Origin: Algoriphagus sp. Y33
GTDB taxonomy: Bacteria; Bacteroidota; Bacteroidia; Cytophagales; Cyclobacteriaceae
Assembly: GCF_014838715.1 (NCBI RefSeq)
Contig: NZ_CP061947.1
Span: forward strand, 1,178,001-1,242,000
Direction: 5' to 3'
DNA length: 64,000 nt
Translations under genes and position numbers: made by a program
The notes under the pieces: generated by a model
What the model was told of the DNA's origin: nothing
Databases searched by the model: none
Seen by the model: the letters and a program-made list of their open reading frames with translations, nothing else
Shown: one piece after another, positions 1 through 64,000 of the stretch
How the letters are laid out: the number at the start of each line of letters is the position of its first letter
How positions within the stretch are numbered: position 1 is the stretch's first letter

Positions 1-1160
1 GCCTTGATTTCATCGTAATGGGCTGTGCTGATCAGATCTCCGGTAGCGCCTATTAGTCCCCAGCTTTGGGATGTTCTATAGGCAGCTATTTTTTCTGAAA
101 AAACGGTGGTCTCTGCGTACTGAGGTTGGATCACCCAAGTCCCGGATGAATCTACAAAGCCAAAGGCACCGTTTGATTTAGCCGGAAAAAGGCCTTCACT
201 GCCAAACCTGATCTCATCTACCTCAAGCATAGGCTGTACTAGCCAACCTTTCTTTCCCAGAAGCCCTATTTTTGAATCCCGAAAATGGACATTGTATAAG
301 TCTTTGCCAACTTTATCGACCGCCGTAATTCCCACATCATCTAAAAGAATGCCGTCGTCTTCCATTACACGACGGAGTTTTCCGTGAATATATTCCAGCA
401 TAATGTCGTTTTCAAAAGTGATTTTGTGAAATGAATTATAACGGATATTTGATTTGATATCATTTCCTTCAATCAGCAAATACTGCCCTTGGTTATAGCC
501 ATAATAGAAATTGCCGTGTGTATGCTGCAGAGTCTCGATAATAGGCTCAAGCACATAGTCACCTTCACGATTGATCAGCCCATAGCCTGTTGCGTCTTTG
601 GCCAACACAAATTCCCCATCGTTATCGGCAAGCAGTTCAAATGTTTTGTCGGGATTGGAAGATAAAGGCAAAGAATATTCACCCTGTTTTCGTACGATTA
701 GTAGCCCTGTATTGGTGATCTTGGTTTCATCAAGTTCGCCAAGGTAGATTGTTTTGTTTTTTCCACGCTGGTAAAGCCAGTATTCATTTCCCTTGCTTGC
801 CAAAAGCATGTTGAAATAGGTCTGTATCTTTTCATACTCCAGCGGCAATACCTGTTGTCCATATTCATGGAATGCACCTATGCCATCAGGGCCTTTGACA
901 AGAATCCAAGGATCTGTGTATTGGTAGATCTCCGTTCCGACCAGTGAAACTGCCGGTTTAAGATCACTGGACAACAGCGAGAGCTCGTTTCCTTTTTTTC
1001 CTATTCTGACAGTTTCGCTGAGGAGGTCGATTTCATCATAAATCAACCTTGACTGAAGCTGCATTTTGGTGTCATATACTTCCCATGATTGACTATGGGC
1101 AGTCTCAGAAATTGAAAAAGTGAGTATGAGACTTACGAGTAGCGTAAAATTTTTATTCAT
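1..1160 (-). CDS. Secreted WG-repeat protein, C-terminus cut by the window edge
   Basis: The minus-strand frame opens at ATG 1160 and stays open to base 1, so about 386 residues are visible and the stop lies outside. The N-terminus (MNKNFTLLVSLILTFS...AHSQ) is a typical signal peptide, so the product is probably exported. The body carries spaced WG-type repeats, for example GYGLINREGDYVLEPI, IGLLGKKGWLVQP, GAFGFVDSSGTWVIQPQYAE and SWGLIGATGDLIS. This family (WG containing repeat) is common in Bacteroidota and has no assigned reaction. The frame is intact throughout. It lies downstream of hemA in the same direction, with a hairpin terminator between them, so it is probably transcribed separately. 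Reading frame and family are clear; function is unknown. Confidence 0.8.
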   Translation of the reverse strand, partial: MNKNFTLLVSLILTFSISETAHSQSWEVYDTKMQLQSRLIYDEIDLLSETVRIGKKGNELSLLSSDLKPAVSLVGTEIYQYTDPWILVKGPDGIGAFHEYGQQVLPLEYEKIQTYFNMLLASKGNEYWLYQRGKNKTIYLGELDETKITNTGLLIVRKQGEYSLPLSSNPDKTFELLADNDGEFVLAKDATGYGLINREGDYVLEPIIETLQHTHGNFYYGYNQGQYLLIEGNDIKSNIRYNSFHKITFENDIMLEYIHGKLRRVMEDDGILLDDVGITAVDKVGKDLYNVHFRDSKIGLLGKKGWLVQPMLEVDEIRFGSEGLFPAKSNGAFGFVDSSGTWVIQPQYAETTVFSEKIAAYRTSQSWGLIGATGDLISTAHYDEIK

Positions 1161-1194
1161 ATAACTATTGGTTATTCAGAAAGGTGATAAAGAT

Positions 1195-1234
1195 AAAATG
1201 ACCAAAGGTTTGATTCAATCCTTTGGTCATTTTT
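1195..1234 (-). terminator. Intrinsic terminator after hemA
   Basis: A 14-bp perfect inverted repeat (AAAATGACCAAAGG at 1195-1208 against CCTTTGGTCATTTT at 1220-1233) encloses an 11-base loop. It lies 21 bases past the hemA stop. On the minus strand the stem is followed by a T-rich run, as expected for a Rho-independent terminator. The plus-strand side is also T-rich. Confidence 0.75.
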
Positions 1235-1254
1235 ATTAGAGCTTGTAGCACTAG

Positions 1255-2526
1255 CTACTCTGTTGTTTTTATTTTCTCCAGATCAAATAAGTCTGAAATA
1301 ATTTGGATCATTTCTTCCGCTTGATCCCGCTGACAAGCTGCGCGAAGTTGCACTACAGGAACTTTGAGGATTTTCTGCATCATACTCTTGGTGATCTTAT
1401 CGATCACTGCATATTCCTTCTTGTCGGTGTTTTTTGTAAATCTCGCCATCTCTTCCTGACGGATTTGCTCCAAGGATTGCTTGAGTTTATTGATGGTGGG
1501 AGAGGCAATCATTTCCTTTTTCCAGTCGAAAAACTCTTTAATACTCTCCTCTATTATTTCTCCCACCTTCGGTACTGAAGCCAGTCGTTTTTCCAATGTT
1601 TCAGAAGCTTTGCTGCGAATGTTGTCCACATTATAAAGCACGACTCCCGGCACATCCTCTACTGTAGTTTCTATGCTTCGGGGAACGGAGAGATCCACAA
1701 GCAATTTGTAACTGTTGATCCGGAATTTTTTAACCAATTCCTTCGTGATAAATGGTTCAGGACGCTGAATAGAGCATACAATTACATCTGCTTCCTCCAT
1801 AGCTTTTAAGCAATTCTCAAAAGGGATTACATCAAAGCCCATTTCCACCGCTATAGATTCTGCTTTGCTAAGGGTTCTATTGGTTATTTTGACCTTCGCA
1901 CTAGGGAGGTGAACCATATTCTTGGCAACATCTTCACCTATCTCTCCAACTCCGATCAATAATATTCTGGGCTCGAAAGTATTTGAAGTCAAGCTTTCAA
2001 TCAATTCAATCGCTGCATAGGACAAAGATGCAGCCCCATCCCTAAAGGCAGTTTCCTGTACAATACGCTTATTGGTGAAAAAGATCGTGTGCATCAATCT
2101 GTGAAGGAATGGCCCAGTCATATTCAGGTCTGCCGAAGCTTGATAAGCTCTCTTTACCTGGTTAGAAATCTGGATGTCACCTACCACCTGGGCTTCCAAT
2201 CCCATTGAAACTCTGAATAAATGCCTGATTACAGCTCTGTCATCATTCAAAACCTCAAAATACTCAAGGAAATTAACAATATCAGTCAATCCTTTTTCAA
2301 GACCTATCAACTTGATTATATCAGTACTTATGTCTTGATCATGGCTGTAGTAAACTTCCGTCCGATTACAGGTAGAAAGTATCAAAGCATCATTTAAGCT
2401 AAAAAAGTCCTTGATTTTCAATAAGATGCTATGCACAGCCTTCTCGTCCAGAGAAATGATTTCCCGGATTTGTACTGGTGCATTCTTATGTGATAAACTG
2501 AGTGCTCTAAATTTGACTTGCATCAT
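1255..2526 (-). CDS. hemA: Glutamyl-tRNA reductase
   Basis: This enzyme reduces glutamyl-tRNA(Glu) to glutamate-1-semialdehyde with NADPH, the first committed step of C5 haem synthesis in the cytoplasm. The 423-residue product has the usual family length. The N-terminal catalytic domain shows ALSLSHKNAPVQIRE and the active-site stretch LSTCNRTEVY, with the nucleophilic Cys near residue 53. The NADPH-binding domain begins near residue 188 (ILLIGVGEIGEDVAKNM). The C-terminal dimerisation helix follows. Two ATG codons sit in tandem at the start (MMQ) and either could be used. It is divergent from the helix-hairpin-helix gene, and no hemL or hemC neighbour is visible. The identification is secure. 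Confidence 0.96.
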   Translation of the reverse strand: MMQVKFRALSLSHKNAPVQIREIISLDEKAVHSILLKIKDFFSLNDALILSTCNRTEVYYSHDQDISTDIIKLIGLEKGLTDIVNFLEYFEVLNDDRAVIRHLFRVSMGLEAQVVGDIQISNQVKRAYQASADLNMTGPFLHRLMHTIFFTNKRIVQETAFRDGAASLSYAAIELIESLTSNTFEPRILLIGVGEIGEDVAKNMVHLPSAKVKITNRTLSKAESIAVEMGFDVIPFENCLKAMEEADVIVCSIQRPEPFITKELVKKFRINSYKLLVDLSVPRSIETTVEDVPGVVLYNVDNIRSKASETLEKRLASVPKVGEIIEESIKEFFDWKKEMIASPTINKLKQSLEQIRQEEMARFTKNTDKKEYAVIDKITKSMMQKILKVPVVQLRAACQRDQAEEMIQIISDLFDLEKIKTTE

Positions 2527-2542
2527 GCTTAAGCTTGGACTG

Positions 2543-2550
2543 CAAATTTA
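2543..2550 (-). promoter_or_regulatory. Candidate Bacteroidota -7 box for hemA
   Basis: The minus strand reads TAAATTTG here, matching the TAnnTTTG -7 element of Bacteroidota sigma-ABfr promoters. It lies 16 bases before the hemA start codon, which implies a very short leader. No clean TTTG -33 box is seen at ideal spacing, so the call is tentative. Confidence 0.35.
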
Positions 2551-2719
2551 ACAGACTAAGACAACCGAAGTGTCCATTTTGGATAGGGATCTGTTAATTT
2601 GTAATCTGTCTAAATAACTGTTCGCTTTATTAAAGCAAGAGTAGTGAGTTTTGGTTTCTTAATTCAATACTATTATCTTATGGGTGATTGATAGATTCTA
2701 TTACTTTTTTTAAGATGCT

Positions 2720-3403
2720 ATGTGGTCTAGGATTTTTTATTGGCTGAAAATTTCCCTTGGGTTCTCAGGAAAAGAATCACGGGGGTTTTTGCTCTTAATC
2801 CCCGTTTTACTTCTTCTTGTTATCGCTAAAGGTGTTTTAAAGGAACTAAGGAAATCAAAGTCGGAGAAGTTTCATATACAATACATGGCAATTGTAGATA
2901 GTCTGGAGTCAGCAGAGATTCCTCTTGCCGGTTCACCTTTTCCTGTTTTCAACCCCCAAGATACCATCATAAGGAAATCAAACTCAAAACAGCTTGACAA
3001 TCTTAACCGAATCCCTTTTTCTGAGGCAGACTCTGCCATCCTGCAAATCGTGCCGGGAATAGGGCAAAGCACAGCCGCTAGGATTGTGAAGTTTAGGGAG
3101 AGTATAGGCGGCTTTTACAGCAAAAATCAACTTAGCGAGGTATATGGATTGAAACCGGAAACGATCGATATGATTTGGGAGTATTTTGACTTTTCTCCTT
3201 CGGTTCTTAAGAAAATGGAAATCAATCAAATTGAGGTGGAGGAATTGGCGAAGCATCCATATATCAGCTATGCTGAAGCAAAAGTTGTAGTAGCTTTTCG
3301 AAAGCAACATGGTGATTTCCAATCCCCTGATGACCTTAAGCAAATCAAAATTTTCAAGAAAGAGTGGATTGACAAAATCGCCCCTTATATTGATTTTCAA
3401 TAG
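2720..3403 (+). CDS. Membrane-anchored helix-hairpin-helix (ComEA-like) protein
   Basis: The product has 227 residues. A hydrophobic segment at about residues 22-40 (GFLLLIPVLLLLVIAKGVL) should act as a single membrane anchor. Two helix-hairpin-helix segments follow: about residues 110-150, around ILQIVPGIGQSTAARIV, and about 165-225, ending KEWIDKIAPYIDF. The first carries the GIG hairpin typical of DNA-binding HhH motifs. ComEA-type proteins bind double-stranded DNA during uptake, and many Bacteroidota carry this shorter uncharacterised form. No competence genes are adjacent, so a role in DNA uptake is only a possibility. ATG 2720 is preferred because it starts just before the anchor. Confidence 0.8.
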   Translation: MWSRIFYWLKISLGFSGKESRGFLLLIPVLLLLVIAKGVLKELRKSKSEKFHIQYMAIVDSLESAEIPLAGSPFPVFNPQDTIIRKSNSKQLDNLNRIPFSEADSAILQIVPGIGQSTAARIVKFRESIGGFYSKNQLSEVYGLKPETIDMIWEYFDFSPSVLKKMEINQIEVEELAKHPYISYAEAKVVVAFRKQHGDFQSPDDLKQIKIFKKEWIDKIAPYIDFQ

Positions 3404-3453
3404 TTCGAATAATTCATTTGTCCCAAGTGAGCTATTTTAGCCATCTTTGAACC

Positions 3454-3927
3454 ATGGATTCTCACTTGGATCAGATTCATCTGCCCACACTTAATTTACC
3501 CCATTTCGATCCACGACTTCTGGAAAGGGATGGAAAGCTTTGGATTTTTGATTCACTCCGCAAAAAACAGCTGGTTTTGACGCCTGAAGAATGGGTCAGG
3601 CAGCATTGGATCAATTTCCTGATCACTCAACTTAATTTTCCCAAAGGGCTGTTGGCACTGGAAAAAGGGTTAATTTACAATAAACTGATCAAAAGGACTG
3701 ATCTGGTAGTCTGGGACAAAAACGGTAATCCGTATTTACTGGTTGAATGCAAAGCTCCCAAAGTAAAGCTCACGCAGAAAACCATTGAACAGGCTTGCAT
3801 GTATCATAAGGAATTGAAAACGCCTTTTCTTGTTATCAGCAACGGATTACAGCACATTTGCCTGAGTTTTGATCCTTCAGGAGAGAAATTTACCCAAGAG
3901 AAGAGTTTTCCCGAACCTCCCATTTAA
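3454..3927 (+). CDS. HsdR N-terminal-like (PD-(D/E)XK fold) protein
   Basis: A 157-residue single-domain protein resembling the N-terminal nuclease domain of type I restriction subunit HsdR. The PD-(D/E)XK core is visible: an acidic residue in RTDLVVWD, then the E-x-K element in LLVECKAPKVKL, then the Q-rich helix TIEQACMYHKEL. No helicase, HsdM or HsdS gene is near, and the protein is too short to be a restriction subunit. Such stand-alone copies are widespread and apparently core in Bacteroidota. The nuclease fold is well supported; the substrate is unknown. Confidence 0.8.
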   Translation: MDSHLDQIHLPTLNLPHFDPRLLERDGKLWIFDSLRKKQLVLTPEEWVRQHWINFLITQLNFPKGLLALEKGLIYNKLIKRTDLVVWDKNGNPYLLVECKAPKVKLTQKTIEQACMYHKELKTPFLVISNGLQHICLSFDPSGEKFTQEKSFPEPPI

Positions 3928-3992
3928 TTCCTATGTTGTAAATTTACATCTGAGCTTCTTATCAGAATAAACTGAATTCATTTCTATTGAGT

Positions 3993-4706
3993 ATGTCCAA
4001 GACCTCTTCCATGCATCCTTGTGATCTTTGTGCCAGTCGTAAGCTGTCGATGCTTTCTGATCTTACAGAGGAGCAGGCTTGCAATATTTCAGACAACAAG
4101 AATATGATTTCCCACCGAAAAGGGCAGGTGCTTTATTATGAAGATGCCAAGCCGCTAGGGGTTTTTTGTGTAAATGAAGGAGTGATCAAAATATTCAAAA
4201 CTGCTTCCAATGGCAAAGAGCAAATTATGCATTTGTCGAAAAAGGGTGACCTGCTAGGGTATTCTGCGTTGCTGGGAGAGGAGAATTACACCAATTCTGC
4301 CATGGTAATCGAAGATGCCAAGATTTGCTTTATTCCTAAGGAGACTTTTCTCAAAGCATTGGTGAGTAATGGTCCTTTCTTCAAAAGACTCACAAAGGCA
4401 CTGAGTCATGAAATCGGAGTGATGGAAGAGAAGCTCATGGATGCCTCGCAAAAGAGCATACGTGAGCGGTTGGCGTATTTGCTCTTGCAATTGGCAAATT
4501 CATATGGACTGGATGGAGCAGGAACTCAACAGATTGATCTGGTGCTGAGCAGGGAAGAAATAGCGAGCCTAATAGGCACTGCCACAGAGTCTGTCATCAG
4601 GCTTTTGTCGGAATTCAAAAAGGATAAACTTATAGAGCTGAAAGGCAAAAAGATTATTGTGTTGAATAAGGAAGGGCTTGTAAAGCTTTCAGATTTTTAT
4701 GCATAG
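3993..4706 (+). CDS. Crp/Fnr family transcriptional regulator
   Basis: The product has 237 residues from ATG 3993; a TTG two codons upstream is in frame but less likely. Residues about 25-150 form a cyclic-nucleotide-binding-type sensor domain (FCVNEGVIKIFKTASNGKEQIMH). The C-terminal winged helix holds LSREEIASLIGTATESVIRL, in which E-SxxR matches the FNR recognition helix. The N-terminus has HPCDLCASRK, giving Cys10 and Cys13, plus a later Cys in EQACN. This resembles an FNR iron-sulfur region but lacks the full four-Cys pattern at this end. It lies just upstream of a rhodanese and a redox cluster that it may control; that link is inference. Confidence 0.9.
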   Translation: MSKTSSMHPCDLCASRKLSMLSDLTEEQACNISDNKNMISHRKGQVLYYEDAKPLGVFCVNEGVIKIFKTASNGKEQIMHLSKKGDLLGYSALLGEENYTNSAMVIEDAKICFIPKETFLKALVSNGPFFKRLTKALSHEIGVMEEKLMDASQKSIRERLAYLLLQLANSYGLDGAGTQQIDLVLSREEIASLIGTATESVIRLLSEFKKDKLIELKGKKIIVLNKEGLVKLSDFYA

Positions 4707-4742
4707 ACTGAACATAACTGTTTGTATTGGGTTTGAAGTGAT

Positions 4743-5252
4743 ATGAAGTCTTTCCATAGCCAATACATTATCACGCTTTTACCAATATTCGCATTTTTTA
4801 TTTTTTCCGGTAACGCCGAAGCCCAATCGCTTGCCTACAAAGCGTTACTTTCCACTCTTTATGATACTGATTTTCCTGTTCTGAAACCTTCTCAAGTGAC
4901 TGATTTGAGTGAGTATCAAATTCTTGACACGCGTGAAAAAGAGGAATTTGAAGTCAGTCATCTCAAGGGTGCAGAATGGGTCGGTTACAATACTTTTTCT
5001 ATGGAAAATGTGGCTGAGCTGGATAAAAATCAACCGGTTTTGGTGTACTGCACGGTGGGGGCTAGATCTCAGGGAATTGGTAAAAAACTTAAAGATGTAG
5101 GATTCAAAGAAGTTTATAATCTGTACGGAGGCCTGATCGAATGGGTAAATGAAGATAAACCGATTTTTCAGGGTAATTCTCCTACTAAGAAAGTGCATAC
5201 CTATTCCCAATCTTGGGGTATCTGGCTGACTAAAGGGGAAAAGGTTTATTAA
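4743..5252 (+). CDS. Exported rhodanese-like sulfurtransferase
   Basis: The product has 169 residues with an N-terminal signal peptide ending near GNAEAQS, so it is probably periplasmic. One rhodanese domain spans about residues 50-140. The active-site loop reads YCTVGARS, with catalytic Cys103 and the CxxGxR pattern of single-domain rhodaneses. DTREKEEFEVSHLKGA is the typical substrate-side motif. Rhodaneses move sulfane sulfur to thiophilic acceptors. The gene starts 36 bases after the Crp/Fnr gene and may be co-transcribed with it. The physiological donor and acceptor cannot be told from the sequence. Confidence 0.88.
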   Translation: MKSFHSQYIITLLPIFAFFIFSGNAEAQSLAYKALLSTLYDTDFPVLKPSQVTDLSEYQILDTREKEEFEVSHLKGAEWVGYNTFSMENVAELDKNQPVLVYCTVGARSQGIGKKLKDVGFKEVYNLYGGLIEWVNEDKPIFQGNSPTKKVHTYSQSWGIWLTKGEKVY

Positions 5253-5491
5253 AATTCCAATACTTCGTTTTATGGATATCTGTAATGAAGCTAGGAGTCT
5301 CCTTTTCTTTGATTTAAAGGCAGGAAGACCGAAGCGGCTAAAAAAAATACTCTAAATCCTTTTTGCTCTTGACTCTTTACGGACAGAAAGGTGGATATAC
5401 TTACTCCGTTTTTGGTCTTTCATACGACCAATTGGTAATTTTAAGCATCCTTATTTGACATCGGATCGTACATCAACCCTAAACACATCCC

Positions 5492-6256
5492 ATGAAAAAT
5501 CCAAAAATACATATCATACTTTTCCTCAGCATTATTCTTTTCAGTTGCCAGAGCTCGGTTCCAGGAATGGCTGAACCCCCCCCCCCAAGTCACAAGGCAT
5601 GGAATGAATTGCTCAAAGCGAATGTCAGTGCAGACGGAACAGTTAATTACAAAGGATTTATCAAAGAAAAGGCAAAGCTAGAAACATATCTTAAAAGCAT
5701 CAGTGAGAATGCTCCAGATCGTAAAACCTGGTCAAAGGATGAGCAATTGGCTTATTGGATCAACGCATACAATGCTTTTACGGTGAAATTGATCGTGGAT
5801 AATTACCCGGTGGAGAGTATCAAAGACCTTGGGCCTAAGCTGAAGATTCCTTTGATCAAAGATGTATGGCATTACAAGTTTTTTAAGATAGGAGGGCAGG
5901 AATCCAGCTTGGATGAGATCGAGCATTCGATTTTGAGAAAGGAATTTGAAGAACCGCGAATTCACTTTGCCATCAATTGCGCATCGGTTTCCTGTCCGCC
6001 TTTGCTCAATGAAGCTTTCGAAGCCACTACGATCGAGGGGCAGCTGGATAAGGTTGCCATCCGTTTTATAAATGATCCAAGCAGGAATAAAATCTCGCCT
6101 GAGTCAATCCAAATCTCCTCTATTTTCTCCTGGTTCAAAGGGGATTTTACCAAGAATGGCAGTCTAATTGACTTTCTCAATAAGTATAGCAAGGCCAAAA
6201 TCAAGGGGAATGCAAAGGTTTCCTTTTTGGATTATGATTGGAATTTGAACGAATAG
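5492..6256 (+). CDS. DUF547 family lipoprotein
   Basis: The product has 254 residues. The lipobox LFSC near residue 19 predicts a lipoprotein. The DUF547 domain covers most of the rest, with AYWINAYNAFTVKLI, DEIEHSILR and the conserved RIHFAINCASVSCPPL. The domain has a papain/transglutaminase-like flavour in fold predictions, but no reaction is established. An 11-base C tract near the start of the gene encodes the Pro run after GMAE; slippage there would shift the frame just after the signal peptide. The gene sits 51 bases ahead of the FAD oxidoreductase start. Confidence 0.85.
   Translation: MKNPKIHIILFLSIILFSCQSSVPGMAEPPPPSHKAWNELLKANVSADGTVNYKGFIKEKAKLETYLKSISENAPDRKTWSKDEQLAYWINAYNAFTVKLIVDNYPVESIKDLGPKLKIPLIKDVWHYKFFKIGGQESSLDEIEHSILRKEFEEPRIHFAINCASVSCPPLLNEAFEATTIEGQLDKVAIRFINDPSRNKISPESIQISSIFSWFKGDFTKNGSLIDFLNKYSKAKIKGNAKVSFLDYDWNLNE
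5576..5586 (+). repeat. Homopolymeric C11 tract inside a coding region
   Basis: Eleven consecutive C bases lie about 85 bases into the DUF547 lipoprotein gene and encode part of its Pro run. The present length keeps the frame open. Tracts of this kind are classical slipped-strand mispairing sites, so on/off phase variation is possible; that is inference. Confidence 0.8.
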
Positions 6257-6307
6257 ATTCAAGATTTTGGTAAATTTCCAATTGTGCCCCAATCCATACC
6301 AGTCCCA

Positions 6308-7663
6308 ATGAATTCAAACCGCCATGTGGTCATTATCGGCAACGGAATAGCAGGAGTGACCTGCGCCCGACAGCTAAGAAAGCTTGACGAATCGGTCAGG
6401 ATTACGCTGATTTCAGGTGAATCAAAATATTTTTTTTCCAGAACCGCACTCATGTATGTCTTTATGGGACATATGAAATTTGAGCATACCCAGCCTTATG
6501 AGAATTGGTTTTGGGATAAAAACAGAATAGAACTGAAAGAAGGCTGGGTGAAATCAATCGACTTTACTGCCAAAAATATGCTTTTCCAATCCGGAGAGGA
6601 TATGAGCTACGATGAACTTGTGCTCGCTACAGGTTCCAAGCCGAATAAATTTGGCTGGGCAGGTGAGGATCTACAAGGTGTTCAGGGATTGTATTCCAAG
6701 CAGGATCTTGAACTTATGGAGGAAAATACCCAAGAGGGAGTGAAACGGGCTGTAATTGTGGGTGGAGGATTGATCGGAATAGAGATGGCGGAAATGCTTG
6801 CGTATAAGAAAATTCCCGTGACTTTTCTCGTTCGGGAAGCTGGTTTCTGGGGCAGTGTGTTGCCCAGGGAAGAATCTGAATTGGTGGTCAGGCATATGCG
6901 GGAGCACCATATTGATCTGAGATTGAAAGAGGAATTGAAAGAAATTATTTCTGATCCGAATGCCCGCGTGAAAGCAGTCAAGACAAAATCAGGAGAGGAG
7001 ATCCAATGCCAATTTGTAGGGCTTACTGCAGGTGTGACTCCCAATATTGATTTCCTGAGAAATACTGAATTAGTAGTCAATCGGGGTGTAAAAGTCGATT
7101 TTGGTTTTCGGACAAATATTCCAAATGTGTATTCCATCGGGGATTGTGCAGAGTTTCACGAAGTGCCGGCATCGGATCGCAAGCATGTAGAGCAGGTTTG
7201 GTACACAGGAAGAATGCATGGAGAGACCTTGGGACATATTTTGGCAGGAGAAAAAATCACCTACCAACCGGGCGTTTGGTTTAATTCAGCCAAATTTCTG
7301 GATATAGAATACCAGACTTATGGGCATGTTCCAGCAAGATGGGATACTGAGCAAGTGAAATCTTTCTATTGGGAGCATCCGGATGGAAAAGTGGCTTTTC
7401 GTATGCTGATGGACTTAAATGGCCGGATTCTTGGAGTGAATAATTTTGGCTTTCGACTGAGACATGAATTTTTTGATCAGGCAATCAGGGAAAGATGGGA
7501 TGGTGCTAAGGTCATTTCCAAACTGGATAAAGCCAATTTCGACCCGGAGTTTTTCTCTCCTTATTACATAGCTATTCAACAAGCTTTTAAAAGTCAATTC
7601 GGAGTCGATTTCACCATTTCCAAGAAGACATTTATCCAAAAATTATTCGGAACAAGCATATGA
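6308..7663 (+). CDS. NAD(P)/FAD-dependent oxidoreductase
   Basis: The product has 451 residues from ATG 6308. A GTG eight codons upstream is in frame, but the ATG places the FAD Rossmann motif (VVIIGNGIAGVTCARQL) at the usual N-terminal position. The second nucleotide-binding site is AVIVGGGLIGIEMAEMLAY near residue 150. NVYSIGDCAEF is the C-terminal FAD motif. The closest general class is the pyridine-nucleotide disulfide oxidoreductase group (NirB or rubredoxin reductase type), but no CxxxxC redox pair is seen. It ends in an ATGA overlap with the polyferredoxin gene, so the two proteins are probably made together as an electron-transfer pair. Confidence 0.88.
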   Translation: MNSNRHVVIIGNGIAGVTCARQLRKLDESVRITLISGESKYFFSRTALMYVFMGHMKFEHTQPYENWFWDKNRIELKEGWVKSIDFTAKNMLFQSGEDMSYDELVLATGSKPNKFGWAGEDLQGVQGLYSKQDLELMEENTQEGVKRAVIVGGGLIGIEMAEMLAYKKIPVTFLVREAGFWGSVLPREESELVVRHMREHHIDLRLKEELKEIISDPNARVKAVKTKSGEEIQCQFVGLTAGVTPNIDFLRNTELVVNRGVKVDFGFRTNIPNVYSIGDCAEFHEVPASDRKHVEQVWYTGRMHGETLGHILAGEKITYQPGVWFNSAKFLDIEYQTYGHVPARWDTEQVKSFYWEHPDGKVAFRMLMDLNGRILGVNNFGFRLRHEFFDQAIRERWDGAKVISKLDKANFDPEFFSPYYIAIQQAFKSQFGVDFTISKKTFIQKLFGTSI

Positions 7664-9204
7664 AGTTGATTCAAAGTATAGGTATTCTCTTGTTTTTGGT
7701 GGGTTTGGCGGTATTTACTGTAATGCCGTTTTTAGGTAATTATACGCTGACCGAAGAATTGGTTCTAGCCAATACCAAGGAAATTCATCAGGATAAAATG
7801 TCGGAAATTCTTGCACCAATGTACGGTGAAACTTATTCTTCCAATTTCTCCTTTATTTCCGTTTTCAATGAAAACTTCAACTCATACAATGATGTGTTGA
7901 AAGAGCAGTCCAAGTGGGATGAGGTGATTTGGGATGATTACAGCTTTCCGCTGGCGCAAAGCTCGCTCAGTAGCCCCGTCCGCGATCATCCTTGGCTTTT
8001 CTTGGGACTTTCTATTGGTTTGGCTGTTTTAGGTGGATTGATGTACAATCTGCCAAAGCATACAGACGAGCCTGCTGGGATTAAAAACAACGGGATTTTC
8101 CACTCTTCCATGAAGAACCGTGGTTGGATGGGAATGGTCACAGGAGCATATTTGATTCTGTTCTACATTATTTTGTACTGGTTTCCAGCCTATATTGTAA
8201 ATCAGGTTTGGATGGTGACCCCGCTGAGTATGATTCTTAGTGGCAATCCAGCAAGTCAGTGGTTTCTTTACGGCACGATCTATACCCTTGCGATTGCTGT
8301 GATGGGCGCTCGGATGTTCCGTAAATACAGAGGAAATAAGTATCAGCAGTTGCGAACTGCTTCCGTGATGTTTTTCCAAACGGCATTCGCATTTCTGATT
8401 CCCGAAATTCTCGTTTTGCTAAATCAGCCCTATTTTGATTTCAAAAATATTTGGCCTCTCGATTACGATTTTTTCTACGATTATCAGATTGATACGTTTT
8501 TGAGTGCCGGTGGAGTAGGGATGTTTATGTTGATTTGGGGGATTTTACTGATCATTATCGGTGTACCGGTGTTCACTTATTTTTTTGGCAAAAGATGGTA
8601 TTGCTCATGGGTATGTGGCTGTGGCGGCTTGGCCGAGACTGTGGGGGATCCGTACCGTCAGCTTTCGGACAAGTCTTTGAAAGCCTGGAAATATGAGCGC
8701 GTAATTGTCCATAGTGTTTTGGTGCTGGCAGTAGTGATGACTGCCGTGACTATAGCCAATTACTTTTCAGGTTTTGCACTTTTGGGAAATGTCACAAACC
8801 AATTACATTCGTTCTACGGTTTTGCGATTGGGTCGGTGTTCGCAGGCGTGGTCGGTACCGGCTTTTATCCTTTCATGGGCAATCGTGTTTGGTGTAGGTT
8901 TGGATGCCCGCTGGCAGCCTATCTTGGCATAGTGCAACGGTTCAAATCACGGTTCAGAATCACCACAAACGGAGGCCAGTGCATTTCCTGCGGCAACTGC
9001 TCCACCTATTGTGAAATGGGGATAGACGTGCGCTGGTATGCGCAGCGGCGGCAGGAAATCGTAAGAGCCAGCTGCGTGGGTTGTGGGGTTTGTTCTGCTG
9101 TATGTCCCCGTGGAGTGCTGAAATTGGAAAATGGTCCAGAGCAAAACCGAATCAACGAAATGCCCATAATCATTGGAAATGATTCCATCAAGATAAATGC
9201 GTAA
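7660..9204 (+). CDS. Polytopic membrane protein with 4Fe-4S clusters (NapH/NosR-like)
   Basis: The product has 514 residues with several hydrophobic helices, at about residues 5-25, 110-130, 155-180, 205-220, 230-250, 285-310, 345-370 and 385-405. Cysteine motifs typical of NapH, NosR and RdxA polyferredoxins are present: CSWVCGCGG and WCRFGCP near membrane segments, then two ferredoxin motifs, CISCGNCSTYCEMGID and CVGCGVCSAVCPRG. It should move electrons at or across the inner membrane. The start overlaps the FAD oxidoreductase stop by four bases (ATGA), and the stop touches the next ATG (TAAATG). Family class is secure; donor and acceptor are unknown. Confidence 0.88.
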   Translation: MKLIQSIGILLFLVGLAVFTVMPFLGNYTLTEELVLANTKEIHQDKMSEILAPMYGETYSSNFSFISVFNENFNSYNDVLKEQSKWDEVIWDDYSFPLAQSSLSSPVRDHPWLFLGLSIGLAVLGGLMYNLPKHTDEPAGIKNNGIFHSSMKNRGWMGMVTGAYLILFYIILYWFPAYIVNQVWMVTPLSMILSGNPASQWFLYGTIYTLAIAVMGARMFRKYRGNKYQQLRTASVMFFQTAFAFLIPEILVLLNQPYFDFKNIWPLDYDFFYDYQIDTFLSAGGVGMFMLIWGILLIIIGVPVFTYFFGKRWYCSWVCGCGGLAETVGDPYRQLSDKSLKAWKYERVIVHSVLVLAVVMTAVTIANYFSGFALLGNVTNQLHSFYGFAIGSVFAGVVGTGFYPFMGNRVWCRFGCPLAAYLGIVQRFKSRFRITTNGGQCISCGNCSTYCEMGIDVRWYAQRRQEIVRASCVGCGVCSAVCPRGVLKLENGPEQNRINEMPIIIGNDSIKINA

Positions 9205-10671
9205 ATGATTTTATTATATCTTTTGATTGGGATTTATGCCCTGGGAATGCTGTTTATTTTTGTTTACAGCCTTGCTCAAGGGCATTTGCTTTTAAGGTTT
9301 CTTGGTGCAAAAAAATCATTGGAACTGGTGCCTCATGTTTCACCTGTAGTCTGGCCAAAAGTCACAGTACAGTTACCAGTCTACAATGAACTTTACGTTG
9401 TAGATCGTTTGGTAGAGGCAATTTCCCGGATAAATTATCCCTTGGAATTACTGGAAATCCAAGTGCTGGATGACAGCACAGATCAGACCGCCAAGTTGAT
9501 CCAAAGGAAAATCCTTGAGTTTCCTGAAATCAATTTCAAATACATTCATCGTTCTGACAGGTCAGGCTTTAAGGCGGGTGCATTAAAGGAAGGCTTGGCT
9601 AAAGCCAGCGGAGAGTTTATCGCGATTTTCGATGCGGATTTTGTTCCTGATCCTGATTTTTTGCTGAAAACCATTCCTTATTTCTCTTCGGCCAAAGTCG
9701 GAATGGTCCAAACCCGCTGGACACATTTGAACAAAAACTATTCGCTGCTTACACGCTTACAGGCTTTTGCGCTGGATGCACATTTTCTGATCGAACAGAT
9801 CGGGAGAAACAGCCAGCATGCATTTATCAATTTCAATGGAACCGGTGGTATTTGGAGAAAGACCTGTATTGTTGATGCGGGAAACTGGCAGGATGATACA
9901 TTGACTGAGGATTTGGATTTGAGCTACCGTGCCCAGCGCAGAGGATGGGAGTTTGTCTATAGACCGGAAATAGAATCCCCGGCGGAGCTTCCTCCGATTA
10001 TGTCGGCAGTAAAGTCACAGCAATTTCGCTGGACCAAAGGAGGAGCAGAATGCGCAGTAAAACATGCCAAAGCGGTTTTGGGGGAAAATCTTCCGTTTTC
10101 TACTAAATTTCACGCGATGGCCCATCTCTTCAACAGCAGTATTTTTATAGCAGTTTTATTAGTGAGCCTGAGTAGTATGGGCGTGTGGTGGGCAGGAACG
10201 CAAGGCATGATTTCAGCGAATCTGTTCAAAATTTCGGGACTGTTTATGATCGGGTTTGTGATCATTGCAGGTGTGTATTTGGTTGGGTATTTCTATGAGA
10301 AACGAAGTTTTTGGAGAAGCTTGATTCAAGCCATCTATATGTTGCCATTATTCCTGTCGGTGTCTATGGGCCTAGGCTTGCATAATGCCCAGGCAGTTTG
10401 GGAAGGGCTTTCCGGTAAAAAATCACCCTTTATCCGTACTCCAAAATTTAACCTGGAAAGTGGTTCCGGTCTGGAAACAAATCGTTACCTCAAGTTCAAA
10501 ATCCCGGTTACCACCTGGATGGAAGGTGGGTTGATGCTGGTGTTTTCAGGTATGGTAGCACTCCATATTTATTTGGGTACTTTCGAAATGTTGCCCTTTC
10601 ACCTGATGCTCTCAGTAGGATATGGGTTGGTTTTCTTTTCATCATTCAAAGCCTATAGTTTGGGTAAATAA
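9205..10671 (+). CDS. Processive GT2 glycosyltransferase (cellulose/mannan synthase-like)
   Basis: The product has 488 residues: an N-terminal membrane helix, a cytosolic GT-A domain, then four or more C-terminal helices. GT2 signatures appear in order: VQLPVYNE, LDDSTDQT, FDADFVPD, the acceptor-site TLTEDLDLSYRAQRRGW, and QQFRWTKGG, which is the Q(Q/R)xRW motif of processive enzymes. The layout resembles CslA/mannan synthase-like and BcsA-like enzymes, without a PilZ domain. It starts directly after the polyferredoxin stop. A GH113-like enzyme lies at the end of the same gene run, which fits synthesis of a beta-linked glycan; polymer identity is inference. Confidence 0.88.
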   Translation: MILLYLLIGIYALGMLFIFVYSLAQGHLLLRFLGAKKSLELVPHVSPVVWPKVTVQLPVYNELYVVDRLVEAISRINYPLELLEIQVLDDSTDQTAKLIQRKILEFPEINFKYIHRSDRSGFKAGALKEGLAKASGEFIAIFDADFVPDPDFLLKTIPYFSSAKVGMVQTRWTHLNKNYSLLTRLQAFALDAHFLIEQIGRNSQHAFINFNGTGGIWRKTCIVDAGNWQDDTLTEDLDLSYRAQRRGWEFVYRPEIESPAELPPIMSAVKSQQFRWTKGGAECAVKHAKAVLGENLPFSTKFHAMAHLFNSSIFIAVLLVSLSSMGVWWAGTQGMISANLFKISGLFMIGFVIIAGVYLVGYFYEKRSFWRSLIQAIYMLPLFLSVSMGLGLHNAQAVWEGLSGKKSPFIRTPKFNLESGSGLETNRYLKFKIPVTTWMEGGLMLVFSGMVALHIYLGTFEMLPFHLMLSVGYGLVFFSSFKAYSLGK

Positions 10672-10677
10672 CTTTCG

Positions 10678-11370
10678 ATGCATAATCCACCAATTATTGA
10701 TGTAATCATTCCTGCCTACAATGAGGAGAAATCCATTCCAAAGGTAATTGGGGATATTCCATCTCTAGTCAGAAACGTAGTAGTAGCAAATAACAACTCT
10801 ACAGACAGCACAGGAAAAGTAGCGGAGATGGCTGGGGCAAAAGTGGTTTTCGAACCTCAGAAAGGTTATGGAAAAGCATGTCTGACTGCGATGGACTGGA
10901 TCAAAAAGCAGGAAACCCAACCGGATATTGTGGTCTTTTTGGATGGGGATTACAGCGATTTTCCTGAAGAATTGCCGGATTTGATTCAGCCTATTTTGGA
11001 CCAAAAAGCAGAGCTGGTGATTGGATCCAGAGCCTTGGGAGTGCGGGAATTCGGTTCGATGACGTTTCCCCAGGTATTTGGAAATTGGCTGGCAACTACC
11101 ATGATGAAGTATATGCAGGGAGCTGAATTTTCTGATTTGGGCCCATTTCGGGCAATTGTTTGGCCCAAGCTTCTTGAATTGAATATGGTAGATCAGAACT
11201 TTGGTTGGACGATCGAGATGCAGATTAAAGCGCATAAAGCTGGTCTTCGATACACGGAAGTTCCGGTGAATTATCGAAAGCGGGTAGGTGTTTCGAAAGT
11301 AAGTGGAACGGTTAAGGGAGTATTTGGAGCTGGATGGAAGATCATTTATACGATTTTCAAGTATTGGTAA
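10678..11370 (+). CDS. GT2 glycosyltransferase (polyprenyl-phosphate sugar synthase type)
   Basis: The product has 230 residues, is soluble and consists of one GT-A domain. Motifs are DVIIPAYNEEKSIPKVI, NNNSTDSTGKVAE, VVFLDGDYSDFPEEL and SDLGPFRAI. This short form resembles dolichyl/undecaprenyl-phosphate glucose or mannose synthases, which load a lipid carrier for GT-C enzymes. A GT-C-like membrane protein lies at 13158-14492, so a lipid-linked donor role is reasonable. The gene starts six bases after the processive GT2, so they are probably one operon. The last residues are followed at once by the repeat array. Confidence 0.86.
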   Translation: MHNPPIIDVIIPAYNEEKSIPKVIGDIPSLVRNVVVANNNSTDSTGKVAEMAGAKVVFEPQKGYGKACLTAMDWIKKQETQPDIVVFLDGDYSDFPEELPDLIQPILDQKAELVIGSRALGVREFGSMTFPQVFGNWLATTMMKYMQGAEFSDLGPFRAIVWPKLLELNMVDQNFGWTIEMQIKAHKAGLRYTEVPVNYRKRVGVSKVSGTVKGVFGAGWKIIYTIFKYW

Positions 11371-11380
11371 TTTGTAGAAC

Positions 11381-12166
11381 CAAGAAGCAAGAGCCATGAT
11401 TCGTCATTGCGATAAGCGAGGTAGGAGCGAAGAAGCAATCTCTTACGTAAGGATAAAGTAGCAAGTAACAAGTAATAAGAGTCAAGAGTCTAGTGACAAC
11501 ACGTGCGAACTCCCCCTTGGATTGATTAGTTGGTTTGGAAAAATAAATTCGGGTAAAGGGGGCAAGGGGGATTTTATAGAGAGTAACTGATAGGACAAGA
11601 GTCAAGAAGCAAGAGCCATGATTCGTCATTGCGATAAGCGAGGCAGGAGCCAAGAAGCAATCTCTTACGTAAGGATAAAGTAGCAAGTAACAAGTAACAA
11701 GAGTCAAGAAGCAAGTAGCAAGAGACGAGAGTCTAGTGACAACACCTGCGAACTCCCCCTTGGATTGATTAGTTGGTTTGGAAAAATAAATTCGGGTAAA
11801 GGGGGCAAGGGGGATTTTATAGAGAGTAACTGATAGGACAAGATTCAAGAAGCAAGGGCCATGATTCGTCATTGCGATAAGCGAGGTAGGAGCGAAGAAG
11901 CAATCTCTTACGTAAGGATAAAGTAGCAAGTAGCAAGAGACGAGAGTCTAGTGACAACACCTGCGAACTCCCCCTTGGATTGATTAGTTGGTTTGGAAAA
12001 ATAAATTCGGGTAAAGGGGGCAAGGGGGATTTTATAGAGAGTAACTGATAGGGCAAGATTCAAGAAGCAAGGGCCATGATTCGTCATTGCGATAAGCGAG
12101 GCAGGAGCGAAGAAGCAATCTCTTATCGTTAGAATCAAGTAGCAAGATATTAGAATCAAGAAGAAT
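11381..12166. repeat. Composite tandem repeat array, three units plus a partial fourth
   Basis: Units begin with CAAGAAGCAAG at 11381, 11603, 11846 and 12061, giving lengths of 222, 243 and 215 bases, then a truncated copy. Each full unit has three parts. The first contains GATTCGTCATTGCGATAAGC and runs to GAAGCAATCTCTTA. The second is a variable-length stretch of AAGTAGCAAG/AAGAGTCAAG micro-repeats, which accounts for the length differences. The third is a block with an 8-bp inverted repeat, CCCCCTTG/CAAGGGGG (11512-11519 and 11563-11570 in unit 1). Single-base differences separate the units. Long minus-strand frames through the array are products of the repetition, not genes. The array interrupts an otherwise tight gene run. 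Confidence 0.9.
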
Positions 12167-12188
12167 GGATTTTTGTAATTTTAGACCT

Positions 12189-12285
12189 ATGAAATCGAGC
12201 ATGACTCAAAACGACACATATTTGAGGGGATTATCAGCCATGCGAGATTCCATATGGCATTTAAAAGTCAAATTATAGTCATATG
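12189..12285 (+). repeat. Dispersed start-codon element, copy A
   Basis: This copy begins ATGAAATCGAGCATG, has the core at 12226-12250 (GCCATGCGAGATTCC inside it), and ends TCAAATTATAGTCATATGAAA on the start codon of the 12283 lipoprotein gene. It shares this order with copies at 26324-26536 and 45371-45487. The arm before the core can pair (CTCAAA with TTTGAG), and the arm after it holds CCATATGG. Confidence 0.75.
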
Positions 12286-13161
12286 AAAAATATATTCATC
12301 CTTGTTTTGCTTTTATTTCTGATCGGTTCCTGCAATTCGACAGGAAGAAAAGCTATTGATGAGGAGGAGTTTGCTTCCCGTTGGTATCAGGGTAGAGCCG
12401 AGATCAATGTCTTTGAACTAAAACAAATGCGCTATGGAGAGGAGCGGGAAGGTGGGGCAGTGATGATTTTTGTGACGGAGGATTTTTCGAAGAGAAAGCA
12501 GGTTAAACTTGACGATCCTGCTGCTGCGGGAAAAGGAGGGATGAAGGTGATGAAGCTGAATATGATGCGTGAGTTTGTGACTGGAGTCTATCCTTACCAC
12601 ACGATGCTCTCCGTTTTCACTCCGGTGTACGACGAGTTGAGTTCTCCCAAAATCGCAGCTTCAGTTACCGAATGGTGCGGGCAGTCATTTACACAGCTCA
12701 ACTGGAAAAACAATAAGTATCAGGCCAAATTATTCTCCTATTTCGAATCGGAAGGTGATCAGGAATTGTCCATAAGCGCAAATTCTGAAGACGAGATTTT
12801 CAATTTGATCAGGCTTAATCCCGACTTGGTGCCCTCGGGCCATCTGAAATTAATTCCAAGTTTGATTTATAATCGCTTTACCCACCATCCGCTAAATGCT
12901 GAAAGTGCAATAATTTTCAAGCGTAAGACGGGTTCGAATCAGGCTGAAGTAGAAGTGATCTATGAGGAAATCGGAAGAAAATTACTCATCAACTATGTGG
13001 ATGCTTTTCCATATGAGATCATTTCTTGGCAAGAAACGGAAACCAAAGAAGACGGCACCGAAGAGGTGACCACAGCAGTTCGTAAGAGTGTCCAAATGCT
13101 GGATTATTGGAAAAAAAATCGACTTCAGGATGAATCGGCTCGTAAAAGTCTAGGACTTTGA
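12283..13161 (+). CDS. Uncharacterised lipoprotein
   Basis: The product has 292 residues. A lipobox at IGSC (Cys17) predicts a lipoprotein. The mature part includes WYQGRAEINVFELKQMRYGE and AVMIFVTEDFSKRKQVKL, a pattern I recall from a Bacteroidota family often labelled, without good reason, as septum formation inhibitor Maf. No catalytic motif is recognised. It starts at the end of dispersed element copy A and its stop overlaps the next start (TTGA). Its position between glycosyltransferase genes suggests an envelope role, which is inference. Confidence 0.75.
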   Translation: MKNIFILVLLLFLIGSCNSTGRKAIDEEEFASRWYQGRAEINVFELKQMRYGEEREGGAVMIFVTEDFSKRKQVKLDDPAAAGKGGMKVMKLNMMREFVTGVYPYHTMLSVFTPVYDELSSPKIAASVTEWCGQSFTQLNWKNNKYQAKLFSYFESEGDQELSISANSEDEIFNLIRLNPDLVPSGHLKLIPSLIYNRFTHHPLNAESAIIFKRKTGSNQAEVEVIYEEIGRKLLINYVDAFPYEIISWQETETKEDGTEEVTTAVRKSVQMLDYWKKNRLQDESARKSLGL

Positions 13162-14492
13162 AAAGGCCAGTCAGACGGGCTCTTATTCTTTTGGTTTTTC
13201 TGCTGATGACGGCAGGATTTATCTTTTTAGGCTATTTCATTCCCAGAGAAAATTTTTGGCAAACTTTTTTAGTTTTCACATTGCTTTTTGCAGGGATGAT
13301 CGTCATTTCTTTTTTGAGCATAAAGCCAAAATGGGGTTGGATTTTTGTTGCCGGAATGCTTTTTAGATATGCCTTATTGCCTTCAATTCCTAATTGGTCG
13401 GATGATTACCCCCGTTTTTTATGGGACGGAGAACTGGTGAAATTGAACCAAAATCCTTATTTGGAAACGCCCGAACAATGGCTTCAGAGCCATCCCGGAA
13501 GCTCAAATGACTATTTGGTTAATCTTTATGAAGAGATGAATTCCCCGAAGTATTTTTCGGTATATCCACCCTTGAATCAGATAATATTCTATGTTGCCGC
13601 CTGGGGCGGAAATCTGAATCAAGGATCAGGTATTGTGATTATCAGAATCGTTCTGATTTTGGGAGAAATTGGTGTTTTCTTCCTTTTATTCAAGCTTTTT
13701 GATCATTTTGAGTTCCCTGCGAATAGACTTATTTTGTATTGGTTGAATCCGTTGGTCATCATGGAAATTACCGGAAATCTTCATTTTGAAGGGTTGGTGC
13801 TGCTTCTTTTGCTTGCTTCGCTGTATGGGTTAAGCAAAAATAGGGTTGGACTTTCTGGAGGGTTTTGGGGACTTTCGATTGGGATGAAGTTGCTGCCTTT
13901 GATGCTGGTTCCTACTTTCTTTTCATTTGCGAAAACCGGAAGATCCAACCTTTTTTGGATTGGATCGGGGATTGCTGTTATTGCTGGATTTATTTGGCTT
14001 CTGATAGATAATTCCTGGGTTCATTTCTTTCAAAGTCTGAAACTCTATCAAGGCAAATTTGAATTCAACGCATCAATCTATTCCCTGCTTCGGGAAATAG
14101 GCTTTTGGGTGAAGGGTTATAACATCATCGGGGAACTGACTCCCATTCTAAGCGGGGTCGCCTTGATTGGAATCCTCTATGTCACTTGGAAAAAGAAACC
14201 TCAAAATCTCTTGCAGCTTGTGGATCTTTGGGTGTTGATTTATTTGATTTACCTGGTTTTGCAGCCGGTCGTCCATCCCTGGTATCTGATTCCGGCGTTT
14301 GGCTTGAGCTTATTCACAGATAAAAAAGCCTTCCTTATTTGGACTTTTGCAGTGATATTCTCGTACCAAGCTTATGGCAATTCCGATTACCAAGAAAATC
14401 CACTGGTTCTAGCCGTAGAATATGCACTCTTGTTTGGTGCGATATATTGGGACAATTATCTATCAAAATACAAATCGGTAACAACTACATGA
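13158..14492 (+). CDS. GT-C-like polytopic mannosyltransferase-type membrane protein
   Basis: The product has 444 residues with about ten to twelve hydrophobic helices. An acidic loop after the second or third helix, PSIPNWSDDYPRFLWDGEL, resembles the DD/DxD loop of polyprenyl-phosphate-dependent GT-C enzymes. The loop continues NQNPYLETPEQWL, also seen in PIG-M-like and DUF2029-type mannosyltransferases. The start is TTG 13158, which overlaps the upstream stop as TTGA. The next in-frame ATG would remove part of the first helix, so TTG is preferred. The stop overlaps the following ATG (ATGA). Sugar and acceptor are not determinable. Confidence 0.75.
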   Translation: MKRPVRRALILLVFLLMTAGFIFLGYFIPRENFWQTFLVFTLLFAGMIVISFLSIKPKWGWIFVAGMLFRYALLPSIPNWSDDYPRFLWDGELVKLNQNPYLETPEQWLQSHPGSSNDYLVNLYEEMNSPKYFSVYPPLNQIIFYVAAWGGNLNQGSGIVIIRIVLILGEIGVFFLLFKLFDHFEFPANRLILYWLNPLVIMEITGNLHFEGLVLLLLLASLYGLSKNRVGLSGGFWGLSIGMKLLPLMLVPTFFSFAKTGRSNLFWIGSGIAVIAGFIWLLIDNSWVHFFQSLKLYQGKFEFNASIYSLLREIGFWVKGYNIIGELTPILSGVALIGILYVTWKKKPQNLLQLVDLWVLIYLIYLVLQPVVHPWYLIPAFGLSLFTDKKAFLIWTFAVIFSYQAYGNSDYQENPLVLAVEYALLFGAIYWDNYLSKYKSVTTT

Positions 14493-15214
14493 ACCATAGA
14501 CTTATACTCTCATTTCTCTTAGTAACTCTAATTTTTTCCTGTACTCCAAGTCCGGAAAAGCAAGCTGAGAAACTTATCGAAAAGTCAATTAACGCACATG
14601 AACTTTCCAAAAAATGGGCGGATGTGGCAAGTATCAAATTCAAGAAAAAAAAACGTATACTGGATGAAAACGGAGCTGTTGATAGCGAGTACGAACAATG
14701 GTTGGAATTTCGGCTGAAGCCCTATTACGAAGGGAAAATATCGTGGGAGAAAGACAGCGTGCTTCATGTAGCCAATTTCAACGGAAGCAAGATGAGCTAT
14801 CAAATGGGTGGGAATGCAATTCAGAATGAAGGGTTTTTGAGAGCTAAAAAATCAGAAATTGATGCTGCTTATTTTGCTTTTGCGCAGCCCTGGAATCTGA
14901 TGGATGAGAATGCAAGCTTGATGTATGAAGGGCAGAAGACATTGGAGGATGGTAAAAAGGCTGAAGCTGTTCGAGCGGATTATGGTTCCGATTCGGATAT
15001 CCGGTGGTTTTATTTTGATTCGGTTTCGGCTCAGGTTGTGGCCAATGAACTTCATGACAAAAACCTTAGCTTGATTGAAAATACCTCTTACGATGAGTCA
15101 ACAGGTTTTTTATTGCCAAAAGAGCAGAAAAGTTATAGAATTGATGATGCGCGCAAGAAGATCTTTATTCAGGCGGAGTATTTATATTCTGATTATGAAG
15201 TAACTTTTGAATAA
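14489..15214 (+). CDS. DUF6503-like lipoprotein, first of two paralogues
   Basis: The product has 241 residues from ATG 14489. That start overlaps the upstream stop by four bases and immediately precedes a lipoprotein signal (LIFSC); longer in-frame upstream starts lack a signal. The N-terminal motif AEKLIEKSINAHELSKKW and the AYFAFAQPWNL segment match the next gene (AEKIVDKAIEAHGG; AYFAFLPYGLN). The pair are diverged duplicates, probably LolA-like beta structures; that fold idea is inference. Both probably sit on a membrane facing the periplasm. No enzymatic motif is seen. Confidence 0.75.
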   Translation: MNHRLILSFLLVTLIFSCTPSPEKQAEKLIEKSINAHELSKKWADVASIKFKKKKRILDENGAVDSEYEQWLEFRLKPYYEGKISWEKDSVLHVANFNGSKMSYQMGGNAIQNEGFLRAKKSEIDAAYFAFAQPWNLMDENASLMYEGQKTLEDGKKAEAVRADYGSDSDIRWFYFDSVSAQVVANELHDKNLSLIENTSYDESTGFLLPKEQKSYRIDDARKKIFIQAEYLYSDYEVTFE

Positions 15215-15244
15215 TTGAGCGTTTACCCTTTGAATATCAAACCA

Positions 15245-15988
15245 ATGAATATTAAACACTTCTTTATTTTCGTGCTTGGCCTAGCTGCTTTTTCTTGTGA
15301 GTCCCGGACTGAAGCTGAGAAAATCGTTGACAAAGCTATAGAAGCGCATGGAGGACAGGCTTACTCCAATTCGAAAATTGAGTTTGATTTCAGAAACACC
15401 CATTATACCATTTTCAAAACACCGGATAGGTTTGAGTACATCCGCGAGTTTTTGGATTCTACAGGAAATGTAATAGACGTGCTGAACAATGCCGGTTTTG
15501 TGCGGACTGTAAATGGTGCGAAAATCGATACACTTTCCGAAGAATGGATTGGAAAATATTCCCGCTCGGTCAATTCGGTGGCTTATTTTGCTTTTCTTCC
15601 TTATGGGCTCAATGATCCTTCCGTTTTCAAAACTTCCCTGGGCGAAACAGAAATCAATGGGAAGAACTATGACTTGATCAAAGTGACTTTTGCCGAGGAA
15701 GGCGGAGGGGAGGATTTTGACGATGAGTTTTTGTACTGGATAGGTGCCGATGATTCGATTGTGGATTTCATGGCTTATAGCTACCATACGGATGGCGGAG
15801 GTGTGCGGATGAGAGAAGTAGGCACTGTAAACGAGGTGGGGGGAATTCGCTTTCAAAACTACCTAAATCTAAAGCCGGTGGATGAGTCGGTTCCTGTAGA
15901 GAAAATGCAGGCTTTGTACGAATCCGGTGAGTTAGAGCTGCTTTCGGAGATAAACTTGGAGAATATTAAGGTTGAACCGTTGAAATAA
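15245..15988 (+). CDS. DUF6503 family lipoprotein, second paralogue
   Basis: The product has 247 residues from ATG 15245. A TTG ten codons upstream is in frame, but the ATG starts directly at the lipoprotein signal (AAFSC). Characteristic pieces are AEKIVDKAIEAHGGQ, YSRSVNSVAYFAFLPYGLND, VTFAEEGGGEDFDDEFLYWI and MAYSYHTDGGGVRMRE, which fit DUF6503 as I recall it. It lies 30 bases after its paralogue and 10 bases before the hydrolase-OsmC gene, so it is probably in the same transcript. Function unknown. Confidence 0.82.
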   Translation: MNIKHFFIFVLGLAAFSCESRTEAEKIVDKAIEAHGGQAYSNSKIEFDFRNTHYTIFKTPDRFEYIREFLDSTGNVIDVLNNAGFVRTVNGAKIDTLSEEWIGKYSRSVNSVAYFAFLPYGLNDPSVFKTSLGETEINGKNYDLIKVTFAEEGGGEDFDDEFLYWIGADDSIVDFMAYSYHTDGGGVRMREVGTVNEVGGIRFQNYLNLKPVDESVPVEKMQALYESGELELLSEINLENIKVEPLK

Positions 15989-15998
15989 TTAATCAAAA

Positions 15999-17216
15999 AT
16001 GAACCCAAAACGACTGACATTTACCAATAGAAATGGCCATGAGCTGGCGGCACACCTCTATCTGCCTGCTGATCAAAAGCCGCATTTTTTTGCGATTTTT
16101 GCGCATTGCTTCACCTGCTCCAAAAACTTCTCGGCTGTCACCCGAATTTGTACTGCACTTTCCCAAAATGGAATAGCTGCATTAAGTTTCGATTTCACAG
16201 GGCTAGGGATGAGTGAAGGAGAATTCGCCGACTCAACTTTTACTGGTAATGTGAGTGATTTACTGGATGCGGCCGATTTCCTAACCAGAGAATATCAATC
16301 TCCCAAAATGCTCATCGGCCATTCGCTTGGAGGCGCAGCGGTGTTATATGCGGCAGCTGAGATAAGTGAAGTAGAAGCCGTTGTAACTATTGCTGCGCCT
16401 GCATTCCCGGCGCATGTCCGCCATTTGTTCGTGGATAGTATTGAGGAAATAGAGAAAAGCGGAAGTGCAAAAGTTAAAATTGGCGGCCGTCCATTTCATA
16501 TCAGCAAGAGCTTTGTGGATGATTTGGAGCAGAAACCCTTGGCTACTTTTCTGAAAAAGCTGAAGAAGTCTCTACTCATCATGCATTCTCCCCAGGATGA
16601 AATCGTGGAAATCAGTAATGCTGCGGAGATTTACAGTGCGGCTTTTCATCCGAAAAGTTTTATCTCATTAGATGGTGCCAATCATTTGGTATCAGATCCC
16701 AAAGACAGCGAATACATCGCTGAGGTGATTGGAAGCTGGAGCAAACGCTATGTGATAGTAAATGAGGAAAAGCAGTCTAATGATACCCAAGGGAATCAGG
16801 TTTTCGTGAGACTTTCGGGAGAGAAATACACCACGGAAGTGATGACACCAAATCACCATTTGATTGCGGATGAGCCGGCTGACCTTGGAGGGGATGATCT
16901 GGGACCCAATCCATATGACTTGCTGATGGCTTCACTGGGAAGTTGCACCGCAATGACTTTGAAGATGTATGCAGATCGGAAAAAGTGGCCTTTGAAGGAA
17001 GTTTCCGTCTTTCTGAACCATGAGAAAGTTCACTTGTCTGACAGTGCCCATCCTGAAGAAAACACTGCAAAAGTCAGTCAATTTACCCGAATTATAGAAA
17101 TCGAAGGGGAACTGGATGCAGAGCAAAGACAGAAACTGTTGGAGATTTCCAATAAGTGCCCTGTGCATCGCACACTGCAGGAGGAGATTATTATTCAAAC
17201 CATGTTGGCAAAGTGA
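15999..17216 (+). CDS. Bifunctional alpha/beta hydrolase-OsmC protein
   Basis: The product has 405 residues in two domains. Residues about 1-250 are an alpha/beta hydrolase with nucleophile motif GHSLGG (Ser109), a His in GANHLVSDP near the domain end, and an acidic residue likely in SPQDEIVEI. Residues about 265-405 are an OsmC/Ohr-type domain with a Cys in SLGSCTAMTLKMYADRK and a second in NKCPVHRTL; these two cysteines reduce organic hydroperoxides in the family. The fused form is known across several phyla. The last four bases (GTGA) overlap the start of the next gene. Confidence 0.92.
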   Translation: MNPKRLTFTNRNGHELAAHLYLPADQKPHFFAIFAHCFTCSKNFSAVTRICTALSQNGIAALSFDFTGLGMSEGEFADSTFTGNVSDLLDAADFLTREYQSPKMLIGHSLGGAAVLYAAAEISEVEAVVTIAAPAFPAHVRHLFVDSIEEIEKSGSAKVKIGGRPFHISKSFVDDLEQKPLATFLKKLKKSLLIMHSPQDEIVEISNAAEIYSAAFHPKSFISLDGANHLVSDPKDSEYIAEVIGSWSKRYVIVNEEKQSNDTQGNQVFVRLSGEKYTTEVMTPNHHLIADEPADLGGDDLGPNPYDLLMASLGSCTAMTLKMYADRKKWPLKEVSVFLNHEKVHLSDSAHPEENTAKVSQFTRIIEIEGELDAEQRQKLLEISNKCPVHRTLQEEIIIQTMLAK

Positions 17217-18253
17217 AAAGGAAACGGTCAAGGGATTACTTGCTGAGCTCAGTTCTGATTATGCTAGGACTGGTGTTATGGGCAATATTTCCCTTACAAC
17301 GGGACTTAATCACCGCTTCTGAAAAATGGAAAGGAGTGTGTTGGGTGGGAAGCAGGTCGCCACTTTTGGGGACGGAACTGGAGGTATTGAAGGCAACAGG
17401 AGCCAATGCAATTTCCCAAACACCTTTTGGCTGGCAGAATGAAAAGAATACTCCTGAGATCCGCTGGGATATGCATAATGAAAACAAATGGTGGGGAGAA
17501 TCTTCAGTAGGGATTAAAGCAACGTTTGATTCTTCTGCCCGTCATGGGATTATGAATATGCTCAAGCCGCACCTATGGGTTCGCGGGAGTTGGCCGGGTG
17601 AAATAGTCATGAAAAGCGAGGAGGATTGGAAGCTGTGGTTTGAGAATTACGGGGGTTTTATTCTGGATTATGCTAAAATGGCCGAGGAGCATCAAATCCC
17701 CATGCTCTGCGTGGGCACTGAACTGGAATTGACCTCTGCACGTGAAGAAGACTGGAGAAAAGTGATTGCGGAAATCCGAAAAGTCTATTCCGGTAAGTTA
17801 GTTTACGCAGCAAATTTCACTGAATTTGAGCATGTGAAATTTTGGGATGCACTGGATTACATTGGAATTCAGGCGTATTTTCCTCTCTCTTCAAAGGCTG
17901 ATCCAAAGCTTGCAGACCTCAAAGCCGGCTGGAAAAAGCATCTACCAAAAATCGAAAAACTAGTCTCCGAGAGCAAAAAGCCGGTGATATTTACTGAGAT
18001 TGGTTACTGCAACACTGTGGACGCAGCCATGGAACCTTGGGTTTGGCCAAATGAGCGAAAGGAAACTGAACTTTCCGAAGAAATGCAGGCACTTTGCTAT
18101 GAGGCGTTTTTTGAAACAGCATGGCAAAAGAGCTGGATGGCCGGTGTGTTTTTCTGGAAATGGTATCCGGAGGGGAAGCATCGTGAGCCTGATTTTACCC
18201 CGCAGGGAAAAATGGCTGAGCAGGTGATGCGTAATTATTTTTTAGCTGACTGA
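17213..18253 (+). CDS. GH113-like glycoside hydrolase, membrane-anchored
   Basis: The product has 346 residues from GTG 17213. This start gives a basic stretch followed by one hydrophobic segment (YLLSSVLIMLGLVLWAIF) and a GTGA overlap with the upstream stop. The rest is a TIM barrel with likely acid/base Glu in CVGTELELTSAREEDW and nucleophile Glu in PVIFTEIGYCNT, both at barrel strand ends as in GH113 beta-mannanases. DYIGIQAYFPLS is also typical. Its place behind a mannan-synthase-like GT2 resembles the pairing of BcsA with an endoglucanase. Substrate is inference. Confidence 0.82.
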   Translation: MKRKRSRDYLLSSVLIMLGLVLWAIFPLQRDLITASEKWKGVCWVGSRSPLLGTELEVLKATGANAISQTPFGWQNEKNTPEIRWDMHNENKWWGESSVGIKATFDSSARHGIMNMLKPHLWVRGSWPGEIVMKSEEDWKLWFENYGGFILDYAKMAEEHQIPMLCVGTELELTSAREEDWRKVIAEIRKVYSGKLVYAANFTEFEHVKFWDALDYIGIQAYFPLSSKADPKLADLKAGWKKHLPKIEKLVSESKKPVIFTEIGYCNTVDAAMEPWVWPNERKETELSEEMQALCYEAFFETAWQKSWMAGVFFWKWYPEGKHREPDFTPQGKMAEQVMRNYFLAD

Positions 18254-18319
18254 AACTTAGTGGATTCCAAACGCATAGCGACGAAGCAACTTTTGGTCAT
18301 CCCTGTCTCACAATGGCGG

Positions 18320-18347
18320 GTCTTCCAGCCATTAAGGCAAGGAAGAC
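18320..18347. other. Hairpin in the gap after the GH113-like gene
   Basis: GTCTTCC (18320-18326) pairs with GGAAGAC (18341-18347), and an inner GCC/GGC extends the stem. No U-run follows on either strand, so a terminator is uncertain. Nearby bases (GCGACGAAGCAAC, GTCTCACAATGGCG) look like a decayed copy of the dispersed palindrome family seen in the array at 11.4 kb. Confidence 0.4.
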
Positions 18348-18446
18348 ATAGCTACTAATGTTATTGCAGATAATCATATTTTATTTATAAGGTACCGTTA
18401 CTTTTTGTATTTTTTTATTAATTAGCTAAGACAATAGATCATAGCT

Positions 18447-19859
18447 ATGAAAAATAACCAGAGAAGAGCGTTTCTGAAATCTACCGGCCTGGTAGGTTTG
18501 GGGCTTTTTGGAGCGGGCAATACTCTCGCCAATGAATTTGATAACCTGCCTTTCCAAGCGAAAAACGGAGTAAATCGAATCCAATCTTTTAATATGAGCG
18601 GTTTTTCAGCTCCTAAAATCGATACTGTCCGGGTAGGGATAGTGGGACTTGGGATGAGAGGCCCGGGAGCTGTTGATCGATTGAGTAAAATAGAGAATGT
18701 AGAGATAAAGGCGCTTTGTGACTTGATTCCTGAGCGGGTGGATAAGGCAAAGTCCCAGTTGAAGGATACACCGCATCAGCCTGACGGTTATTCCGGTAAT
18801 GCTTATGCATTTAAGGAAATGATGGATCGGAATGATTTGGATCTGATCTATATCGCCACACCTTGGGAATGGCACACTCCAATGGCGGTTTATGCCATGG
18901 AAGCAGACAAGCATGTTGCCTGTGAGGTACCTATTGCCATTACAGTAGAAGAGTGCTGGCAATTGGTGGAGACTTCTGAGCGTACCAAGAAGCATTGTAT
19001 GCAGCTGGAGAATTGCTGCTATGATTTCTTTGAATTGATGACGTTAAAAATGGCCCGTGAAGGCTATTTTGGCGAAGTGGTACATGTGGAAGGAGCTTAT
19101 ATTCATGATTTGTTGGCGCTGAATTTCAATAAGGAAAATGGCTATCAGGATATGTGGAGGCTTAAAGAGAACTACCGGAACGGTAATTTATATGCCACCC
19201 ATGGACTAGGGCCTATTTGTCAAATCCTGAATGTCAACAGAGGAGACCGGATGGATTATTTGACCTCTACCTCATCCAATGATTTTTCCATGCATGCAGA
19301 GGCCAAGAAATTGGCTGAACAGGATAATTTTTTTGCTTCCTATGCTACAAAGAAATTCCGTGGGAACATGAATACTACAATGGTAAAAACGAAGAACGGC
19401 AAAAGTATCATGATTCAGCATGATGTGTCTTCCCCGCGTCCATATTCCAGACTTCATGTAGTAAGTGGTACGGAAGGATATGCACAAAAATATCCGGAAC
19501 CGAGAGTTGCCAAAGGACACGGTTGGCTCAAGGATGAGGAGTTCAAGGATTTGGAAACCAAGTACACACCCGAGATTATCCAGAAGGTGGGAGAGCTGGC
19601 CAAAAAAGTAGGGGGCCATGGAGGCATGGACTTTATGATGGACTGGCGATTGATAGACTGTCTTAGAAATGGACTTCCTCTGGATCAGGATGTGTATGAT
19701 GCGGCTCTTTGGAGCTGTATTTCTCCGCTTAGCGAATGGTCAGTGGCTAATAGGTCCAATGCTATTGATGTGCCTGATTTCACGGGGGGGAGCTGGAAAA
19801 CAAATGCGCCGGTGGATATCACACTGAACGGTGGCGGAACGACCGGTGTGAGAGTGTGA
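18447..19859 (+). CDS. Gfo/Idh/MocA oxidoreductase, GH109 type
   Basis: The product has 470 residues. The N-terminus NNQRRAFLKSTGLVGLGLFG is a twin-arginine-like export signal, so it likely folds with its cofactor before export. The Rossmann domain has VGIVGLGMRGPGAV. The middle carries IATPWEWHTPMAVYAME, CEVPIAITVEECW and NGNLYATHGLGPI, strongly resembling GH109 enzymes, which use NAD in a retaining mechanism on alpha-N-acetylgalactosaminides. The Tyr/His catalytic region is in place. It stands alone with a terminator after it. Family assignment is strong; the sugar actually cleaved is not certain because many close homologues are untested. Confidence 0.9.
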   Translation: MKNNQRRAFLKSTGLVGLGLFGAGNTLANEFDNLPFQAKNGVNRIQSFNMSGFSAPKIDTVRVGIVGLGMRGPGAVDRLSKIENVEIKALCDLIPERVDKAKSQLKDTPHQPDGYSGNAYAFKEMMDRNDLDLIYIATPWEWHTPMAVYAMEADKHVACEVPIAITVEECWQLVETSERTKKHCMQLENCCYDFFELMTLKMAREGYFGEVVHVEGAYIHDLLALNFNKENGYQDMWRLKENYRNGNLYATHGLGPICQILNVNRGDRMDYLTSTSSNDFSMHAEAKKLAEQDNFFASYATKKFRGNMNTTMVKTKNGKSIMIQHDVSSPRPYSRLHVVSGTEGYAQKYPEPRVAKGHGWLKDEEFKDLETKYTPEIIQKVGELAKKVGGHGGMDFMMDWRLIDCLRNGLPLDQDVYDAALWSCISPLSEWSVANRSNAIDVPDFTGGSWKTNAPVDITLNGGGTTGVRV

Positions 19860-19952
19860 TTTGGGTTTAGTTGAATAAAACTAGTTGCCTATTGTTGTAT
19901 TGCGTTATGCGACCATATAGTTCTGAAATAGGTGATTGTGCTAACATTGGTG

Positions 19953-19993
19953 AAAAAGAGGCTGTCCCTGCCTATGAGACAGCCTCTTTTTTT
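19953..19993. terminator. Bidirectional intrinsic terminator
   Basis: A 14-bp stem (AAAAAGAGGCTGTC at 19953-19966 and its complement at 19978-19991) with an 11-base loop is flanked by A and T runs. It serves the convergent GH109-type gene on the plus strand and the DUF2911 gene on the minus strand. Confidence 0.88.
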
Positions 19994-20009
19994 GGTGTGA
20001 AATAAAGTC

Positions 20010-20615
20010 TTAGAATAATCCTTGGAATTGCTCTAGTTTCTGAGCCACTTGGGTGTCTACCTCAAAAGATAGCATTACATCAGCCCACATGAAAGTAACC
20101 GAAGCTACTTTGTTGTCTTCTGCAGAAATGAAATATGCAAGCCTTTCAAATGTCTCAGGAGCTGAAATTGGAGTTACTTTGATTGCTACGGCATCGTCCT
20201 TCCCCAATGCTTCTTCATCCACTTTCCCGTCTTTCATGTAAGCATAAATTGCGTTTCCTTTCCCATTCAGGTGTATGGTCCAGTCTCCCGATTCTTGTGG
20301 AGTGATGAAAAGAGAATATTTGCCTGCTCCTATGTTTTTGCCGGCAATACTCACTCCTGTACTAAACTCAATGCTCGTTGGATTATTAGCACCTGCTCTC
20401 CAGGTTACCCCGTATTTTTCCAAATCACCAAATACTTTTCTTCCTTTTACTGCCGGAGAAGAATATTCAATGCTGATTTTGGTAAAGCCCACATTTTGGG
20501 AAACAGAAGCAGATGGGCTTGGTGCCGGAGCCTGTAGCTGCGCAAAAGAGGATGTGGAAACTGAGAAAAAGAGAATCAGGGCAAAAGCCGCCAAAATGAT
20601 TTTATTGTTGTTCAT
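20010..20615 (-). CDS. DUF2911 family secreted protein
   Basis: The product has 201 residues with a signal peptide ending at SSFAQ. The domain follows closely, with VGFTKISIEYSSPAVKGRKVFG, YGVTWRAGANNPTSIEFS and AGKYSLFITPQESGDWTI, all hallmark segments of DUF2911. The family is abundant in Bacteroidota and has no known activity. It is a single-gene unit, convergent with the GH109-type gene and about 180 bases from the flavoprotein gene, which runs in the same direction upstream. Confidence 0.9.
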   Translation of the reverse strand: MNNNKIILAAFALILFFSVSTSSFAQLQAPAPSPSASVSQNVGFTKISIEYSSPAVKGRKVFGDLEKYGVTWRAGANNPTSIEFSTGVSIAGKNIGAGKYSLFITPQESGDWTIHLNGKGNAIYAYMKDGKVDEEALGKDDAVAIKVTPISAPETFERLAYFISAEDNKVASVTFMWADVMLSFEVDTQVAQKLEQFQGLF

Positions 20616-20795
20616 GTGTCTGTAAATTGTTTTTGGAATTTATAAAGAGGGTAAGCTAAATCAATTTTTGCAAAAGAGGTAAAAGAAGAACTGTAAATGA
20701 TAAATACCACTAAATCCTTTGTTGATTTACCGGTAGAAAAGCGGATATCCATAAAAATCAACATGTATGATATTCTGAACCTAAACCAAGGGTTT

Positions 20796-21926
20796 TTATA
20801 TTTCAGTTATTTTATTTCTGATTGTTTTCATCAAATTCTGCGGGTAGCTTCTGTTTCCCAAATATAGATCTGTCATAAATGATATGGCATAGTCACCATA
20901 CGTTCTTAGCAACATATTTCTGATAATGCGGTAATTGTAAAACCATTTAGCTGCCGTTTGGGAGGTGTTGATTTCGGGCAGCAATTCTTTTTCGAGTTTT
21001 TGCCGGTAAATACCTCCTGCTTTTTCCGGATTCAAACCTGACTCGAAAATAGCCTCTGCTACCAATTCTCCGCTCCACAAGGCATTGGAAATCCCCTCTG
21101 CTGTCACCGGATCCGCAAATCCTGCTGCGTCTCCAATAAGAAAAACATTTTTTCTATAAAAACCGTCAGTCCGTGGAGATATCGGGATTTGGAAACCGTG
21201 GGCTTTTTCGCTTACAATTTCTTTTATTCCCAGTTTTTCCAAATATTTTTTGTAATACACTTTGAGGTCAATTCTCTTTCTTCTCGTAGATGCTATACCT
21301 AGCGACAGGTGGTTTTCCTTGGGAAAACTCCATGCATATCCATGTGGGACGCTATCCATGTCAAACCGTACTTCCTTGGATAAGCGCTCGAAATCCTCAG
21401 GGGTCACCTCTACTTCATATTCCAAAGCAGGGATAAGCTTTCGTGTTTCTTTCCATCCTGCAAGTTTCGCCGTGGGGCTTAGAGCTCCATCCGCAGCAAT
21501 GATCAGCTTTGCACGAATATCACCCTGATTAGTATGAAGTGTGGGAATATCATCAAAAGTAATGTCCGTTAGCTTATGCCCCTGTCTTATGTCTACTCCA
21601 AGCTCATTGGCTTTTGTGATAAGAAAACTGTCAAATTTATCACGCATCACCATGCTAATGACGGGAACATCACGTTCCGTGGTAAGCACTGTGTTCTCTC
21701 CTTCGAAGTATAGTTTAATCTGATTAAACTCCCGTTCTACAACTGAAGAGATGTCAAAGGGCAATTTCCTTCTTCCTCTGTAAACCAACCCTCCTCCACA
21801 AGTTTTATACCTGGGCAAGGATTCCTTTTCGATTATCACCGTGGATATCCCTTTTTTTGCCAGGTGATATGCAGCCATAGCACCTGAGGGGCCACTGCCT
21901 ATTATCGCTACATCATAGTGACTCAT
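20796..21926 (-). CDS. Geranylgeranyl reductase family FAD oxidoreductase
   Basis: The product has 376 residues. The FAD-binding N-terminus is DVAIIGSGPSGAMAAYHLAKKG. CGGGLVYRG lies near residue 43, LIIAADGALSPTAKLAGW in the middle, and the C-terminal FAD motif is FLIGDAAGFADPVTAEGISNAL. This is the pattern of the geranylgeranyl reductase/menaquinone-reductase (MenJ) group, which saturates isoprenoid double bonds. It stands alone here, so the lipid or quinone substrate cannot be inferred from neighbours. Confidence 0.88.
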   Translation of the reverse strand: MSHYDVAIIGSGPSGAMAAYHLAKKGISTVIIEKESLPRYKTCGGGLVYRGRRKLPFDISSVVEREFNQIKLYFEGENTVLTTERDVPVISMVMRDKFDSFLITKANELGVDIRQGHKLTDITFDDIPTLHTNQGDIRAKLIIAADGALSPTAKLAGWKETRKLIPALEYEVEVTPEDFERLSKEVRFDMDSVPHGYAWSFPKENHLSLGIASTRRKRIDLKVYYKKYLEKLGIKEIVSEKAHGFQIPISPRTDGFYRKNVFLIGDAAGFADPVTAEGISNALWSGELVAEAIFESGLNPEKAGGIYRQKLEKELLPEINTSQTAAKWFYNYRIIRNMLLRTYGDYAISFMTDLYLGNRSYPQNLMKTIRNKITEI

Positions 21927-22081
21927 GTACTGAATATAAAATCATAGTTAAAAATCAACTGTAAAGAAAATACAAAATAGAAGTAATGCTTCATGTTTTG
22001 ATTAATTGTATAATCAGAGATATGATAGAAGGTGAGAATGGGCTTATCCTTAAGGATAGACATCTTTCTCAAGAGCGCACA

Positions 22082-22918
22082 TCATTTTCGCAGTTCCTTT
22101 TTGATAAATGCTGCACTTAAGGGAACCTGGGTGACCGATCTTGAGCTTTCATCTTCTATGATTAAGTATTCAGTTCCCTGTTTTTTAGCTTCTTTAATAA
22201 TTCCTGCAATATCAATGTCTCCTGTGCCCAAGACTACATTTGTCTCTACATCCCCATGACCATCTTTGGATCCGGGAGTTCCTTTGCGGCGATCTTTTAG
22301 ATGTAGTATTGGGAATTTCCCGGGATGTTTTTTCATAATAGCCAGAGGATCTCCGCCACCCATTTTCACCCAGAAAACATCCAGATTGAACCCAAAGTTT
22401 TTGGCGTTTTCAAGCATGTAGTCAAATCTGAATTTTTTACGATCCTTGGTAAACTCATAGCCGTGAGGGTGATATAGAAAAGCGATACCCTCTTCACGGA
22501 GTTCTTGACCCACAGCATTGAAGAGCGCAGTTGCTATTTTGATCTCTTCCATGGAAATAGGACCATCTTTATGCGGTATCCAATAGCAGGTGACATACTT
22601 TGCTTCAAATTTTTTGGCTTGGTCAACAATAGGTTTTAGGTTTTTGGTGAGTAGATTGTAATCCGCACCTACGCCGATGACACGTAGATTATTGTCGGCA
22701 AGAAGCTTGACGTATTCATCGTCGGTCATGCCGTACCCTCCGCCGCCCTCCAAAGCTGATATTCCCCATTCTGAAATAAGCTCATGGCTCTTTACTGGGG
22801 CTACTTTCAATTCATTGCGAAGGGAATATAGCTGTAATGCCACCTCTTGGGCTTGAAGTTTCAGAAGTGATGATACTACAAACAGGCTTATAAGGAGTAT
22901 TTTAAGAAGTGTTTTCAT
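22082..22918 (-). CDS. Exported sugar phosphate isomerase/epimerase-like TIM barrel
   Basis: The product has 278 residues with an N-terminal signal peptide (about residues 1-23, ending KLQAQ). The mature part is an AP-endonuclease-2-type TIM barrel: EVALQLYSLRNEL, GISALEGGGG, YHPHGYEF, FNLDVFWVKMGGGDP, ILHLKDRRKG, GTGDIDIAGII and YLIIEDES. His and acidic residues at barrel ends would bind a divalent metal. Exported copies of this family are common in Bacteroidota, often near sugar catabolism genes. No substrate is evident. It is transcribed away from the beta-propeller gene. Confidence 0.85.
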   Translation of the reverse strand: MKTLLKILLISLFVVSSLLKLQAQEVALQLYSLRNELKVAPVKSHELISEWGISALEGGGGYGMTDDEYVKLLADNNLRVIGVGADYNLLTKNLKPIVDQAKKFEAKYVTCYWIPHKDGPISMEEIKIATALFNAVGQELREEGIAFLYHPHGYEFTKDRKKFRFDYMLENAKNFGFNLDVFWVKMGGGDPLAIMKKHPGKFPILHLKDRRKGTPGSKDGHGDVETNVVLGTGDIDIAGIIKEAKKQGTEYLIIEDESSRSVTQVPLSAAFIKKELRK

Positions 22919-23005
22919 GATTGGTTAAATTAGGCTTTATCTAAACTATGGATTATTATCCGGTTTTCGATTGTTATCCTTAAATTCATGCTTTGCGCTA
23001 TAAAT

Positions 23006-24049
23006 ATGAAAGCAGATCGAAGAAAGTTTATCCAAAATACCGCTCTGATGGGGCTTGCTATGTCTGTTTCGCCTTCCTTTTCCTTTGCCCATACCCGTGA
23101 TAAGGTAGTAGGTCATGGAGATTTTCAATACCGAATTGATAGTGATTGGGGGTTGCTGGATCCTGATAAAATACCGGTGAACAATTGTCACGAGATGGTT
23201 ATGGATCGTAGGGGGAGAATGATTATGGTGACAGATGAACCCAAAAATAATATTATAATCTACGATCAGACCGGTAGGTTTCTTAATGCTTGGACACTGG
23301 GGATGGATCGAGCGCATGGGTTGACTCTGGTAGACGAGGGTGATGCGGAGTATCTTTGGATCTCGGACAATGCGGGTAGGGTGGTGAAAACCACATTAGA
23401 TGGTTCGATCGTGGCAGAAATAGCAGCGCCTGTCAAGGAAGGAGTATATACCAAACAAATGTCTTTTGTCCCAACGGAAACTGCCGTAGCCCCAAATGGG
23501 GATCTGTATGTTGCGGATGGTTACGGTTCGCAGTTTTTTCTCCGCTACGATAAAAATGGGAAGTTTATCCAAAAGTTCGGTGGTAGTGGGTTTGGAGATG
23601 GAGAGTTCAGTACTGCGCATGGCATCACAGTAGATCAGCGTGGAGGAAAAGCCCCAACCTTACTTTGTACTTCCAGGGGGCATAATTCTTTCAAGCGATT
23701 TACCATGGATGGGGAGTATATGGAGACTATATTTCTTCCGGGAGCGTTTGTATGTAGGCCGGTAATTCATGGAGAAAATCTTTACGCAGGTGTGTGCTGG
23801 TCCAGACTAAAATATTTGGAGCAAACAGCTGATTCGGGATTTGTGACTATTTTGGATATAGACAATAAGGTGGTTTCCAACCCTGGAGGTACAGTGCCGG
23901 AATATAGAAATGGGCAACTTCAACTGATGGTGCAGTCAGAAGCAATTTTTAAGCATTGTCATGATGTGTGTATCGATCAGGATGAAAACATCTATGTATG
24001 TCAGTGGAATGCAGGAAAAACCTATCCTATTAAGCTGGTTAGGGTTTAG
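23006..24049 (+). CDS. Exported six-bladed beta-propeller (NHL-like) protein
   Basis: The product has 347 residues from ATG 23006; six upstream codons are open but would bury the export signal. The N-terminus KADRRKFIQNTALMGLAMS is a twin-arginine-type signal. The rest repeats NHL-like blades, for example GRFLNAWTLG...AHGLTLVD, TAVAPNGDLYVADGYGS, GKFIQKFGGSG, STAHGITVDQRGG and HDVCIDQDENIYVCQW. The family resembles peptidyl-glycine lyase-like or NHL proteins. Binding partner and reaction are unknown. It is divergent from the TIM-barrel gene with a shared 87-base gap. Confidence 0.82.
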   Translation: MKADRRKFIQNTALMGLAMSVSPSFSFAHTRDKVVGHGDFQYRIDSDWGLLDPDKIPVNNCHEMVMDRRGRMIMVTDEPKNNIIIYDQTGRFLNAWTLGMDRAHGLTLVDEGDAEYLWISDNAGRVVKTTLDGSIVAEIAAPVKEGVYTKQMSFVPTETAVAPNGDLYVADGYGSQFFLRYDKNGKFIQKFGGSGFGDGEFSTAHGITVDQRGGKAPTLLCTSRGHNSFKRFTMDGEYMETIFLPGAFVCRPVIHGENLYAGVCWSRLKYLEQTADSGFVTILDIDNKVVSNPGGTVPEYRNGQLQLMVQSEAIFKHCHDVCIDQDENIYVCQWNAGKTYPIKLVRV

Positions 24050-24459
24050 CTTCGGCAGTATATCTTTAACTCTTTCTAATCTTGGGCCAAATCATGAATG
24101 TAAGCGGTGATTTCTGCATCAAATATGGAGAGGGAAATCACTTTCTTCCAGAATGTAACTAGAGCCGGCTAATCTTGGAGGTTCTATAAGCTGCTGCCGG
24201 CGACAATGTGTCTCTGGAGCTTTCTGAAAACGAAGGATGCAGGAAAAATTAAATAGGTACCAAATGTAATAATTATTCTTTAGTTTCGTTTCATGGGCAT
24301 GTTTTTGGATTCAGCATGTAGTCGGATCGTGCTTTATTTTATGGAGTAATAAGGTGTAATAGCCTTTCGCTTTTAATTTTCACCATAAAATAGATGTATT
24401 CAGTCCTTGTAATGGACTGAGGTTCTTATTTTCAAATCAATTTAGTTTAGAGTTTTTTT
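24050..24459. other. 410-base gap with no supported gene
   Basis: No frame of coding character was found. The one structure noted is a hairpin at 24400-24420 (TCAGTCC, loop TTGTAAT, GGACTGA), 39 bases ahead of the histidine kinase start. Its position suits a leader or promoter region, but there is no further support. Confidence 0.5.
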
Positions 24460-25764
24460 ATGCGGCTTGCGAAAGGTTTGTTGATTTCTGAGGAGAATGT
24501 CACCAATTTGGAATACATCCAAAAAAAAATAGCAATGATGTTTGCGCTTTTAGCATTCATATTGTTGCTACTGTTGGGGCTTACTGATGTGCTCCTTGGA
24601 ATGTCGCCAGTGATTGTTTGGGTCAAAGTAGTTATTTCTTTACCTTTTTTGGCTGCATATTTTTTGGTTTCTAAATATGGCAGGCCCCAGCTTGCCTTAA
24701 ATATTTTACTGATTTTCGCCCATATAGTAATCTGCTTTAATTTTCTCTACAATGACGGAAATGATGGACCTACTATCTATGCTTTTTTCTTGATGGTGGT
24801 AGTATCATCCCTCCTGATCAGGGGTTGGCCTAAAGTAATGTGGTTTGTCGGCTCTTTATCTATGTTTTTTCTCTTGTTCTTTGCTGAATTACAGGGATAT
24901 TTAGCGATTGAACATTTTTATGAAGGTCCCCAGAATCAGTTTATTGATCATGCCGTCACTATACTTTGGATAAGTGTTTTTGTATTTTCGGTACTTCATT
25001 TTTTTACCAAAAGTTATCGAAACCAAACCCAACTGCTGAATGAGATTAAGCTGAGACAAGAGCAGACGCTTGATGAAGTAAAGATGTTGAACGATCAGAA
25101 AACAAGGCTAATAGCTTTGCTTTCCCATGACTTGAAAACTCCCATCGGTATGCTGAACACTACCTTGGGATTAGTTGATAAAGAAGTTTTTGAGCAAGGC
25201 GAAATAGAGCAAATTCTGAGAAATTTAAAGGGACAAAGTTTCCATCTGAACAAAGTACTTAACAATACGCTAAGTTGGGTAATGACCGAACTTGAGGACA
25301 AGCCTGTTCAGCTTCATCAGATCAGTTTGACTGAGCTTACAGAGGAAATGAAAGAGATGATGGAGGTACAGGCGATTGAAAAAAAACAGACGATTGAGGT
25401 TTTAATAGAGGGAGAGGATCGGAATATTTCTATTGAGATCAACGAGATTAGGATTATTCTGAAAAATCTGCTTGATAATGCGATCAAGTTTTCTGCCCTT
25501 AATTCCACCATTGAGCTAAGTCTCAAGATCGAAGAGGACAAATTGAGTTGGATAGTAGAAAATCAAGGTGCTATTATCTCTCCGCTAGAGCAGAAGAACT
25601 TGTTTGTCTTCCGGGCTAGGACTTCTTATGGCACAAAAAAGGAAAAGGGAACTGGCGTAGGTTTGCCGCTTTGTAAGAGGATCGCAGACAAAATAAACTT
25701 TGATCTAAACTATAGTAGCAGTAATGGAAAGAATTGTTTTATTCTGACCAAGAATTTGGGTTAA
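24460..25764 (+). CDS. Membrane sensor histidine kinase
   Basis: The product has 434 residues. About six hydrophobic helices lie between residues 25 and 190 and would form the sensor; no PAS or HAMP domain is recognised. A coiled stretch leads to the H-box LLSHDLKTPIGML with phospho-acceptor His223. The N-box is NLLDNAIKFS, and the last nucleotide-binding box is KGTGVGLPLCKRIADK. The usual D-x-G (G1) box is weak here (WIVENQGAIIS), with Asn replacing the expected Asp-x-Gly pattern. No response regulator is adjacent, so it is an orphan. Its stop overlaps the lutC stop by four bases on opposite strands. Confidence 0.9.
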   Translation: MRLAKGLLISEENVTNLEYIQKKIAMMFALLAFILLLLLGLTDVLLGMSPVIVWVKVVISLPFLAAYFLVSKYGRPQLALNILLIFAHIVICFNFLYNDGNDGPTIYAFFLMVVVSSLLIRGWPKVMWFVGSLSMFFLLFFAELQGYLAIEHFYEGPQNQFIDHAVTILWISVFVFSVLHFFTKSYRNQTQLLNEIKLRQEQTLDEVKMLNDQKTRLIALLSHDLKTPIGMLNTTLGLVDKEVFEQGEIEQILRNLKGQSFHLNKVLNNTLSWVMTELEDKPVQLHQISLTELTEEMKEMMEVQAIEKKQTIEVLIEGEDRNISIEINEIRIILKNLLDNAIKFSALNSTIELSLKIEEDKLSWIVENQGAIISPLEQKNLFVFRARTSYGTKKEKGTGVGLPLCKRIADKINFDLNYSSSNGKNCFILTKNLG

Positions 25765-26327
25765 AGAATAACTACCCTAAGGCTCATGGCTCCATGCGCA
25801 CCCACTACCAGTGATTGTTCAATGTCTGCAGTCTTGGAAGGGCCTGCGATAAATACCCCGAAACCGGAATTTGTAGATCCTATGCGTTGGTAAGCTTCAT
25901 GCATGTTTCCCACTATATTATTCTGCTTGATGACGATCACCAAATGTGCTGTGATAAAGGGAATTGCTCTCAGATCCAAATTGCTTTCGTCCAGCCAAAT
26001 AGCCGCATTCTCTGCCGAAGCAAATTGGCCTTCGATAATCGCCAGATCCAGATCTGAAAAATCAGCGGGATGCACGGGTAATGGGCAATTGGTGAAATGT
26101 CCGAATTCAGGAGCAGAGCTATAGATTTTTGTGAAGGCCGTTTCTGCGATCATCTGCTCAATTTCTTCCTTGCCCACTACAATTCCTTTGTTGGCATTCA
26201 AAGAACGGGTGTAAGTGCCTACAAGATCAGTTGAAACGTCGAAATCAGGGATGTCCGGAAGGGGTTTTTCTTCCATGTTTAATTCTTTGATAGCGGCTAA
26301 TATGGATGGTTTACTACTTGTTTTCAT
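25761..26327 (-). CDS. lutC: Lactate utilisation protein C (LUD domain)
   Basis: The product has 188 residues forming a single LUD domain (DUF162), as in LutC of the three-part L-lactate oxidase. Conserved pieces are DLAIIEGQFASAENAAIWLD, FITAHLVIVI and GFGVFIAGPSKTADIEQSLVVGAHG. It lacks cysteine clusters, as expected. It lies after lutB and ends the rhamnose/lactate operon. Its start codon is the last codon of a tandem pair of dispersed elements, and the frame is open upstream into the nearer copy, so an extended N-terminus cannot be fully excluded; MKTSSK fits the usual family start. Confidence 0.9.
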   Translation of the reverse strand: MKTSSKPSILAAIKELNMEEKPLPDIPDFDVSTDLVGTYTRSLNANKGIVVGKEEIEQMIAETAFTKIYSSAPEFGHFTNCPLPVHPADFSDLDLAIIEGQFASAENAAIWLDESNLDLRAIPFITAHLVIVIKQNNIVGNMHEAYQRIGSTNSGFGVFIAGPSKTADIEQSLVVGAHGAMSLRVVIL

Positions 26328-26536
26328 GTGTTTATAATTTGATTTCCAATGGTCATACGGAATCTCGCATGGCTTATAATCATCCCAGTGTGCGTCGCTC
26401 TCGACATGCTCGATTTCATGTGTTTATAATTTGTTTTTTAAAGGCCACATGCCCGTCCCATCCGCCGCGGATCGGGAGAATCTCGCAGGTTTTATAATCA
26501 TCCCAGTGTGTGAGGTTTTGCCTCATGCTCGATTTC
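26324..26536 (-). repeat. Dispersed start-codon element, tandem copies B1 and B2
   Basis: Two copies fill the lutB-lutC gap: B1 at about 26325-26419 and B2 at about 26417-26536, with cores at 26360-26386 and 26478-26504. The minus strand reads GGATGATTATAAGCCATGCG in the B1 core and ends AAATTATAAACACATGAAA in both copies. Flanking arms differ yet stay pairable: TGAGG/CCTCA before the B2 core, GTCG/CGAC before the B1 core, and a strong TCCC..ATCCG/CGGAT..GGGA hairpin after the B2 core. Two tiny ORFs, 26416-26526 (36 residues) and 26324-26419 (31 residues), are linked by ATGA overlaps to lutB, to each other and to lutC. They are not called as genes because their frames are not conserved between copies. 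Confidence 0.8.
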
Positions 26537-27887
26537 TATTGTTTTTATACCAAACTTTAAATGACTCGGAGGGTAATTCCGGTAGGTTTCTGCCTTTTCC
26601 CCAGGCATTTAATGGGTTGTAAATAACACTGTCAGGCAATGTCTTTAAGGACGCTCTCATCATTTTACCTGAAATCCTGTAAGCGAGAGGACTTTTGAAA
26701 ATTCCGTTCGCCAATTTCATAGACAAGCCCTTCAGGGATAAACCCTGTGCTTTTGTGATTTCTTGTCTCCATTCGTAAAGCTGCTCGTGAATGTTGATTT
26801 TTACCGGACAGACATCCGAGCAGCTGCCGCATAGCGTGGAGGCAAAAGGCAGTGTGCTGTGTTTTTTCAGATCTATTCCGGGAGAAAGTATAGATCCAAT
26901 AGGTCCGGGAACAGTACTTCCATAACTGAATCCACCGCTTCGGCGATAGATAGGGCAGGTGTTCATACATGCTCCACAACGGATGCACTTCAGTGAGTTT
27001 CTGAACTTCTCCCGGGCAAGTTGCTTTGTTCTGCCGTTGTTGACCAAGATCAGATGAAGTTCTTTTCCTGGAGACGGGCTTCTGAAATGTGAATTGTAAT
27101 TCGTAATGGACTGCCCGGTAGCAGATCTGGCCAGGAGCCGAAGGAACACCCCCAAGTCTTTTCGCCTTGGGATAAGTTTCTCTATTCCCATGCAGGCAAT
27201 ATGCGTGTCTGCCAGATGCACCCCCATGTCGGCATTGCCTTCATTGGTACATACGACGAATTCTCCCGTCTCTGCCACCGCAAAATTGACCCCGGTGATG
27301 GCTACCTTGGCTTGGAGAAACTTTTCCCGGAGGTGCATACGTGCTGCATGCGTAAGGTAAACGGGGTCAACATTTCCTCTTTCGGTTTGTAGTTTTTCGT
27401 GAAAAATCTCGGAGATATCGGACTTTTTCAAGTGAATGGCCGGCATCACGATATGACTTGGCGGCTGCTTGAGAAACTGGATAATCCGTTCTCCCAAATC
27501 GGTATCTACAACCTCAATGCCTTTCTCTTCTAAGTAAGGATTCAAATTACATTCTTCGGTCAGGATAGATTTACTTTTGACGATGGCTTTGCATTTTTTT
27601 TCATCCAGAATTTTTCCAATGATCTCATTGTGCTCCTGTGCATCTTCAGCCCAGTGGACTTTTATGCCATTTGCGGTTGCATTTTTTTCCAGTTCTTCGA
27701 GATAGAAGTCAAGTTTGGAAAGTGTGTGATCTTTGATTTGGGATGCCAGTTCACGCAGTTTTTCCCATTCAGGGATTTGATGGATGGTTAGGTCACGCTT
27801 TTGGCGTACAATCCAGAGTGTATCGTCATGCCATTTGGCACGGGCTTTATCTTTTAGGAATACCGTTGCATTCTCCGGATGACTCAT
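26523..27887 (-). CDS. lutB: Lactate utilisation iron-sulfur protein B
   Basis: The product has 454 residues. ATG 27887 is chosen because it overlaps the lutA stop (ATGA); the long upstream extension in this frame is an arginine/cysteine-rich shadow of lutA. Residues about 60-300 form the LUD domain (FAVAETGEFVVCTNEGNADMG). Two ferredoxin motifs follow: CIRCGACMNTCPIYRRSGG near residue 305 and LCGSCSDVCPVKI near residue 355. With LutA and LutC it oxidises L-lactate to pyruvate. Its last codons and stop lie inside dispersed element copy B2. The identification is secure. Confidence 0.95.
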   Translation of the reverse strand: MSHPENATVFLKDKARAKWHDDTLWIVRQKRDLTIHQIPEWEKLRELASQIKDHTLSKLDFYLEELEKNATANGIKVHWAEDAQEHNEIIGKILDEKKCKAIVKSKSILTEECNLNPYLEEKGIEVVDTDLGERIIQFLKQPPSHIVMPAIHLKKSDISEIFHEKLQTERGNVDPVYLTHAARMHLREKFLQAKVAITGVNFAVAETGEFVVCTNEGNADMGVHLADTHIACMGIEKLIPRRKDLGVFLRLLARSATGQSITNYNSHFRSPSPGKELHLILVNNGRTKQLAREKFRNSLKCIRCGACMNTCPIYRRSGGFSYGSTVPGPIGSILSPGIDLKKHSTLPFASTLCGSCSDVCPVKINIHEQLYEWRQEITKAQGLSLKGLSMKLANGIFKSPLAYRISGKMMRASLKTLPDSVIYNPLNAWGKGRNLPELPSESFKVWYKNNRNRA

Positions 27888-28642
27888 GAGATGACTTGGT
27901 TTAGTATTTCCGCAAAATGCATTAGCCGGACATTTGCTTTGTCCCGGGCAGCGATTCCCTGCATGTGCATAATGCAGGACATGTCTCCGCCTACGATGAT
28001 TTCTACACCTTTGTCTATATGATCTGCAAGCCTGTCTTTTCCCATTTGCACAGAGATGGCTTCTTCGCTCACGGCGAACGTTCCGCCGAATCCACAGCAC
28101 TCATCTTTTCTGGTCAATTCCACTATTTCCATTCCCTTCAGGTCTTTCATTAATTGTAGTGTTTTGTTGAAAACCGGCTCGTTTCTTTCCGAATCACTGG
28201 CAAGTCTCAGCCCCCGAAGCCCGTGACAGGAAGCATGAAAGCCGATTTTGTGAGGATAGCTTCCCTTAATCGAATCAACTTTAAGTACATCGGTGATGAA
28301 TTCACTGAGTTCGTAGATATGTGATTGTACGTATTCTTGGTTTTTTTGGAGCGTGGCTATTTTTGGCGAATGCTCTTTGACGTGCAGGACGCAGCTGCCG
28401 GAGGGGGCCACGATGTAGTCGAACACAGCAAAATCACGGATAAATTTAGAGGTAGTCCCAACCGTATCAGCTTCGAACCCTGAGTTTGCCATGGGCTGTC
28501 CACAACAGGTTTGACCTATAGGATAGGTTACTTTACAGCCAAGTTTCTCCAGAAGTTCCAACGTGGCGATGGCCACATTGGGGTAGAATTGATCGATGTA
28601 GCACGGGATAAATAGACCGATATGCGGGGCATTTTTTTTCAT
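27884..28642 (-). CDS. lutA: Lactate utilisation protein A (CCG-domain)
   Basis: The product has 252 residues with two CCG (DUF224) domains: QTCCGQPMANSGF near residue 45 and DECCGFGGTFAV near residue 180. Family members bind an iron-sulfur cofactor through these cysteines, as in heterodisulfide reductase and GlpC. It is the first lut gene of the operon, 21 bases after the FGGY kinase and overlapping lutB by four bases. Linkage to the rhamnose genes suggests it handles lactate made from lactaldehyde. Confidence 0.94.
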   Translation of the reverse strand: MKKNAPHIGLFIPCYIDQFYPNVAIATLELLEKLGCKVTYPIGQTCCGQPMANSGFEADTVGTTSKFIRDFAVFDYIVAPSGSCVLHVKEHSPKIATLQKNQEYVQSHIYELSEFITDVLKVDSIKGSYPHKIGFHASCHGLRGLRLASDSERNEPVFNKTLQLMKDLKGMEIVELTRKDECCGFGGTFAVSEEAISVQMGKDRLADHIDKGVEIIVGGDMSCIMHMQGIAARDKANVRLMHFAEILNQVIS

Positions 28643-28663
28643 TGGTAATGTAAATTAAGCCAT

Positions 28664-29989
28664 CTATTCCATGGATACCAACATGGCCGCGCCTAAAGCT
28701 GAACCATTCGGGAAATCACTTGGAATAATCGTTAATTCGGGGAGTTTTTTGCGGAGCATCTCTACGAAGATGTCGTTTGCATTAAAGCCACCGTCTATAA
28801 AGAGTCTGCCTACCGGTGCATTGTCCAAGACAAGATTGATGGCAACAATCTGTAGATCAGTAAGTTCATGTATAAAGGTGTAATATGCCTCGTTAAACTC
28901 TTGAAAAATACTCCAGTCATTTTCCTTGGCCTGGGTCAACCCATAATCTTCCGGTTTGAGGTAATGAAAATGGACACGCTTCCCTTTATGACCTTTTACC
29001 TTTTCAAATAAAGTAGCACTGAATTTTAATTTCTTATAGGTGCCAAGGGGCATTTGGAAGTGTTCATACAATTTTTCCACCTGATATTTGTGCTCTTCAC
29101 CTATGAATAGCCGAGAGATTTTGATTGGATCACCTTTGATGCTGAGAAACTGTAAGCAATCTCTCTTAAGCTCTTTCTTTGTGAGCTTAGTCTTATTGAA
29201 AGGATTGATGCAAATTGCCCATGTTCCTGTAGAAAGTAAGGCAAAAGGGGCTATTTCCTGCTTGATATAAGGGAGAAGTGCCGCAGAAGAATCGTGAACT
29301 CCTATTCCACAGGGGATATTTCCGAGTTCAGATTTAGTCTTCAAAAGTGTATTTCCGGGTACAACAGGAGGAAGTAATTTTCGAATGTCTTCTCTATCCA
29401 CCCAGTTATGGTAATCTGCAGCCTCATAATCCCAAAGTCCTGTGTGGCATCCTATACTGGTATAGTCAGAGACCATTTCTCCTGTAAACAAGTAGCTTAG
29501 GTATTGGGGGAAATGGAGTGAATGAGTGATTTTGTTGAAGAAATCCGGCTTGGAGTATTTGATGAAGTATAGCTGCAAACCTGAATTTAGCATCGCAAGT
29601 GGGGGGGATGAGGTAGCTCGGCAGAAGGTCATTTTGCCACCGTTTTCCTCGTAAAACCGGCTTAAAAGCTTTTCCGGAAAAGGCTTCAGGTAATCATAAA
29701 GAGGAGTGGCGGGAACGCCATGCTCATCAGTATGCACAAAAGAAGCTCCATGACACGAGAAGTTCAAGCGTTTGATCCGATAGTCAGGTGATTTCAATGC
29801 TTCCCTGAAAGTCTTCAACATCCATTCTTCCAGTGGTGCCAAAGGTTCACTTGGAAAATTGTCTTCGTCTGGAATTGGGTCTAGACGAATGTAAGAACTG
29901 TATACTTCTGTTAGATTTTCATCAAAAAGAAAGAATTTCTTGTTTGTTTTGCCGATATCAAAAACAGCCGTTACTGGAATTTTACTCAT
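28664..29989 (-). CDS. FGGY carbohydrate kinase, probable rhamnulokinase
   Basis: The product has 441 residues. The FGGY fold is shown by the N-terminal phosphate loop DIGKTNKKFFLFD, GIGVHDSSAALLPY, the second phosphate loop ALLSTGTWAICINP, and GRLFIDGGFNANDIF near the C-terminus. It differs from classical RhaB enough that the kinase type is set mainly by context: it lies between a GntR regulator and lutA in an operon that begins with rhamnulose-1-phosphate aldolase. It would phosphorylate L-rhamnulose on O1. L-fuculose or another deoxyketose is an alternative. Confidence 0.85.
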   Translation of the reverse strand: MSKIPVTAVFDIGKTNKKFFLFDENLTEVYSSYIRLDPIPDEDNFPSEPLAPLEEWMLKTFREALKSPDYRIKRLNFSCHGASFVHTDEHGVPATPLYDYLKPFPEKLLSRFYEENGGKMTFCRATSSPPLAMLNSGLQLYFIKYSKPDFFNKITHSLHFPQYLSYLFTGEMVSDYTSIGCHTGLWDYEAADYHNWVDREDIRKLLPPVVPGNTLLKTKSELGNIPCGIGVHDSSAALLPYIKQEIAPFALLSTGTWAICINPFNKTKLTKKELKRDCLQFLSIKGDPIKISRLFIGEEHKYQVEKLYEHFQMPLGTYKKLKFSATLFEKVKGHKGKRVHFHYLKPEDYGLTQAKENDWSIFQEFNEAYYTFIHELTDLQIVAINLVLDNAPVGRLFIDGGFNANDIFVEMLRKKLPELTIIPSDFPNGSALGAAMLVSME

Positions 29990-29999
29990 AGTTACGCTG

Positions 30000-31034
30000 T
30001 CAAAGCGATTTTCGGATGATCATTTTGAAGGGGTTTTTAAGAGGTATTTTGTCCTCTTCTCCCAAAATTTGGTTAGCAATGGTAGTGCCCATTTCGCCGA
30101 AGTCAGTGGAGATCGTAGTGATCCCTTCTGCCAAGATCTCCTTCAGTGGAGTTTCATTGTAAGAAATGACCCCTATTTCTTTCCCTAGATTGAGTCCCTG
30201 CTCTCTGGATTTTTTCACGATGTTGGCAAGGTCTGTTTCTGCCATCACTATAAATGAATCTCCTTCATAGAGTGGCTCATCATCAATTCCATCTAGGATT
30301 AGGTTGTTAAAATTATGGAAAAAACAAAAGCGCTTGAAGCCATCAATGATCTCAACAGGATACATGTCTCCTTTTGGGAATACCAAAATCAGCCTTGAAT
30401 ATTTGCGCAAGTGAGTAATACCCGATTCCAATGCCTCAAGAATATCTCTTGCAAAATCCTGATAAACTCCCGGGAATTCGTTTTCGTGATTTTTCACGTC
30501 ACGATCCATTATCAGGAGTTTATCTTTAGGGATTTGCTGGATCAAGTCATAGCACGTCTCCGGATGATTATTTTCATCAAAGAAATGTGGTGCCAGGACA
30601 TAGTAATTATAGTTCCCCAGATTTCGCTCCAATAGATTTTCGAAAATCGTGCGGTTGTAATGATGGATTTGAAGATCCACTGTTGCTCGATTTCCCAATG
30701 TCTCTACAATAGAATAGTAGATAATCTTTTTGTAAGAGCTTAACTTATTGAATATCAATAAAACTTTTAGTTTGTTAGCCATATTCGTAGAAGTTACATA
30801 GAAACCTTTACCTCTCACAGAAGTAATGATGCCCCGATCGCGAAGTTCATTGTAGGCTTTTTCTACGGTGTCCCTGGATAGCAGAAAGTCGAAACTCGTT
30901 TCATTGATCGAAGGAATTCTATCTCCGATTTTGAGCTTACCACAATCTAGGTCATCCAGAATAAGGTTAACTACCTGCATATATTTAGGGGTTCTTGAAT
31001 CCGTATGAATCTTTTCCGATTTGTCAACTAACAT
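30000..31034 (-). CDS. GntR/LacI-type regulator of the rhamnose operon
   Basis: The product has 344 residues. Residues about 10-85 are a GntR winged helix (KYMQVVNLILDDLDCGKLKIGDRIPS... SRDTVEKAYNELRDRGII...GKGFYV). The rest is a periplasmic-binding-protein-like sensor of LacI type (VISYNETPLKEILAEGITTIS). This architecture is common for sugar regulators in Bacteroidota. It sits inside the operon, 47 bases after the aldolase gene and 10 bases before the kinase, so it probably controls this operon and the divergent isomerase. The inducer is likely rhamnose or an intermediate, by inference. Confidence 0.88.
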   Translation of the reverse strand: MLVDKSEKIHTDSRTPKYMQVVNLILDDLDCGKLKIGDRIPSINETSFDFLLSRDTVEKAYNELRDRGIITSVRGKGFYVTSTNMANKLKVLLIFNKLSSYKKIIYYSIVETLGNRATVDLQIHHYNRTIFENLLERNLGNYNYYVLAPHFFDENNHPETCYDLIQQIPKDKLLIMDRDVKNHENEFPGVYQDFARDILEALESGITHLRKYSRLILVFPKGDMYPVEIIDGFKRFCFFHNFNNLILDGIDDEPLYEGDSFIVMAETDLANIVKKSREQGLNLGKEIGVISYNETPLKEILAEGITTISTDFGEMGTTIANQILGEEDKIPLKNPFKMIIRKSL

Positions 31035-31081
31035 AGCATTTTGGGTTATTTATTGGGGACTAAGGGTAATTTATCCGTGTT

Positions 31082-33202
31082 CTATCTAGGGAATGCAGCG
31101 GCTAGTCCGCCATCCACATTAAGCATATTTCCGGTGGTTTTGCCGAGCTGACCGCTTACAAAGACGAAAGCTGCGTTTGCGATATCGCTGGTTTTTACAC
31201 TTTCTTTTAATAGCGTTCGGTTGGCATAGAACTGAGGCAAGTCCTTGACTTCAATACCGTAAGCTTTGGCACGGTTTTCACCCCATCCGCCTTCCCAAAT
31301 ATTTGAGTTTTCGATTACGGCATCAGGATTCACAACATTGACTTTAATTTTGTCCTCGGCCAGTTCGGCAGCCATTAATCTTGACATGTGGAGCTGCGCC
31401 GCTTTGGCGGTTCCGTAAGCCACGTTTTTTGGCCCGGCTACCAATCCGTTTTTGCTTGCAATGTTCACAATATCCCCACCATGACCCTGAAGCTTCATGA
31501 TTTTGACACCTGCTTTGGAAATGTGGTATTGACCCATTACCAAGATGTTATTCAGTTTGTCCCAGTCTTGATCGGTGTGGTCTTCGAAGGTTTTGCTTAT
31601 AGAGATTCCGGCATTGTTCACCACGATATCCACTCCGCCAAATTGCAGACAAGTAGCTTCAATGGCAGCTTCCAAGCTTTTGTTATCAGTAACATCCAGT
31701 TTTACCGCCAAGAAAGCATCCTTGCCGTATTTCTTCAAAAGCGCATCGCTGGTCTGCAGTAGTCTGTCTCCGTCGATATCTGTTACAACTACACAGGCAC
31801 CTTCCTGAATGTATTTCTCAGCGATAGCCAAGCCTATACCACCGGCACTTCCGGTCACCAATGCTACTTTTCTTGAAAGCGGCTGCTCTTTTGGCATTCT
31901 CTGAAGCTTAGCTTCTTCCAGCAGCCAATATTCAATATTGAATGCTTCCTGAAGTGGTAAAGAAACATATTCAGAAACAGCTTCCGCACCACGCATTACG
32001 TTGATAGCATTGATATAGAATTCACTCGCTACCCGGCTGGTTTGTTTGTTCTTAGCGTAGCTGAACATCCCTACACCCGGCCAGATGATGATTACAGGAT
32101 TTGGGTCACGCATTGCCGGACTATTGGCATGCTTGTGCCTCTTGTAGTAATCTGCATACATTTCTCTGTAACTTTGAAAAGCCGCTTCCAATTTTTCTTT
32201 TAAAGTAGATGGATCAGCCAGCTCCGTGTCTGCTGCAATATCCAACACCAAAGGAGAGATTTTTGTCCTCAAAAAGTGATCTGGACAGCTGGTTCCCATT
32301 GGAGCCAATTTGCCAAGATCATTACTGTTTATAAATTGAAGTACTTCCGGAGCATCAGTGAAAGTGCCTACCATTAGGTTTTCTGAAGAAGCAAGGCCTC
32401 TTAGCAGTGGTGCCAGTTTAGCTGCTTGACTTTTTCTCTTTTCAGGGGCTAGAGACTGTATTTTTTCGCCGCCGAAAACGGGTCTTTTCTTGCCGTAATT
32501 CTGAGTCAGGTATTCTGAAGCGGTTTCTATCACTTCCAGACTGTTGATATAGCATTCATAAGCTGTGTCCCCCCAAGTAAACAGTCCGTGACCACCGAGC
32601 ATTATACCACGGATTCCGGGATTTTCATCAAGCGCTTGCTTCAATTGCAGACCTAGATCAAAACCCGGCTTTTGCCAAGGCACCCAAGCGATCTGACCAT
32701 TCCAAAGATCCTGAGTGATCTGCTCTCCGTCTTTTGCTGCGGCAATAGCAATCGCTGCATCAGGGTGAAGGTGATCTATATGTTTGAATGGTAAAAAAGA
32801 GTGTAAAGGAGTATCAATGGAAGGTGCTTTAGACTTCAGGTCGTAGATGCAGTGATTGAAAAGTTCTACCATTTCATCTTCAAATTCCAAACCTCTATAG
32901 ATGTCTTTCAAAGCTCGAAGCTTATCTACATACAGTCCCGCAAGTCCGGCTTTTGTAAGAGTTCCGATATCCCCACCCGAGCCTTTTACCCACATTACCT
33001 CTACCTGCTCATTGGTAAGCGGGTCGGATTCGTAGGTTTTACAGCTGGTGTTTCCTCCGCCGTAATTGGTTATTCTAAGATCGGCTCCAAGTATATTAGA
33101 CCGGTAAATAAGAAGATCAACTTCTTTGCCCTCGAGTCTGGATGCTACTGCATCATCCCAGAGGTAACTTACATGCTTAAAGTTTTGTGTTGTTATGCTC
33201 AT
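31082..33202 (-). CDS. rhaD: Bifunctional rhamnulose-1-phosphate aldolase/lactaldehyde dehydrogenase
   Basis: The product has 706 residues in two domains. Residues about 1-430 are a class II (AraD-like) aldolase with metal-site histidines around DHLHPDAAIAIAAAK and LGGHGLFTWGD. Residues about 440-706 are a short-chain dehydrogenase with VTGSAGGIGLA (near residue 448), VVNNAGIS and the YGTAK active site. The combination is the known RhaD/RhaEW fusion: it cleaves rhamnulose-1-phosphate to DHAP and L-lactaldehyde, and the second domain oxidises lactaldehyde to lactate. The lut genes downstream in the same operon would take the product further. It is the first gene of the operon, divergent from rhamnose isomerase. 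Confidence 0.94.
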   Translation of the reverse strand: MSITTQNFKHVSYLWDDAVASRLEGKEVDLLIYRSNILGADLRITNYGGGNTSCKTYESDPLTNEQVEVMWVKGSGGDIGTLTKAGLAGLYVDKLRALKDIYRGLEFEDEMVELFNHCIYDLKSKAPSIDTPLHSFLPFKHIDHLHPDAAIAIAAAKDGEQITQDLWNGQIAWVPWQKPGFDLGLQLKQALDENPGIRGIMLGGHGLFTWGDTAYECYINSLEVIETASEYLTQNYGKKRPVFGGEKIQSLAPEKRKSQAAKLAPLLRGLASSENLMVGTFTDAPEVLQFINSNDLGKLAPMGTSCPDHFLRTKISPLVLDIAADTELADPSTLKEKLEAAFQSYREMYADYYKRHKHANSPAMRDPNPVIIIWPGVGMFSYAKNKQTSRVASEFYINAINVMRGAEAVSEYVSLPLQEAFNIEYWLLEEAKLQRMPKEQPLSRKVALVTGSAGGIGLAIAEKYIQEGACVVVTDIDGDRLLQTSDALLKKYGKDAFLAVKLDVTDNKSLEAAIEATCLQFGGVDIVVNNAGISISKTFEDHTDQDWDKLNNILVMGQYHISKAGVKIMKLQGHGGDIVNIASKNGLVAGPKNVAYGTAKAAQLHMSRLMAAELAEDKIKVNVVNPDAVIENSNIWEGGWGENRAKAYGIEVKDLPQFYANRTLLKESVKTSDIANAAFVFVSGQLGKTTGNMLNVDGGLAAAFPR

Positions 33203-34014
33203 TGCGTTTAGCAGATTGTTCTGACAGTGAATATGGGTGAAAAGATTACCTCAGGTATCCTGTGCTGTCTTGAATACCTAAAGTTTTTATTGATTTATTG
33301 GATTGGTGATTGTTATAATGTTTGGTTGTTTTTAATTGTATTTAATGTATGTTTGTTTTATTTGTATTATTCGAAATTTACTTCGGTCGACGTTGTGGAT
33401 AATAGTTCTCTAGCGAAGATTGCTTTTGGAAGCTTTGTGTTTCAATGCATTTACTGGATATTACCTACTCATTTTAAGACTCTAATCTAAAAAGTAAAAG
33501 TCAGAAACCATAAGGATTAGGTGTAACTATGAAGTGTAACTTACTTTCATTCAAGTTAATTTTCGATTTTTTCATTCATCTCCATATCAAAGCGGACTCT
33601 AGTTAAGGAATATTGAAACGGCTGTTAATTTTTGGTTACCATTTTGATTAATATATCTTTAGGATACCCATTTCTAGCAGGCAATCGTACCGAGCTGATA
33701 TGAATCTACAGTTTGGAAGAGGAGTTGTTGGAATTATTTGTCCTTGACCAACAGATTATATATATTTAATCAAAAGTGTTGATCTGTAATGTTTTGCATT
33801 CTAGAGTTAAGCCGGAGTGGGTATAATATCCAGCAACATATGCTATTAAATAGGTACATGATCAACAATGCGGGATGGATGCCGGAGGTAGAGAATCTTT
33901 GATTTTTGATAAGCTGTGATCCGGTGTTTACATATGTACTATCAAGCCTGTGGATGTCCTCTTTATAAACAAAAAGCGTAACAGTGCAACAAGCACAACA
34001 TTAACATAGTAACA
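33203..34014. other. 812-base divergent control region of the rhamnose genes
   Basis: This AT-rich region separates the aldolase operon from rhamnose isomerase. A small open frame at 33227-33490 (87 residues, mostly hydrophobic) is judged accidental. Possible control sites are a TACCT-C-AGGTA palindrome (33247-33257), an AGGTAT/ATACCT pair (33253-33279), TGGTTACCA (33633-33641), TACATATGTA (33929-33938), and a TTTG-N23-TATGTTTG promoter-like pair ending at 33355. None is proven. Confidence 0.6.
33247..33257. promoter_or_regulatory. Candidate operator ahead of the aldolase operon
   Basis: An 11-base palindrome (TACCTCAGGTA) lies 45 bases upstream of the aldolase/dehydrogenase start, and its right half is also part of a wider AGGTAT/ATACCT pair. 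A GntR-type repressor is encoded in the operon. Only one copy was found, so support is weak. Confidence 0.22.
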
Positions 34015-35289
34015 ATGAGAATTACAGACGATCAACTAGCGTCATTTTCTTCCACAGACTTTCATGCACGCTCACTAGATCTTTTGCGTGAGCGATTTTC
34101 AAATCAACGTATAGATTTTGAGCAAGTCATCCGCAAGATCCAAGAGTTTCAAATTGCTATTCCCAGTGCGGCGTTGGGAAATGGCAGGACTGGCAACAAA
34201 AGATTCAGAACAGGGGGAGAACCCAGAAATCTCAATGAAAAATTAGAAGATATAGGGCTTTTGCAGCAATTGACCTGCAAGACAAACTCTGTTTCAGTCT
34301 ATATTCCATGGGATATGCCGGAGGATTATTCTGAGGTAAAAGATTTGGCAAATGAGTTAAATCTGGAGTTTGACACGATGAACAGCACAAGTTCACAGGA
34401 TCAAAATCAAAAGGAGTATGCAAAGTTGGGTTCCTTGGGTAACCCTAATATATCTATTCGGCAAGAGGCCATTGCCCATAACGAAGATGTGATCAATATC
34501 GGAAAAAAGCTTGGGAGCAAGGGGCTGACGGTCTGGATGGCTGACGGGAGTAATTTTCCCGGTCAAGCCAAATTCAGAAGTACACTGGGATGGACGGAGG
34601 AGTCGCTTCGTGAAATCTATGAGTACATGCCTTCGGACTGGGATTTGATGCTGGAGTACAAGCCTTACGAACCGAATTGTTACCATACTGTGGTGCCGGA
34701 CTGGGGGACTTCCTCCATGCTTGCCAAGAGATTGGGCTCACGGGCCAAGGTGCTGGTGGACCTGGGATATCACCTTCCCAAAACCAATATTGAACAGATC
34801 GTAGCAACCCTGATGTATCAAAATCTTCTTGCAGGCTTTCATTTTAATGACAGCAAATACGGTGACGATGATATGAACCCCGGTAGTATTAAGCCTTATC
34901 AGTTGTTTTTGATTTTTTGCGAATTGATTAGCGGAGACCAGGATGGTGCTCAGGACTGGGACAGTATTTCTTGGATGATCGATGCCAGTTACAATACTCA
35001 GGATCCTTTGGTCGATTTAATTCAGGCATTGGAAGCGATTACGATTGCTTATACTAAAGCACTGCTTGTAGATAGAATAAAACTCCATGAATGTCAAAAA
35101 AACGGGGAAGGTTCTCAAGCTCAGGAAATTTTACAAATGGCTTATTTGACTGATGTTAGACCTTTGGTATGCGAAGCCAGAGTGCGTGCAGGCGGTGCAG
35201 CAGAGCCGCTGGAGGCTTACAGGATTTTGATGATCCGTAATAAATTGGTTCATGAGCGAGGACGAAAATCATATAATTCAATGGTTTAG
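34015..35289 (+). CDS. rhaI: L-rhamnose isomerase (RhaI/TIM-barrel sugar isomerase type)
   Basis: The product has 424 residues. It belongs to the xylose-isomerase-like TIM-barrel rhamnose isomerases rather than the E. coli RhaA type. Supporting segments are FQIAIPSAALGNGRTGNKRF, VSVYIPWDMPEDY, LTVWMADGSNFPGQ, LMLEYKPYEPNCYHTVVPDW, VLVDLGYHLPKTNIEQIVA and LAGFHFNDSKYGDDD, which supply Glu, Asp and His metal ligands. It converts L-rhamnose to L-rhamnulose. It is divergent from the aldolase operon and is followed 28 bases later by the sulfatase, so these may be co-transcribed. Confidence 0.92.
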   Translation: MRITDDQLASFSSTDFHARSLDLLRERFSNQRIDFEQVIRKIQEFQIAIPSAALGNGRTGNKRFRTGGEPRNLNEKLEDIGLLQQLTCKTNSVSVYIPWDMPEDYSEVKDLANELNLEFDTMNSTSSQDQNQKEYAKLGSLGNPNISIRQEAIAHNEDVINIGKKLGSKGLTVWMADGSNFPGQAKFRSTLGWTEESLREIYEYMPSDWDLMLEYKPYEPNCYHTVVPDWGTSSMLAKRLGSRAKVLVDLGYHLPKTNIEQIVATLMYQNLLAGFHFNDSKYGDDDMNPGSIKPYQLFLIFCELISGDQDGAQDWDSISWMIDASYNTQDPLVDLIQALEAITIAYTKALLVDRIKLHECQKNGEGSQAQEILQMAYLTDVRPLVCEARVRAGGAAEPLEAYRILMIRNKLVHERGRKSYNSMV

Positions 35290-35317
35290 CTAGAAATAAA
35301 TCTTATTATCTTAGGGT

Positions 35318-36799
35318 ATGTTAAAACACTATGGCATACCCTTTTTTTTACTTTTACTTTTTTCTTCACCAGCATTAATCAGTTGTGATTCCGAGGAGAA
35401 AAAGTTGGTAGAAGTACAGAAAAAGACAAATATCATTTTTATCCTTGCGGATGATCTGGGGTATGGAGATCTTGGATTTTTAGGGCAGTGCTACATAGAG
35501 ACACCCAATATAGACCGCTTGGCGAATGAAGGAATGTTTTTCACTAATCATTATTCAGGAACCACCGTATGTGCACCTTCTAGGTCATCTTTTTTGACAG
35601 GGTTGCATACAGGCCATACGCCAATTCGCGGGAATCTCCAAGTAGGATCCGAAGGGCAGTACCCCATGCCTGACTCCGTCTCTTCTATTGCCAAGGTGAT
35701 GCAGCGTGCAGGCTACAGGACCGGTGCTTTTGGAAAATGGGGACTTGGATTTGTCGGGAACACCGGAGATCCGAATCAGCAGGGTTTTGAGCGGTTTTAT
35801 GGCTATTACAGCCAAAGTTATGCGCATCGTTACTATCCTGCATACCTTTGGGACAATGGGAAAAAAGTGGTTTTGGATGGAAATGACTGGATGGAAAAGA
35901 AAGTTTATGCACCGGATCTGATACAGCAAGAGACAATCTCATTTATTGAAAAATATAAGGACGATCCCTTCTTCTTATTTATGCCTATCATAATGCCGCA
36001 TGCGGAACTTGCGGCTCCAGACGATGAGATTTTCCAAAAATATAGATCCAAATTCGGAGATGAAATACCGCATCAGGAAGGACTAGGAACTGAATATGGG
36101 CCTGACATCAAAATATCTGCCTATCAGTCGCAGGCTTATCCACACGCCACTTTTGCCGCAATGGTAGAGAGGATCGATGTGTATGTGGGTGAGGTGGTAT
36201 CGAAACTGGAAGAATTGGATTTGGCTGAAAATACGATGATTATCTTTGCGTCAGATAATGGGGCTCATCAGGAAGGTGGGGCTGATCCTGATTTTTTTGA
36301 AAGCAATGGACCTTATAGAGGTTATAAACGGGACTTGTATGAAGGCGGTGTGCGTACTCCGATGATTGCTTGGTGGCCGGGCAGGATTCAAGCAGGGTCA
36401 CAAAGTGATCATATTTCAGCTTTTTGGGACTTATTACCAACTTTTGCTGATTTAGCCGGTGCTGATACTCCGGAAGATGTTGACGGTATTTCGTTTTTGC
36501 CGGCGCTCTTACAGCAAAAGGATCAGAAAGAGCACGAATATTTGTATTGGGAATTTCACGAGCGGGGAGGAAAGCAAGCTGTGAGGCGGGGGAAATGGAA
36601 GGCTATAAAACTTGGGGTTTTTGGCAACGACGAGCCTGTGCTTGAACTTTATGATCTTAGTGTTGATATAGGGGAGGATAATAATATTGCTGCACAAAAC
36701 CCAGCTAAAGTTAAGGAACTGGAGGTATTGATGGATTCGGCACATAGACCAAATCCTGTTTTTGGTTTATTCCCTTCTGAAAGAAAGCAAGGGGATTAA
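35318..36799 (+). CDS. S1-family sulfatase lipoprotein
   Basis: The product has 493 residues. A lipoprotein signal (LISC) near residue 23 places it on a membrane surface. The sulfatase signature VCAPSRSSFLTG contains Cys85 in a CxPSR context, the residue converted to formylglycine by an FGE-type maturase. Metal ligands appear in ILADDLGYGDLG and IFASDNGAHQEGG. The C-terminal subdomain is complete. It lies 28 bases after rhamnose isomerase, suggesting that a sulfated rhamnose-containing glycan is the source of the sugar; that is inference. No maturase gene is in the window. Confidence 0.93.
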   Translation: MLKHYGIPFFLLLLFSSPALISCDSEEKKLVEVQKKTNIIFILADDLGYGDLGFLGQCYIETPNIDRLANEGMFFTNHYSGTTVCAPSRSSFLTGLHTGHTPIRGNLQVGSEGQYPMPDSVSSIAKVMQRAGYRTGAFGKWGLGFVGNTGDPNQQGFERFYGYYSQSYAHRYYPAYLWDNGKKVVLDGNDWMEKKVYAPDLIQQETISFIEKYKDDPFFLFMPIIMPHAELAAPDDEIFQKYRSKFGDEIPHQEGLGTEYGPDIKISAYQSQAYPHATFAAMVERIDVYVGEVVSKLEELDLAENTMIIFASDNGAHQEGGADPDFFESNGPYRGYKRDLYEGGVRTPMIAWWPGRIQAGSQSDHISAFWDLLPTFADLAGADTPEDVDGISFLPALLQQKDQKEHEYLYWEFHERGGKQAVRRGKWKAIKLGVFGNDEPVLELYDLSVDIGEDNNIAAQNPAKVKELEVLMDSAHRPNPVFGLFPSERKQGD

Positions 36800-36968
36800 A
36801 GAAGAAAGACGGAGAATGATCCCCGCCTTCCGTACCCAATCTATTTACTGTAAAACCTTTGAATAATTGAATATAACGAGAGGTTGAAGATTAAGTGTCC
36901 CCCTCTGTCCTGTTTTAGTGTTATCAGTTTAGCATACTGTTATTTGAATCCGATTATTAAAAAGAAAA

Positions 36969-38000
36969 ATGAAATATATACAAATGAGAAATTCAACCGG
37001 CTTGATTTTTTTAGCAATCACTTTAGCTTGTGCCAATCCCAAAAGCTCTACAGTGGGGGTATTGACATCCTCTTACGAGACCACAGGTTCTGTAGAAATA
37101 TTACATTCTGAGCTGAATTCATTAATTCCCGAAGGTACTGAAATTGAGATTTTGGCTTCAGGCTTTGAATGGTCAGAAGGGCCTCTTTGGCTTGCTGGCC
37201 AAAATGCACTATTGTTCTCAGATGTTCCTACCAATAAAGTGTGGAAATGGACAGAGAAGGATAGTTTGAGTTTATTCCTCGAGCCCTCAGGGTACTTGGG
37301 GAGGGAAACAAATAAGAAAGAGCCTGGGGCAAACGGCTTGGCATTGGACGGAGATGGGAATTTGATTCTTTGCCAGCATGGAGAAAGAAGAATCGCAAAA
37401 ATGAAATCTCCGCTCTCTGCACCACATTCTGATTTTACCGTATTGGTGTCGGATTATAAAGGAAAAAGCTTCAATAGTCCAAATGACTTGGTTTATAACA
37501 AATCAGGTCAGTTGTTTTTCACGGATCCCCCTTATGGTTTGGACGATTGGAATCCAAAAGAGTTGGACTTTCAAGGCGTGTATCGGTTGGATGTAGATGG
37601 AAGTCTTAGTCTGCTACTGGATAGTCTGAGTCGTCCAAACGGAATAGGACTTAGCCCGGATCAGAAAACACTATATATCGCTCAGTCTGATGCCAAGAAG
37701 GCTAGGTATTATGCGTTTGATTTGGATGAGAACGGGGATGTGGTGGGAGGTAGGGTTTTATTGGACGCTACCGCGGAAGTGGGTAAAGAGAATCCGGGGT
37801 TGCCTGACGGCCTGACGGTCCACAGTTCGGGGACACTGTTCGCATCCGGACCAGGGGGGATTTGGGTGATCAGTTCCGAAGGAAAACATCTGGGAACAAT
37901 CCGTACCGGTCAGGGAACTTCAAATTGTACGTTTGATGGTAACGAAACCTATTTGTACATGACAGCGGATGCCTATTTGATGCGGATCAGGATGGACTGA
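36969..38000 (+). CDS. SMP-30/gluconolactonase family lipoprotein
   Basis: The product has 343 residues; a second ATG five codons in (36984) is an equally good start. The lipobox LACA predicts a lipoprotein. The six-bladed propeller carries family motifs: FEWSEGPLWL (metal Glu), GANGLALDGDGNLILCQHGERR, SFNSPNDLVYNKSGQLFFTDPPYG, LSRPNGIGLSPDQKTLYIAQSD and GLPDGLTVHSSGTLFAS, which supply the Asn and Asp ligands. The family hydrolyses sugar lactones. It could act in an oxidative sugar route beside the rhamnose pathway, but the substrate is unknown. Confidence 0.9.
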   Translation: MKYIQMRNSTGLIFLAITLACANPKSSTVGVLTSSYETTGSVEILHSELNSLIPEGTEIEILASGFEWSEGPLWLAGQNALLFSDVPTNKVWKWTEKDSLSLFLEPSGYLGRETNKKEPGANGLALDGDGNLILCQHGERRIAKMKSPLSAPHSDFTVLVSDYKGKSFNSPNDLVYNKSGQLFFTDPPYGLDDWNPKELDFQGVYRLDVDGSLSLLLDSLSRPNGIGLSPDQKTLYIAQSDAKKARYYAFDLDENGDVVGGRVLLDATAEVGKENPGLPDGLTVHSSGTLFASGPGGIWVISSEGKHLGTIRTGQGTSNCTFDGNETYLYMTADAYLMRIRMD

Positions 38001-38470
38001 TGCAGCGTTGCTTTGTGGTTTATATTGATTTGCCTCAATATGTTATTAAAAAGCTGATAACCATCAATTTAAGGTTGATACGCCTGTTGGTTTAGAATAA
38101 AATTTGGTGGAAAGGCAGTGGGTAAATAGAGGGATGAAATCTTGTGATTGGTTGAAATAAGGGAGATATTCAGTATACCAAGTGAGAGATAAAAAGGCTG
38201 GGAGTACGATCCCTGATAGGGTTAAAAAGTCCGTAATTGAAATACGAATGGTCAAAGTCCTTTGGGAGTTTGACTGAAATGGAATACCACAGAAGTGTTG
38301 ATTGAAATCTTCAAAACCTCAGCGTGGAGAAGAACGGATTTTGATAACCATTATTAAGAGTCTGGGTAACTGGATGAAAAGTCTTTAAACAGTAGCTCGG
38401 CTCTTGTAGTTGGCTAAGGCCACCGATAAGAGGAAGGGAAACATTCGCAATAGGGTTTCCCTTTATGTTT
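38001..38470. other. 470-base gap ending in a plus-strand terminator
   Basis: No coding frame is convincing. The region ends in a plus-strand intrinsic terminator (38434-38463) 430 bases after the lactonase stop, so either that mRNA has a long 3' tail or a short untranslated RNA is made here. Confidence 0.5.
38434..38463 (+). terminator. Intrinsic terminator, plus strand
   Basis: AAGGGAAAC (38434-38442) pairs perfectly with GTTTCCCTT (38455-38463). On the plus strand the stem is followed by TATGTTTTTAAC and more T; on the minus strand no T run follows. It therefore ends rightward transcription, not the GNAT gene. Confidence 0.65.
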
Positions 38471-39031
38471 TTAACTTTTTTTCATCCAATCCCAGATCAC
38501 GATATTCCATTCTTCCACATTATCATGAAAGGTATGAATTACCTCAAAACCGATGCGAAGGTGGGCCCGGATTGAACGGAGATTCGAAGTGGAAATTTCC
38601 GTGATTGCGAAATCATATTTTTCTTCAAATACTTCCTTATATTTTTCATAACATTTATCAAAAAGTCCTCCGCCCCGATAAGATTTCCCGATACAGACCT
38701 GACCCACCGCAATGTAGTTGTACCCGCTTACTTTTTTGCCCATATATTCGATTTCATCGAATTGGTAAAACATGGGCACAAGTTGGGGGATATCGGCTTT
38801 GGAAGCTTTGGTCATCGCCAGAATATATGCGGCAATATAATTTCCATCCCGAGCAATGATGTGTGCTTCTATAGCATTTAGTTTTGCGAGATCTTCCAAT
38901 GAATGCCTGACGAATACAAAGCCCTGTGATTCTTTTTCATCAATAGAAATCTGTGTGCTTAGATTGGCTTTTTGAAGATCAATGATTCCCTGTAAATCTG
39001 CTTTTGATTTACTTTGAGTGAGTGTGATCAT
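38471..39031 (-). CDS. GNAT family N-acetyltransferase
   Basis: The product has 186 residues with one GNAT domain. The acetyl-CoA loop is in VGQVCIGKSYRGGGLFDKCYEKY (the R/Q-x-x-G-x-G/A equivalent is YRGGGL), and the preceding strand includes IAAYILAMTKA. The C-terminal part (SNLRSIRAHLRIGFEVIHTF) is also typical. Substrate unknown. The gene stands alone, divergent from the TMEM220 gene. Confidence 0.87.
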   Translation of the reverse strand: MITLTQSKSKADLQGIIDLQKANLSTQISIDEKESQGFVFVRHSLEDLAKLNAIEAHIIARDGNYIAAYILAMTKASKADIPQLVPMFYQFDEIEYMGKKVSGYNYIAVGQVCIGKSYRGGGLFDKCYEKYKEVFEEKYDFAITEISTSNLRSIRAHLRIGFEVIHTFHDNVEEWNIVIWDWMKKS

Positions 39032-39155
39032 GTAAATAGGAGGGGTGAGGATATCGCTACCAAATTTAACAGAAGTATTTTAATGCAGATGTTATCCTAT
39101 CAAATTAAATAAAAGTCTTTGTTTTACTGTAATTTTGATCAAACCATGACATATT

Positions 39156-39524
39156 ATGAAATTTAACAGAATCTTTTTCGGACTATGGATTTTCATCTTT
39201 GCGCTTTTTGCTTATTGGCAATTCAATGATCCTGATCCAGAGGTCTGGGTGAGTATTTATGGGGTGGCTATGTTGTTTTGCCTGATGGGGTCCCGTGGGA
39301 TTTTCCCTAAGATCCCGCTTACTGTGGTGGTGGTGGCATGTTTGCTAGGTTCTGTTTACTTTTATCCAGGGGGAATAGGCGATTGGATCGCGCAAGAGGT
39401 GGAGCAGCAAGATCTTACTATGAAAACACCCCAAATGGAGGAAGCACGTGAGACTTTTGGACTTTTGATTGTGGCTTTGGTACTAAGTCCGGCACTTTGG
39501 AAAGCCTGGAGCAATAAGGGTTAG
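39156..39524 (+). CDS. TMEM220-like small membrane protein
   Basis: The product has 122 residues and four predicted membrane helices. The N-terminal signature AYWQFNDPDPEVWVSIYGVAM is characteristic of the TMEM220 family, which is shared by bacteria and animals and has no known function. The gene precedes the NIPSNAP gene by 89 bases in the same direction. Confidence 0.85.
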   Translation: MKFNRIFFGLWIFIFALFAYWQFNDPDPEVWVSIYGVAMLFCLMGSRGIFPKIPLTVVVVACLLGSVYFYPGGIGDWIAQEVEQQDLTMKTPQMEEARETFGLLIVALVLSPALWKAWSNKG

Positions 39525-39613
39525 ACGCAGCTAAAACGAGATTGAGCGAGATTAATTTACCTTACATTTAAATAGCTACTCTTCAGGTGCTGTTTTCAAC
39601 AAACCCAATAACC

Positions 39614-40363
39614 ATGAAAAAATTAATGCTAACCATGTTTGCCTTACTCTTCGCCTTTTCAGGCTTTTCGCAACAACTAATTGGAAGTAATTCTACCTAT
39701 TTTGAAATACGAAAGTACTACGCCAATGAAGGCAAACTTCCGGATTTGATCAAGCGCTTTGAGGAGCACACGATGGCTCTTTTTGAGAAAAACGGCATGG
39801 AAAATATAGCCTATTTTATTCCTGTAGACAATACGGATAATTCCCTGACTTATATTCTCGGCTATCCTGATGAAAAATCCCGTGATCGTACGTGGGAGAA
39901 ATTTTCAAATGACCCCGAATGGAAGAAAGCAAAGAAAGAATCCGAAGTGAATGGCGGATTGGTAAAAAGTGTGGATCAGACTTTTATGAAATTGGCAAAG
40001 GGATTGAATGATACTCAAAAGCCACGGGAGGGTGGTGTTTTTCAATTGAGGACCTATACCTGCTTTGATGGCAGACTGGACAATCTAATCACACGCTTCA
40101 GGAATCATACACAGGATCTTTTCGAAAAACAGGGATTAAGAAATTACCCCTATTGGATAACTGTTGAGAAGGATGGAAGCCAGTCAAAGCTGGTTTATCT
40201 CTTGGCAGATAAGGACCAGGCCTCTTTTGAAAGGAATTTTCAGAATTTCATCAAAGATCCCGCCTGGGTAAAAGCCCGTAATGCATCTGAGTCAGATGGT
40301 AAGATTGTAGAAAAGGTAGATGCAGTGTTTTTTAAGCCCCTGCCTTTTTCACCCCTAAAGTAA
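39614..40363 (+). CDS. Secreted double NIPSNAP-domain protein
   Basis: The product has 249 residues from ATG 39614; nine upstream in-frame codons lack signal character. The signal peptide ends FSGFSQQ. Two NIPSNAP (dimeric ferredoxin-like) domains follow: about residues 28-130 (YFEIRKYYANEGKLPDLIKR) and 140-245 (VFQLRTYTCFDGRLDNLITR). Each carries a repeat of the form (P/Y)xxFxxNxxxFxKDPxW near its end. The family is common in Bacteroidota secretomes; its role is undefined. Confidence 0.88.
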   Translation: MKKLMLTMFALLFAFSGFSQQLIGSNSTYFEIRKYYANEGKLPDLIKRFEEHTMALFEKNGMENIAYFIPVDNTDNSLTYILGYPDEKSRDRTWEKFSNDPEWKKAKKESEVNGGLVKSVDQTFMKLAKGLNDTQKPREGGVFQLRTYTCFDGRLDNLITRFRNHTQDLFEKQGLRNYPYWITVEKDGSQSKLVYLLADKDQASFERNFQNFIKDPAWVKARNASESDGKIVEKVDAVFFKPLPFSPLK

Positions 40364-40607
40364 CCTATATAAAATGAGCTGGTTAATTCGTGATAAGCCG
40401 ATAATCAGTCAGCTGAGCTGTAGCACACAGACGTCTGCAGTCTTGGTATAAATCCAAGTTTTTAACGAGCCGATTTATTGTATAAAAAATTCCTTTTATC
40501 CAATCTTTCTAAATCTGTTATTAGCTCAAATTGAATCCAAGAGCTTGTTTCTTGTTTCTAAAATCTTGATACTAGCTAATACTTCAAACAGAAAACCTTT
40601 GTTAAAA

Positions 40608-40639
40608 AAAATCCAACCCCGGAATCAGGGTTGGATTTT
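40608..40639 (-). terminator. Intrinsic terminator of the ThuA-domain gene
   Basis: A 12-bp perfect stem (AAAATCCAACCC at 40608-40619, GGGTTGGATTTT at 40628-40639) with an 8-base loop. On the minus strand the stem runs into eight T residues, and it lies 22 bases past the stop at 40661. Confidence 0.85.
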
Positions 40640-40660
40640 CTGATTTATTCGGTACAAGTA

Positions 40661-43600
40661 TTACTTAGCGTTAAAGGTCAATCCTGCTAGAATAAATGTG
40701 CCTGCTTCCCCACCTTTAATGGTTTTCGTGGTGATATACAATTTGTGAACCTTGCCATCTGCTTGGCCTGTCACAGGAATTGTCAGCATCTCAAAGGCAG
40801 GTGCCCCCGGAGGTCCGTTCATTGGACCCTGGATATATTCCTTGCTTCCTACGATTTGCCCATCAGGACTGTCCAGTCTTAGCTCAAACAGAAAACCATC
40901 TGTTAGCTTGGCAGTGGCAGCGGTATTCAATGTCACTGATACAATATCTGTTAGATCTACTCTGGAGACAGCAAATGATGCGGGATCCGCAGGAACCGTC
41001 AATAGGTTGGTTCCTCCATAAGTTATTTTGCTATAGCCCCCTGTAAGTTCCACTGCTGTCCCTAGATCAATGGTGTTACTGGATAGTATATAAGAAGAAG
41101 AACCCGTCAACGGCTTAATACCTTCCCCACCTTTATCTGTATAGGAGGCACTGATCATCAGCACGCCAGTGGGAGTCGTTGATTTACCCATGGTCGGATC
41201 CACTTTTCCAGAACTAGGAAGGCTCTCTTGGGAGACTTCATCCAGCGAAAGGATATAGCTGATCAAGGCATTTAATTCGGATTCCGGCAAATCGGGGTTG
41301 GCAGGCATAACTGTTTCTCCCCAAACTCCGCCTCCGCCATTTCTGATTTTGTTTTTCAGGTAATCTATATCCTTTTCAGTATACTTTTTGGCTACACTTG
41401 TATAGTCAGGTCCTATGGAAGCTTCTGCTTCCTTGTGACATGTCTTGCAGGTTAGAGAAGAGACCAGTGATTTCCCAACCATGGCATCAGTCATGATTTT
41501 ATGGCCTTGATTGGCTTCAGCCTGATCGAATCCTTCCACGTAATCAGCACTGACGAATAGGTTGTCCATGTCATTTGCAGCATCGGAATGATCTTCATCG
41601 GTCACAGTGACTTGATAAGTGACTTGCTTACCAGGGAAATAGAATGCCTTATTACCTTTTATGGCAATGCTTACTTCAGGGGCGATGTTGCCTGAATAAA
41701 CCGAGACGGGGATTCCTTTGCCTTTCAGACCGGCTGGATCAGTGGCTGTCACGGTGACAGCGTATTCTCCCACGGTAGTAAATGTATGCGTAAGCGTAGG
41801 CTCTTCGGTAGTTTTGGATTCCCCGTTGCCAAGATCCCAAGTATAGGAAATAGGATCGCCTTCCGGGTCTGATGCTTCAGCAGTGAAAGTAGCGGTCAAG
41901 GGATTGGTTCCTGATGTCTTATCCACAGTGATTTCTGTAACTACAGGCGCTCTATTGCCTCCATTGTAATCAATGCGGAATAGACCGGAATCTGCATTTT
42001 TGGAGAACCAGCCATTTCCATATTCTAATCCATATATATGTCCGTCAGGCCCCATTTCCATGTCGATGAGTGCATTGAATTTGGTGTTTGGCATAAATGG
42101 ATCCATTTTGTCGTAATCTCCGGATTCCGTCATGGTCACGAGCTTGATCCAACCCCTAACCCAATCATAGATGATTAATTTACCGTCAAAATAGTCAGGC
42201 AATTTACTGTCACCGGAGTACATGTCAGAATAATAAATAGGACCAACCATCGCATTTCTACCGCCGGTACCCAAAGTAGGGAACTCTGCAGATTCTCCAT
42301 AAGGGTACCAGATGAACGCCGGCTGAGTAGGAGGCAATACTTCAATACCGGTGTTGTGTGGAGATTTGTTTTTCGGTCCATTAATGTCGTAAAGCTCTCC
42401 TGAAGTACCATTGGAATAATCGTACTCACGGTAGGGGTAGTTATCGGCGATCACATATGGCCAACCAAAGTTGCCTGCTTCACGTGCCTGGTTAATTTCA
42501 TCGTACCCTCGTGGTCCACGGGTATCGGTGCTATCACCGCTGGCATCAGGCCCCACTTCACCCCAATATAAGAAGCCTGTCTTCTGATCCACAGATATTC
42601 TATAGGGATTTCTGAGACCTTGAGTATATATTTCAGGTTTGGTGCCTTCTGTTCCGGCAGCATATAAATTCCCATTTGGGATTTCATATGATCCGTCTTC
42701 TTTTACCTTGATTCTAAGTATTTTGCCCCGAAGGTCATCTGCATTGCCTGAGCTTCTTCTGGCATCAAACTGCTTGTTTCCCTCTCTGGCATCCAATGGC
42801 GCATAGCCGCTGGTTACATAGGGAGTATTAGACTGGTTGAATGGAGTGGAATTATCCCCTGTAGACAGAAATAGATTTCCATCTGCATCGAAGGCAATTG
42901 ATCCTCCGGTGTGGCAGCATATTTCTCTTTGGGAGTAAAGTTCCAGAATGATTTGTTCTGAGTTCATGTCCCAAATTCCCTCTTTGAATTTGAATCTGGA
43001 GAGGCGGTTGACTTCCTTAGCCGTAGGTGAGTAAAATACATACACCCAGTTGTTGTTAGCATAATTGGGGTCTCGCTGAAGACCTAAGACACCTTCTTCA
43101 GCATTTACGCCTTGTACGGATGTTTTCCAGTACACATCCAGCTTAGCTACTTCGGAAGTCTCTTTAGTTTGGCTATTGTAGAGCAGGATCTCTCCTCTTC
43201 TTTGCGCTACAAGAATATCCAAATTGGGCAATATTGTCAATTCCGTAGGTTCGGTGAATTCTCCTACAGCCAACATGGTTTTTTCAAATCTGTTTTCCTC
43301 AGGTACTTTCTTACTCTTGGCTTTTGAATAATCCGGTTCCTGATTATTTCCAATTGCATATTCAATCCCGGCTAAGAGATGCTTTAAGAAAAGTTCTTCG
43401 GTAAATGATTCGTTGGTATGACCACCTCCTGTATAAAAAGCCCGGCCTCCATCGTAGTCATGATACCAAGCGATTGGATGCTCGCCCATATCCAATCCTC
43501 CTTGGTAAGAGTCTTCATCCAAAGTCAGGAGAACATTTACCTTGGGATTCATTTTTTGATAGGAATACCACTCATCAGTTCTCTCCCAAGGAGATGGAAG

Positions 43601-44101
43601 AAAAGATGTAGCATCATTGTCCGCATCCACCACAGTGACTTTTCCGGATTGCACATTTGGATGAGGATCGTTGATCCCAGGATGATCGCTGAAATACCCA
43701 CCCACCAGACGATTGTACCAGCCCCAGTGATATTCTGTGTCCGCCGCGGCGTGGATTCCTACAAAGCCTCCTCCGGACTGGATATAACGCTCAAATTCTG
43801 CTTCCTGCACATGATCGAGCACGTCTCCTGTGGTACTGAGAAAAATCACAGATGCATACTGAGAAAGGTTTTCCTCGTTGAAACTAGCACCTTGGGTAGT
43901 TGTGTCTACTTCAAAGTTGTTTTCTGACCCTAATTTTTTTATTGCTTCGATTCCTTTAGGAATAGATTCGTGGTAAAATCCTGCTGTTTTGCTGAATACA
44001 AGTACTTTAGGTTTTCCGGAGCGGGAATTACAGCTCCAGAAACCTACACTCGCCATCAATCCAAGCAGCAGTAGGCTTCTTAGGTTTTTTGAGAAATTCA
44101 T
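40661..44101 (-). CDS. ThuA - PQQ-type sugar dehydrogenase - PKD - cytochrome c lipoprotein
   Basis: The product has 1146 residues and is a lipoprotein (FWSC near residue 24). Domains in order: ThuA-like glutamine-amidotransferase fold, about 30-250 (VLVFSKTAGFYHESIPKGIEA; GGGFVGIHAAADTEYHWGWY). A soluble glucose-dehydrogenase-like six-bladed propeller, about 270-700 (LREICCHTGGSIAFDADGNLFLS region; GLRNPYRISVD). A PKD domain, about 715-800 (SYTWDLGNGE). A class I cytochrome c, about 870-960, with haem motif CKTCH near residue 886 and a downstream Met in VMPANPDLP. A CBM6-like C-terminus follows. The order suggests sugar oxidation with electrons passed to the attached haem. Substrate unknown. 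Confidence 0.9.
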   Translation of the reverse strand: MNFSKNLRSLLLLGLMASVGFWSCNSRSGKPKVLVFSKTAGFYHESIPKGIEAIKKLGSENNFEVDTTTQGASFNEENLSQYASVIFLSTTGDVLDHVQEAEFERYIQSGGGFVGIHAAADTEYHWGWYNRLVGGYFSDHPGINDPHPNVQSGKVTVVDADNDATSFLPSPWERTDEWYSYQKMNPKVNVLLTLDEDSYQGGLDMGEHPIAWYHDYDGGRAFYTGGGHTNESFTEELFLKHLLAGIEYAIGNNQEPDYSKAKSKKVPEENRFEKTMLAVGEFTEPTELTILPNLDILVAQRRGEILLYNSQTKETSEVAKLDVYWKTSVQGVNAEEGVLGLQRDPNYANNNWVYVFYSPTAKEVNRLSRFKFKEGIWDMNSEQIILELYSQREICCHTGGSIAFDADGNLFLSTGDNSTPFNQSNTPYVTSGYAPLDAREGNKQFDARRSSGNADDLRGKILRIKVKEDGSYEIPNGNLYAAGTEGTKPEIYTQGLRNPYRISVDQKTGFLYWGEVGPDASGDSTDTRGPRGYDEINQAREAGNFGWPYVIADNYPYREYDYSNGTSGELYDINGPKNKSPHNTGIEVLPPTQPAFIWYPYGESAEFPTLGTGGRNAMVGPIYYSDMYSGDSKLPDYFDGKLIIYDWVRGWIKLVTMTESGDYDKMDPFMPNTKFNALIDMEMGPDGHIYGLEYGNGWFSKNADSGLFRIDYNGGNRAPVVTEITVDKTSGTNPLTATFTAEASDPEGDPISYTWDLGNGESKTTEEPTLTHTFTTVGEYAVTVTATDPAGLKGKGIPVSVYSGNIAPEVSIAIKGNKAFYFPGKQVTYQVTVTDEDHSDAANDMDNLFVSADYVEGFDQAEANQGHKIMTDAMVGKSLVSSLTCKTCHKEAEASIGPDYTSVAKKYTEKDIDYLKNKIRNGGGGVWGETVMPANPDLPESELNALISYILSLDEVSQESLPSSGKVDPTMGKSTTPTGVLMISASYTDKGGEGIKPLTGSSSYILSSNTIDLGTAVELTGGYSKITYGGTNLLTVPADPASFAVSRVDLTDIVSVTLNTAATAKLTDGFLFELRLDSPDGQIVGSKEYIQGPMNGPPGAPAFEMLTIPVTGQADGKVHKLYITTKTIKGGEAGTFILAGLTFNAK

Positions 44102-44227
44102 AGGTTTTAAATTTTGGGAAAATAGGTAATTAAACTCAATTCAGAGTTTCCTTTACAAATTGGGGATTTTTTTGATAAAAATTATATAAAATGTCTTTTT
44201 GAAACAATAGATAATGCAATTAGGTGG

Positions 44228-45373
44228 TTATTCCAGAATTCTGGCTCCTTCGGAAAGTGCAACTGGAATAAAATCGGCTTCTATTTTGAAGGATTGCTTA
44301 TAGACAGAGAACATCTCTGATTTGAAATACTCCAACTGAGCATTGGAAACCAAGTTGATCGTACAGCCTCCAAATCCCCCACCCATCATTCTGGATCCTA
44401 TGACTCCTGGCAGAATCCATGATTGCTCCGCAAGGAAATCAAGTTCCGGACAGCTAACTTCAAAGTCTTTGCTCAGGCTTCTATGAGATGCTTTCAGTAA
44501 ATTTCCAAAGGCGGCTAAGTCTCCTGCATGAAGTGCATTTGAAGCCAAATTTACCCGGTCTATCTCAGTGATGACATGTTTTGCCTTAGGGTAAAGCTCA
44601 GTAGATAGGATCTGCTCTACCTTTTCAAGCTCTTTCACAGGAATATCTCTGAGTGTGGTAACATCAGGATAAGTAGCCCGAAGAATCTTCACACTTGCTT
44701 CGCAAGCCTCTCTTCTCTTGTTATAGGCTGAGTCGGCAAGGTTATGCTTTACTTTGGAATTAATAAGTACGAGGGAGTGATCACCAAAATCAACCTCAAC
44801 CTCAAAGTGTGTATTGCTACGGCAATCCAGCAGCAACGCTCGGTCTTTTACCCCAAAAGCGGAGGCATAGGGATCCATTATACCACATTTCACTCCAGCG
44901 AACAGATGCTCGGCCTTTTGTGCGTAGAGAACGATTGATTTTTTGGTGATGGTAAGTTTGAATAATTCTGTGAGTGCAGTGCCGATTGCCACAGAAAGTG
45001 CAGCAGAGGAGGAAAGTCCAGAAGCAGGGATGTTTCCTCCAAATACCAGATCAAATCCTTCCAACTTATAACCGGCTTGCTGAAGCTGTGATACTACCCC
45101 CATCGTGTAGTTTGCCCAGTGTCCTTTTTTGGGAGAGAAGGAGTTGATATCAAAAACGAACTCTTCCTTAAAATCCTCTGAATAGAGCCTACAAGAAGGA
45201 AGTTTGTTTTTTTGGATTGCCACCCAGATCCCTTGTTCTATTGCGGCGGGGAAAACTAAACCTTCCTGATAGTCTGTGTGCTCACCGATTAAATTTATTC
45301 TTCCGGGTGAGAAGGCCAAAATAGGTTCACTGGCAAAAAACTCTTGGAAAGTTTGGCCAATTTTATCTTTCAT
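44228..45373 (-). CDS. galK: Galactokinase
   Basis: The product has 381 residues of GHMP kinase fold. Signatures are SPGRINLIGEHTDYQEGLVF (galactose site), IPASGLSSSAALSVAIGTAL (ATP loop) and GSRMMGGGFGGCTINLV (motif 3). It phosphorylates galactose at C1 in the Leloir pathway. It is downstream of a LacI-type regulator in the same direction. Its start codon is the last codon of dispersed element copy C. No galT, galE or galM is in the window. Confidence 0.95.
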   Translation of the reverse strand: MKDKIGQTFQEFFASEPILAFSPGRINLIGEHTDYQEGLVFPAAIEQGIWVAIQKNKLPSCRLYSEDFKEEFVFDINSFSPKKGHWANYTMGVVSQLQQAGYKLEGFDLVFGGNIPASGLSSSAALSVAIGTALTELFKLTITKKSIVLYAQKAEHLFAGVKCGIMDPYASAFGVKDRALLLDCRSNTHFEVEVDFGDHSLVLINSKVKHNLADSAYNKRREACEASVKILRATYPDVTTLRDIPVKELEKVEQILSTELYPKAKHVITEIDRVNLASNALHAGDLAAFGNLLKASHRSLSKDFEVSCPELDFLAEQSWILPGVIGSRMMGGGFGGCTINLVSNAQLEYFKSEMFSVYKQSFKIEADFIPVALSEGARILE

Positions 45374-45487
45374 GTGTTTTTATAATTGATTTTTATCAAC
45401 TACCCCGATTAGTCGGGGCTGGCTGTTGAATCTCGAATGGCCAATAATCATCCTACTGTGTGCCGTTTGTATCATGCATGATTTCAC
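45371..45487 (-). repeat. Dispersed start-codon element, copy C
   Basis: This copy lies between the LacI regulator and galK. On the minus strand it reads GTGAAATCATGCATG, the core at 45428-45454 (GGATGATTATTGGCCATTCG), a hairpin CAAC..CCCCGA-CTAA-TCGGGG..GTTG, then AATTATAAAAACACATGAAA at the galK start. Order and spacing match copies A, B1 and B2, with a different but pairable arm. Confidence 0.75.
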
Positions 45488-45491
45488 GTAC

Positions 45492-46517
45492 TTAATTAAG
45501 GGCTTTGGTTGATTGGCGGGGAACAAGTGTAGTTTCTAGTACGATAGAGATAGGGTCATCCGACACTTGCCCTTCCAGTTGGTCGAGTAAGTGAGTCACT
45601 GCTAATTTTCCCATTTCATAACCAGGCTGAGCGACGGTTGTCAGTGGTGGTTCTACCACCGCGGATGTAGGATTATTTGTAAATCCTGCAAGAGCCATGT
45701 CGTTGGGTATTTTGATTCCCATTGGCTTCCATACCGACATCAGATCCAGTGCCACCGGGTCTATCATGCAGAATACTCCGTCAGGACGATCGTTCATTGA
45801 AGCTATTTCATGTGCTATTTTCACATTTCCTTCCAGTGTGAGGTCAGAGATTTTCACCAAAGCAGGATCTGGGGTTATCCCGAACTCATTTAGCGCATGG
45901 AGATAGCCTTCTTTACGTTTTTTGCTAATGTAAAGGTCTTCAGGGCCTGATACATACATGACGCGCTTACAGCCTGTCTCCAATAAATGCTTTGTGACCT
46001 GATAGGCACCGCCTTCATCGTTGAACGTGACCCTCGATACAGGGATGTCTTCATTCACTCTGTCAAAGAGTAAAAATGGAATTTCTCTGTTATATAGATC
46101 CAATAAATGATCATACCGGTTTGTCTCACGGCTCAAAGAAATAAGCAAGCCGTCTACTTGGGAGGAGACCAACGTTCTAATGTTGGCTTTTTCCAGTTCC
46201 AGCGTTTCGTTAGATTGGCAGATCATCACATTGTATCCACGCTTGTTTGCATGATCTTGAATTCCGGAAATACAAGAAGCAAAGAAATGTGAAGTAATTT
46301 CCGGAACGATTACACCCAGCGTATTTGTACGGCTTATTCTAAGACTTTGAGCCAAGAGATTGGGCTGATAATTCATCTCCTTTGCCATCTCCACTATTCG
46401 CTTTTTGGTGTCCGGATGCAGTTCAGGAGAATCTTTTAGTGCTCGGGATATAGTCGATACAGAAACGCCCAGCTTCTTGGCAATTTCTTTCATCGTAACC
46501 TGATGACCTTTTTTCAT
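45492..46517 (-). CDS. LacI family transcriptional regulator
   Basis: The product has 341 residues. The N-terminal HTH is VTMKEIAKKLGVSVSTISRAL, with hinge helix NYQPNLLAQSLR. The periplasmic-binding-like sensor spans about residues 65-335 (TLGVIVPEITSHFFASCISGIQ; VDGLLISLSRET; PTSAVVEPPLTTVAQPGYEMG). It lies upstream of galK in the same direction, separated by element copy C, so galactose control is plausible. Autoregulation and ligand identity are inference. Confidence 0.9.
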   Translation of the reverse strand: MKKGHQVTMKEIAKKLGVSVSTISRALKDSPELHPDTKKRIVEMAKEMNYQPNLLAQSLRISRTNTLGVIVPEITSHFFASCISGIQDHANKRGYNVMICQSNETLELEKANIRTLVSSQVDGLLISLSRETNRYDHLLDLYNREIPFLLFDRVNEDIPVSRVTFNDEGGAYQVTKHLLETGCKRVMYVSGPEDLYISKKRKEGYLHALNEFGITPDPALVKISDLTLEGNVKIAHEIASMNDRPDGVFCMIDPVALDLMSVWKPMGIKIPNDMALAGFTNNPTSAVVEPPLTTVAQPGYEMGKLAVTHLLDQLEGQVSDDPISIVLETTLVPRQSTKALN

Positions 46518-46590
46518 GGGGGAAAATCATTTAATAATCCACTTTAGATGCATCCAAATTGGACGATTCTCAGCTGGAAAGATAAGGTTT

Positions 46591-47571
46591 TTACTCTTGG
46601 TAAACAGTAAATAAGACAGTTTCCCCCACAGCTTGTAAGGTTCTTCTATCAATGATGTCCATATTGTCACTGTGCTTGTGATGATACTGGGCAAAACCAA
46701 AATCGGGAGAAAACTCTATGATGTCTATCATAGGGATCTTTGCAAATTCATTGACAAATACATGATCGTCAGTAATTCCGGGAGAATCTTTGTAGATGAA
46801 AAAATCCCCCTGGCCAATTTGAGTAGCATTATCCCAGACTTTTTTGAGAATCCCCGAGGCATATTGACGGGAATATCCCTCCCTGTAGAATCGTGCTCCT
46901 TTGGCTCCAACCAAATCTACTAAAATGCCATAATAGGCAGAATAGTTTGGCTTATGCTTGTTTTTGGACCAATGCTGGGAACCCAGGCACCACCAGACTT
47001 GACTGTCGTCACGGGAAGCGGCAGTTTCAGGCTCGCCATCATCTTCCCCATCAAATAGTATAATGTCAATTCCTACTTCAGGTTTTAACTCTTGGGAACC
47101 GATTATCCGGGCGATTTCCAGCAACACACCCACGCCGCTGCCACCGTCATTGGCTCCATCTATAGGTTCATCGATTCGTTCGGTATCTTTGTCAGCAATT
47201 CTTCGGGTATCCCAGTGAGCTGCCAACAGTATTCTTTTGGTGGCTTGGGGATCGTAGGAAGCAATGATATTACTCAAATTCCAGGTAAGACCATCGTAGG
47301 TTTTAGCTTCGAAGTCCTGTGTTTCCACCGTAAATCCATACCCTTCAAACTTATCCAAAAGCCAGCTTTTGGTGGCTTTATGTGCTTCCGTTTCCGGTAC
47401 CCGAGGACCAAAATCAACTTGTTTCTGCACAAAAGCATAGGCTGAATCGGGATTGAAAGTAGGGTAGGGCTTTACCGGTTTCTTTTCAACCTGTGTCTCA
47501 GCAGATTCTTCAGAACCCCCACATGCCCAGAGCAATGCCACTAGGGAAATAAGCCATATTCTATTCTTCAT
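46591..47571 (-). CDS. M28 family peptidase/glutaminyl cyclase-like lipoprotein
   Basis: The product has 326 residues from ATG 47571, which begins the lipoprotein signal (LLWAC); an in-frame TTG four codons upstream is less likely. Metal-site residues are seen in [28 protein letters not shown] and the C-terminal [16 protein letters not shown] and DGxND-GGSG are shared with bacterial glutaminyl-peptide cyclases of the M28 fold, so cyclisation of N-terminal Gln is as likely as aminopeptidase action. Its first 11 bases overlap the end of cysS in another frame. Confidence 0.88.
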
Positions 47572-49051
47572 ATGCCCAATCAATTTTATCTTTCATGTCT
47601 TTAACTGCAAATCCTATCGCTTTGAGTCCTGCTCTGATTTCATCCACTTTGGCATAGTCCCTGGCAGTTTTTGCCTCAGAATACAGTTGCAATAGCAAAT
47701 TTAGCATCTCATTTTGAGTATTAGATTTTTCCTCGATCAATCCCAGAATATCAGTGACAAAGATGCTGAATGTCTCGATTAATTTGTTGAAAATAGCCTC
47801 TCCGAAGACGGAAGGTTTTAATTGCCCCGTGTACATAGAGTTTATTTTCTTCAGCAAGTTGAATACATGCCCAATAGCCTGCGCTGTATTGAAGTCATCG
47901 TCCATAGCCCTGTAAGCATTGGTGATGATTTGCTCCACCTGCTTGATTTGCTCTTCGTCCTGAGTTACCTCGCTTGCCTCGAACTTCAGCAACTTGGATA
48001 TTCTCAGCCCATTGATCAGTTTTTTATAGCCTTTCCGTGCAGCTTGAAGCGCTTCATTGGAGAAATCCAGTGTAGAACGGTAATGTGCTGTCAGGATGAA
48101 ATAACGTATGGTCATGGGACTGTAGGCCTGATCCAGAAGTTTATGGTCTCCTGTGAAAAGCTCTTGCAAGTTGATGAAATTACCCAGTGATTTACCCATC
48201 TTCTGTCCGTTGATGGTGATCATATTATTGTGCATCCAGTACTTGGCCGGATCCTGATGATTGCACGCATTTCCCTGTGCGATTTCACATTCATGATGGG
48301 GGAAAAGCAGATCCATTCCTCCGCCATGTATGTCAAATTGTTTTCCCAGATACTTGGAACTCATAGCTGTACATTCCAAATGCCAACCCGGAAATCCAAC
48401 TCCCCAGGGGGAATCCCACTTCATCAAATGCTCCGGTGAAGCATTTTTCCAAAGTGCAAAATCTACCGGATTTCGCTTTTCATCCTGACCGTCCAGTGTG
48501 CGGCTTCCGCTCATTAGATTTTCCAAGTCACGTCCTGAAAGCTTGCCATACTGACTGGTTTCGTTGTATTTCAACACATCAAAATAGACTGAACCATTGA
48601 TTTCGTAGGCCAATCCCTCTTTCAGAATGGCTTCTACCAACGCAATCTGCTCAGGAATATGGCCGGTGGCACGTGGTTCTATGTTCGGTTTCCAGGTATT
48701 CAAAAGTGCCATATCTCTATGGTAGCTGTCCGTATATTGCTGTGCAACTTCCATAGGTTCCAGCTGCTCTAGCTTGGCTTTTTTTGCGATTTTATCTTCT
48801 CCTTCGTCGGCATCTCCCTGCAGGTGTCCCACATCGGTGATATTTCTTACATAGCGAACCCTGAAACCCAAGTGTGTGAGGTATCGGTTTACCGTGTCAA
48901 AAGTTATGGCTGGGCGTGCATGACCCAAGTGGGCATCTCCATAGACTGTCGGCCCACAGACATACATGCCTACGAAAGGGGGATTTATGGGCTGAAACTC
49001 TTCTTTCTGCCGGGAAAGCGTATTGTAAAGTTTAAGATTATGCGATTTCAT
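47561..49051 (-). CDS. cysS: Cysteinyl-tRNA synthetase
   Basis: The product has 496 residues, usual for the family. The class I signatures are present: the HIGH equivalent HLGH in [20 protein letters not shown], and KMSKS as [12 protein letters not shown]. Zinc ligands are provided by the Cys of VCGPTVYG, by WHLECTAMS and by HHECEIAQ. It charges tRNA(Cys). Its 3' end overlaps the M28 gene by 11 bases. A short stretch of the CAAG-type micro-repeats (49064-49093) lies just upstream of its start. Confidence 0.96.
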
Positions 49052-49242
49052 TTATAGAATCAAGATTCAAGTATCAAGAAGCAAGAACGGAAAAAGCCCG
49101 AAATTGATTCAGGCTGCAAAATAGGGGATTCGGGTGGGGAAATGAAAGGGAATAGAAAAGATGTGTTTATTTAAAATGCACTGACTTTTAGGGAATTTTC
49201 AATTACGAAATGGATCGATGAACATTTCAGCATTAATTTCAC
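49052..49242. repeat. Micro-repeat patch upstream of cysS
   Basis: The stretch 49064-49093 (AATCAAGATTCAAGTATCAA then GAAGCAAG) matches the AAGAATCAAG/CAAGAAGCAAG micro-repeats of the 11.4 kb array and of 58.4 kb. The rest of this gap, up to the toxin remnant, shows nothing recognisable. Confidence 0.6.
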
Positions 49243-49580
49243 TTAGTTTATAAGTCCAGCTGATCTCAATAATTGCAAAAGCTTTTCCTTAGAAACGTTG
49301 TCAAAATCACTTTTATCAAAAATATGAATCATGTAGATTTCATTGTTTTGACTTAAAAAAATAGTATATAACCCTAGCACCGCCTGACTTTCCTTTGTTT
49401 TTACTTTCTATTGAAAGCCTGATCTTAAAAAGGTTTGAACCCAAAGGAATTCCAATTTGGTAATCATTTTCGAGTCTTTGAATTAGCTCTAGAAGGTCAT
49501 TTCTTATTGAAGGGTGTTTTTTTGAAAAGACGCTTAAAAAACTTCTTTAAATCGGGAGTTGTAATTACTTCATAGCCCAT
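49243..49580 (-). pseudogene. Decayed RelE/ParE-like toxin, two frameshifts
   Basis: Starting at ATG 49580, the frame reads MGYEVITTPDLKKFFKRLFKK, then must shift at a 7-base T run (49517-49523) to continue HPSIRNDLLELIQRLENDYQ and later GGARVIYYFF. It must shift again at a 7-base A run (49355-49361) to finish NNEIYMIHIFDKSDFDNVS to the stop at 49243. Joined, it looks like a full-length RelE/ParE-family toxin of about 110 residues. It overlaps the antitoxin remnant by 11 bases, the usual operon form. Sequencing error in homopolymers is possible but would need three hits in one small locus. Confidence 0.78.
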
Positions 49581-49781
49581 TTAAAAAATCTTTGACATTC
49601 TCCTTTTTCAATTCTACTTTTTGAATCTTTTGGACCTGATTCAGACTTGACTCCAGTTCATCTATGAATCCCGGAAATTCTTCCTTTTTTTCCATATCGA
49701 ACGCAATACCTTCCTTGTTCAAAAAATCAGCTATTGATTTGATTTGTTTTTTGGGTATGCTTTGATTCTTAGAGTTTCCAT
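49570..49781 (-). pseudogene. Decayed antitoxin (DUF2683-like), one frameshift
   Basis: From ATG 49781 the frame reads METLRIKAYPKNKSNQ and stops. A shift at the 6-base T run 49747-49752 restores KKQIKSIADFLNKEGIAFD and then FPGFIDELESSLNQVQK through to DFLNGL at 49570. The combined product of about 70 residues resembles small antitoxins that precede RelE-type toxins in Bacteroidota. It is the upstream partner of the broken toxin at 49243-49580. Confidence 0.7.
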
Positions 49782-49896
49782 TTTCAGTTGAGTTTTACCC
49801 AATTTACGAGAATAGGAGAAAATAGTCTTAATTAGATTGGGGAAATCATTCCTGGATGGCCTCAGATGTACCTGTGGTTTTAGAGGCGTAAAAGAA

Positions 49897-50077
49897 AAGA
49901 CCTTTGAAGGCTCCTTCAACTTCCCGCCATGGCGAGGCTGCTGGGGAGGCTCCTCAAAGGTCTTGATACTTATCCTTTGAGGTTTTTGAAACCTCGAAGG
50001 ATTTATTTTTATGCGAGCAAAACCTTCGAGGAGATTTCTCCTTCGTTCCTCAGTCAAAATGACGCCTCAAAGGTTGC
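49897..50077. repeat. Cluster of three hairpins with shared AACCTTYGAGG half-sites
   Basis: H1: AAGACCTTTGA (49897-49907) with its complement (49954-49964). H2: ATCCTTTGAGGTTT (49972-49985) with AAACCTCGAAGGAT (49989-50002), a 14-bp stem with one wobble pair and a 3-base loop. H3: AACCTTCGAGG (50021-50031) with CCTCAAAGGTT (50065-50075), whose loop contains GAGATTTCTCCTTCG and CAGTCAAAATGACG. The cluster lies just past the purH stop and may end its transcript, though U-runs are on the other strand. Confidence 0.75.
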
Positions 50078-50084
50078 TACTTTC

Positions 50085-51611
50085 TTAATGCTTAAAATGT
50101 CTCACACCCGTCATCACCATGGCGACGCCGTTAGCATCACAGTAGTCTATACTCAACTGATCTTTGATAGATCCTCCGGGCTGTATTACCGCTGTGATTC
50201 CCGCCTTGTGGGCGATCTCCACACAGTCCGGGAAAGGGAAGAATGCATCTGATGCCATCACAGCGCCGTTCAGGTCAAAACCAAATGCTTTTGCTTTTTC
50301 AATTGCCTGAAGCAATGCGTCTACACGGGAAGTTTGGCCTACACCGCTGGAGAATAGCTGGTTTTCATTGGATAAGATGATGGTGTTTGATTTGGTGTGT
50401 TTACAGATTTTTGCCGCAAAGACCAATGCATCTTTTTCCGCTTCGGTAGGGGCTTTTTTGGTGGCAACGGTAAAGTCAGCTTTTGTTTCGGTAGCCAAAT
50501 CTTTGTCCTGCTCTATTACTCCATTTAGCAGGGTCTTGATCATTTTGGTGCCGGGAAGATCCATTTTCTGTTTGAGCAGAATTCTGTTTTTCTTGCCTTT
50601 CAAAACTTCCAAAGCTTCTTCTGTAAAATCAGGGGCGATCAGCACTTCGAAGAACAAGGAATGCATTTCCTCAGCTGCATCCTTATCTACGGGTTGGTTG
50701 GTTACCAGCACCCCGCCGAAAGCAGAAGTAGTATCTGCATCGAAGGCTTTTTGATACGCTTCTTTTACTGTAGGTGCCAGAGCTACTCCGCAGGCATTGG
50801 TATGCTTTAGGATTGCAAAGGCTGTTTCGCCTTTGAACTCAGCGATCAAATTCACGGCGGCATCCACATCCACCAAGTTGTTATAGGAAAGTTCTTTGCC
50901 GTTCAGCTGATCAAAAAGAGCTTCCATGTTTCCATAGAAATGGGCACTTTGATGTGGGTTTTCTCCGTAGCGAAGAGCCTTTGCTTTGGTTTCGGAAACT
51001 TTCAGCGCAGGAATATTTTCTTCTCTATTGAAGTAGTTGAAAATATGCGTGTCATAATTGGAAGACACCTGGAATGCCTGAGTCGCAAAATAACGACGGT
51101 CAGCAAGGGTAGTAGCTCCATCCTGTTCGGACAGTCTTTGCTCCAATTCTGTGTACTGATCTTTGGATGCGATGATGGTCACGTCTTTGAAATTCTTAGC
51201 CGCTGCACGGATCAAAGAAATTCCTCCGATATCGATTTTCTCAATAATATCAGCTTCAGAAGCCCCAGAAGCCACAGTTTCCTCAAATGGATACAAATCC
51301 ACTATTACCAAATCAATGGCAGGAATATCGTATTCTCCAGCCTGGGCCACATCACCGCCATGGTCTCTTCTATAAAGAATACCGCCGAAAATCTTTGGGT
51401 GAAGGGTTTTTACTCTGCCTCCAAAGATAGAAGGGTAACTGGTCAACTCTTCTACTGGAATCACTTCAGCTCCTTGTTCTTCGATAAACTTCTGGGTTCC
51501 CCCGGTGGAATAGATGGTTACTCCGTGTTTTTTCAACAGAGCTATAATAGGTTCGAGATTGTCTTTATAATAGACCGAAATAAGGGCTGATTGAATTTTT
51601 TTTGTAGCCAT
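50085..51611 (-). CDS. purH: Bifunctional AICAR transformylase/IMP cyclohydrolase
   Basis: The product has 508 residues. The N-terminal IMP cyclohydrolase domain (about 1-190) shows ALISVYYKDNLEPIIALLKK, STGGTQKFIEEQG and FGGRVKTLHPKIFGGIL. The AICAR transformylase domain follows with ALRYGENPHQSAHFYGN, AFAILKHTNACGVA, DADTTSAFGGVLVTN and the C-terminal MASDAFFPFPDCVEIAHKAG and QPGGSIKD. It catalyses the last two steps of IMP synthesis. It stands alone, and its end abuts the hairpin cluster. Confidence 0.97.
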   Translation of the reverse strand: MATKKIQSALISVYYKDNLEPIIALLKKHGVTIYSTGGTQKFIEEQGAEVIPVEELTSYPSIFGGRVKTLHPKIFGGILYRRDHGGDVAQAGEYDIPAIDLVIVDLYPFEETVASGASEADIIEKIDIGGISLIRAAAKNFKDVTIIASKDQYTELEQRLSEQDGATTLADRRYFATQAFQVSSNYDTHIFNYFNREENIPALKVSETKAKALRYGENPHQSAHFYGNMEALFDQLNGKELSYNNLVDVDAAVNLIAEFKGETAFAILKHTNACGVALAPTVKEAYQKAFDADTTSAFGGVLVTNQPVDKDAAEEMHSLFFEVLIAPDFTEEALEVLKGKKNRILLKQKMDLPGTKMIKTLLNGVIEQDKDLATETKADFTVATKKAPTEAEKDALVFAAKICKHTKSNTIILSNENQLFSSGVGQTSRVDALLQAIEKAKAFGFDLNGAVMASDAFFPFPDCVEIAHKAGITAVIQPGGSIKDQLSIDYCDANGVAMVMTGVRHFKH

Positions 51612-51727
51612 TGGGCAATGGATTTGTTTGATTTCTTTAAGGAAAGCTTAGTCCGCTCCAGCGGAATGCAAAGGTAGGGAAAAAGGTCGAAAAGGGCTTG
51701 GCTTCTAATCAATCCGGAGCGTGTTTT

Positions 51728-51970
51728 TTATGTAGAAGTCTTCCAGTTCTTATAGGCTGTGTTCATGCAATGTGCGCAGGGGCGAAACCCATTTTTAATA
51801 GCTTCGTGTTCTGAGTTAAAGAAAACTCTGTTTTCTCGGTTCATTCGTTTACCGGATTTACATCGGAGAGTGCCGTATATTTTTAGTTTGCTATTTCCAC
51901 CAAAGCTAACTTCCCGCTGCTTGATTTTAGTTAGTAAATCCCCTGCGCTTATTTTAGAATGCATTAACAT
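51728..51970 (-). CDS. Stand-alone Ada metal-binding domain protein
   Basis: The product has 80 residues. It matches the N-terminal zinc domain of Ada: KIYGTLRCKSGKRMNRENR, VFFNSEHEAIKNGFRPCAHCM. In Ada, four cysteines bind zinc and one accepts a methyl group from DNA phosphotriesters. Here only three Cys are clear (RC, PC, HC), so the site may be incomplete or use another ligand. There is no AraC domain or Cys methyltransferase domain. The ATG directly follows the stop of the 2OG oxygenase gene (TAAATG), so the two are surely translated together. Confidence 0.82.
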   Translation of the reverse strand: MLMHSKISAGDLLTKIKQREVSFGGNSKLKIYGTLRCKSGKRMNRENRVFFNSEHEAIKNGFRPCAHCMNTAYKNWKTST

Positions 51971-52675
51971 TTAATTCAAAGCATCGTGAAAAATTATGCC
52001 TAGTGTATGTCTTTCACCTGAAAGGACTTCACTTACACCATGCTTCATATTTATGCGGAAATAGCCTTTAGTACCTTTCACTGGACGGAAGTTGGTTGTG
52101 AAAATCAGCATATCGCCTTTCTTGGGTTGTAGTACTATAGCTTTTGATTGTGCTCTGGGGATTTGTTGGGTCAATACAAATTCTCCTCCTGTAAAATCCT
52201 TTTCAGGTTCGTTTAGGAACAGTACTGCTTGCATCGGGAAATATAGCTCTCCATATAGATCTTGATGCAATGTATTATATCCTCCTTTTCCATACTTTAA
52301 AATCAATACAGTTGCTTTAGTTTGGGTAAGCGAGTTACATTGATTGAGGAGTTGCTGATGGGTATCGGGAAACTTTGTGTTTAAATTCAATACCTCCATC
52401 CATTGATTTGCGATACACGCTAGTTTAGGGTAGATACTTTCTCTTAGCTCTTGAATATGTTCAGGTAAGGGATAATTGAAGTATTTGTATTCACCCACTC
52501 CAAAACGGTAACGTTCCATCACAACCGTTTTTCTGTAAAGACTGGAATTGGTATAATCCTTTATCAATTCGCTACACTGCTCGCCTGAAAAGAGATTAGG
52601 GATAAGGGCAAAACCTTTTTCGTGCATTTCTTCTACTATGATTTGCCAATTGATAGATGCTATTTTTTCTTTCAT
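51971..52675 (-). CDS. 2OG-Fe(II) oxygenase
   Basis: The product has 234 residues with a double-stranded beta-helix core. The iron ligands are His and Asp in YNTLHQDLYGELYFPMQ and the distal His in MKHGVSEV, followed by Arg in SGERHTLG for 2-oxoglutarate. The family includes prolyl hydroxylase-like and AlkB-like enzymes. Tight coupling to an Ada zinc-domain gene points to repair of alkylated nucleic acid rather than protein hydroxylation, but that is inference. It overlaps a tiny upstream frame (ATGA) and touches the Ada-domain gene downstream. Confidence 0.85.
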   Translation of the reverse strand: MKEKIASINWQIIVEEMHEKGFALIPNLFSGEQCSELIKDYTNSSLYRKTVVMERYRFGVGEYKYFNYPLPEHIQELRESIYPKLACIANQWMEVLNLNTKFPDTHQQLLNQCNSLTQTKATVLILKYGKGGYNTLHQDLYGELYFPMQAVLFLNEPEKDFTGGEFVLTQQIPRAQSKAIVLQPKKGDMLIFTTNFRPVKGTKGYFRINMKHGVSEVLSGERHTLGIIFHDALN

Positions 52676-52773
52676 TGGTTCTCATTTGCTGATTCGCCAG
52701 CTCTTTTAAATTTTACTTTCTGTAAGTATTCGGTACTGTCTTTGCCTAGGTGTATCTTTTTGAATTGTTGCAT
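52672..52773 (-). CDS. Possible 33-residue leader ORF of the oxygenase operon
   Basis: A short frame beginning MQQFKKIHLGKDSTEYL ends in an ATGA overlap with the oxygenase start. It is basic and has no recognised domain; it could be a real small protein, a leader peptide for coupling, or a remnant of a lost gene. An in-frame ATG at 52857 would give 61 residues. Confidence 0.35.
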   Translation of the reverse strand: MQQFKKIHLGKDSTEYLQKVKFKRAGESANENQ

Positions 52774-52873
52774 TTCAGTTATTTTGATTGAATGCAAAGA
52801 TTTAGACAAAGGAGGGGTGAAAAAACCCGAAACTTGCTCAATGTCTCCCATAGGCATGGGTAATTATGTTAAA

Positions 52874-54817
52874 TTATCTTCCCAGTTCCACCTTAAAAGT
52901 AGTACTTACTCCTGACTGGCTGCTTACAGAAATATTTGCTCCTATGCTGTCTGCAAAATCCTTACAGAGCATTAGTCCTATTCCCGTTCCCTGCTCTCCG
53001 TTTGTTCCAGCCGTTGAATACTGCTTTTTATTGAATAGATTATCGATCTGAGCTTGACTCATCCCTATTCCACTGTCTTCGATCAGGATGGTATTGGTAT
53101 TAACAGGATCTGTTTTTACGGTTATTGTCCCGCCTGCGGGAGTGAATTTGATAGAATTGGAAAGAATATTCCGAATGATAAAACTCAGTCTTTCTCTGTC
53201 ATTGGAAATTTTAAGGCAGGGAGGGATATGGTTTTTCAATTGTATGTTTTTTTGTTCAAGTTGCTTGGCAAATAGGTCCTGATTTTCAGAAACAAGCTCT
53301 GCGAGTGAGAATTCAGTCTTATCTATCTGGTCAGAACTCATTTGAGTCCTAGCCCAGGTAAGCAAATTTGATAATAGGATTGAGGTTGTTCGGGTGTCTG
53401 TAGCAATATTGGACAGAATATAGTCCATCTCTTTCTGACTGAGTTCCCCGGATTGCCAGAGATCGAGAGAATTGTTTAGCGATGAAAAAGGTGTCCGCAG
53501 GTCATGCGAAATAATAGAGAATAGCTTGTCACGGAATTTATTTGCTTTTTTGAGGGCAAGGTTAGTTGTGTTTAGTTCTGTTGCTTGCAACTGTATATGC
53601 CGGTTTTGGGACTGTACTTTTGCATTCACCTGTTCTAATTCTGAATGGGCGGCGCGGAGTTTTTGGTTGATCTTTCGCTGGTACCACACCAGTACGATCA
53701 AAAATAGGCCTACTGCTATAGCAATGATCAACAATTCGTTTTTCCGCTGAATAGCGAGTTCTGCCAGCTCCCTATCTTTAGTTAGTTTCTGATTTTCAAG
53801 TTCCTTTTTTTCACTTTCATATTGGATTTGCAATTCATCACGGATTTTTTGTCTGGATTCATTGAAAATGGAATCTTTACTGGCTTCCTTGATGAGCATA
53901 TATTCAAAGGCATTTTTGTAATCTTGAGTTTCAGCAGACAAATGAGACATTCTGCTTGCGGCTATATTGATCTGATAGTTTGAATGTGTGGCTTGGGCTA
54001 TCTCATATGCGCGAGAGGCATATGCTAAGGCTTTGGGAAGTGAGTTGTCATCTCTATGGTAATTAGAAAGCGTTCCAAGAGAGGAAAGCTTGCCTTCAGT
54101 ATCATTCAGCTCCTCGGCAATTTCCAGTGACCTAGTCAGCAGTAGGATACCTTTCTGTTTCTCTCCCGATTCATAATATATTTCCCCCAGCTGAATCAGG
54201 GTGTTGATAAGGCCGCGCTTATCCTGAAGTTTTTCCTTGATAGCTTTCGATTTCTCTAAGTATTCCTTCGTCATATTGAAGTCATCCTCTTCATTCCATG
54301 ACTGCCATCGATCTAGGTAATAGCTCCCAAGATTGTTATAAAGTAAGCTCATAGCCCGTTCATGGTTGATTTTTTGAGCTAATTTTAGTGATTTCTGATA
54401 TTGTACGACCGCTTTTTCAAGCTCCCTAAGCCTATAGTGAATGTTGCCAAGGTTCATGGTGGATTCGATCATACCTACACTATCCTGAATGGTTTCCCGA
54501 ATGCTAAGCGCTTCTAAATGTGCGCTCAATGCATTTTCGAAGTCAGCCTTTATCAGATTGGCTACACCTATTATATTTAGGCAATTGGCCTCAATCTTTT
54601 TGTAACCAAGTTTTTTTGCAAGTGCTTTAGCCTCTTGCCCGTACAGAATTGCCGTATCCTGATCGAAGGTATAATAGAGCTTGCTAAGAGCCAAAAGACT
54701 TGACGCTTTGATCGAATCATCGTCCGTCTGCTCAACAATCATCTTCAGACTATCAGATTGGGAATGTTGAATTGGCAATACGAATGGTAATATCCATACC
54801 AGTAAGTGTGGAATCAT
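52874..54817 (-). CDS. TPR-containing membrane histidine kinase
   Basis: The product has 647 residues. A signal-like N-terminus leads to about six tetratricopeptide repeats (residues about 35-310; for example SMNLGNIHYRLRELEKAVVQYQKSL), probably periplasmic. Next come a coiled coil, one membrane helix (LLIIAIAVGLFLIVLVWYQRK) and a second coil. The kinase has the H-box SIISHDLRTPFSSL with His438, NILSNSIKFTPAGG, EDSGIGMSQAQ and GTGIGLMLCKDFADSIG. No response regulator is adjacent. This sensor architecture is frequent in Cytophagales and Flavobacteria. Confidence 0.92.
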   Translation of the reverse strand: MIPHLLVWILPFVLPIQHSQSDSLKMIVEQTDDDSIKASSLLALSKLYYTFDQDTAILYGQEAKALAKKLGYKKIEANCLNIIGVANLIKADFENALSAHLEALSIRETIQDSVGMIESTMNLGNIHYRLRELEKAVVQYQKSLKLAQKINHERAMSLLYNNLGSYYLDRWQSWNEEDDFNMTKEYLEKSKAIKEKLQDKRGLINTLIQLGEIYYESGEKQKGILLLTRSLEIAEELNDTEGKLSSLGTLSNYHRDDNSLPKALAYASRAYEIAQATHSNYQINIAASRMSHLSAETQDYKNAFEYMLIKEASKDSIFNESRQKIRDELQIQYESEKKELENQKLTKDRELAELAIQRKNELLIIAIAVGLFLIVLVWYQRKINQKLRAAHSELEQVNAKVQSQNRHIQLQATELNTTNLALKKANKFRDKLFSIISHDLRTPFSSLNNSLDLWQSGELSQKEMDYILSNIATDTRTTSILLSNLLTWARTQMSSDQIDKTEFSLAELVSENQDLFAKQLEQKNIQLKNHIPPCLKISNDRERLSFIIRNILSNSIKFTPAGGTITVKTDPVNTNTILIEDSGIGMSQAQIDNLFNKKQYSTAGTNGEQGTGIGLMLCKDFADSIGANISVSSQSGVSTTFKVELGR

Positions 54818-55146
54818 ATAAAGGCGTTAGTTTAAAAACTTATTTTGGGTTGGTGATAAAGACGATAAAGTAAATATGCATTTGAATGCCTGAATATCAA
54901 ACTTCTGAAACATCTAGGTACGCATTTCTCTATCAACATAGTATTCTTTCAAGAGAAAAAGGTTTGAGTACAATTTGTTTGGTGAATGCCCCAAAACTTA
55001 GAAAAATGTTCGCTTACGCACAAAAAAGCTCCTGCTCGGACAGGTTTGTTTTAGTGAAAGACTGTTGAAATGGCTAAAAAGGCGGTTTTTACTAATGGCA
55101 CAATCTCTGAAAAGTACCGGTGGATTAAACTATAAATCAATTCGCT
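54818..55146. other. 329-base divergent gap, no gene supported
   Basis: The gap holds the promoters of the TPR kinase (leftward) and the first DUF2807 gene (rightward). A 60-codon frame at 54886-55068 has no homology that I recognise and no plausible start context. No clear terminator or operator was found. Confidence 0.5.
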
Positions 55147-55836
55147 ATGACCTTCTCGAAAATTACAGCCTTTGTCCTTCTCCTTTTCTTATTGGGCACG
55201 GTAGTGCAAGCGCAAACTGAAACCCGCTTGCCGGGATCATTCCGGGCAATTGAATCTAGCGGAAGCTGGGATGTCTTTATTACGCTTGGATCTAAAGATG
55301 AAGTAAAGCTGGTGTCTCAAGGCTTCGACTTGAATAAGGTGATCACTGAAGTGAAAAACGGAAAACTTGAAATCTCACTGGAAAGAGGGAATCACAGAAA
55401 TGTCAATTTTGAAGCTTATATAACTGTGCGTGAACTGGAAAGTATAGGTTCCGGCGGTTCTGGAAATATGACGTTGGAATCAAATATTAGCTCAGACAAA
55501 TTTAATATAGGACATTCCGGAAGTGGAAAAGTGAAGGTGAAAATGTTAAATGTTGGATCATTGAATGTAGGAATGAGCGGATCGGGGAATCTGTATGTAG
55601 AAGGAGGAAGTGCCGATAAAGTCAATATTGGTCAGTCAGGATCAGGAGATTTCGATGGGCTGGACTTGATGGCCAATTCAGTGAAAGTGGGAAAATCAGG
55701 TTCAGGAGATACATCCATAAGTGCAAGTGAGAACCTTACCGTCGGATCTTCAGGGTCGGGTAATGTCTACTACAAGGGAAATCCAAGCAATAAAAAAATC
55801 TCAAGTTCCGGTTCAGGTAAAGTCATTAAGAAGTAG
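55147..55836 (+). CDS. DUF2807 (GIN domain) secreted protein, first copy
   Basis: The product has 229 residues with a signal peptide ending VVQAQT. The DUF2807/auto-transporter-adhesin head GIN domain begins FRAIESSGSWDVFITLGSKDEVKLV. It is followed by seven or eight Ser-Gly-rich turns (SGGSGN, HSGSGK, MSGSGN, QSGSGD, KSGSGD, SSGSGN, SSGSGK) spaced about 20 residues apart, as in a right-handed beta helix. The family is surface or periplasmic with no known role. A paralogue lies beyond the permease gene. Confidence 0.9.
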   Translation: MTFSKITAFVLLLFLLGTVVQAQTETRLPGSFRAIESSGSWDVFITLGSKDEVKLVSQGFDLNKVITEVKNGKLEISLERGNHRNVNFEAYITVRELESIGSGGSGNMTLESNISSDKFNIGHSGSGKVKVKMLNVGSLNVGMSGSGNLYVEGGSADKVNIGQSGSGDFDGLDLMANSVKVGKSGSGDTSISASENLTVGSSGSGNVYYKGNPSNKKISSSGSGKVIKK

Positions 55837-55976
55837 CCGGTATCCGGGCTGGAGAATCAAGAAGTTAGAGCCCGGAAACAAGAGTTGGAGGTTAAAGCTT
55901 ACCGGATTTACCACCTCGCCACTTCAACTTATTACAATCTTCCAATTTTTAAATATTTCAATATTCTCATCAAACC

Positions 55977-58403
55977 ATGCTCAAAAACTACTTTAAAATA
56001 CTCGTTCGAAATACGCGGAAAAACCCGCTGTACATGTTTATTAATGTGTTTGGGCTAGCTGTGGGAATGGTCGTGAGTATTTTGATTTTCTTATTTGTGC
56101 AGCATGAGCTAAGCTACGACAGGTACCATGCAAATGCGGATCGGATTTATAGAGTTTCCAGAGCTTGGTTTAATCCGGATGGTGAAATCAGTTTACATCT
56201 GGGACACACTGCTCCACCTTTTGGGCCGTTGATCCAATCTGATTTTAGTGAGGATGTGGAAGCAGTTGGGAGGTTTTTCCACTATGATCCTTTGGTGAAA
56301 TATGAGAATAAGGCATTTGAAGAGGAGAACTTTTACTTTGTAGACCCGGAGGTGTTTGATATTTTCTCATTTAAGATGATCGAAGGGGAGTCAAAGGAGG
56401 CACTGGCTAACTCAGACGGATTGATCATAACGGAATCCATGTCCAAAAAGTACTTTGGTGAAGAGAATCCCATAGGCAAGGAATTAGATCTTAACATTGC
56501 AGGCCAAGAGGCAACTTTTCAGGTTCGGGGCCTTATGGAAGACATGCCTGACAATTCCCATTTCCATGCTGAATTTCTAGCTTCTATGGCTCCTGTTATA
56601 GATTTCTATGGCGGCCAGGAAGCTTTTATGAGCAATTACGGAGGGAACAACTTCTCCACGTTTGTATTACTCAATGAAGGAGTGGATTACAAAGCATTCG
56701 AATCCAGACTTCCAGAACTCATAGATAGGCATATGAGCGAATACCAGCCGGGAATCCCTGCCTCTAAGGGAACGCAGCTCTTTATGTGGCCGATGACTGA
56801 TGTGCATCTCTACTCAAATCTGGACTCTGAGATGGAGCCAAACGGCAATATTGATTATGTCTACGTCTATCTGGCTGTTGCGCTGTTTATACTGCTGATC
56901 GCCTGTATCAACTTTATGAATCTCTCCACTGCCAGATCCTCTATGAGATCTATGGAAGTGGGCTTGCGCAAAGTGATGGGTGCTGATAAAAGCCGCCTCA
57001 TCAGACAGTTCATGGGAGAATCATTTATGATGACGACGATTTCGATGATTTTCGCCCTGATTCTAGTCTATCTGTTTTTACCGACATTTTCCAATTTCAC
57101 AGGCAAAGAATTTAGCCTGAACTTCATACAAAACCCTGAATATGTATTGGGTTTAGTCTCCTTGGTGCTTATCGTAGGTTTGGTATCGGGTAGTTATCCG
57201 GCATTATTTCTTTCAGGGTTTTCTCCTGCCAAAGTACTCAAGGGAGCATTCAAAGCCGGGAAAGGGCATGAGCAATTCCGGTCAGTTTTAGTTGTCGGGC
57301 AATTTGCGATTTCTGTAGTGCTGATCGTCGCTGTGCTGGTTGTAGTGCGTCAACTGGATTTTATGCAGAGCAAGGATTTGGGTTTTGAGAAAGAAGATAT
57401 TGTCGTGCTTCCTTCTAGTTCTGCTATTCAGGAAAATTATCTGATTATCAAAGATAGGTTGGAAAGTCATCCGGGAATTAATGCAGTAAGCGTTTCCAGT
57501 CGGGTTCCCTCTGGCCGACTCCTGGATTCTCAAGGAGGCACTGCGGAGATTGACGGAGAAATGACACAACTCAATGTGCGGATTGCGGATGTGGAGGTAA
57601 GCCATAATTTTCTGGATACCTACGGGATTCCGGTAGTAGCAGGAAGAGATTTTGATTATAATCTGGCAAGTGATTCTACTGAAGCCTTTATCCTAAATGA
57701 AGCTGCAATCAGGGAGATCGGTTGGACAAGCCCGGAAGAAGCCATAGGTAAAAAATTCCATTATGGAGGCAAGCGTGGCTTTGTGACCGGAGTGATGCAA
57801 AACTTTCACTTTGAATCACTACACCAGCCGATCGTGCCATTGGTATTTATGGTTCCTCAGGACAGAAATAATCTGATCAGTCTAAAGATAAATGCTGAAA
57901 ATAAAGAACAAACGTTGGCCTATCTGCAGGAGGAATGGGCAGCACTTAGACCTGATTTTCCATTTGAACCCCTATTTGTGGATGAGGGATTCAACAGACA
58001 ATATGAAGCAGAAGAGCGGGTGAAAACCATTTTTACCTTCTTCTCCGGATTAGCCGTGATCATCTCTATTCTGGGATTATTTGGGCTGACTACTTTTGCC
58101 ACACAGCAGAGAACACGGGAAATTGGCATCCGCAAAGTAATGGGAGCAGCGACAGCAAACATTCTGATTTTACTGGGCAAAGACTTTCTGAAACTTGTAT
58201 TGATTGGTTTTGTCATTGCAATTCCGATCTCTTGGTTTGGGATGTCTGGCTGGCTGGAAGGCTTTGCTTATAAAATCGGAATCAACTGGACCGTATTCTT
58301 GTGGGCGGGACTGATTGCGGGTGCAATAGCAGCTATCACAGTGATGTCACAGTCTTTGAAAGCAGCTTGGGCAGATCCTGTAAAGAGTATAAAGAGCGAG
58401 TAA
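55977..58403 (+). CDS. MacB/FtsX-type ABC transporter permease
   Basis: The product has 808 residues in the duplicated MacB-permease form. An N-terminal helix (FINVFGLAVGMVVSILIFLFV) and a periplasmic core domain are followed by a three-helix FtsX unit near residues 290-420. A second helix near residue 440, a second periplasmic domain and a final FtsX unit complete it (EIGIRKVMGAATANILILLGKDF). No ATPase gene is adjacent, which is normal for these expanded Bacteroidota families. It lies between two DUF2807 genes and may be co-expressed with them. Confidence 0.92.
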   Translation: MLKNYFKILVRNTRKNPLYMFINVFGLAVGMVVSILIFLFVQHELSYDRYHANADRIYRVSRAWFNPDGEISLHLGHTAPPFGPLIQSDFSEDVEAVGRFFHYDPLVKYENKAFEEENFYFVDPEVFDIFSFKMIEGESKEALANSDGLIITESMSKKYFGEENPIGKELDLNIAGQEATFQVRGLMEDMPDNSHFHAEFLASMAPVIDFYGGQEAFMSNYGGNNFSTFVLLNEGVDYKAFESRLPELIDRHMSEYQPGIPASKGTQLFMWPMTDVHLYSNLDSEMEPNGNIDYVYVYLAVALFILLIACINFMNLSTARSSMRSMEVGLRKVMGADKSRLIRQFMGESFMMTTISMIFALILVYLFLPTFSNFTGKEFSLNFIQNPEYVLGLVSLVLIVGLVSGSYPALFLSGFSPAKVLKGAFKAGKGHEQFRSVLVVGQFAISVVLIVAVLVVVRQLDFMQSKDLGFEKEDIVVLPSSSAIQENYLIIKDRLESHPGINAVSVSSRVPSGRLLDSQGGTAEIDGEMTQLNVRIADVEVSHNFLDTYGIPVVAGRDFDYNLASDSTEAFILNEAAIREIGWTSPEEAIGKKFHYGGKRGFVTGVMQNFHFESLHQPIVPLVFMVPQDRNNLISLKINAENKEQTLAYLQEEWAALRPDFPFEPLFVDEGFNRQYEAEERVKTIFTFFSGLAVIISILGLFGLTTFATQQRTREIGIRKVMGAATANILILLGKDFLKLVLIGFVIAIPISWFGMSGWLEGFAYKIGINWTVFLWAGLIAGAIAAITVMSQSLKAAWADPVKSIKSE

Positions 58404-58772
58404 AATGAAAGTAGCAAGTAGTTAGTATCAAGAATCAAGAGACAAGAATCAAGAGACAAGAATCAAGAAGAAAGGAAAGTCGGTGATAACCTGAAATCAT
58501 TGACATACTCAGCACTAAGTATCAGACATCGGTATTAACCTTTAATTCTTAAACATAAGAGAGACAAGAGGCTAGAATAGAGAAAGAAAATCTACTCGTG
58601 CAACTTTTCCTTAGGAATATGCATCTAATGAAAGGAAGCTGGATCAGTCCTTAAAAAGTAATTCCTTCATCATTTCAACTTTACCGCATCCTAACCTTTA
58701 GAACTCAGTAATTTTACAATCCACCATGGCAAACAAGTCTTTAATATTTTGCAATCTTTCAATTATGCTATT
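58404..58772. repeat. Gap with CAAGAATCAAGAGA micro-repeats
   Basis: Bases 58411-58472 repeat a unit of about 14 bases (AATCAAGAGACAAG) two to three times, with AAGTAGCAAGTAG ahead of it. These are the same words as in the 11.4 kb array and upstream of cysS. The rest of the gap, to the second DUF2807 gene, shows no gene. Confidence 0.7.
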
Positions 58773-59468
58773 ATGAAAATCTCTTCAAAAATTATTGCTT
58801 TTGCTGTCTCTGCATTGATGCTGGCATCTTGCGTCCATGCGCAACAATCAGAAACTCGAACTCCTGGACATTTTACCAAAGTACATTCCGGTGGTAGCTG
58901 GGAAGTGATTATGACTGAGGGCAATAAGGAGGAAATTAAAATCGAAGCCAGAGGAGTGGCTCTGGATAAAGTCAAAACTGAAATTAACGGAGATGTCTTG
59001 AGTGTGGGCTTGGTGAAGGGGAATTACAACAATGTCAAATTGAAATTCTACATCACCTACAAAGAATTGGAAGGAGTAAAGTGCTCAGGTTCCGGAACGA
59101 TTGAAGTGACTTCCCCCGTAAAATCTGAAGTGTTTTACGCAGGTCTATCCGGATCAGGAGATGTATTAATGGACAAGCTTGAAGCCCGTGAGCTTTCGGT
59201 ATCTATCTCAGGATCTGCCGATCTTAAAATCAAAGGAGGGAAAGTAGATCAGGCTGAAATCAAACAATCGGGTTCCGGAGATTTCCATGGGGAAAATTTG
59301 ACAATCGCCGAATTGGAGGTAAGCAAGTCAGGCTCTGGAAATACGCACGTAGGAGACTTGGGAAAAGTATCGGTGAAAGCTTCAGGATCAGGAGATGTGA
59401 TTTATTCCGGTTCTCCCACTATTGGAGAAATTAAAACATCAGGATCAAGCAGTTTAAGAAAAAGATAG
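58773..59468 (+). CDS. DUF2807 (GIN domain) secreted protein, second copy
   Basis: The product has 231 residues from ATG 58773, which begins the signal sequence; eight upstream in-frame codons are not signal-like. A Cys in LASCVHAQQ makes either a lipoprotein or a signal-peptidase-I substrate possible. The domain starts HFTKVHSGGSWEVIMTEGNKEE, parallel to the first copy, and repeats SGSG turns (CSGSGT, LSGSGD, ISGSAD, QSGSGD, KSGSGN, ASGSGD). The N-terminal halves align almost residue for residue with the first copy, so this is an old duplication. Confidence 0.9.
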   Translation: MKISSKIIAFAVSALMLASCVHAQQSETRTPGHFTKVHSGGSWEVIMTEGNKEEIKIEARGVALDKVKTEINGDVLSVGLVKGNYNNVKLKFYITYKELEGVKCSGSGTIEVTSPVKSEVFYAGLSGSGDVLMDKLEARELSVSISGSADLKIKGGKVDQAEIKQSGSGDFHGENLTIAELEVSKSGSGNTHVGDLGKVSVKASGSGDVIYSGSPTIGEIKTSGSSSLRKR

Positions 59469-59489
59469 AATCGGAAAACTTATTAATTA

Positions 59490-59518
59490 ATCCCCCGGAC
59501 AAAAGTTTGGGGGGGGAT
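59490..59518 (+). terminator. Probable hairpin terminator after the second DUF2807 gene
   Basis: ATCCCCCGGAC can pair with GTTTGGGGGGGGAT across an AAAA loop, allowing wobble pairs and one or two bulged G. A short T run (CTAGTTTTTAACC) follows 7 bases later. It includes an eight-G tract (59509-59516). Confidence 0.5.
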
Positions 59519-59552
59519 CAAATCTAGTTTTTAACCGTAGGGGCTAGGTAGT

Positions 59553-60213
59553 TTGGCAAGCGCACTAACCAAGGTTTTCGTAGGGCACAGTGAACAAACT
59601 CATCCATTTATCACACTCAGAGATCTCAATTCGATGGAAGTCCTAAGTTCGGATTCCATTCCTGCTGAAAGCCACATGGCTGTCACTCCCGGTACATACA
59701 ATAATTTAGACCCTATTGTAAAAATTGTCAAAGATGAGTTGTTTGTGCTTTTTCCCAATTCCCCTGAAATGTATGTCTATGGGATCCCTGAATTGAAATT
59801 GAAAAGAAAATGGGATTTGAATCCCGGTAAAAGTTACAAACAGATTTTACCGACCAGGGATGAGGCATCATTTGAAGGGTTTTTAAATACCTTAGCAGGT
59901 TCAGGATATACCGATTTTGTGCTTTCAAATGACTATTTATTGACGCAATTTAATGGTTTTGCTCTGCAAGAAGAAGTAGATAAACTTCCACGGGATTACA
60001 TTGGGGGATCAGAGTATGTCGAGTTGGCAAATTAAGTATAAATCAATACCCAATTACCAGATATTCAAAGGTCAAGAGAAACTATGGCAAGGCAAAATGG
60101 ATGTGAAACTATGGTCAGTACGTGATGTGCTTTATTCGAGTGCCAAACCTGGAGAAGACCCCGAAGCAGTCGAGAAGGATATGCAGACTATCTATTTTTA
60201 TGAATTGAAGTAA
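59553..60213 (+). pseudogene. Frameshifted C-terminal part of a beta-propeller-like protein
   Basis: One frame (59553-60035) gives 160 residues (FVGHSEQTHPFITLRDL ... DYIGGSEYVELAN) and stops. A second frame continues KYKSIPNYQIFKGQEKLWQG through to QTIYFYELK at 60213. Together they look like the C-terminal half of a secreted propeller protein, perhaps DUF4221-like, which is usually about 350 residues and has a lipoprotein signal. No signal or N-terminal half is present. The shift lies within 60001-60035. I do not recognise it with confidence. Confidence 0.6.
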
Positions 60214-60288
60214 ACCTATTCTAAAATTTGCTGTGGTTTTTTCAAACATTCTCCTTCGAATTCAGCTTCTACACTAAAGCTGTTAGCT

Positions 60289-60968
60289 ATGAAAGGAAAG
60301 AATATTGTTATCATTGGGGGAAATTCAGGGGTTGGAAAATCGGTTGCTGAACTCGCCCTGGATATTGGGGCAAATTTATATCTCTATTCAAGAAGTGGGG
60401 AAGGAAACCATCAAATCGATGTAACAGATGGCTTTTCAGAATTGCAGGATTTACCAGAGGTAATCGATGGGTTGGTTTATTGTCCAGGATCTATCAATCT
60501 GAAACCATTTCATAGGATTTCCATGGAGGATTTTAAGTCAAAATGGATATTAACTTTTTTGGAGCGGTCAAAACGCTTCATGCTTGTCTGAAAAATCTTA
60601 AAAAATCCAAGCATGCATCGGTGGTATTATACAGCACTGTTGCGGTGCAGACTGGCATGGGGTTTCATGCGGGTATTGCTTCGGCAAAGGGTGCCGTGGA
60701 AGGCTTGGTGCGATCCCTTGCAGCAGAGTGGGCATCCAACAGTATCAGGGTAAATGCCGTTGCCCCTTCCTTGACGGATACACCGTTGGCAAAACAGCTC
60801 GTAAGCACGGATGAAAAACGGGCAGTTTCTGACAAGAGACATCCCTTGGGGCGGATAGGAATGCCGAAGGATATTGCTGAAGCTACCTGTTTTCTGCTAA
60901 GTGATAAATCCTCCTGGATCACGGGTCAGATACTCCATGTGGATGGTGGAATGTCGTCTTTGAAATAG
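60289..60968 (+). pseudogene. Short-chain dehydrogenase broken by a one-base deletion
   Basis: The first frame from ATG 60289 has the NAD-binding loop NIVIIGGNSGVGKSVAELAL and reads to SMEDFKSK, then leaves frame. From 60543 a second frame carries MDINFFGAVKTLHACLKNL, VVLYSTVAVQTGMGFHAGIASAKGAVEGL (Ser and the region of the YxxxK site, here with IASAK), and VNAVAPSLTDTPLAKQL to the normal end at 60968. Adding one A to the A run 60540-60543 joins them into a full SDR of about 226 residues. The catalytic Tyr of YxxxK seems replaced (GIASAK), a further sign of decay or a non-catalytic member. Sequencing error is an alternative for the shift. Confidence 0.8.
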
Positions 60969-61053
60969 CCGTATTGCTTTCGGACCTCACTCTTCTATAA
61001 AATCTATCGGTATTTCAGTTGACTTTCTATAAAGTAGTTGCTTAGCTTTATAT

Positions 61054-62049
61054 ATGAAGCGTTTTCTACTCATCGGGTTAATCCCCCTAGTCTTTTCTTT
61101 TTCCTGCTCAACACCCGGATCCAAGCCTTCTTTCATCAACACCGTCACAGGCTCGATCTCCGTTGATTCTATGGGAATCACTTTGATTCATGAGCATATG
61201 CTGGTGGATTTTATCGGAGCCGATTCCGTTTCTCCTGAGCGGTATGACCAAGACGAAGTAATTGCTAAAGTTTTGCCGTATTTGCTGGAAGTAAAGCAAT
61301 TTGGAGTGAAGACGATCTTTGACTGTACACCTTCCTATTTGGCAAAGGATGTGGTGTTGCTGAAAAAGCTAAGCGAGCTCTCAGGAATCAAATTAGTCAC
61401 AAACTCCGGATTCTATGGAGCTGTAGATAATAAGTATTTGCCGGCGTTTGCTTTTGCTGAAAGTGTTGAAGAACTGGCGAACCGATGGATTGAGGAATTT
61501 GAAAACGGAATAGGGGAGACAGGAATCAAACCGGGATTTATTAAGATCTCTGTAAACGAGGAAATTCCTCTTCTGGAAATCGATGCAAAACTGGTCAAGG
61601 CAGCAGGGCTCACGCATCAGAAGACCGGACTGCAAATAGCTTCCCATACGGGGACTTGGGCTACTGCAAGTCAGGAAGTAGCTATTTTGCAGGAAATGAA
61701 AATTTCCCCTTCAGCATTTATTTGGGTTCACGCACAAGCCGAGCAGGATTTTCAGAATTATCTCACTGCTGCAAACTTGGGCGTGTGGATCAGTCTGGAT
61801 GGAATAGGATGGAGCGTGGATGAGTACATCGATCGCTTACTTTTTGCCAAGGAAAATAAATTTTTGGATCAAGTGCTGATTTCCCATGATGCCGGATGGT
61901 ATGATCCTGAAAAGTCAGCGGGTGGTGATTTTGTGCCCTTCACCAATATTTTCCAAAAACTGATGCCCGCATTGAAGGAAAGGGGATTTACAGCATCAGA
62001 TTGGAAGATGCTGTTGGAACAAAACCCGAAAAGTGCTTTTGGAAAGTGA
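61054..62049 (+). CDS. Phosphotriesterase-related amidohydrolase lipoprotein
   Basis: The product has 331 residues with a lipoprotein signal (FSFSC). The amidohydrolase metal site is visible in order: HxH in TLIHEHMLVDF, the bridging Lys in GFIKISVNEE, His in IASHTGTWA, His in FIWVHAQAEQ, and Asp in ISHDAGWYDP. This is the PTE (resiniferatoxin-binding, phosphotriesterase-like) family, whose bacterial members hydrolyse lactones or phosphoesters. An exported lipoprotein form is less usual than the cytoplasmic form. The substrate is not predictable. Confidence 0.9.
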   Translation: MKRFLLIGLIPLVFSFSCSTPGSKPSFINTVTGSISVDSMGITLIHEHMLVDFIGADSVSPERYDQDEVIAKVLPYLLEVKQFGVKTIFDCTPSYLAKDVVLLKKLSELSGIKLVTNSGFYGAVDNKYLPAFAFAESVEELANRWIEEFENGIGETGIKPGFIKISVNEEIPLLEIDAKLVKAAGLTHQKTGLQIASHTGTWATASQEVAILQEMKISPSAFIWVHAQAEQDFQNYLTAANLGVWISLDGIGWSVDEYIDRLLFAKENKFLDQVLISHDAGWYDPEKSAGGDFVPFTNIFQKLMPALKERGFTASDWKMLLEQNPKSAFGK

Positions 62050-62094
62050 AATTCTCAATTTAAATGATCAATTTTCAAGTAAGGGAGGAGGTAT

Positions 62095-62691
62095 TTATTT
62101 TAGCCTGAATCCCATTCTGTAAGTAGCCATTAAGTACCAAGGCCAATATCCGCCAAAAGAAGACATACTTACTACAGCGGAATTTCGTCTGTTCTCATTT
62201 TTGTTTTTCCAATCGAAAGCGATCTGCTGGGTATAGCCTAATCTGATATAACGCTCTACAGTATATTGATGCACATAGTAGTTTTCAATATCATTATAGA
62301 TCAAGTATGAGCCTCCATACCCATTTTCACTTCCTATTTGGAAGGAAGGCCCAAAAGCTAAGAATGCTCTGAAGTCATTTTTTGTTTTCAATACATCGTA
62401 TTTAAAAGTCACGTTTGTAAAAAGTCCAGATGAATTGTCTTGCTTATTTCTTTCATCCTCATCCCAATATCCAATAGACTGATAATATGTTAATGATGGA
62501 TTAAGAGAACTTCTTTTACCTAAGGCAAAACTTAATTCGTTACTAATATTAACCCCTAGAAGCCCCCCATTTCCATCTATAGTGGGTCCTACTCCCACAT
62601 AATATATCAACTTGTCTTTGTCTTGGGCAAAGGCGATTGATTGTAAAAAGCATAGGGTAATTGCAATGACAATAAGAGAGGACTTTTTCAT
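62095..62691 (-). CDS. Outer-membrane beta-barrel-like protein
   Basis: The product has 198 residues from ATG 62691; eight upstream in-frame codons precede the signal and are ignored. The signal peptide ends SIAFAQ. The mature part alternates polar and aromatic residues in short strands (KLIYYVGVGPTIDG, LFTNVTFKYDV, FRAFLAFGPSFQIG, WYLMATYRMGFRLK). The last residue is Lys after a hydrophobic strand, so the final strand is not a perfect barrel signature. No specific family is recognised. Confidence 0.7.
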   Translation of the reverse strand: MKKSSLIVIAITLCFLQSIAFAQDKDKLIYYVGVGPTIDGNGGLLGVNISNELSFALGKRSSLNPSLTYYQSIGYWDEDERNKQDNSSGLFTNVTFKYDVLKTKNDFRAFLAFGPSFQIGSENGYGGSYLIYNDIENYYVHQYTVERYIRLGYTQQIAFDWKNKNENRRNSAVVSMSSFGGYWPWYLMATYRMGFRLK

Positions 62692-62739
62692 AAAAAGGAA
62701 TTTAGTTATGCTCAAATATATGGATAAAATCAGCTTTAA

Positions 62740-64000
62740 CTAAAAATTAAAATCCATCACATGAGCTTTGATTGCTGCTTTTGCCAATGCTATTTTTCTC
62801 AAGGTTTTTTCATCATCTGCTGGCACCAAATCCTTGATAGAATCCATAGTATGTTCATAATAGTCCGTCCAGGTATGAAGGATTTTTTGCTCTTCCTCCT
62901 TCGATCCACCTTCAGCTATAGCTTTTTTGCTAAGCTGAACCTCCGATAGCAATCGTATCTGGGCTTTAGCTGCAATCAGAAGTACTAGTTGATCAACAGT
63001 TTTGGCATCGGCATTCAGCAAGGTGTATGCGCTCACCAAAGCCGCCGTCCCTACATTCCGCATGGTTTTTTGGGAAACTTTATCCAGCCTGTCATTATCT
63101 GTATGATAAAATTGATCAGTAAAATGCCAAAGCAACAGTCCGGGAATATCCGCCTGAAGGAATGGCGTATGATCAGATCCTCCTTCGAATGGATTGGTTT
63201 TTACCACCCAATCAGCGTATTTGCCCTGCGCTTCAAAAGCGGTTATGATAAAATCGTTTAGGTAATGCGGTTTCATTTGTTCTACTGTCATGGGAGAACC
63301 ACCCCATTCACTGTGCTTGTCTTCTCCCCGAGTCCAGATCGCACTCGGATCAGGCATTTTTTCGATTAGAAAGGTGCCACCTGTTAAGTCTGTATTTTCG
63401 CCTACCATATCCAAGGAAATTCCCCAGTTGATATCGGCTTTCCGCTTTTCCTTTTCCTCTATGTATCTTCTGGTGGAAATTATCTCATCTCCCCAGAGAA
63501 AGGTCAAGGTACGCTTCAGATCAAGCTTTCCTTGTCGGATCAAATCTGCTGTGATTGTAGCCATTTCCAGTTGGGTGCCTACTCCGGTAGCATTGTCATT
63601 TGCCCCCGGTTCTTGAATGTGGGCGGAGAACACCAGACTTTCCAGTGGCAATTCGCTTCCTTTCACGTGGGCAACTACGGTGAGTTCCTCTGAGTCATAG
63701 ATCTTGGTTTCTACTTTCACCTGTACTTTTACTTTGCCTTTTGCCAGCCCGGCTTTCAGTTTTTCTTTGGCTTCGAAAGAAAGTGCAATTGCCCAAGTAG
63801 GATTATCCACGTCATACCTCAAGCCCCGGAATTGGATAGAAGTAGTGTTTTTCTCAGGTTGCAAGTATTCAGGCATATCGTAAGTCAGCACGCCCAATGC
63901 TCCATTTTCCTTCACTGCTGATTGCATATTTCTATAGCTTAATACATCAGAGAAAATGATTTTTCCTTTTACGAATTCTTCTTTAAGCTGGTCTTTATGC
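62740..64000 (-). CDS. M28 metallopeptidase with PA domain, N-terminus cut by the window edge
   Basis: The frame is open from the stop at 62740 to base 64000, so at least 420 residues are visible and the start lies outside. An incomplete PA-type insert comes first (KGKIIFSDVLSYRNMQSAV...LGVLTYDMPEYL). The zinc site residues then appear in VFSAHIQEPGANDNATGVG, the acidic WGDEI, WGISLDMVGEN and YHTDNDRL. GGSDHTPFLQADIPGLLLW is typical of M28 aminopeptidases. It is probably exported, by analogy to relatives with signal peptides. Confidence 0.88.
   Translation of the reverse strand, partial: HKDQLKEEFVKGKIIFSDVLSYRNMQSAVKENGALGVLTYDMPEYLQPEKNTTSIQFRGLRYDVDNPTWAIALSFEAKEKLKAGLAKGKVKVQVKVETKIYDSEELTVVAHVKGSELPLESLVFSAHIQEPGANDNATGVGTQLEMATITADLIRQGKLDLKRTLTFLWGDEIISTRRYIEEKEKRKADINWGISLDMVGENTDLTGGTFLIEKMPDPSAIWTRGEDKHSEWGGSPMTVEQMKPHYLNDFIITAFEAQGKYADWVVKTNPFEGGSDHTPFLQADIPGLLLWHFTDQFYHTDNDRLDKVSQKTMRNVGTAALVSAYTLLNADAKTVDQLVLLIAAKAQIRLLSEVQLSKKAIAEGGSKEEEQKILHTWTDYYEHTMDSIKDLVPADDEKTLRKIALAKAAIKAHVMDFNF

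Follow-up and report, generated by a model that had tools for sequence, protein, structure and literature searches.

A dispersed element of about 93 nt in Algoriphagus sp. Y33 inserted within ATGAA, usually at gene starts

Introduction

Several described systems combine small size, folded nucleic acid and a fixed target. HEARO and IscB elements insert beside ATGA or GTGA. In IS110 elements, the guide of a bridge RNA pairs with the joined ends of the element itself and with the target, and the attC sites of integrons, which form head-to-tail arrays, recombine as folded single strands. Passages of PMC6006769 describe short internal guides of IS200/IS605 elements that pair with the flanking target and the right end, a short guide beside the hairpin that is required for REP cleavage, and atypical structures in Bacteroidetes that stand beside subclass 2.6 genes and have copies elsewhere in the genome. 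Here we report a dispersed, recently mobile and non-autonomous element of about 93 nt, whose family was not described in the literature searched, including parts of PMC6006769 and PMC2864571. The starting point was a window of 64,000 nt (the whole stretch of DNA that was analyzed, host positions 1,178,001 to 1,242,000).

Results

A reading of the window from its sequence alone had proposed four copies of an element with a common order of parts, and model matches bore out both their places and this order (for these matches, the window coordinate is the host coordinate minus 1178000). The copies contain a helix P1, formed by the left end and CATGCGAGATT, a hairpin hp1, and a helix P3, in which an internal CATNTG pairs with the CANATG of the right end. 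In copy 1 (12189..12289, + strand), the arms of P1 are AATCGAGCATG (12193..12203) and CATGCGAGATT (12239..12249), and P3 joins an internal CATATG (12251..12256) to the complementary CATATG of the right end (12280..12285, all on the + strand), which includes the start codon of a 292-aa ORF at 12283.

Copies 2 and 3 (26.3-26.5 kb, both on the - strand) stand head to tail and have a single ATGAAAT in common. Copy 2 (26413..26538) comes first; its left junction reads TAGAAA, and a LutB-like frame from upstream enters it and ends at a TGA within it. It contains hp1 (TGAGGCAAAACCTCA, 26511..26525), an optional extra hairpin (TCCCGATCCGCGGCGGATGGGA, 26456..26477) and an internal CATGTG (26446..26451) complementary to its own right end CACATG (26417-26422). 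Copy 3 (26321..26419) ends on the ATG at 26327 of a gene for a LUD-domain (LutC-like) protein. Its P1 is formed by a 5' arm at 26405-26415 and CATGCGAGATT at 26361..26371, and its internal CGTATG (26354..26359) pairs imperfectly with its own right end CACATG (26325-26330), with one A-C mismatch and one G-U pair. Copy 4 (45367..45487, - strand) is decayed, has GTGAAA at the left junction and an optional extra hairpin (GCCCCGACTAATCGGGG, 45403..45419, - strand), and ends on the ATG of a galactokinase gene at 45373.

The genes that follow the copies had been named as lutC, galK and a lipoprotein gene; they encode the LUD-domain protein, the galactokinase and the 292-aa protein. The last is without a Pfam match, and its N-terminus looks to us like a lipoprotein signal. 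The pairing arms that had been listed are likewise real: TGAGG/CCTCA and GTCG/CGAC make up hp1, and the CCCCGA and ATCCG arms belong to the optional extra hairpins. The helices P1 and P3 had been overlooked.

A model search identified at least 150 copies in the host genome. The core pattern, with up to 2 mismatches, matched 143 times in 6.38 Mb and the reversed pattern 0 times, so that the copies are not due to chance. Twelve of 149 examined host copies were identical over the 84-nt core, indicating that the element moved recently; they formed the single identical group, and the other copies differed. The element was present in 56 of 72 genomes of the genus and 58 of 118 of the family, and in diverged form in 8 of 247 genomes of the phylum outside the family. 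Four further contigs (three of Winogradskyella, one deltaproteobacterial) matched the pattern but not the model, and these hits were attributed to chance. At the named loci, 96 of 119 model matches were used (the 23 omitted score 39.5 bits or less), to which one tandem copy found by pattern (L230) was added.

The insertion point lies within ATGAA, usually the start codon and the beginning of the second codon of a gene. Filled loci have ATGAA on both sides, and their empty relatives have one ATGAA there, normally at the start codon. Across 7 loci, all 31 empty-site comparisons aligned across the site, 27 of them with ATGAA; at one locus (440613), three relatives were without it. This count omits nine more distant galK relatives (about 67-71% identical), in which the site is often other than ATGAA, and the third locus of the window (1190189), where two relatives have ATGAAA and the left flank is about 27 nt. 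In 11 copies the right junction departs from ATGAAA at the sixth letter, and the left junction still has A in all 11. Doubling of ATGAA at filled sites and its single occurrence at empty ones fit target-site duplication and a shared exchange core alike. In tandem copies, neighbors have ATGAAA in common, and joining a right end to a left end would yield CAN'ATGAAATCGAGC, a junction that tandem arrays also contain.

Because ATGAA(A) is left at both junctions, the gene retains its start codon at the right end of the element. Matches might have been scattered without regard to start codons; instead they were concentrated there, with 94 of 124 non-tandem copies ending on a reading frame of at least 60 codons, versus 133 of the 604 other ATGAAA sites in the DNA sampled (at least 2 of the 30 right ends counted as having no gene actually enter another copy missed by the tandem rule). 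The left ATG was lost in 25 of 149 copies and the right ATG in 4 of 149; the difference might bear on which junction carries the ATG of the element itself, but selection on the gene start explains it too. Of the original proposal of a mobile translation-start cassette or structured RNA, the cassette is thus supported by identical copies, empty sites and the kept start codon.

Reading frames through the element raise a first alternative, namely that insertions are tolerated because ribosomes that initiate at the old start cross the element and re-initiate at the new one, with the frame kept open by selection. Read from the left ATG, the frame stays open up to the right ATG in 77 of 142 distinct copies, as opposed to 32 and 2 for the other two frames (TGA is the first codon in one of these), and it was open in 84 of 149 copies, compared with a mean of 33.9 when interiors were shuffled. 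However, the remaining 65 of 142 copies have an earlier stop, and copies that share descent are not independent. We regard this explanation as unlikely; it concerns tolerance of the element rather than its movement, and it can hold beside mobility.

The folding of the element centers on a single internal segment, which in the main type reads GATT-C-CATNTG. It can pair with the left end together with the flanking ATG, and also with the right end CAN'ATG, which contains the start codon, and can therefore hold the two ends side by side. Two helices covary, hp1 and P3. In both, pair counts exceeded all shuffles (106 rows), and changes on both sides of pairs were more frequent than in shuffles, so that compensatory change, whose absence would have pointed to an ordinary inert repeat, is present. 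P1 is nearly invariant in the main type (93.6% paired versus 93.3% after shuffling, no excess), and in other types it is retained with a different sequence. The alignment of 91 rows had been obtained by dropping 15 of the 106 by eye (decayed, or with other P1 arms), and the recount covers all 106; both sets comprise copies of 97-101 nt (144 of 246).

The variable positions of P3, N and N', were complementary in 101 of 145 copies of the host itself, against a mean of 66 and a maximum of 83 in 10,000 shuffles. Among copies from named contigs, the figure was 76 of 96, with shuffles averaging 40 and reaching at most 59. After collapse at 85% identity, it was 67 of 102 (mean 40.4, maximum 55; 5,000 shuffles). 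A sizeable subfamily, 19 of the 145 host copies, has an A-G mismatch at these positions, so that the N-N' pair is not essential. Folding energies, as DNA or RNA, were unremarkable in four of six copies (RNA z-scores -0.82, 0.10, 0.86, -0.53, -3.41 and -2.22). Rfam 15 gave 0 matches at gathering score in the window, and searches of six loci at E up to 10 gave 8 matches, each far below the gathering score of its family.

A second alternative, to which we give slightly less weight than to re-initiation, is that the repeat is mainly a cis-acting mRNA element, in which P3 covers the start codon, P1 and hp1 modulate this, and insertions place genes under common control. It fits the 94 copies that end on a gene, the covariation of a helix containing the start codon, and the RNA fold of a young copy, which consists of P1, hp1 and P3. 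Against it, copies precede unrelated genes, stand in tandem and in one case (genome G009) lie antisense to a gene, at its 3' end, and empty sites demonstrate that the genes exist without the element. Moreover, N-N' pairing before genes (68 of 92 copies) was not clearly above that in copies with no gene (19 of 30) or leading into another copy (14 of 23). Small as these counts are, they suit a structure for moving rather than for regulation, and the structured-RNA part of the original proposal, taken as function, stays hypothetical. That the repeat is inert, owing its spread to gene conversion or ordinary recombination and its pairing to chance, agrees with the single group of identical copies but is very improbable given exact junctions at unrelated genes, the empty sites, and complementary changes in hp1, in P3 and between P1 types.

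No mobilizing enzyme was found for the element in a survey of Y1, TnpB and reverse transcriptase genes in genus genomes. Y1 genes occur in 52 of 59 genomes, with six in the host, and the palindromes beside the three host genes whose flanks were inspected differ from the element. Genomes G014 and G059, with 106 and 48 matches, have no Y1 gene; the ten copies read from each were mostly diverged, and one adjacent pair in G014 was nearly identical over its first two thirds. Among examined copies, only that in G009 lies beside a Y1 gene, at its 3' end and on the other strand. TnpB was rejected as a partner, as PF07282 occurs in 4 of 72 genus genomes and 0 times in the host and does not track copies. 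Reverse transcriptase (PF00078) occurs in 23 of the 72, among them the host with 2 matches, and tracks copies poorly, being absent from several copy-rich genomes, e.g. G062, G082 and G071.

To look for an autonomous form, a set of loci was also scanned for left ends lacking a right end close by; no such form was found there. The candidates were decayed copies, variants beyond the right-end rule or false matches, and one was a copy interrupted by an IS110-type gene. At the loci scanned, there was neither a Y1 gene within the element nor any autonomous relative that shares its ends.

Discussion

On balance we favor the reading of a non-autonomous mobile element that targets start codons and whose structure serves mobilization, probably as single-stranded DNA. 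The internal segment would act as a splint or guide that keeps the two ends adjacent, and the same pairing may also recognize the target ATGAA. An enzyme provided in trans would excise the element and insert it in single-stranded form, probably as DNA. Copies would then cluster on start codons for two reasons: ATGA is part of the target, and insertions that restore a start survive. More tentatively, the element could represent a class of self-guided mobile elements spread across the Bacteroidota, in which a splint pairs with both ends and with the ATGA of a start codon and so picks and rebuilds start codons; we consider this a possibility well short of probable.

Few positions in a gene are as sensitive as its start codon, and landing on one while returning one would explain how about a hundred copies can occupy gene starts in a single genome. 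The end-to-end pairing offers a concrete handle for identifying the moving enzyme. Annotation is affected as well: the starts, leaders and operon links of these genes are altered, and short spurious reading frames arise.

Among known systems, REP/REPIN sequences with TnpA-REP (RAYT) are likewise small, high-copy, non-autonomous and structured. The present element differs from them in its length, its two-part structure, its internal pairing segment and its target, and its ends pair with that segment instead of forming one palindrome. A linked TnpA gene was not found for it, and its sequences and alignments show nothing like the short REP palindrome with a GTAG-type tetranucleotide at its 5' foot, the ends being ATGAAAT... 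and ...CANATGAA. Unlike classical MITEs, it has no terminal inverted repeats, since its ends pair with the internal segment and not with each other. In contrast to HEARO and IscB elements it is without a nuclease gene, and the copies tested had no Rfam match; in contrast to IS110 it is without a transposase, the IS110-type gene seen once being inserted into a copy. Integron attC sites differ in letters and layout. With IS200/IS605 elements and their non-autonomous derivatives it has in common an insertion point fixed by sequence, but where these have a subterminal hairpin and a guide for each end, here one internal segment is complementary to both and could serve both.

Copies in the host genome

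The element, a dispersed repeat of about 93 nt, represents a real, widespread and recently active family of structured repeats that target start codons. The four copies proposed for the window by a sequence-only reading (copy 1 at 12189..12289 on the plus strand, copies 2 and 3 head to tail at 26.3-26.5 kb on the minus strand before a LutC-like gene, and copy 4 before galactokinase, galK) were read directly and then aligned, and all four held. When at most two mismatches were allowed, the core pattern was found 143 times in the genome of Algoriphagus sp. Y33, and its reversed form gave no match. A covariance model built from 23 copies matched all 150 scored candidates, so that the host carries at least 150 copies; host copy counts rest on 149 of these matches. 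Twelve host copies form one group, identical over 84 nt.

The window also contains arrays of units of about 7 letters (CAAGTAG/CAAGAGT-like) at 11376-12180, 49056-49085 and 58394-58488. Directly upstream of copy 1 there are three to four repeats of a 215-243 nt unit.

Structure of the element

RNAalifold predicted for the 23 copies a long helix, P1, joining the left end to a stretch inside the element (AATC-GA-GCATG/CATGC-GA-GATT), with a hairpin, hp1, located within P1. On reading the copies, we found a further helix, P3, in which an internal CATNTG adjoining P1 is complementary to the right end CAN'ATG. The variable letters N and N' covary: they pair in 101 of 145 host copies (57 G-C, 25 A-T, 15 C-G, 4 G-U; four further copies were not parsed), where 10,000 shuffles gave 66 on average and 83 at most. 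Mismatches include 19 A-G and 12 A-C. On named contigs, 76 of 96 copies pair (mean 40, maximum 59; one of 97 not parsed). After collapse at 85% identity, the count was 67 of 102 against 40.4 (maximum 55 of 5,000); at 75%, 14 copies were left and 9 paired against 5.6 (maximum 11), a weak excess. By our reading, N and N' are complementary in 9 of 10 copies read in G345, a genome outside the family.

Across 91 alignment rows, 93.0% of helix cells were paired and 84 carried changes on both sides, a count that none of 500 shuffles reached (mean 31.5). This alignment was a set of 106 rows minus 15, and pair counts were redone on all 106. Pairing reached 78.2% in hp1 (shuffled mean 60.6, maximum 65.8 of 500), with 51 both-side cells (mean 20.7, maximum 30), and 94.8% in P3 (mean 88.7, maximum 90.7), with 41 such cells (mean 15.2, maximum 26). 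P1 lacks statistical support within the main type, because both its paired fraction (93.6% against 93.3, maximum 94.1; no excess) and its 5 both-side cells (mean 2.1, maximum 7) fall within the shuffled range. The case for P1 comes from reading the sequences of other types, whose arms differ yet would still pair: AATGCCC/GGGCATT, AATACCC/GGGTATT, AACCTAGCATG/CATGCTAGGTT, AACATCCC/GGGATGTT and AACGAGCAT/ATGCGAGTT. P3 has two exchanged pairs at loci L373 (CATCAG/CTGATG) and L383 (CATCCG/CGGATG). The models were built from subsets of copies, and distant copies retrieved with the second model, R2, are biased towards its structure.

A second type, mostly overlooked by the first model, R1, occurs at L008, L098, L109 and L261; it has a long arm pair CGATTAAAAT...ATTTTAATCG, with guide and right end unchanged.

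Insertion point

Element-free relatives aligned across the site to the joined flanks in all 31 kept comparisons, at 7 loci. The empty site was ATGAA in 27 (5 of these after the alignment gap was slid by eye), TTGAA in one and neither in three, all at locus 440613, in a count that leaves out nine more distant galK relatives in which the site is often not ATGAA. Filled loci have ATGAA(A) at both junctions. Since the left sixth letter is A in all 11 copies whose right sixth letter is not, it belongs to the element, and exchange takes place inside ATGAA. A distant copy, L390, with right end ATGAT, suggests that ATGA is a sufficient target. Tandem copies have ATGAAA in common, as expected if the right end of an existing copy is the target of the next insertion.

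Start codons and effects on genes

By the rule used to recognise tandem copies, 25 of 149 right ends run into another copy. A frame of 60 codons or more starts at 94 of the remaining 124; among the 604 ATGAAA sites that the sampled DNA contains outside elements, 133 start such a frame. Some copies lie away from gene starts, such as one in G009 on the opposite strand to a Y1 transposase gene, at its 3' end; the element thus reads sequence, not gene, and part of the enrichment must come from the survival of insertions that do no harm. In mRNA, the start codon would lie within P3. N and N' pair in 68 of 92 copies before genes, 19 of 30 without a gene and 14 of 23 in tandem, and so give no clear sign of post-insertion selection for regulation.

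Of 142 distinct copies, 77 are open from the old start codon to the new one in the frame of the old; the other two frames are open in 32 and 2, the last beginning with TGA. Insertions may be tolerable through translation across the element and re-initiation, a case weakened by the shared descent of copies. At 26523-26538 of the window, the LutB-like frame that precedes copy 2 enters the element, which supplies its TGA stop codon.

Loci L349 (G062:C5:163000-163500) and L171 (host C1:5910500-5915500) apparently have the same downstream gene, with protein start MKGRVIKSTGSWYLV, preceded by two tandem copies in G062 and one decayed copy in the host; the copies may have a common origin, or one target may have been hit more than once.

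Distribution

Among the matches listed on named contigs, with the model run on 80 of 120 loci, were Algoriphagus, Belliella, Cyclobacterium, Lunatibacter, Lunatimonas and uncultured relatives. R1 matched 56 of 72 genus genomes. R2 matched 58 of 118 genomes sampled from the family, host included, and 15 of 247 sampled from the phylum (4 from the genus, 3 more from the family, 6 from the same class, 2 from other classes). Several of the eight genomes outside the family had a single near-threshold match; G345 had at least 13 and G400 at least three, per-genome numbers being lower bounds throughout.

Fifteen of the 16 element-free genus genomes are small, 2.2-2.8 Mb (G002, G003, G005, G007, G008, G011, G012, G013, G020, G027, G058, G072, G079, G091, G092), and several of these still have Y1 transposases; the remaining one, G063, has 4.3 Mb.

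Candidate enzymes

Y1 transposases are present in 52 of 59 genus genomes, TnpB in 4 of 72 and reverse transcriptase in 23 of 72. Palindromes adjoining the three host Y1 genes examined for flanks differ from the element. G014 and G059 are without Y1 genes, yet have at least 106 and 48 element matches. Among ten copies read per genome, two of the rows having been mislocated, identity over the first 90 letters is 89% in the best pair of G014 and 83% in that of G059; two neighbouring G014 copies, however, are almost identical in their first two thirds. These data neither convict nor clear Y1 as the mover.

On the minus strand at L096 (host C1:86332-90500), a copy is interrupted at GATTATAAACC, and its left part is directly followed by a gene for an IS110-type transposase (Pfam Transposase_20), just past which there is another copy, this one complete.

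Proposed mechanism and comparison with known systems

The internal segment would pair with the left end via P1 and with the right end via P3, the two one letter apart, which would bring both ends side by side; the joined ends (CAN'ATGAAATC) would be complementary to the segment over its full length. As the left flanking ATG could replace the right-end ATG in this pairing, the segment could recognise the target ATGAA. Such a segment looks like a splint that would serve circularisation and the choice of a target, although we infer the step from pairing to enzyme. We prefer single-stranded DNA as the moving form by analogy, because IS200/IS605 and REP elements, according to PMC6006769, use it with short guides. 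The tests run do not place the element in REP, IS200/IS605, classical MITEs or an Rfam family; it behaves as a small, non-autonomous element that uses guide pairing would.
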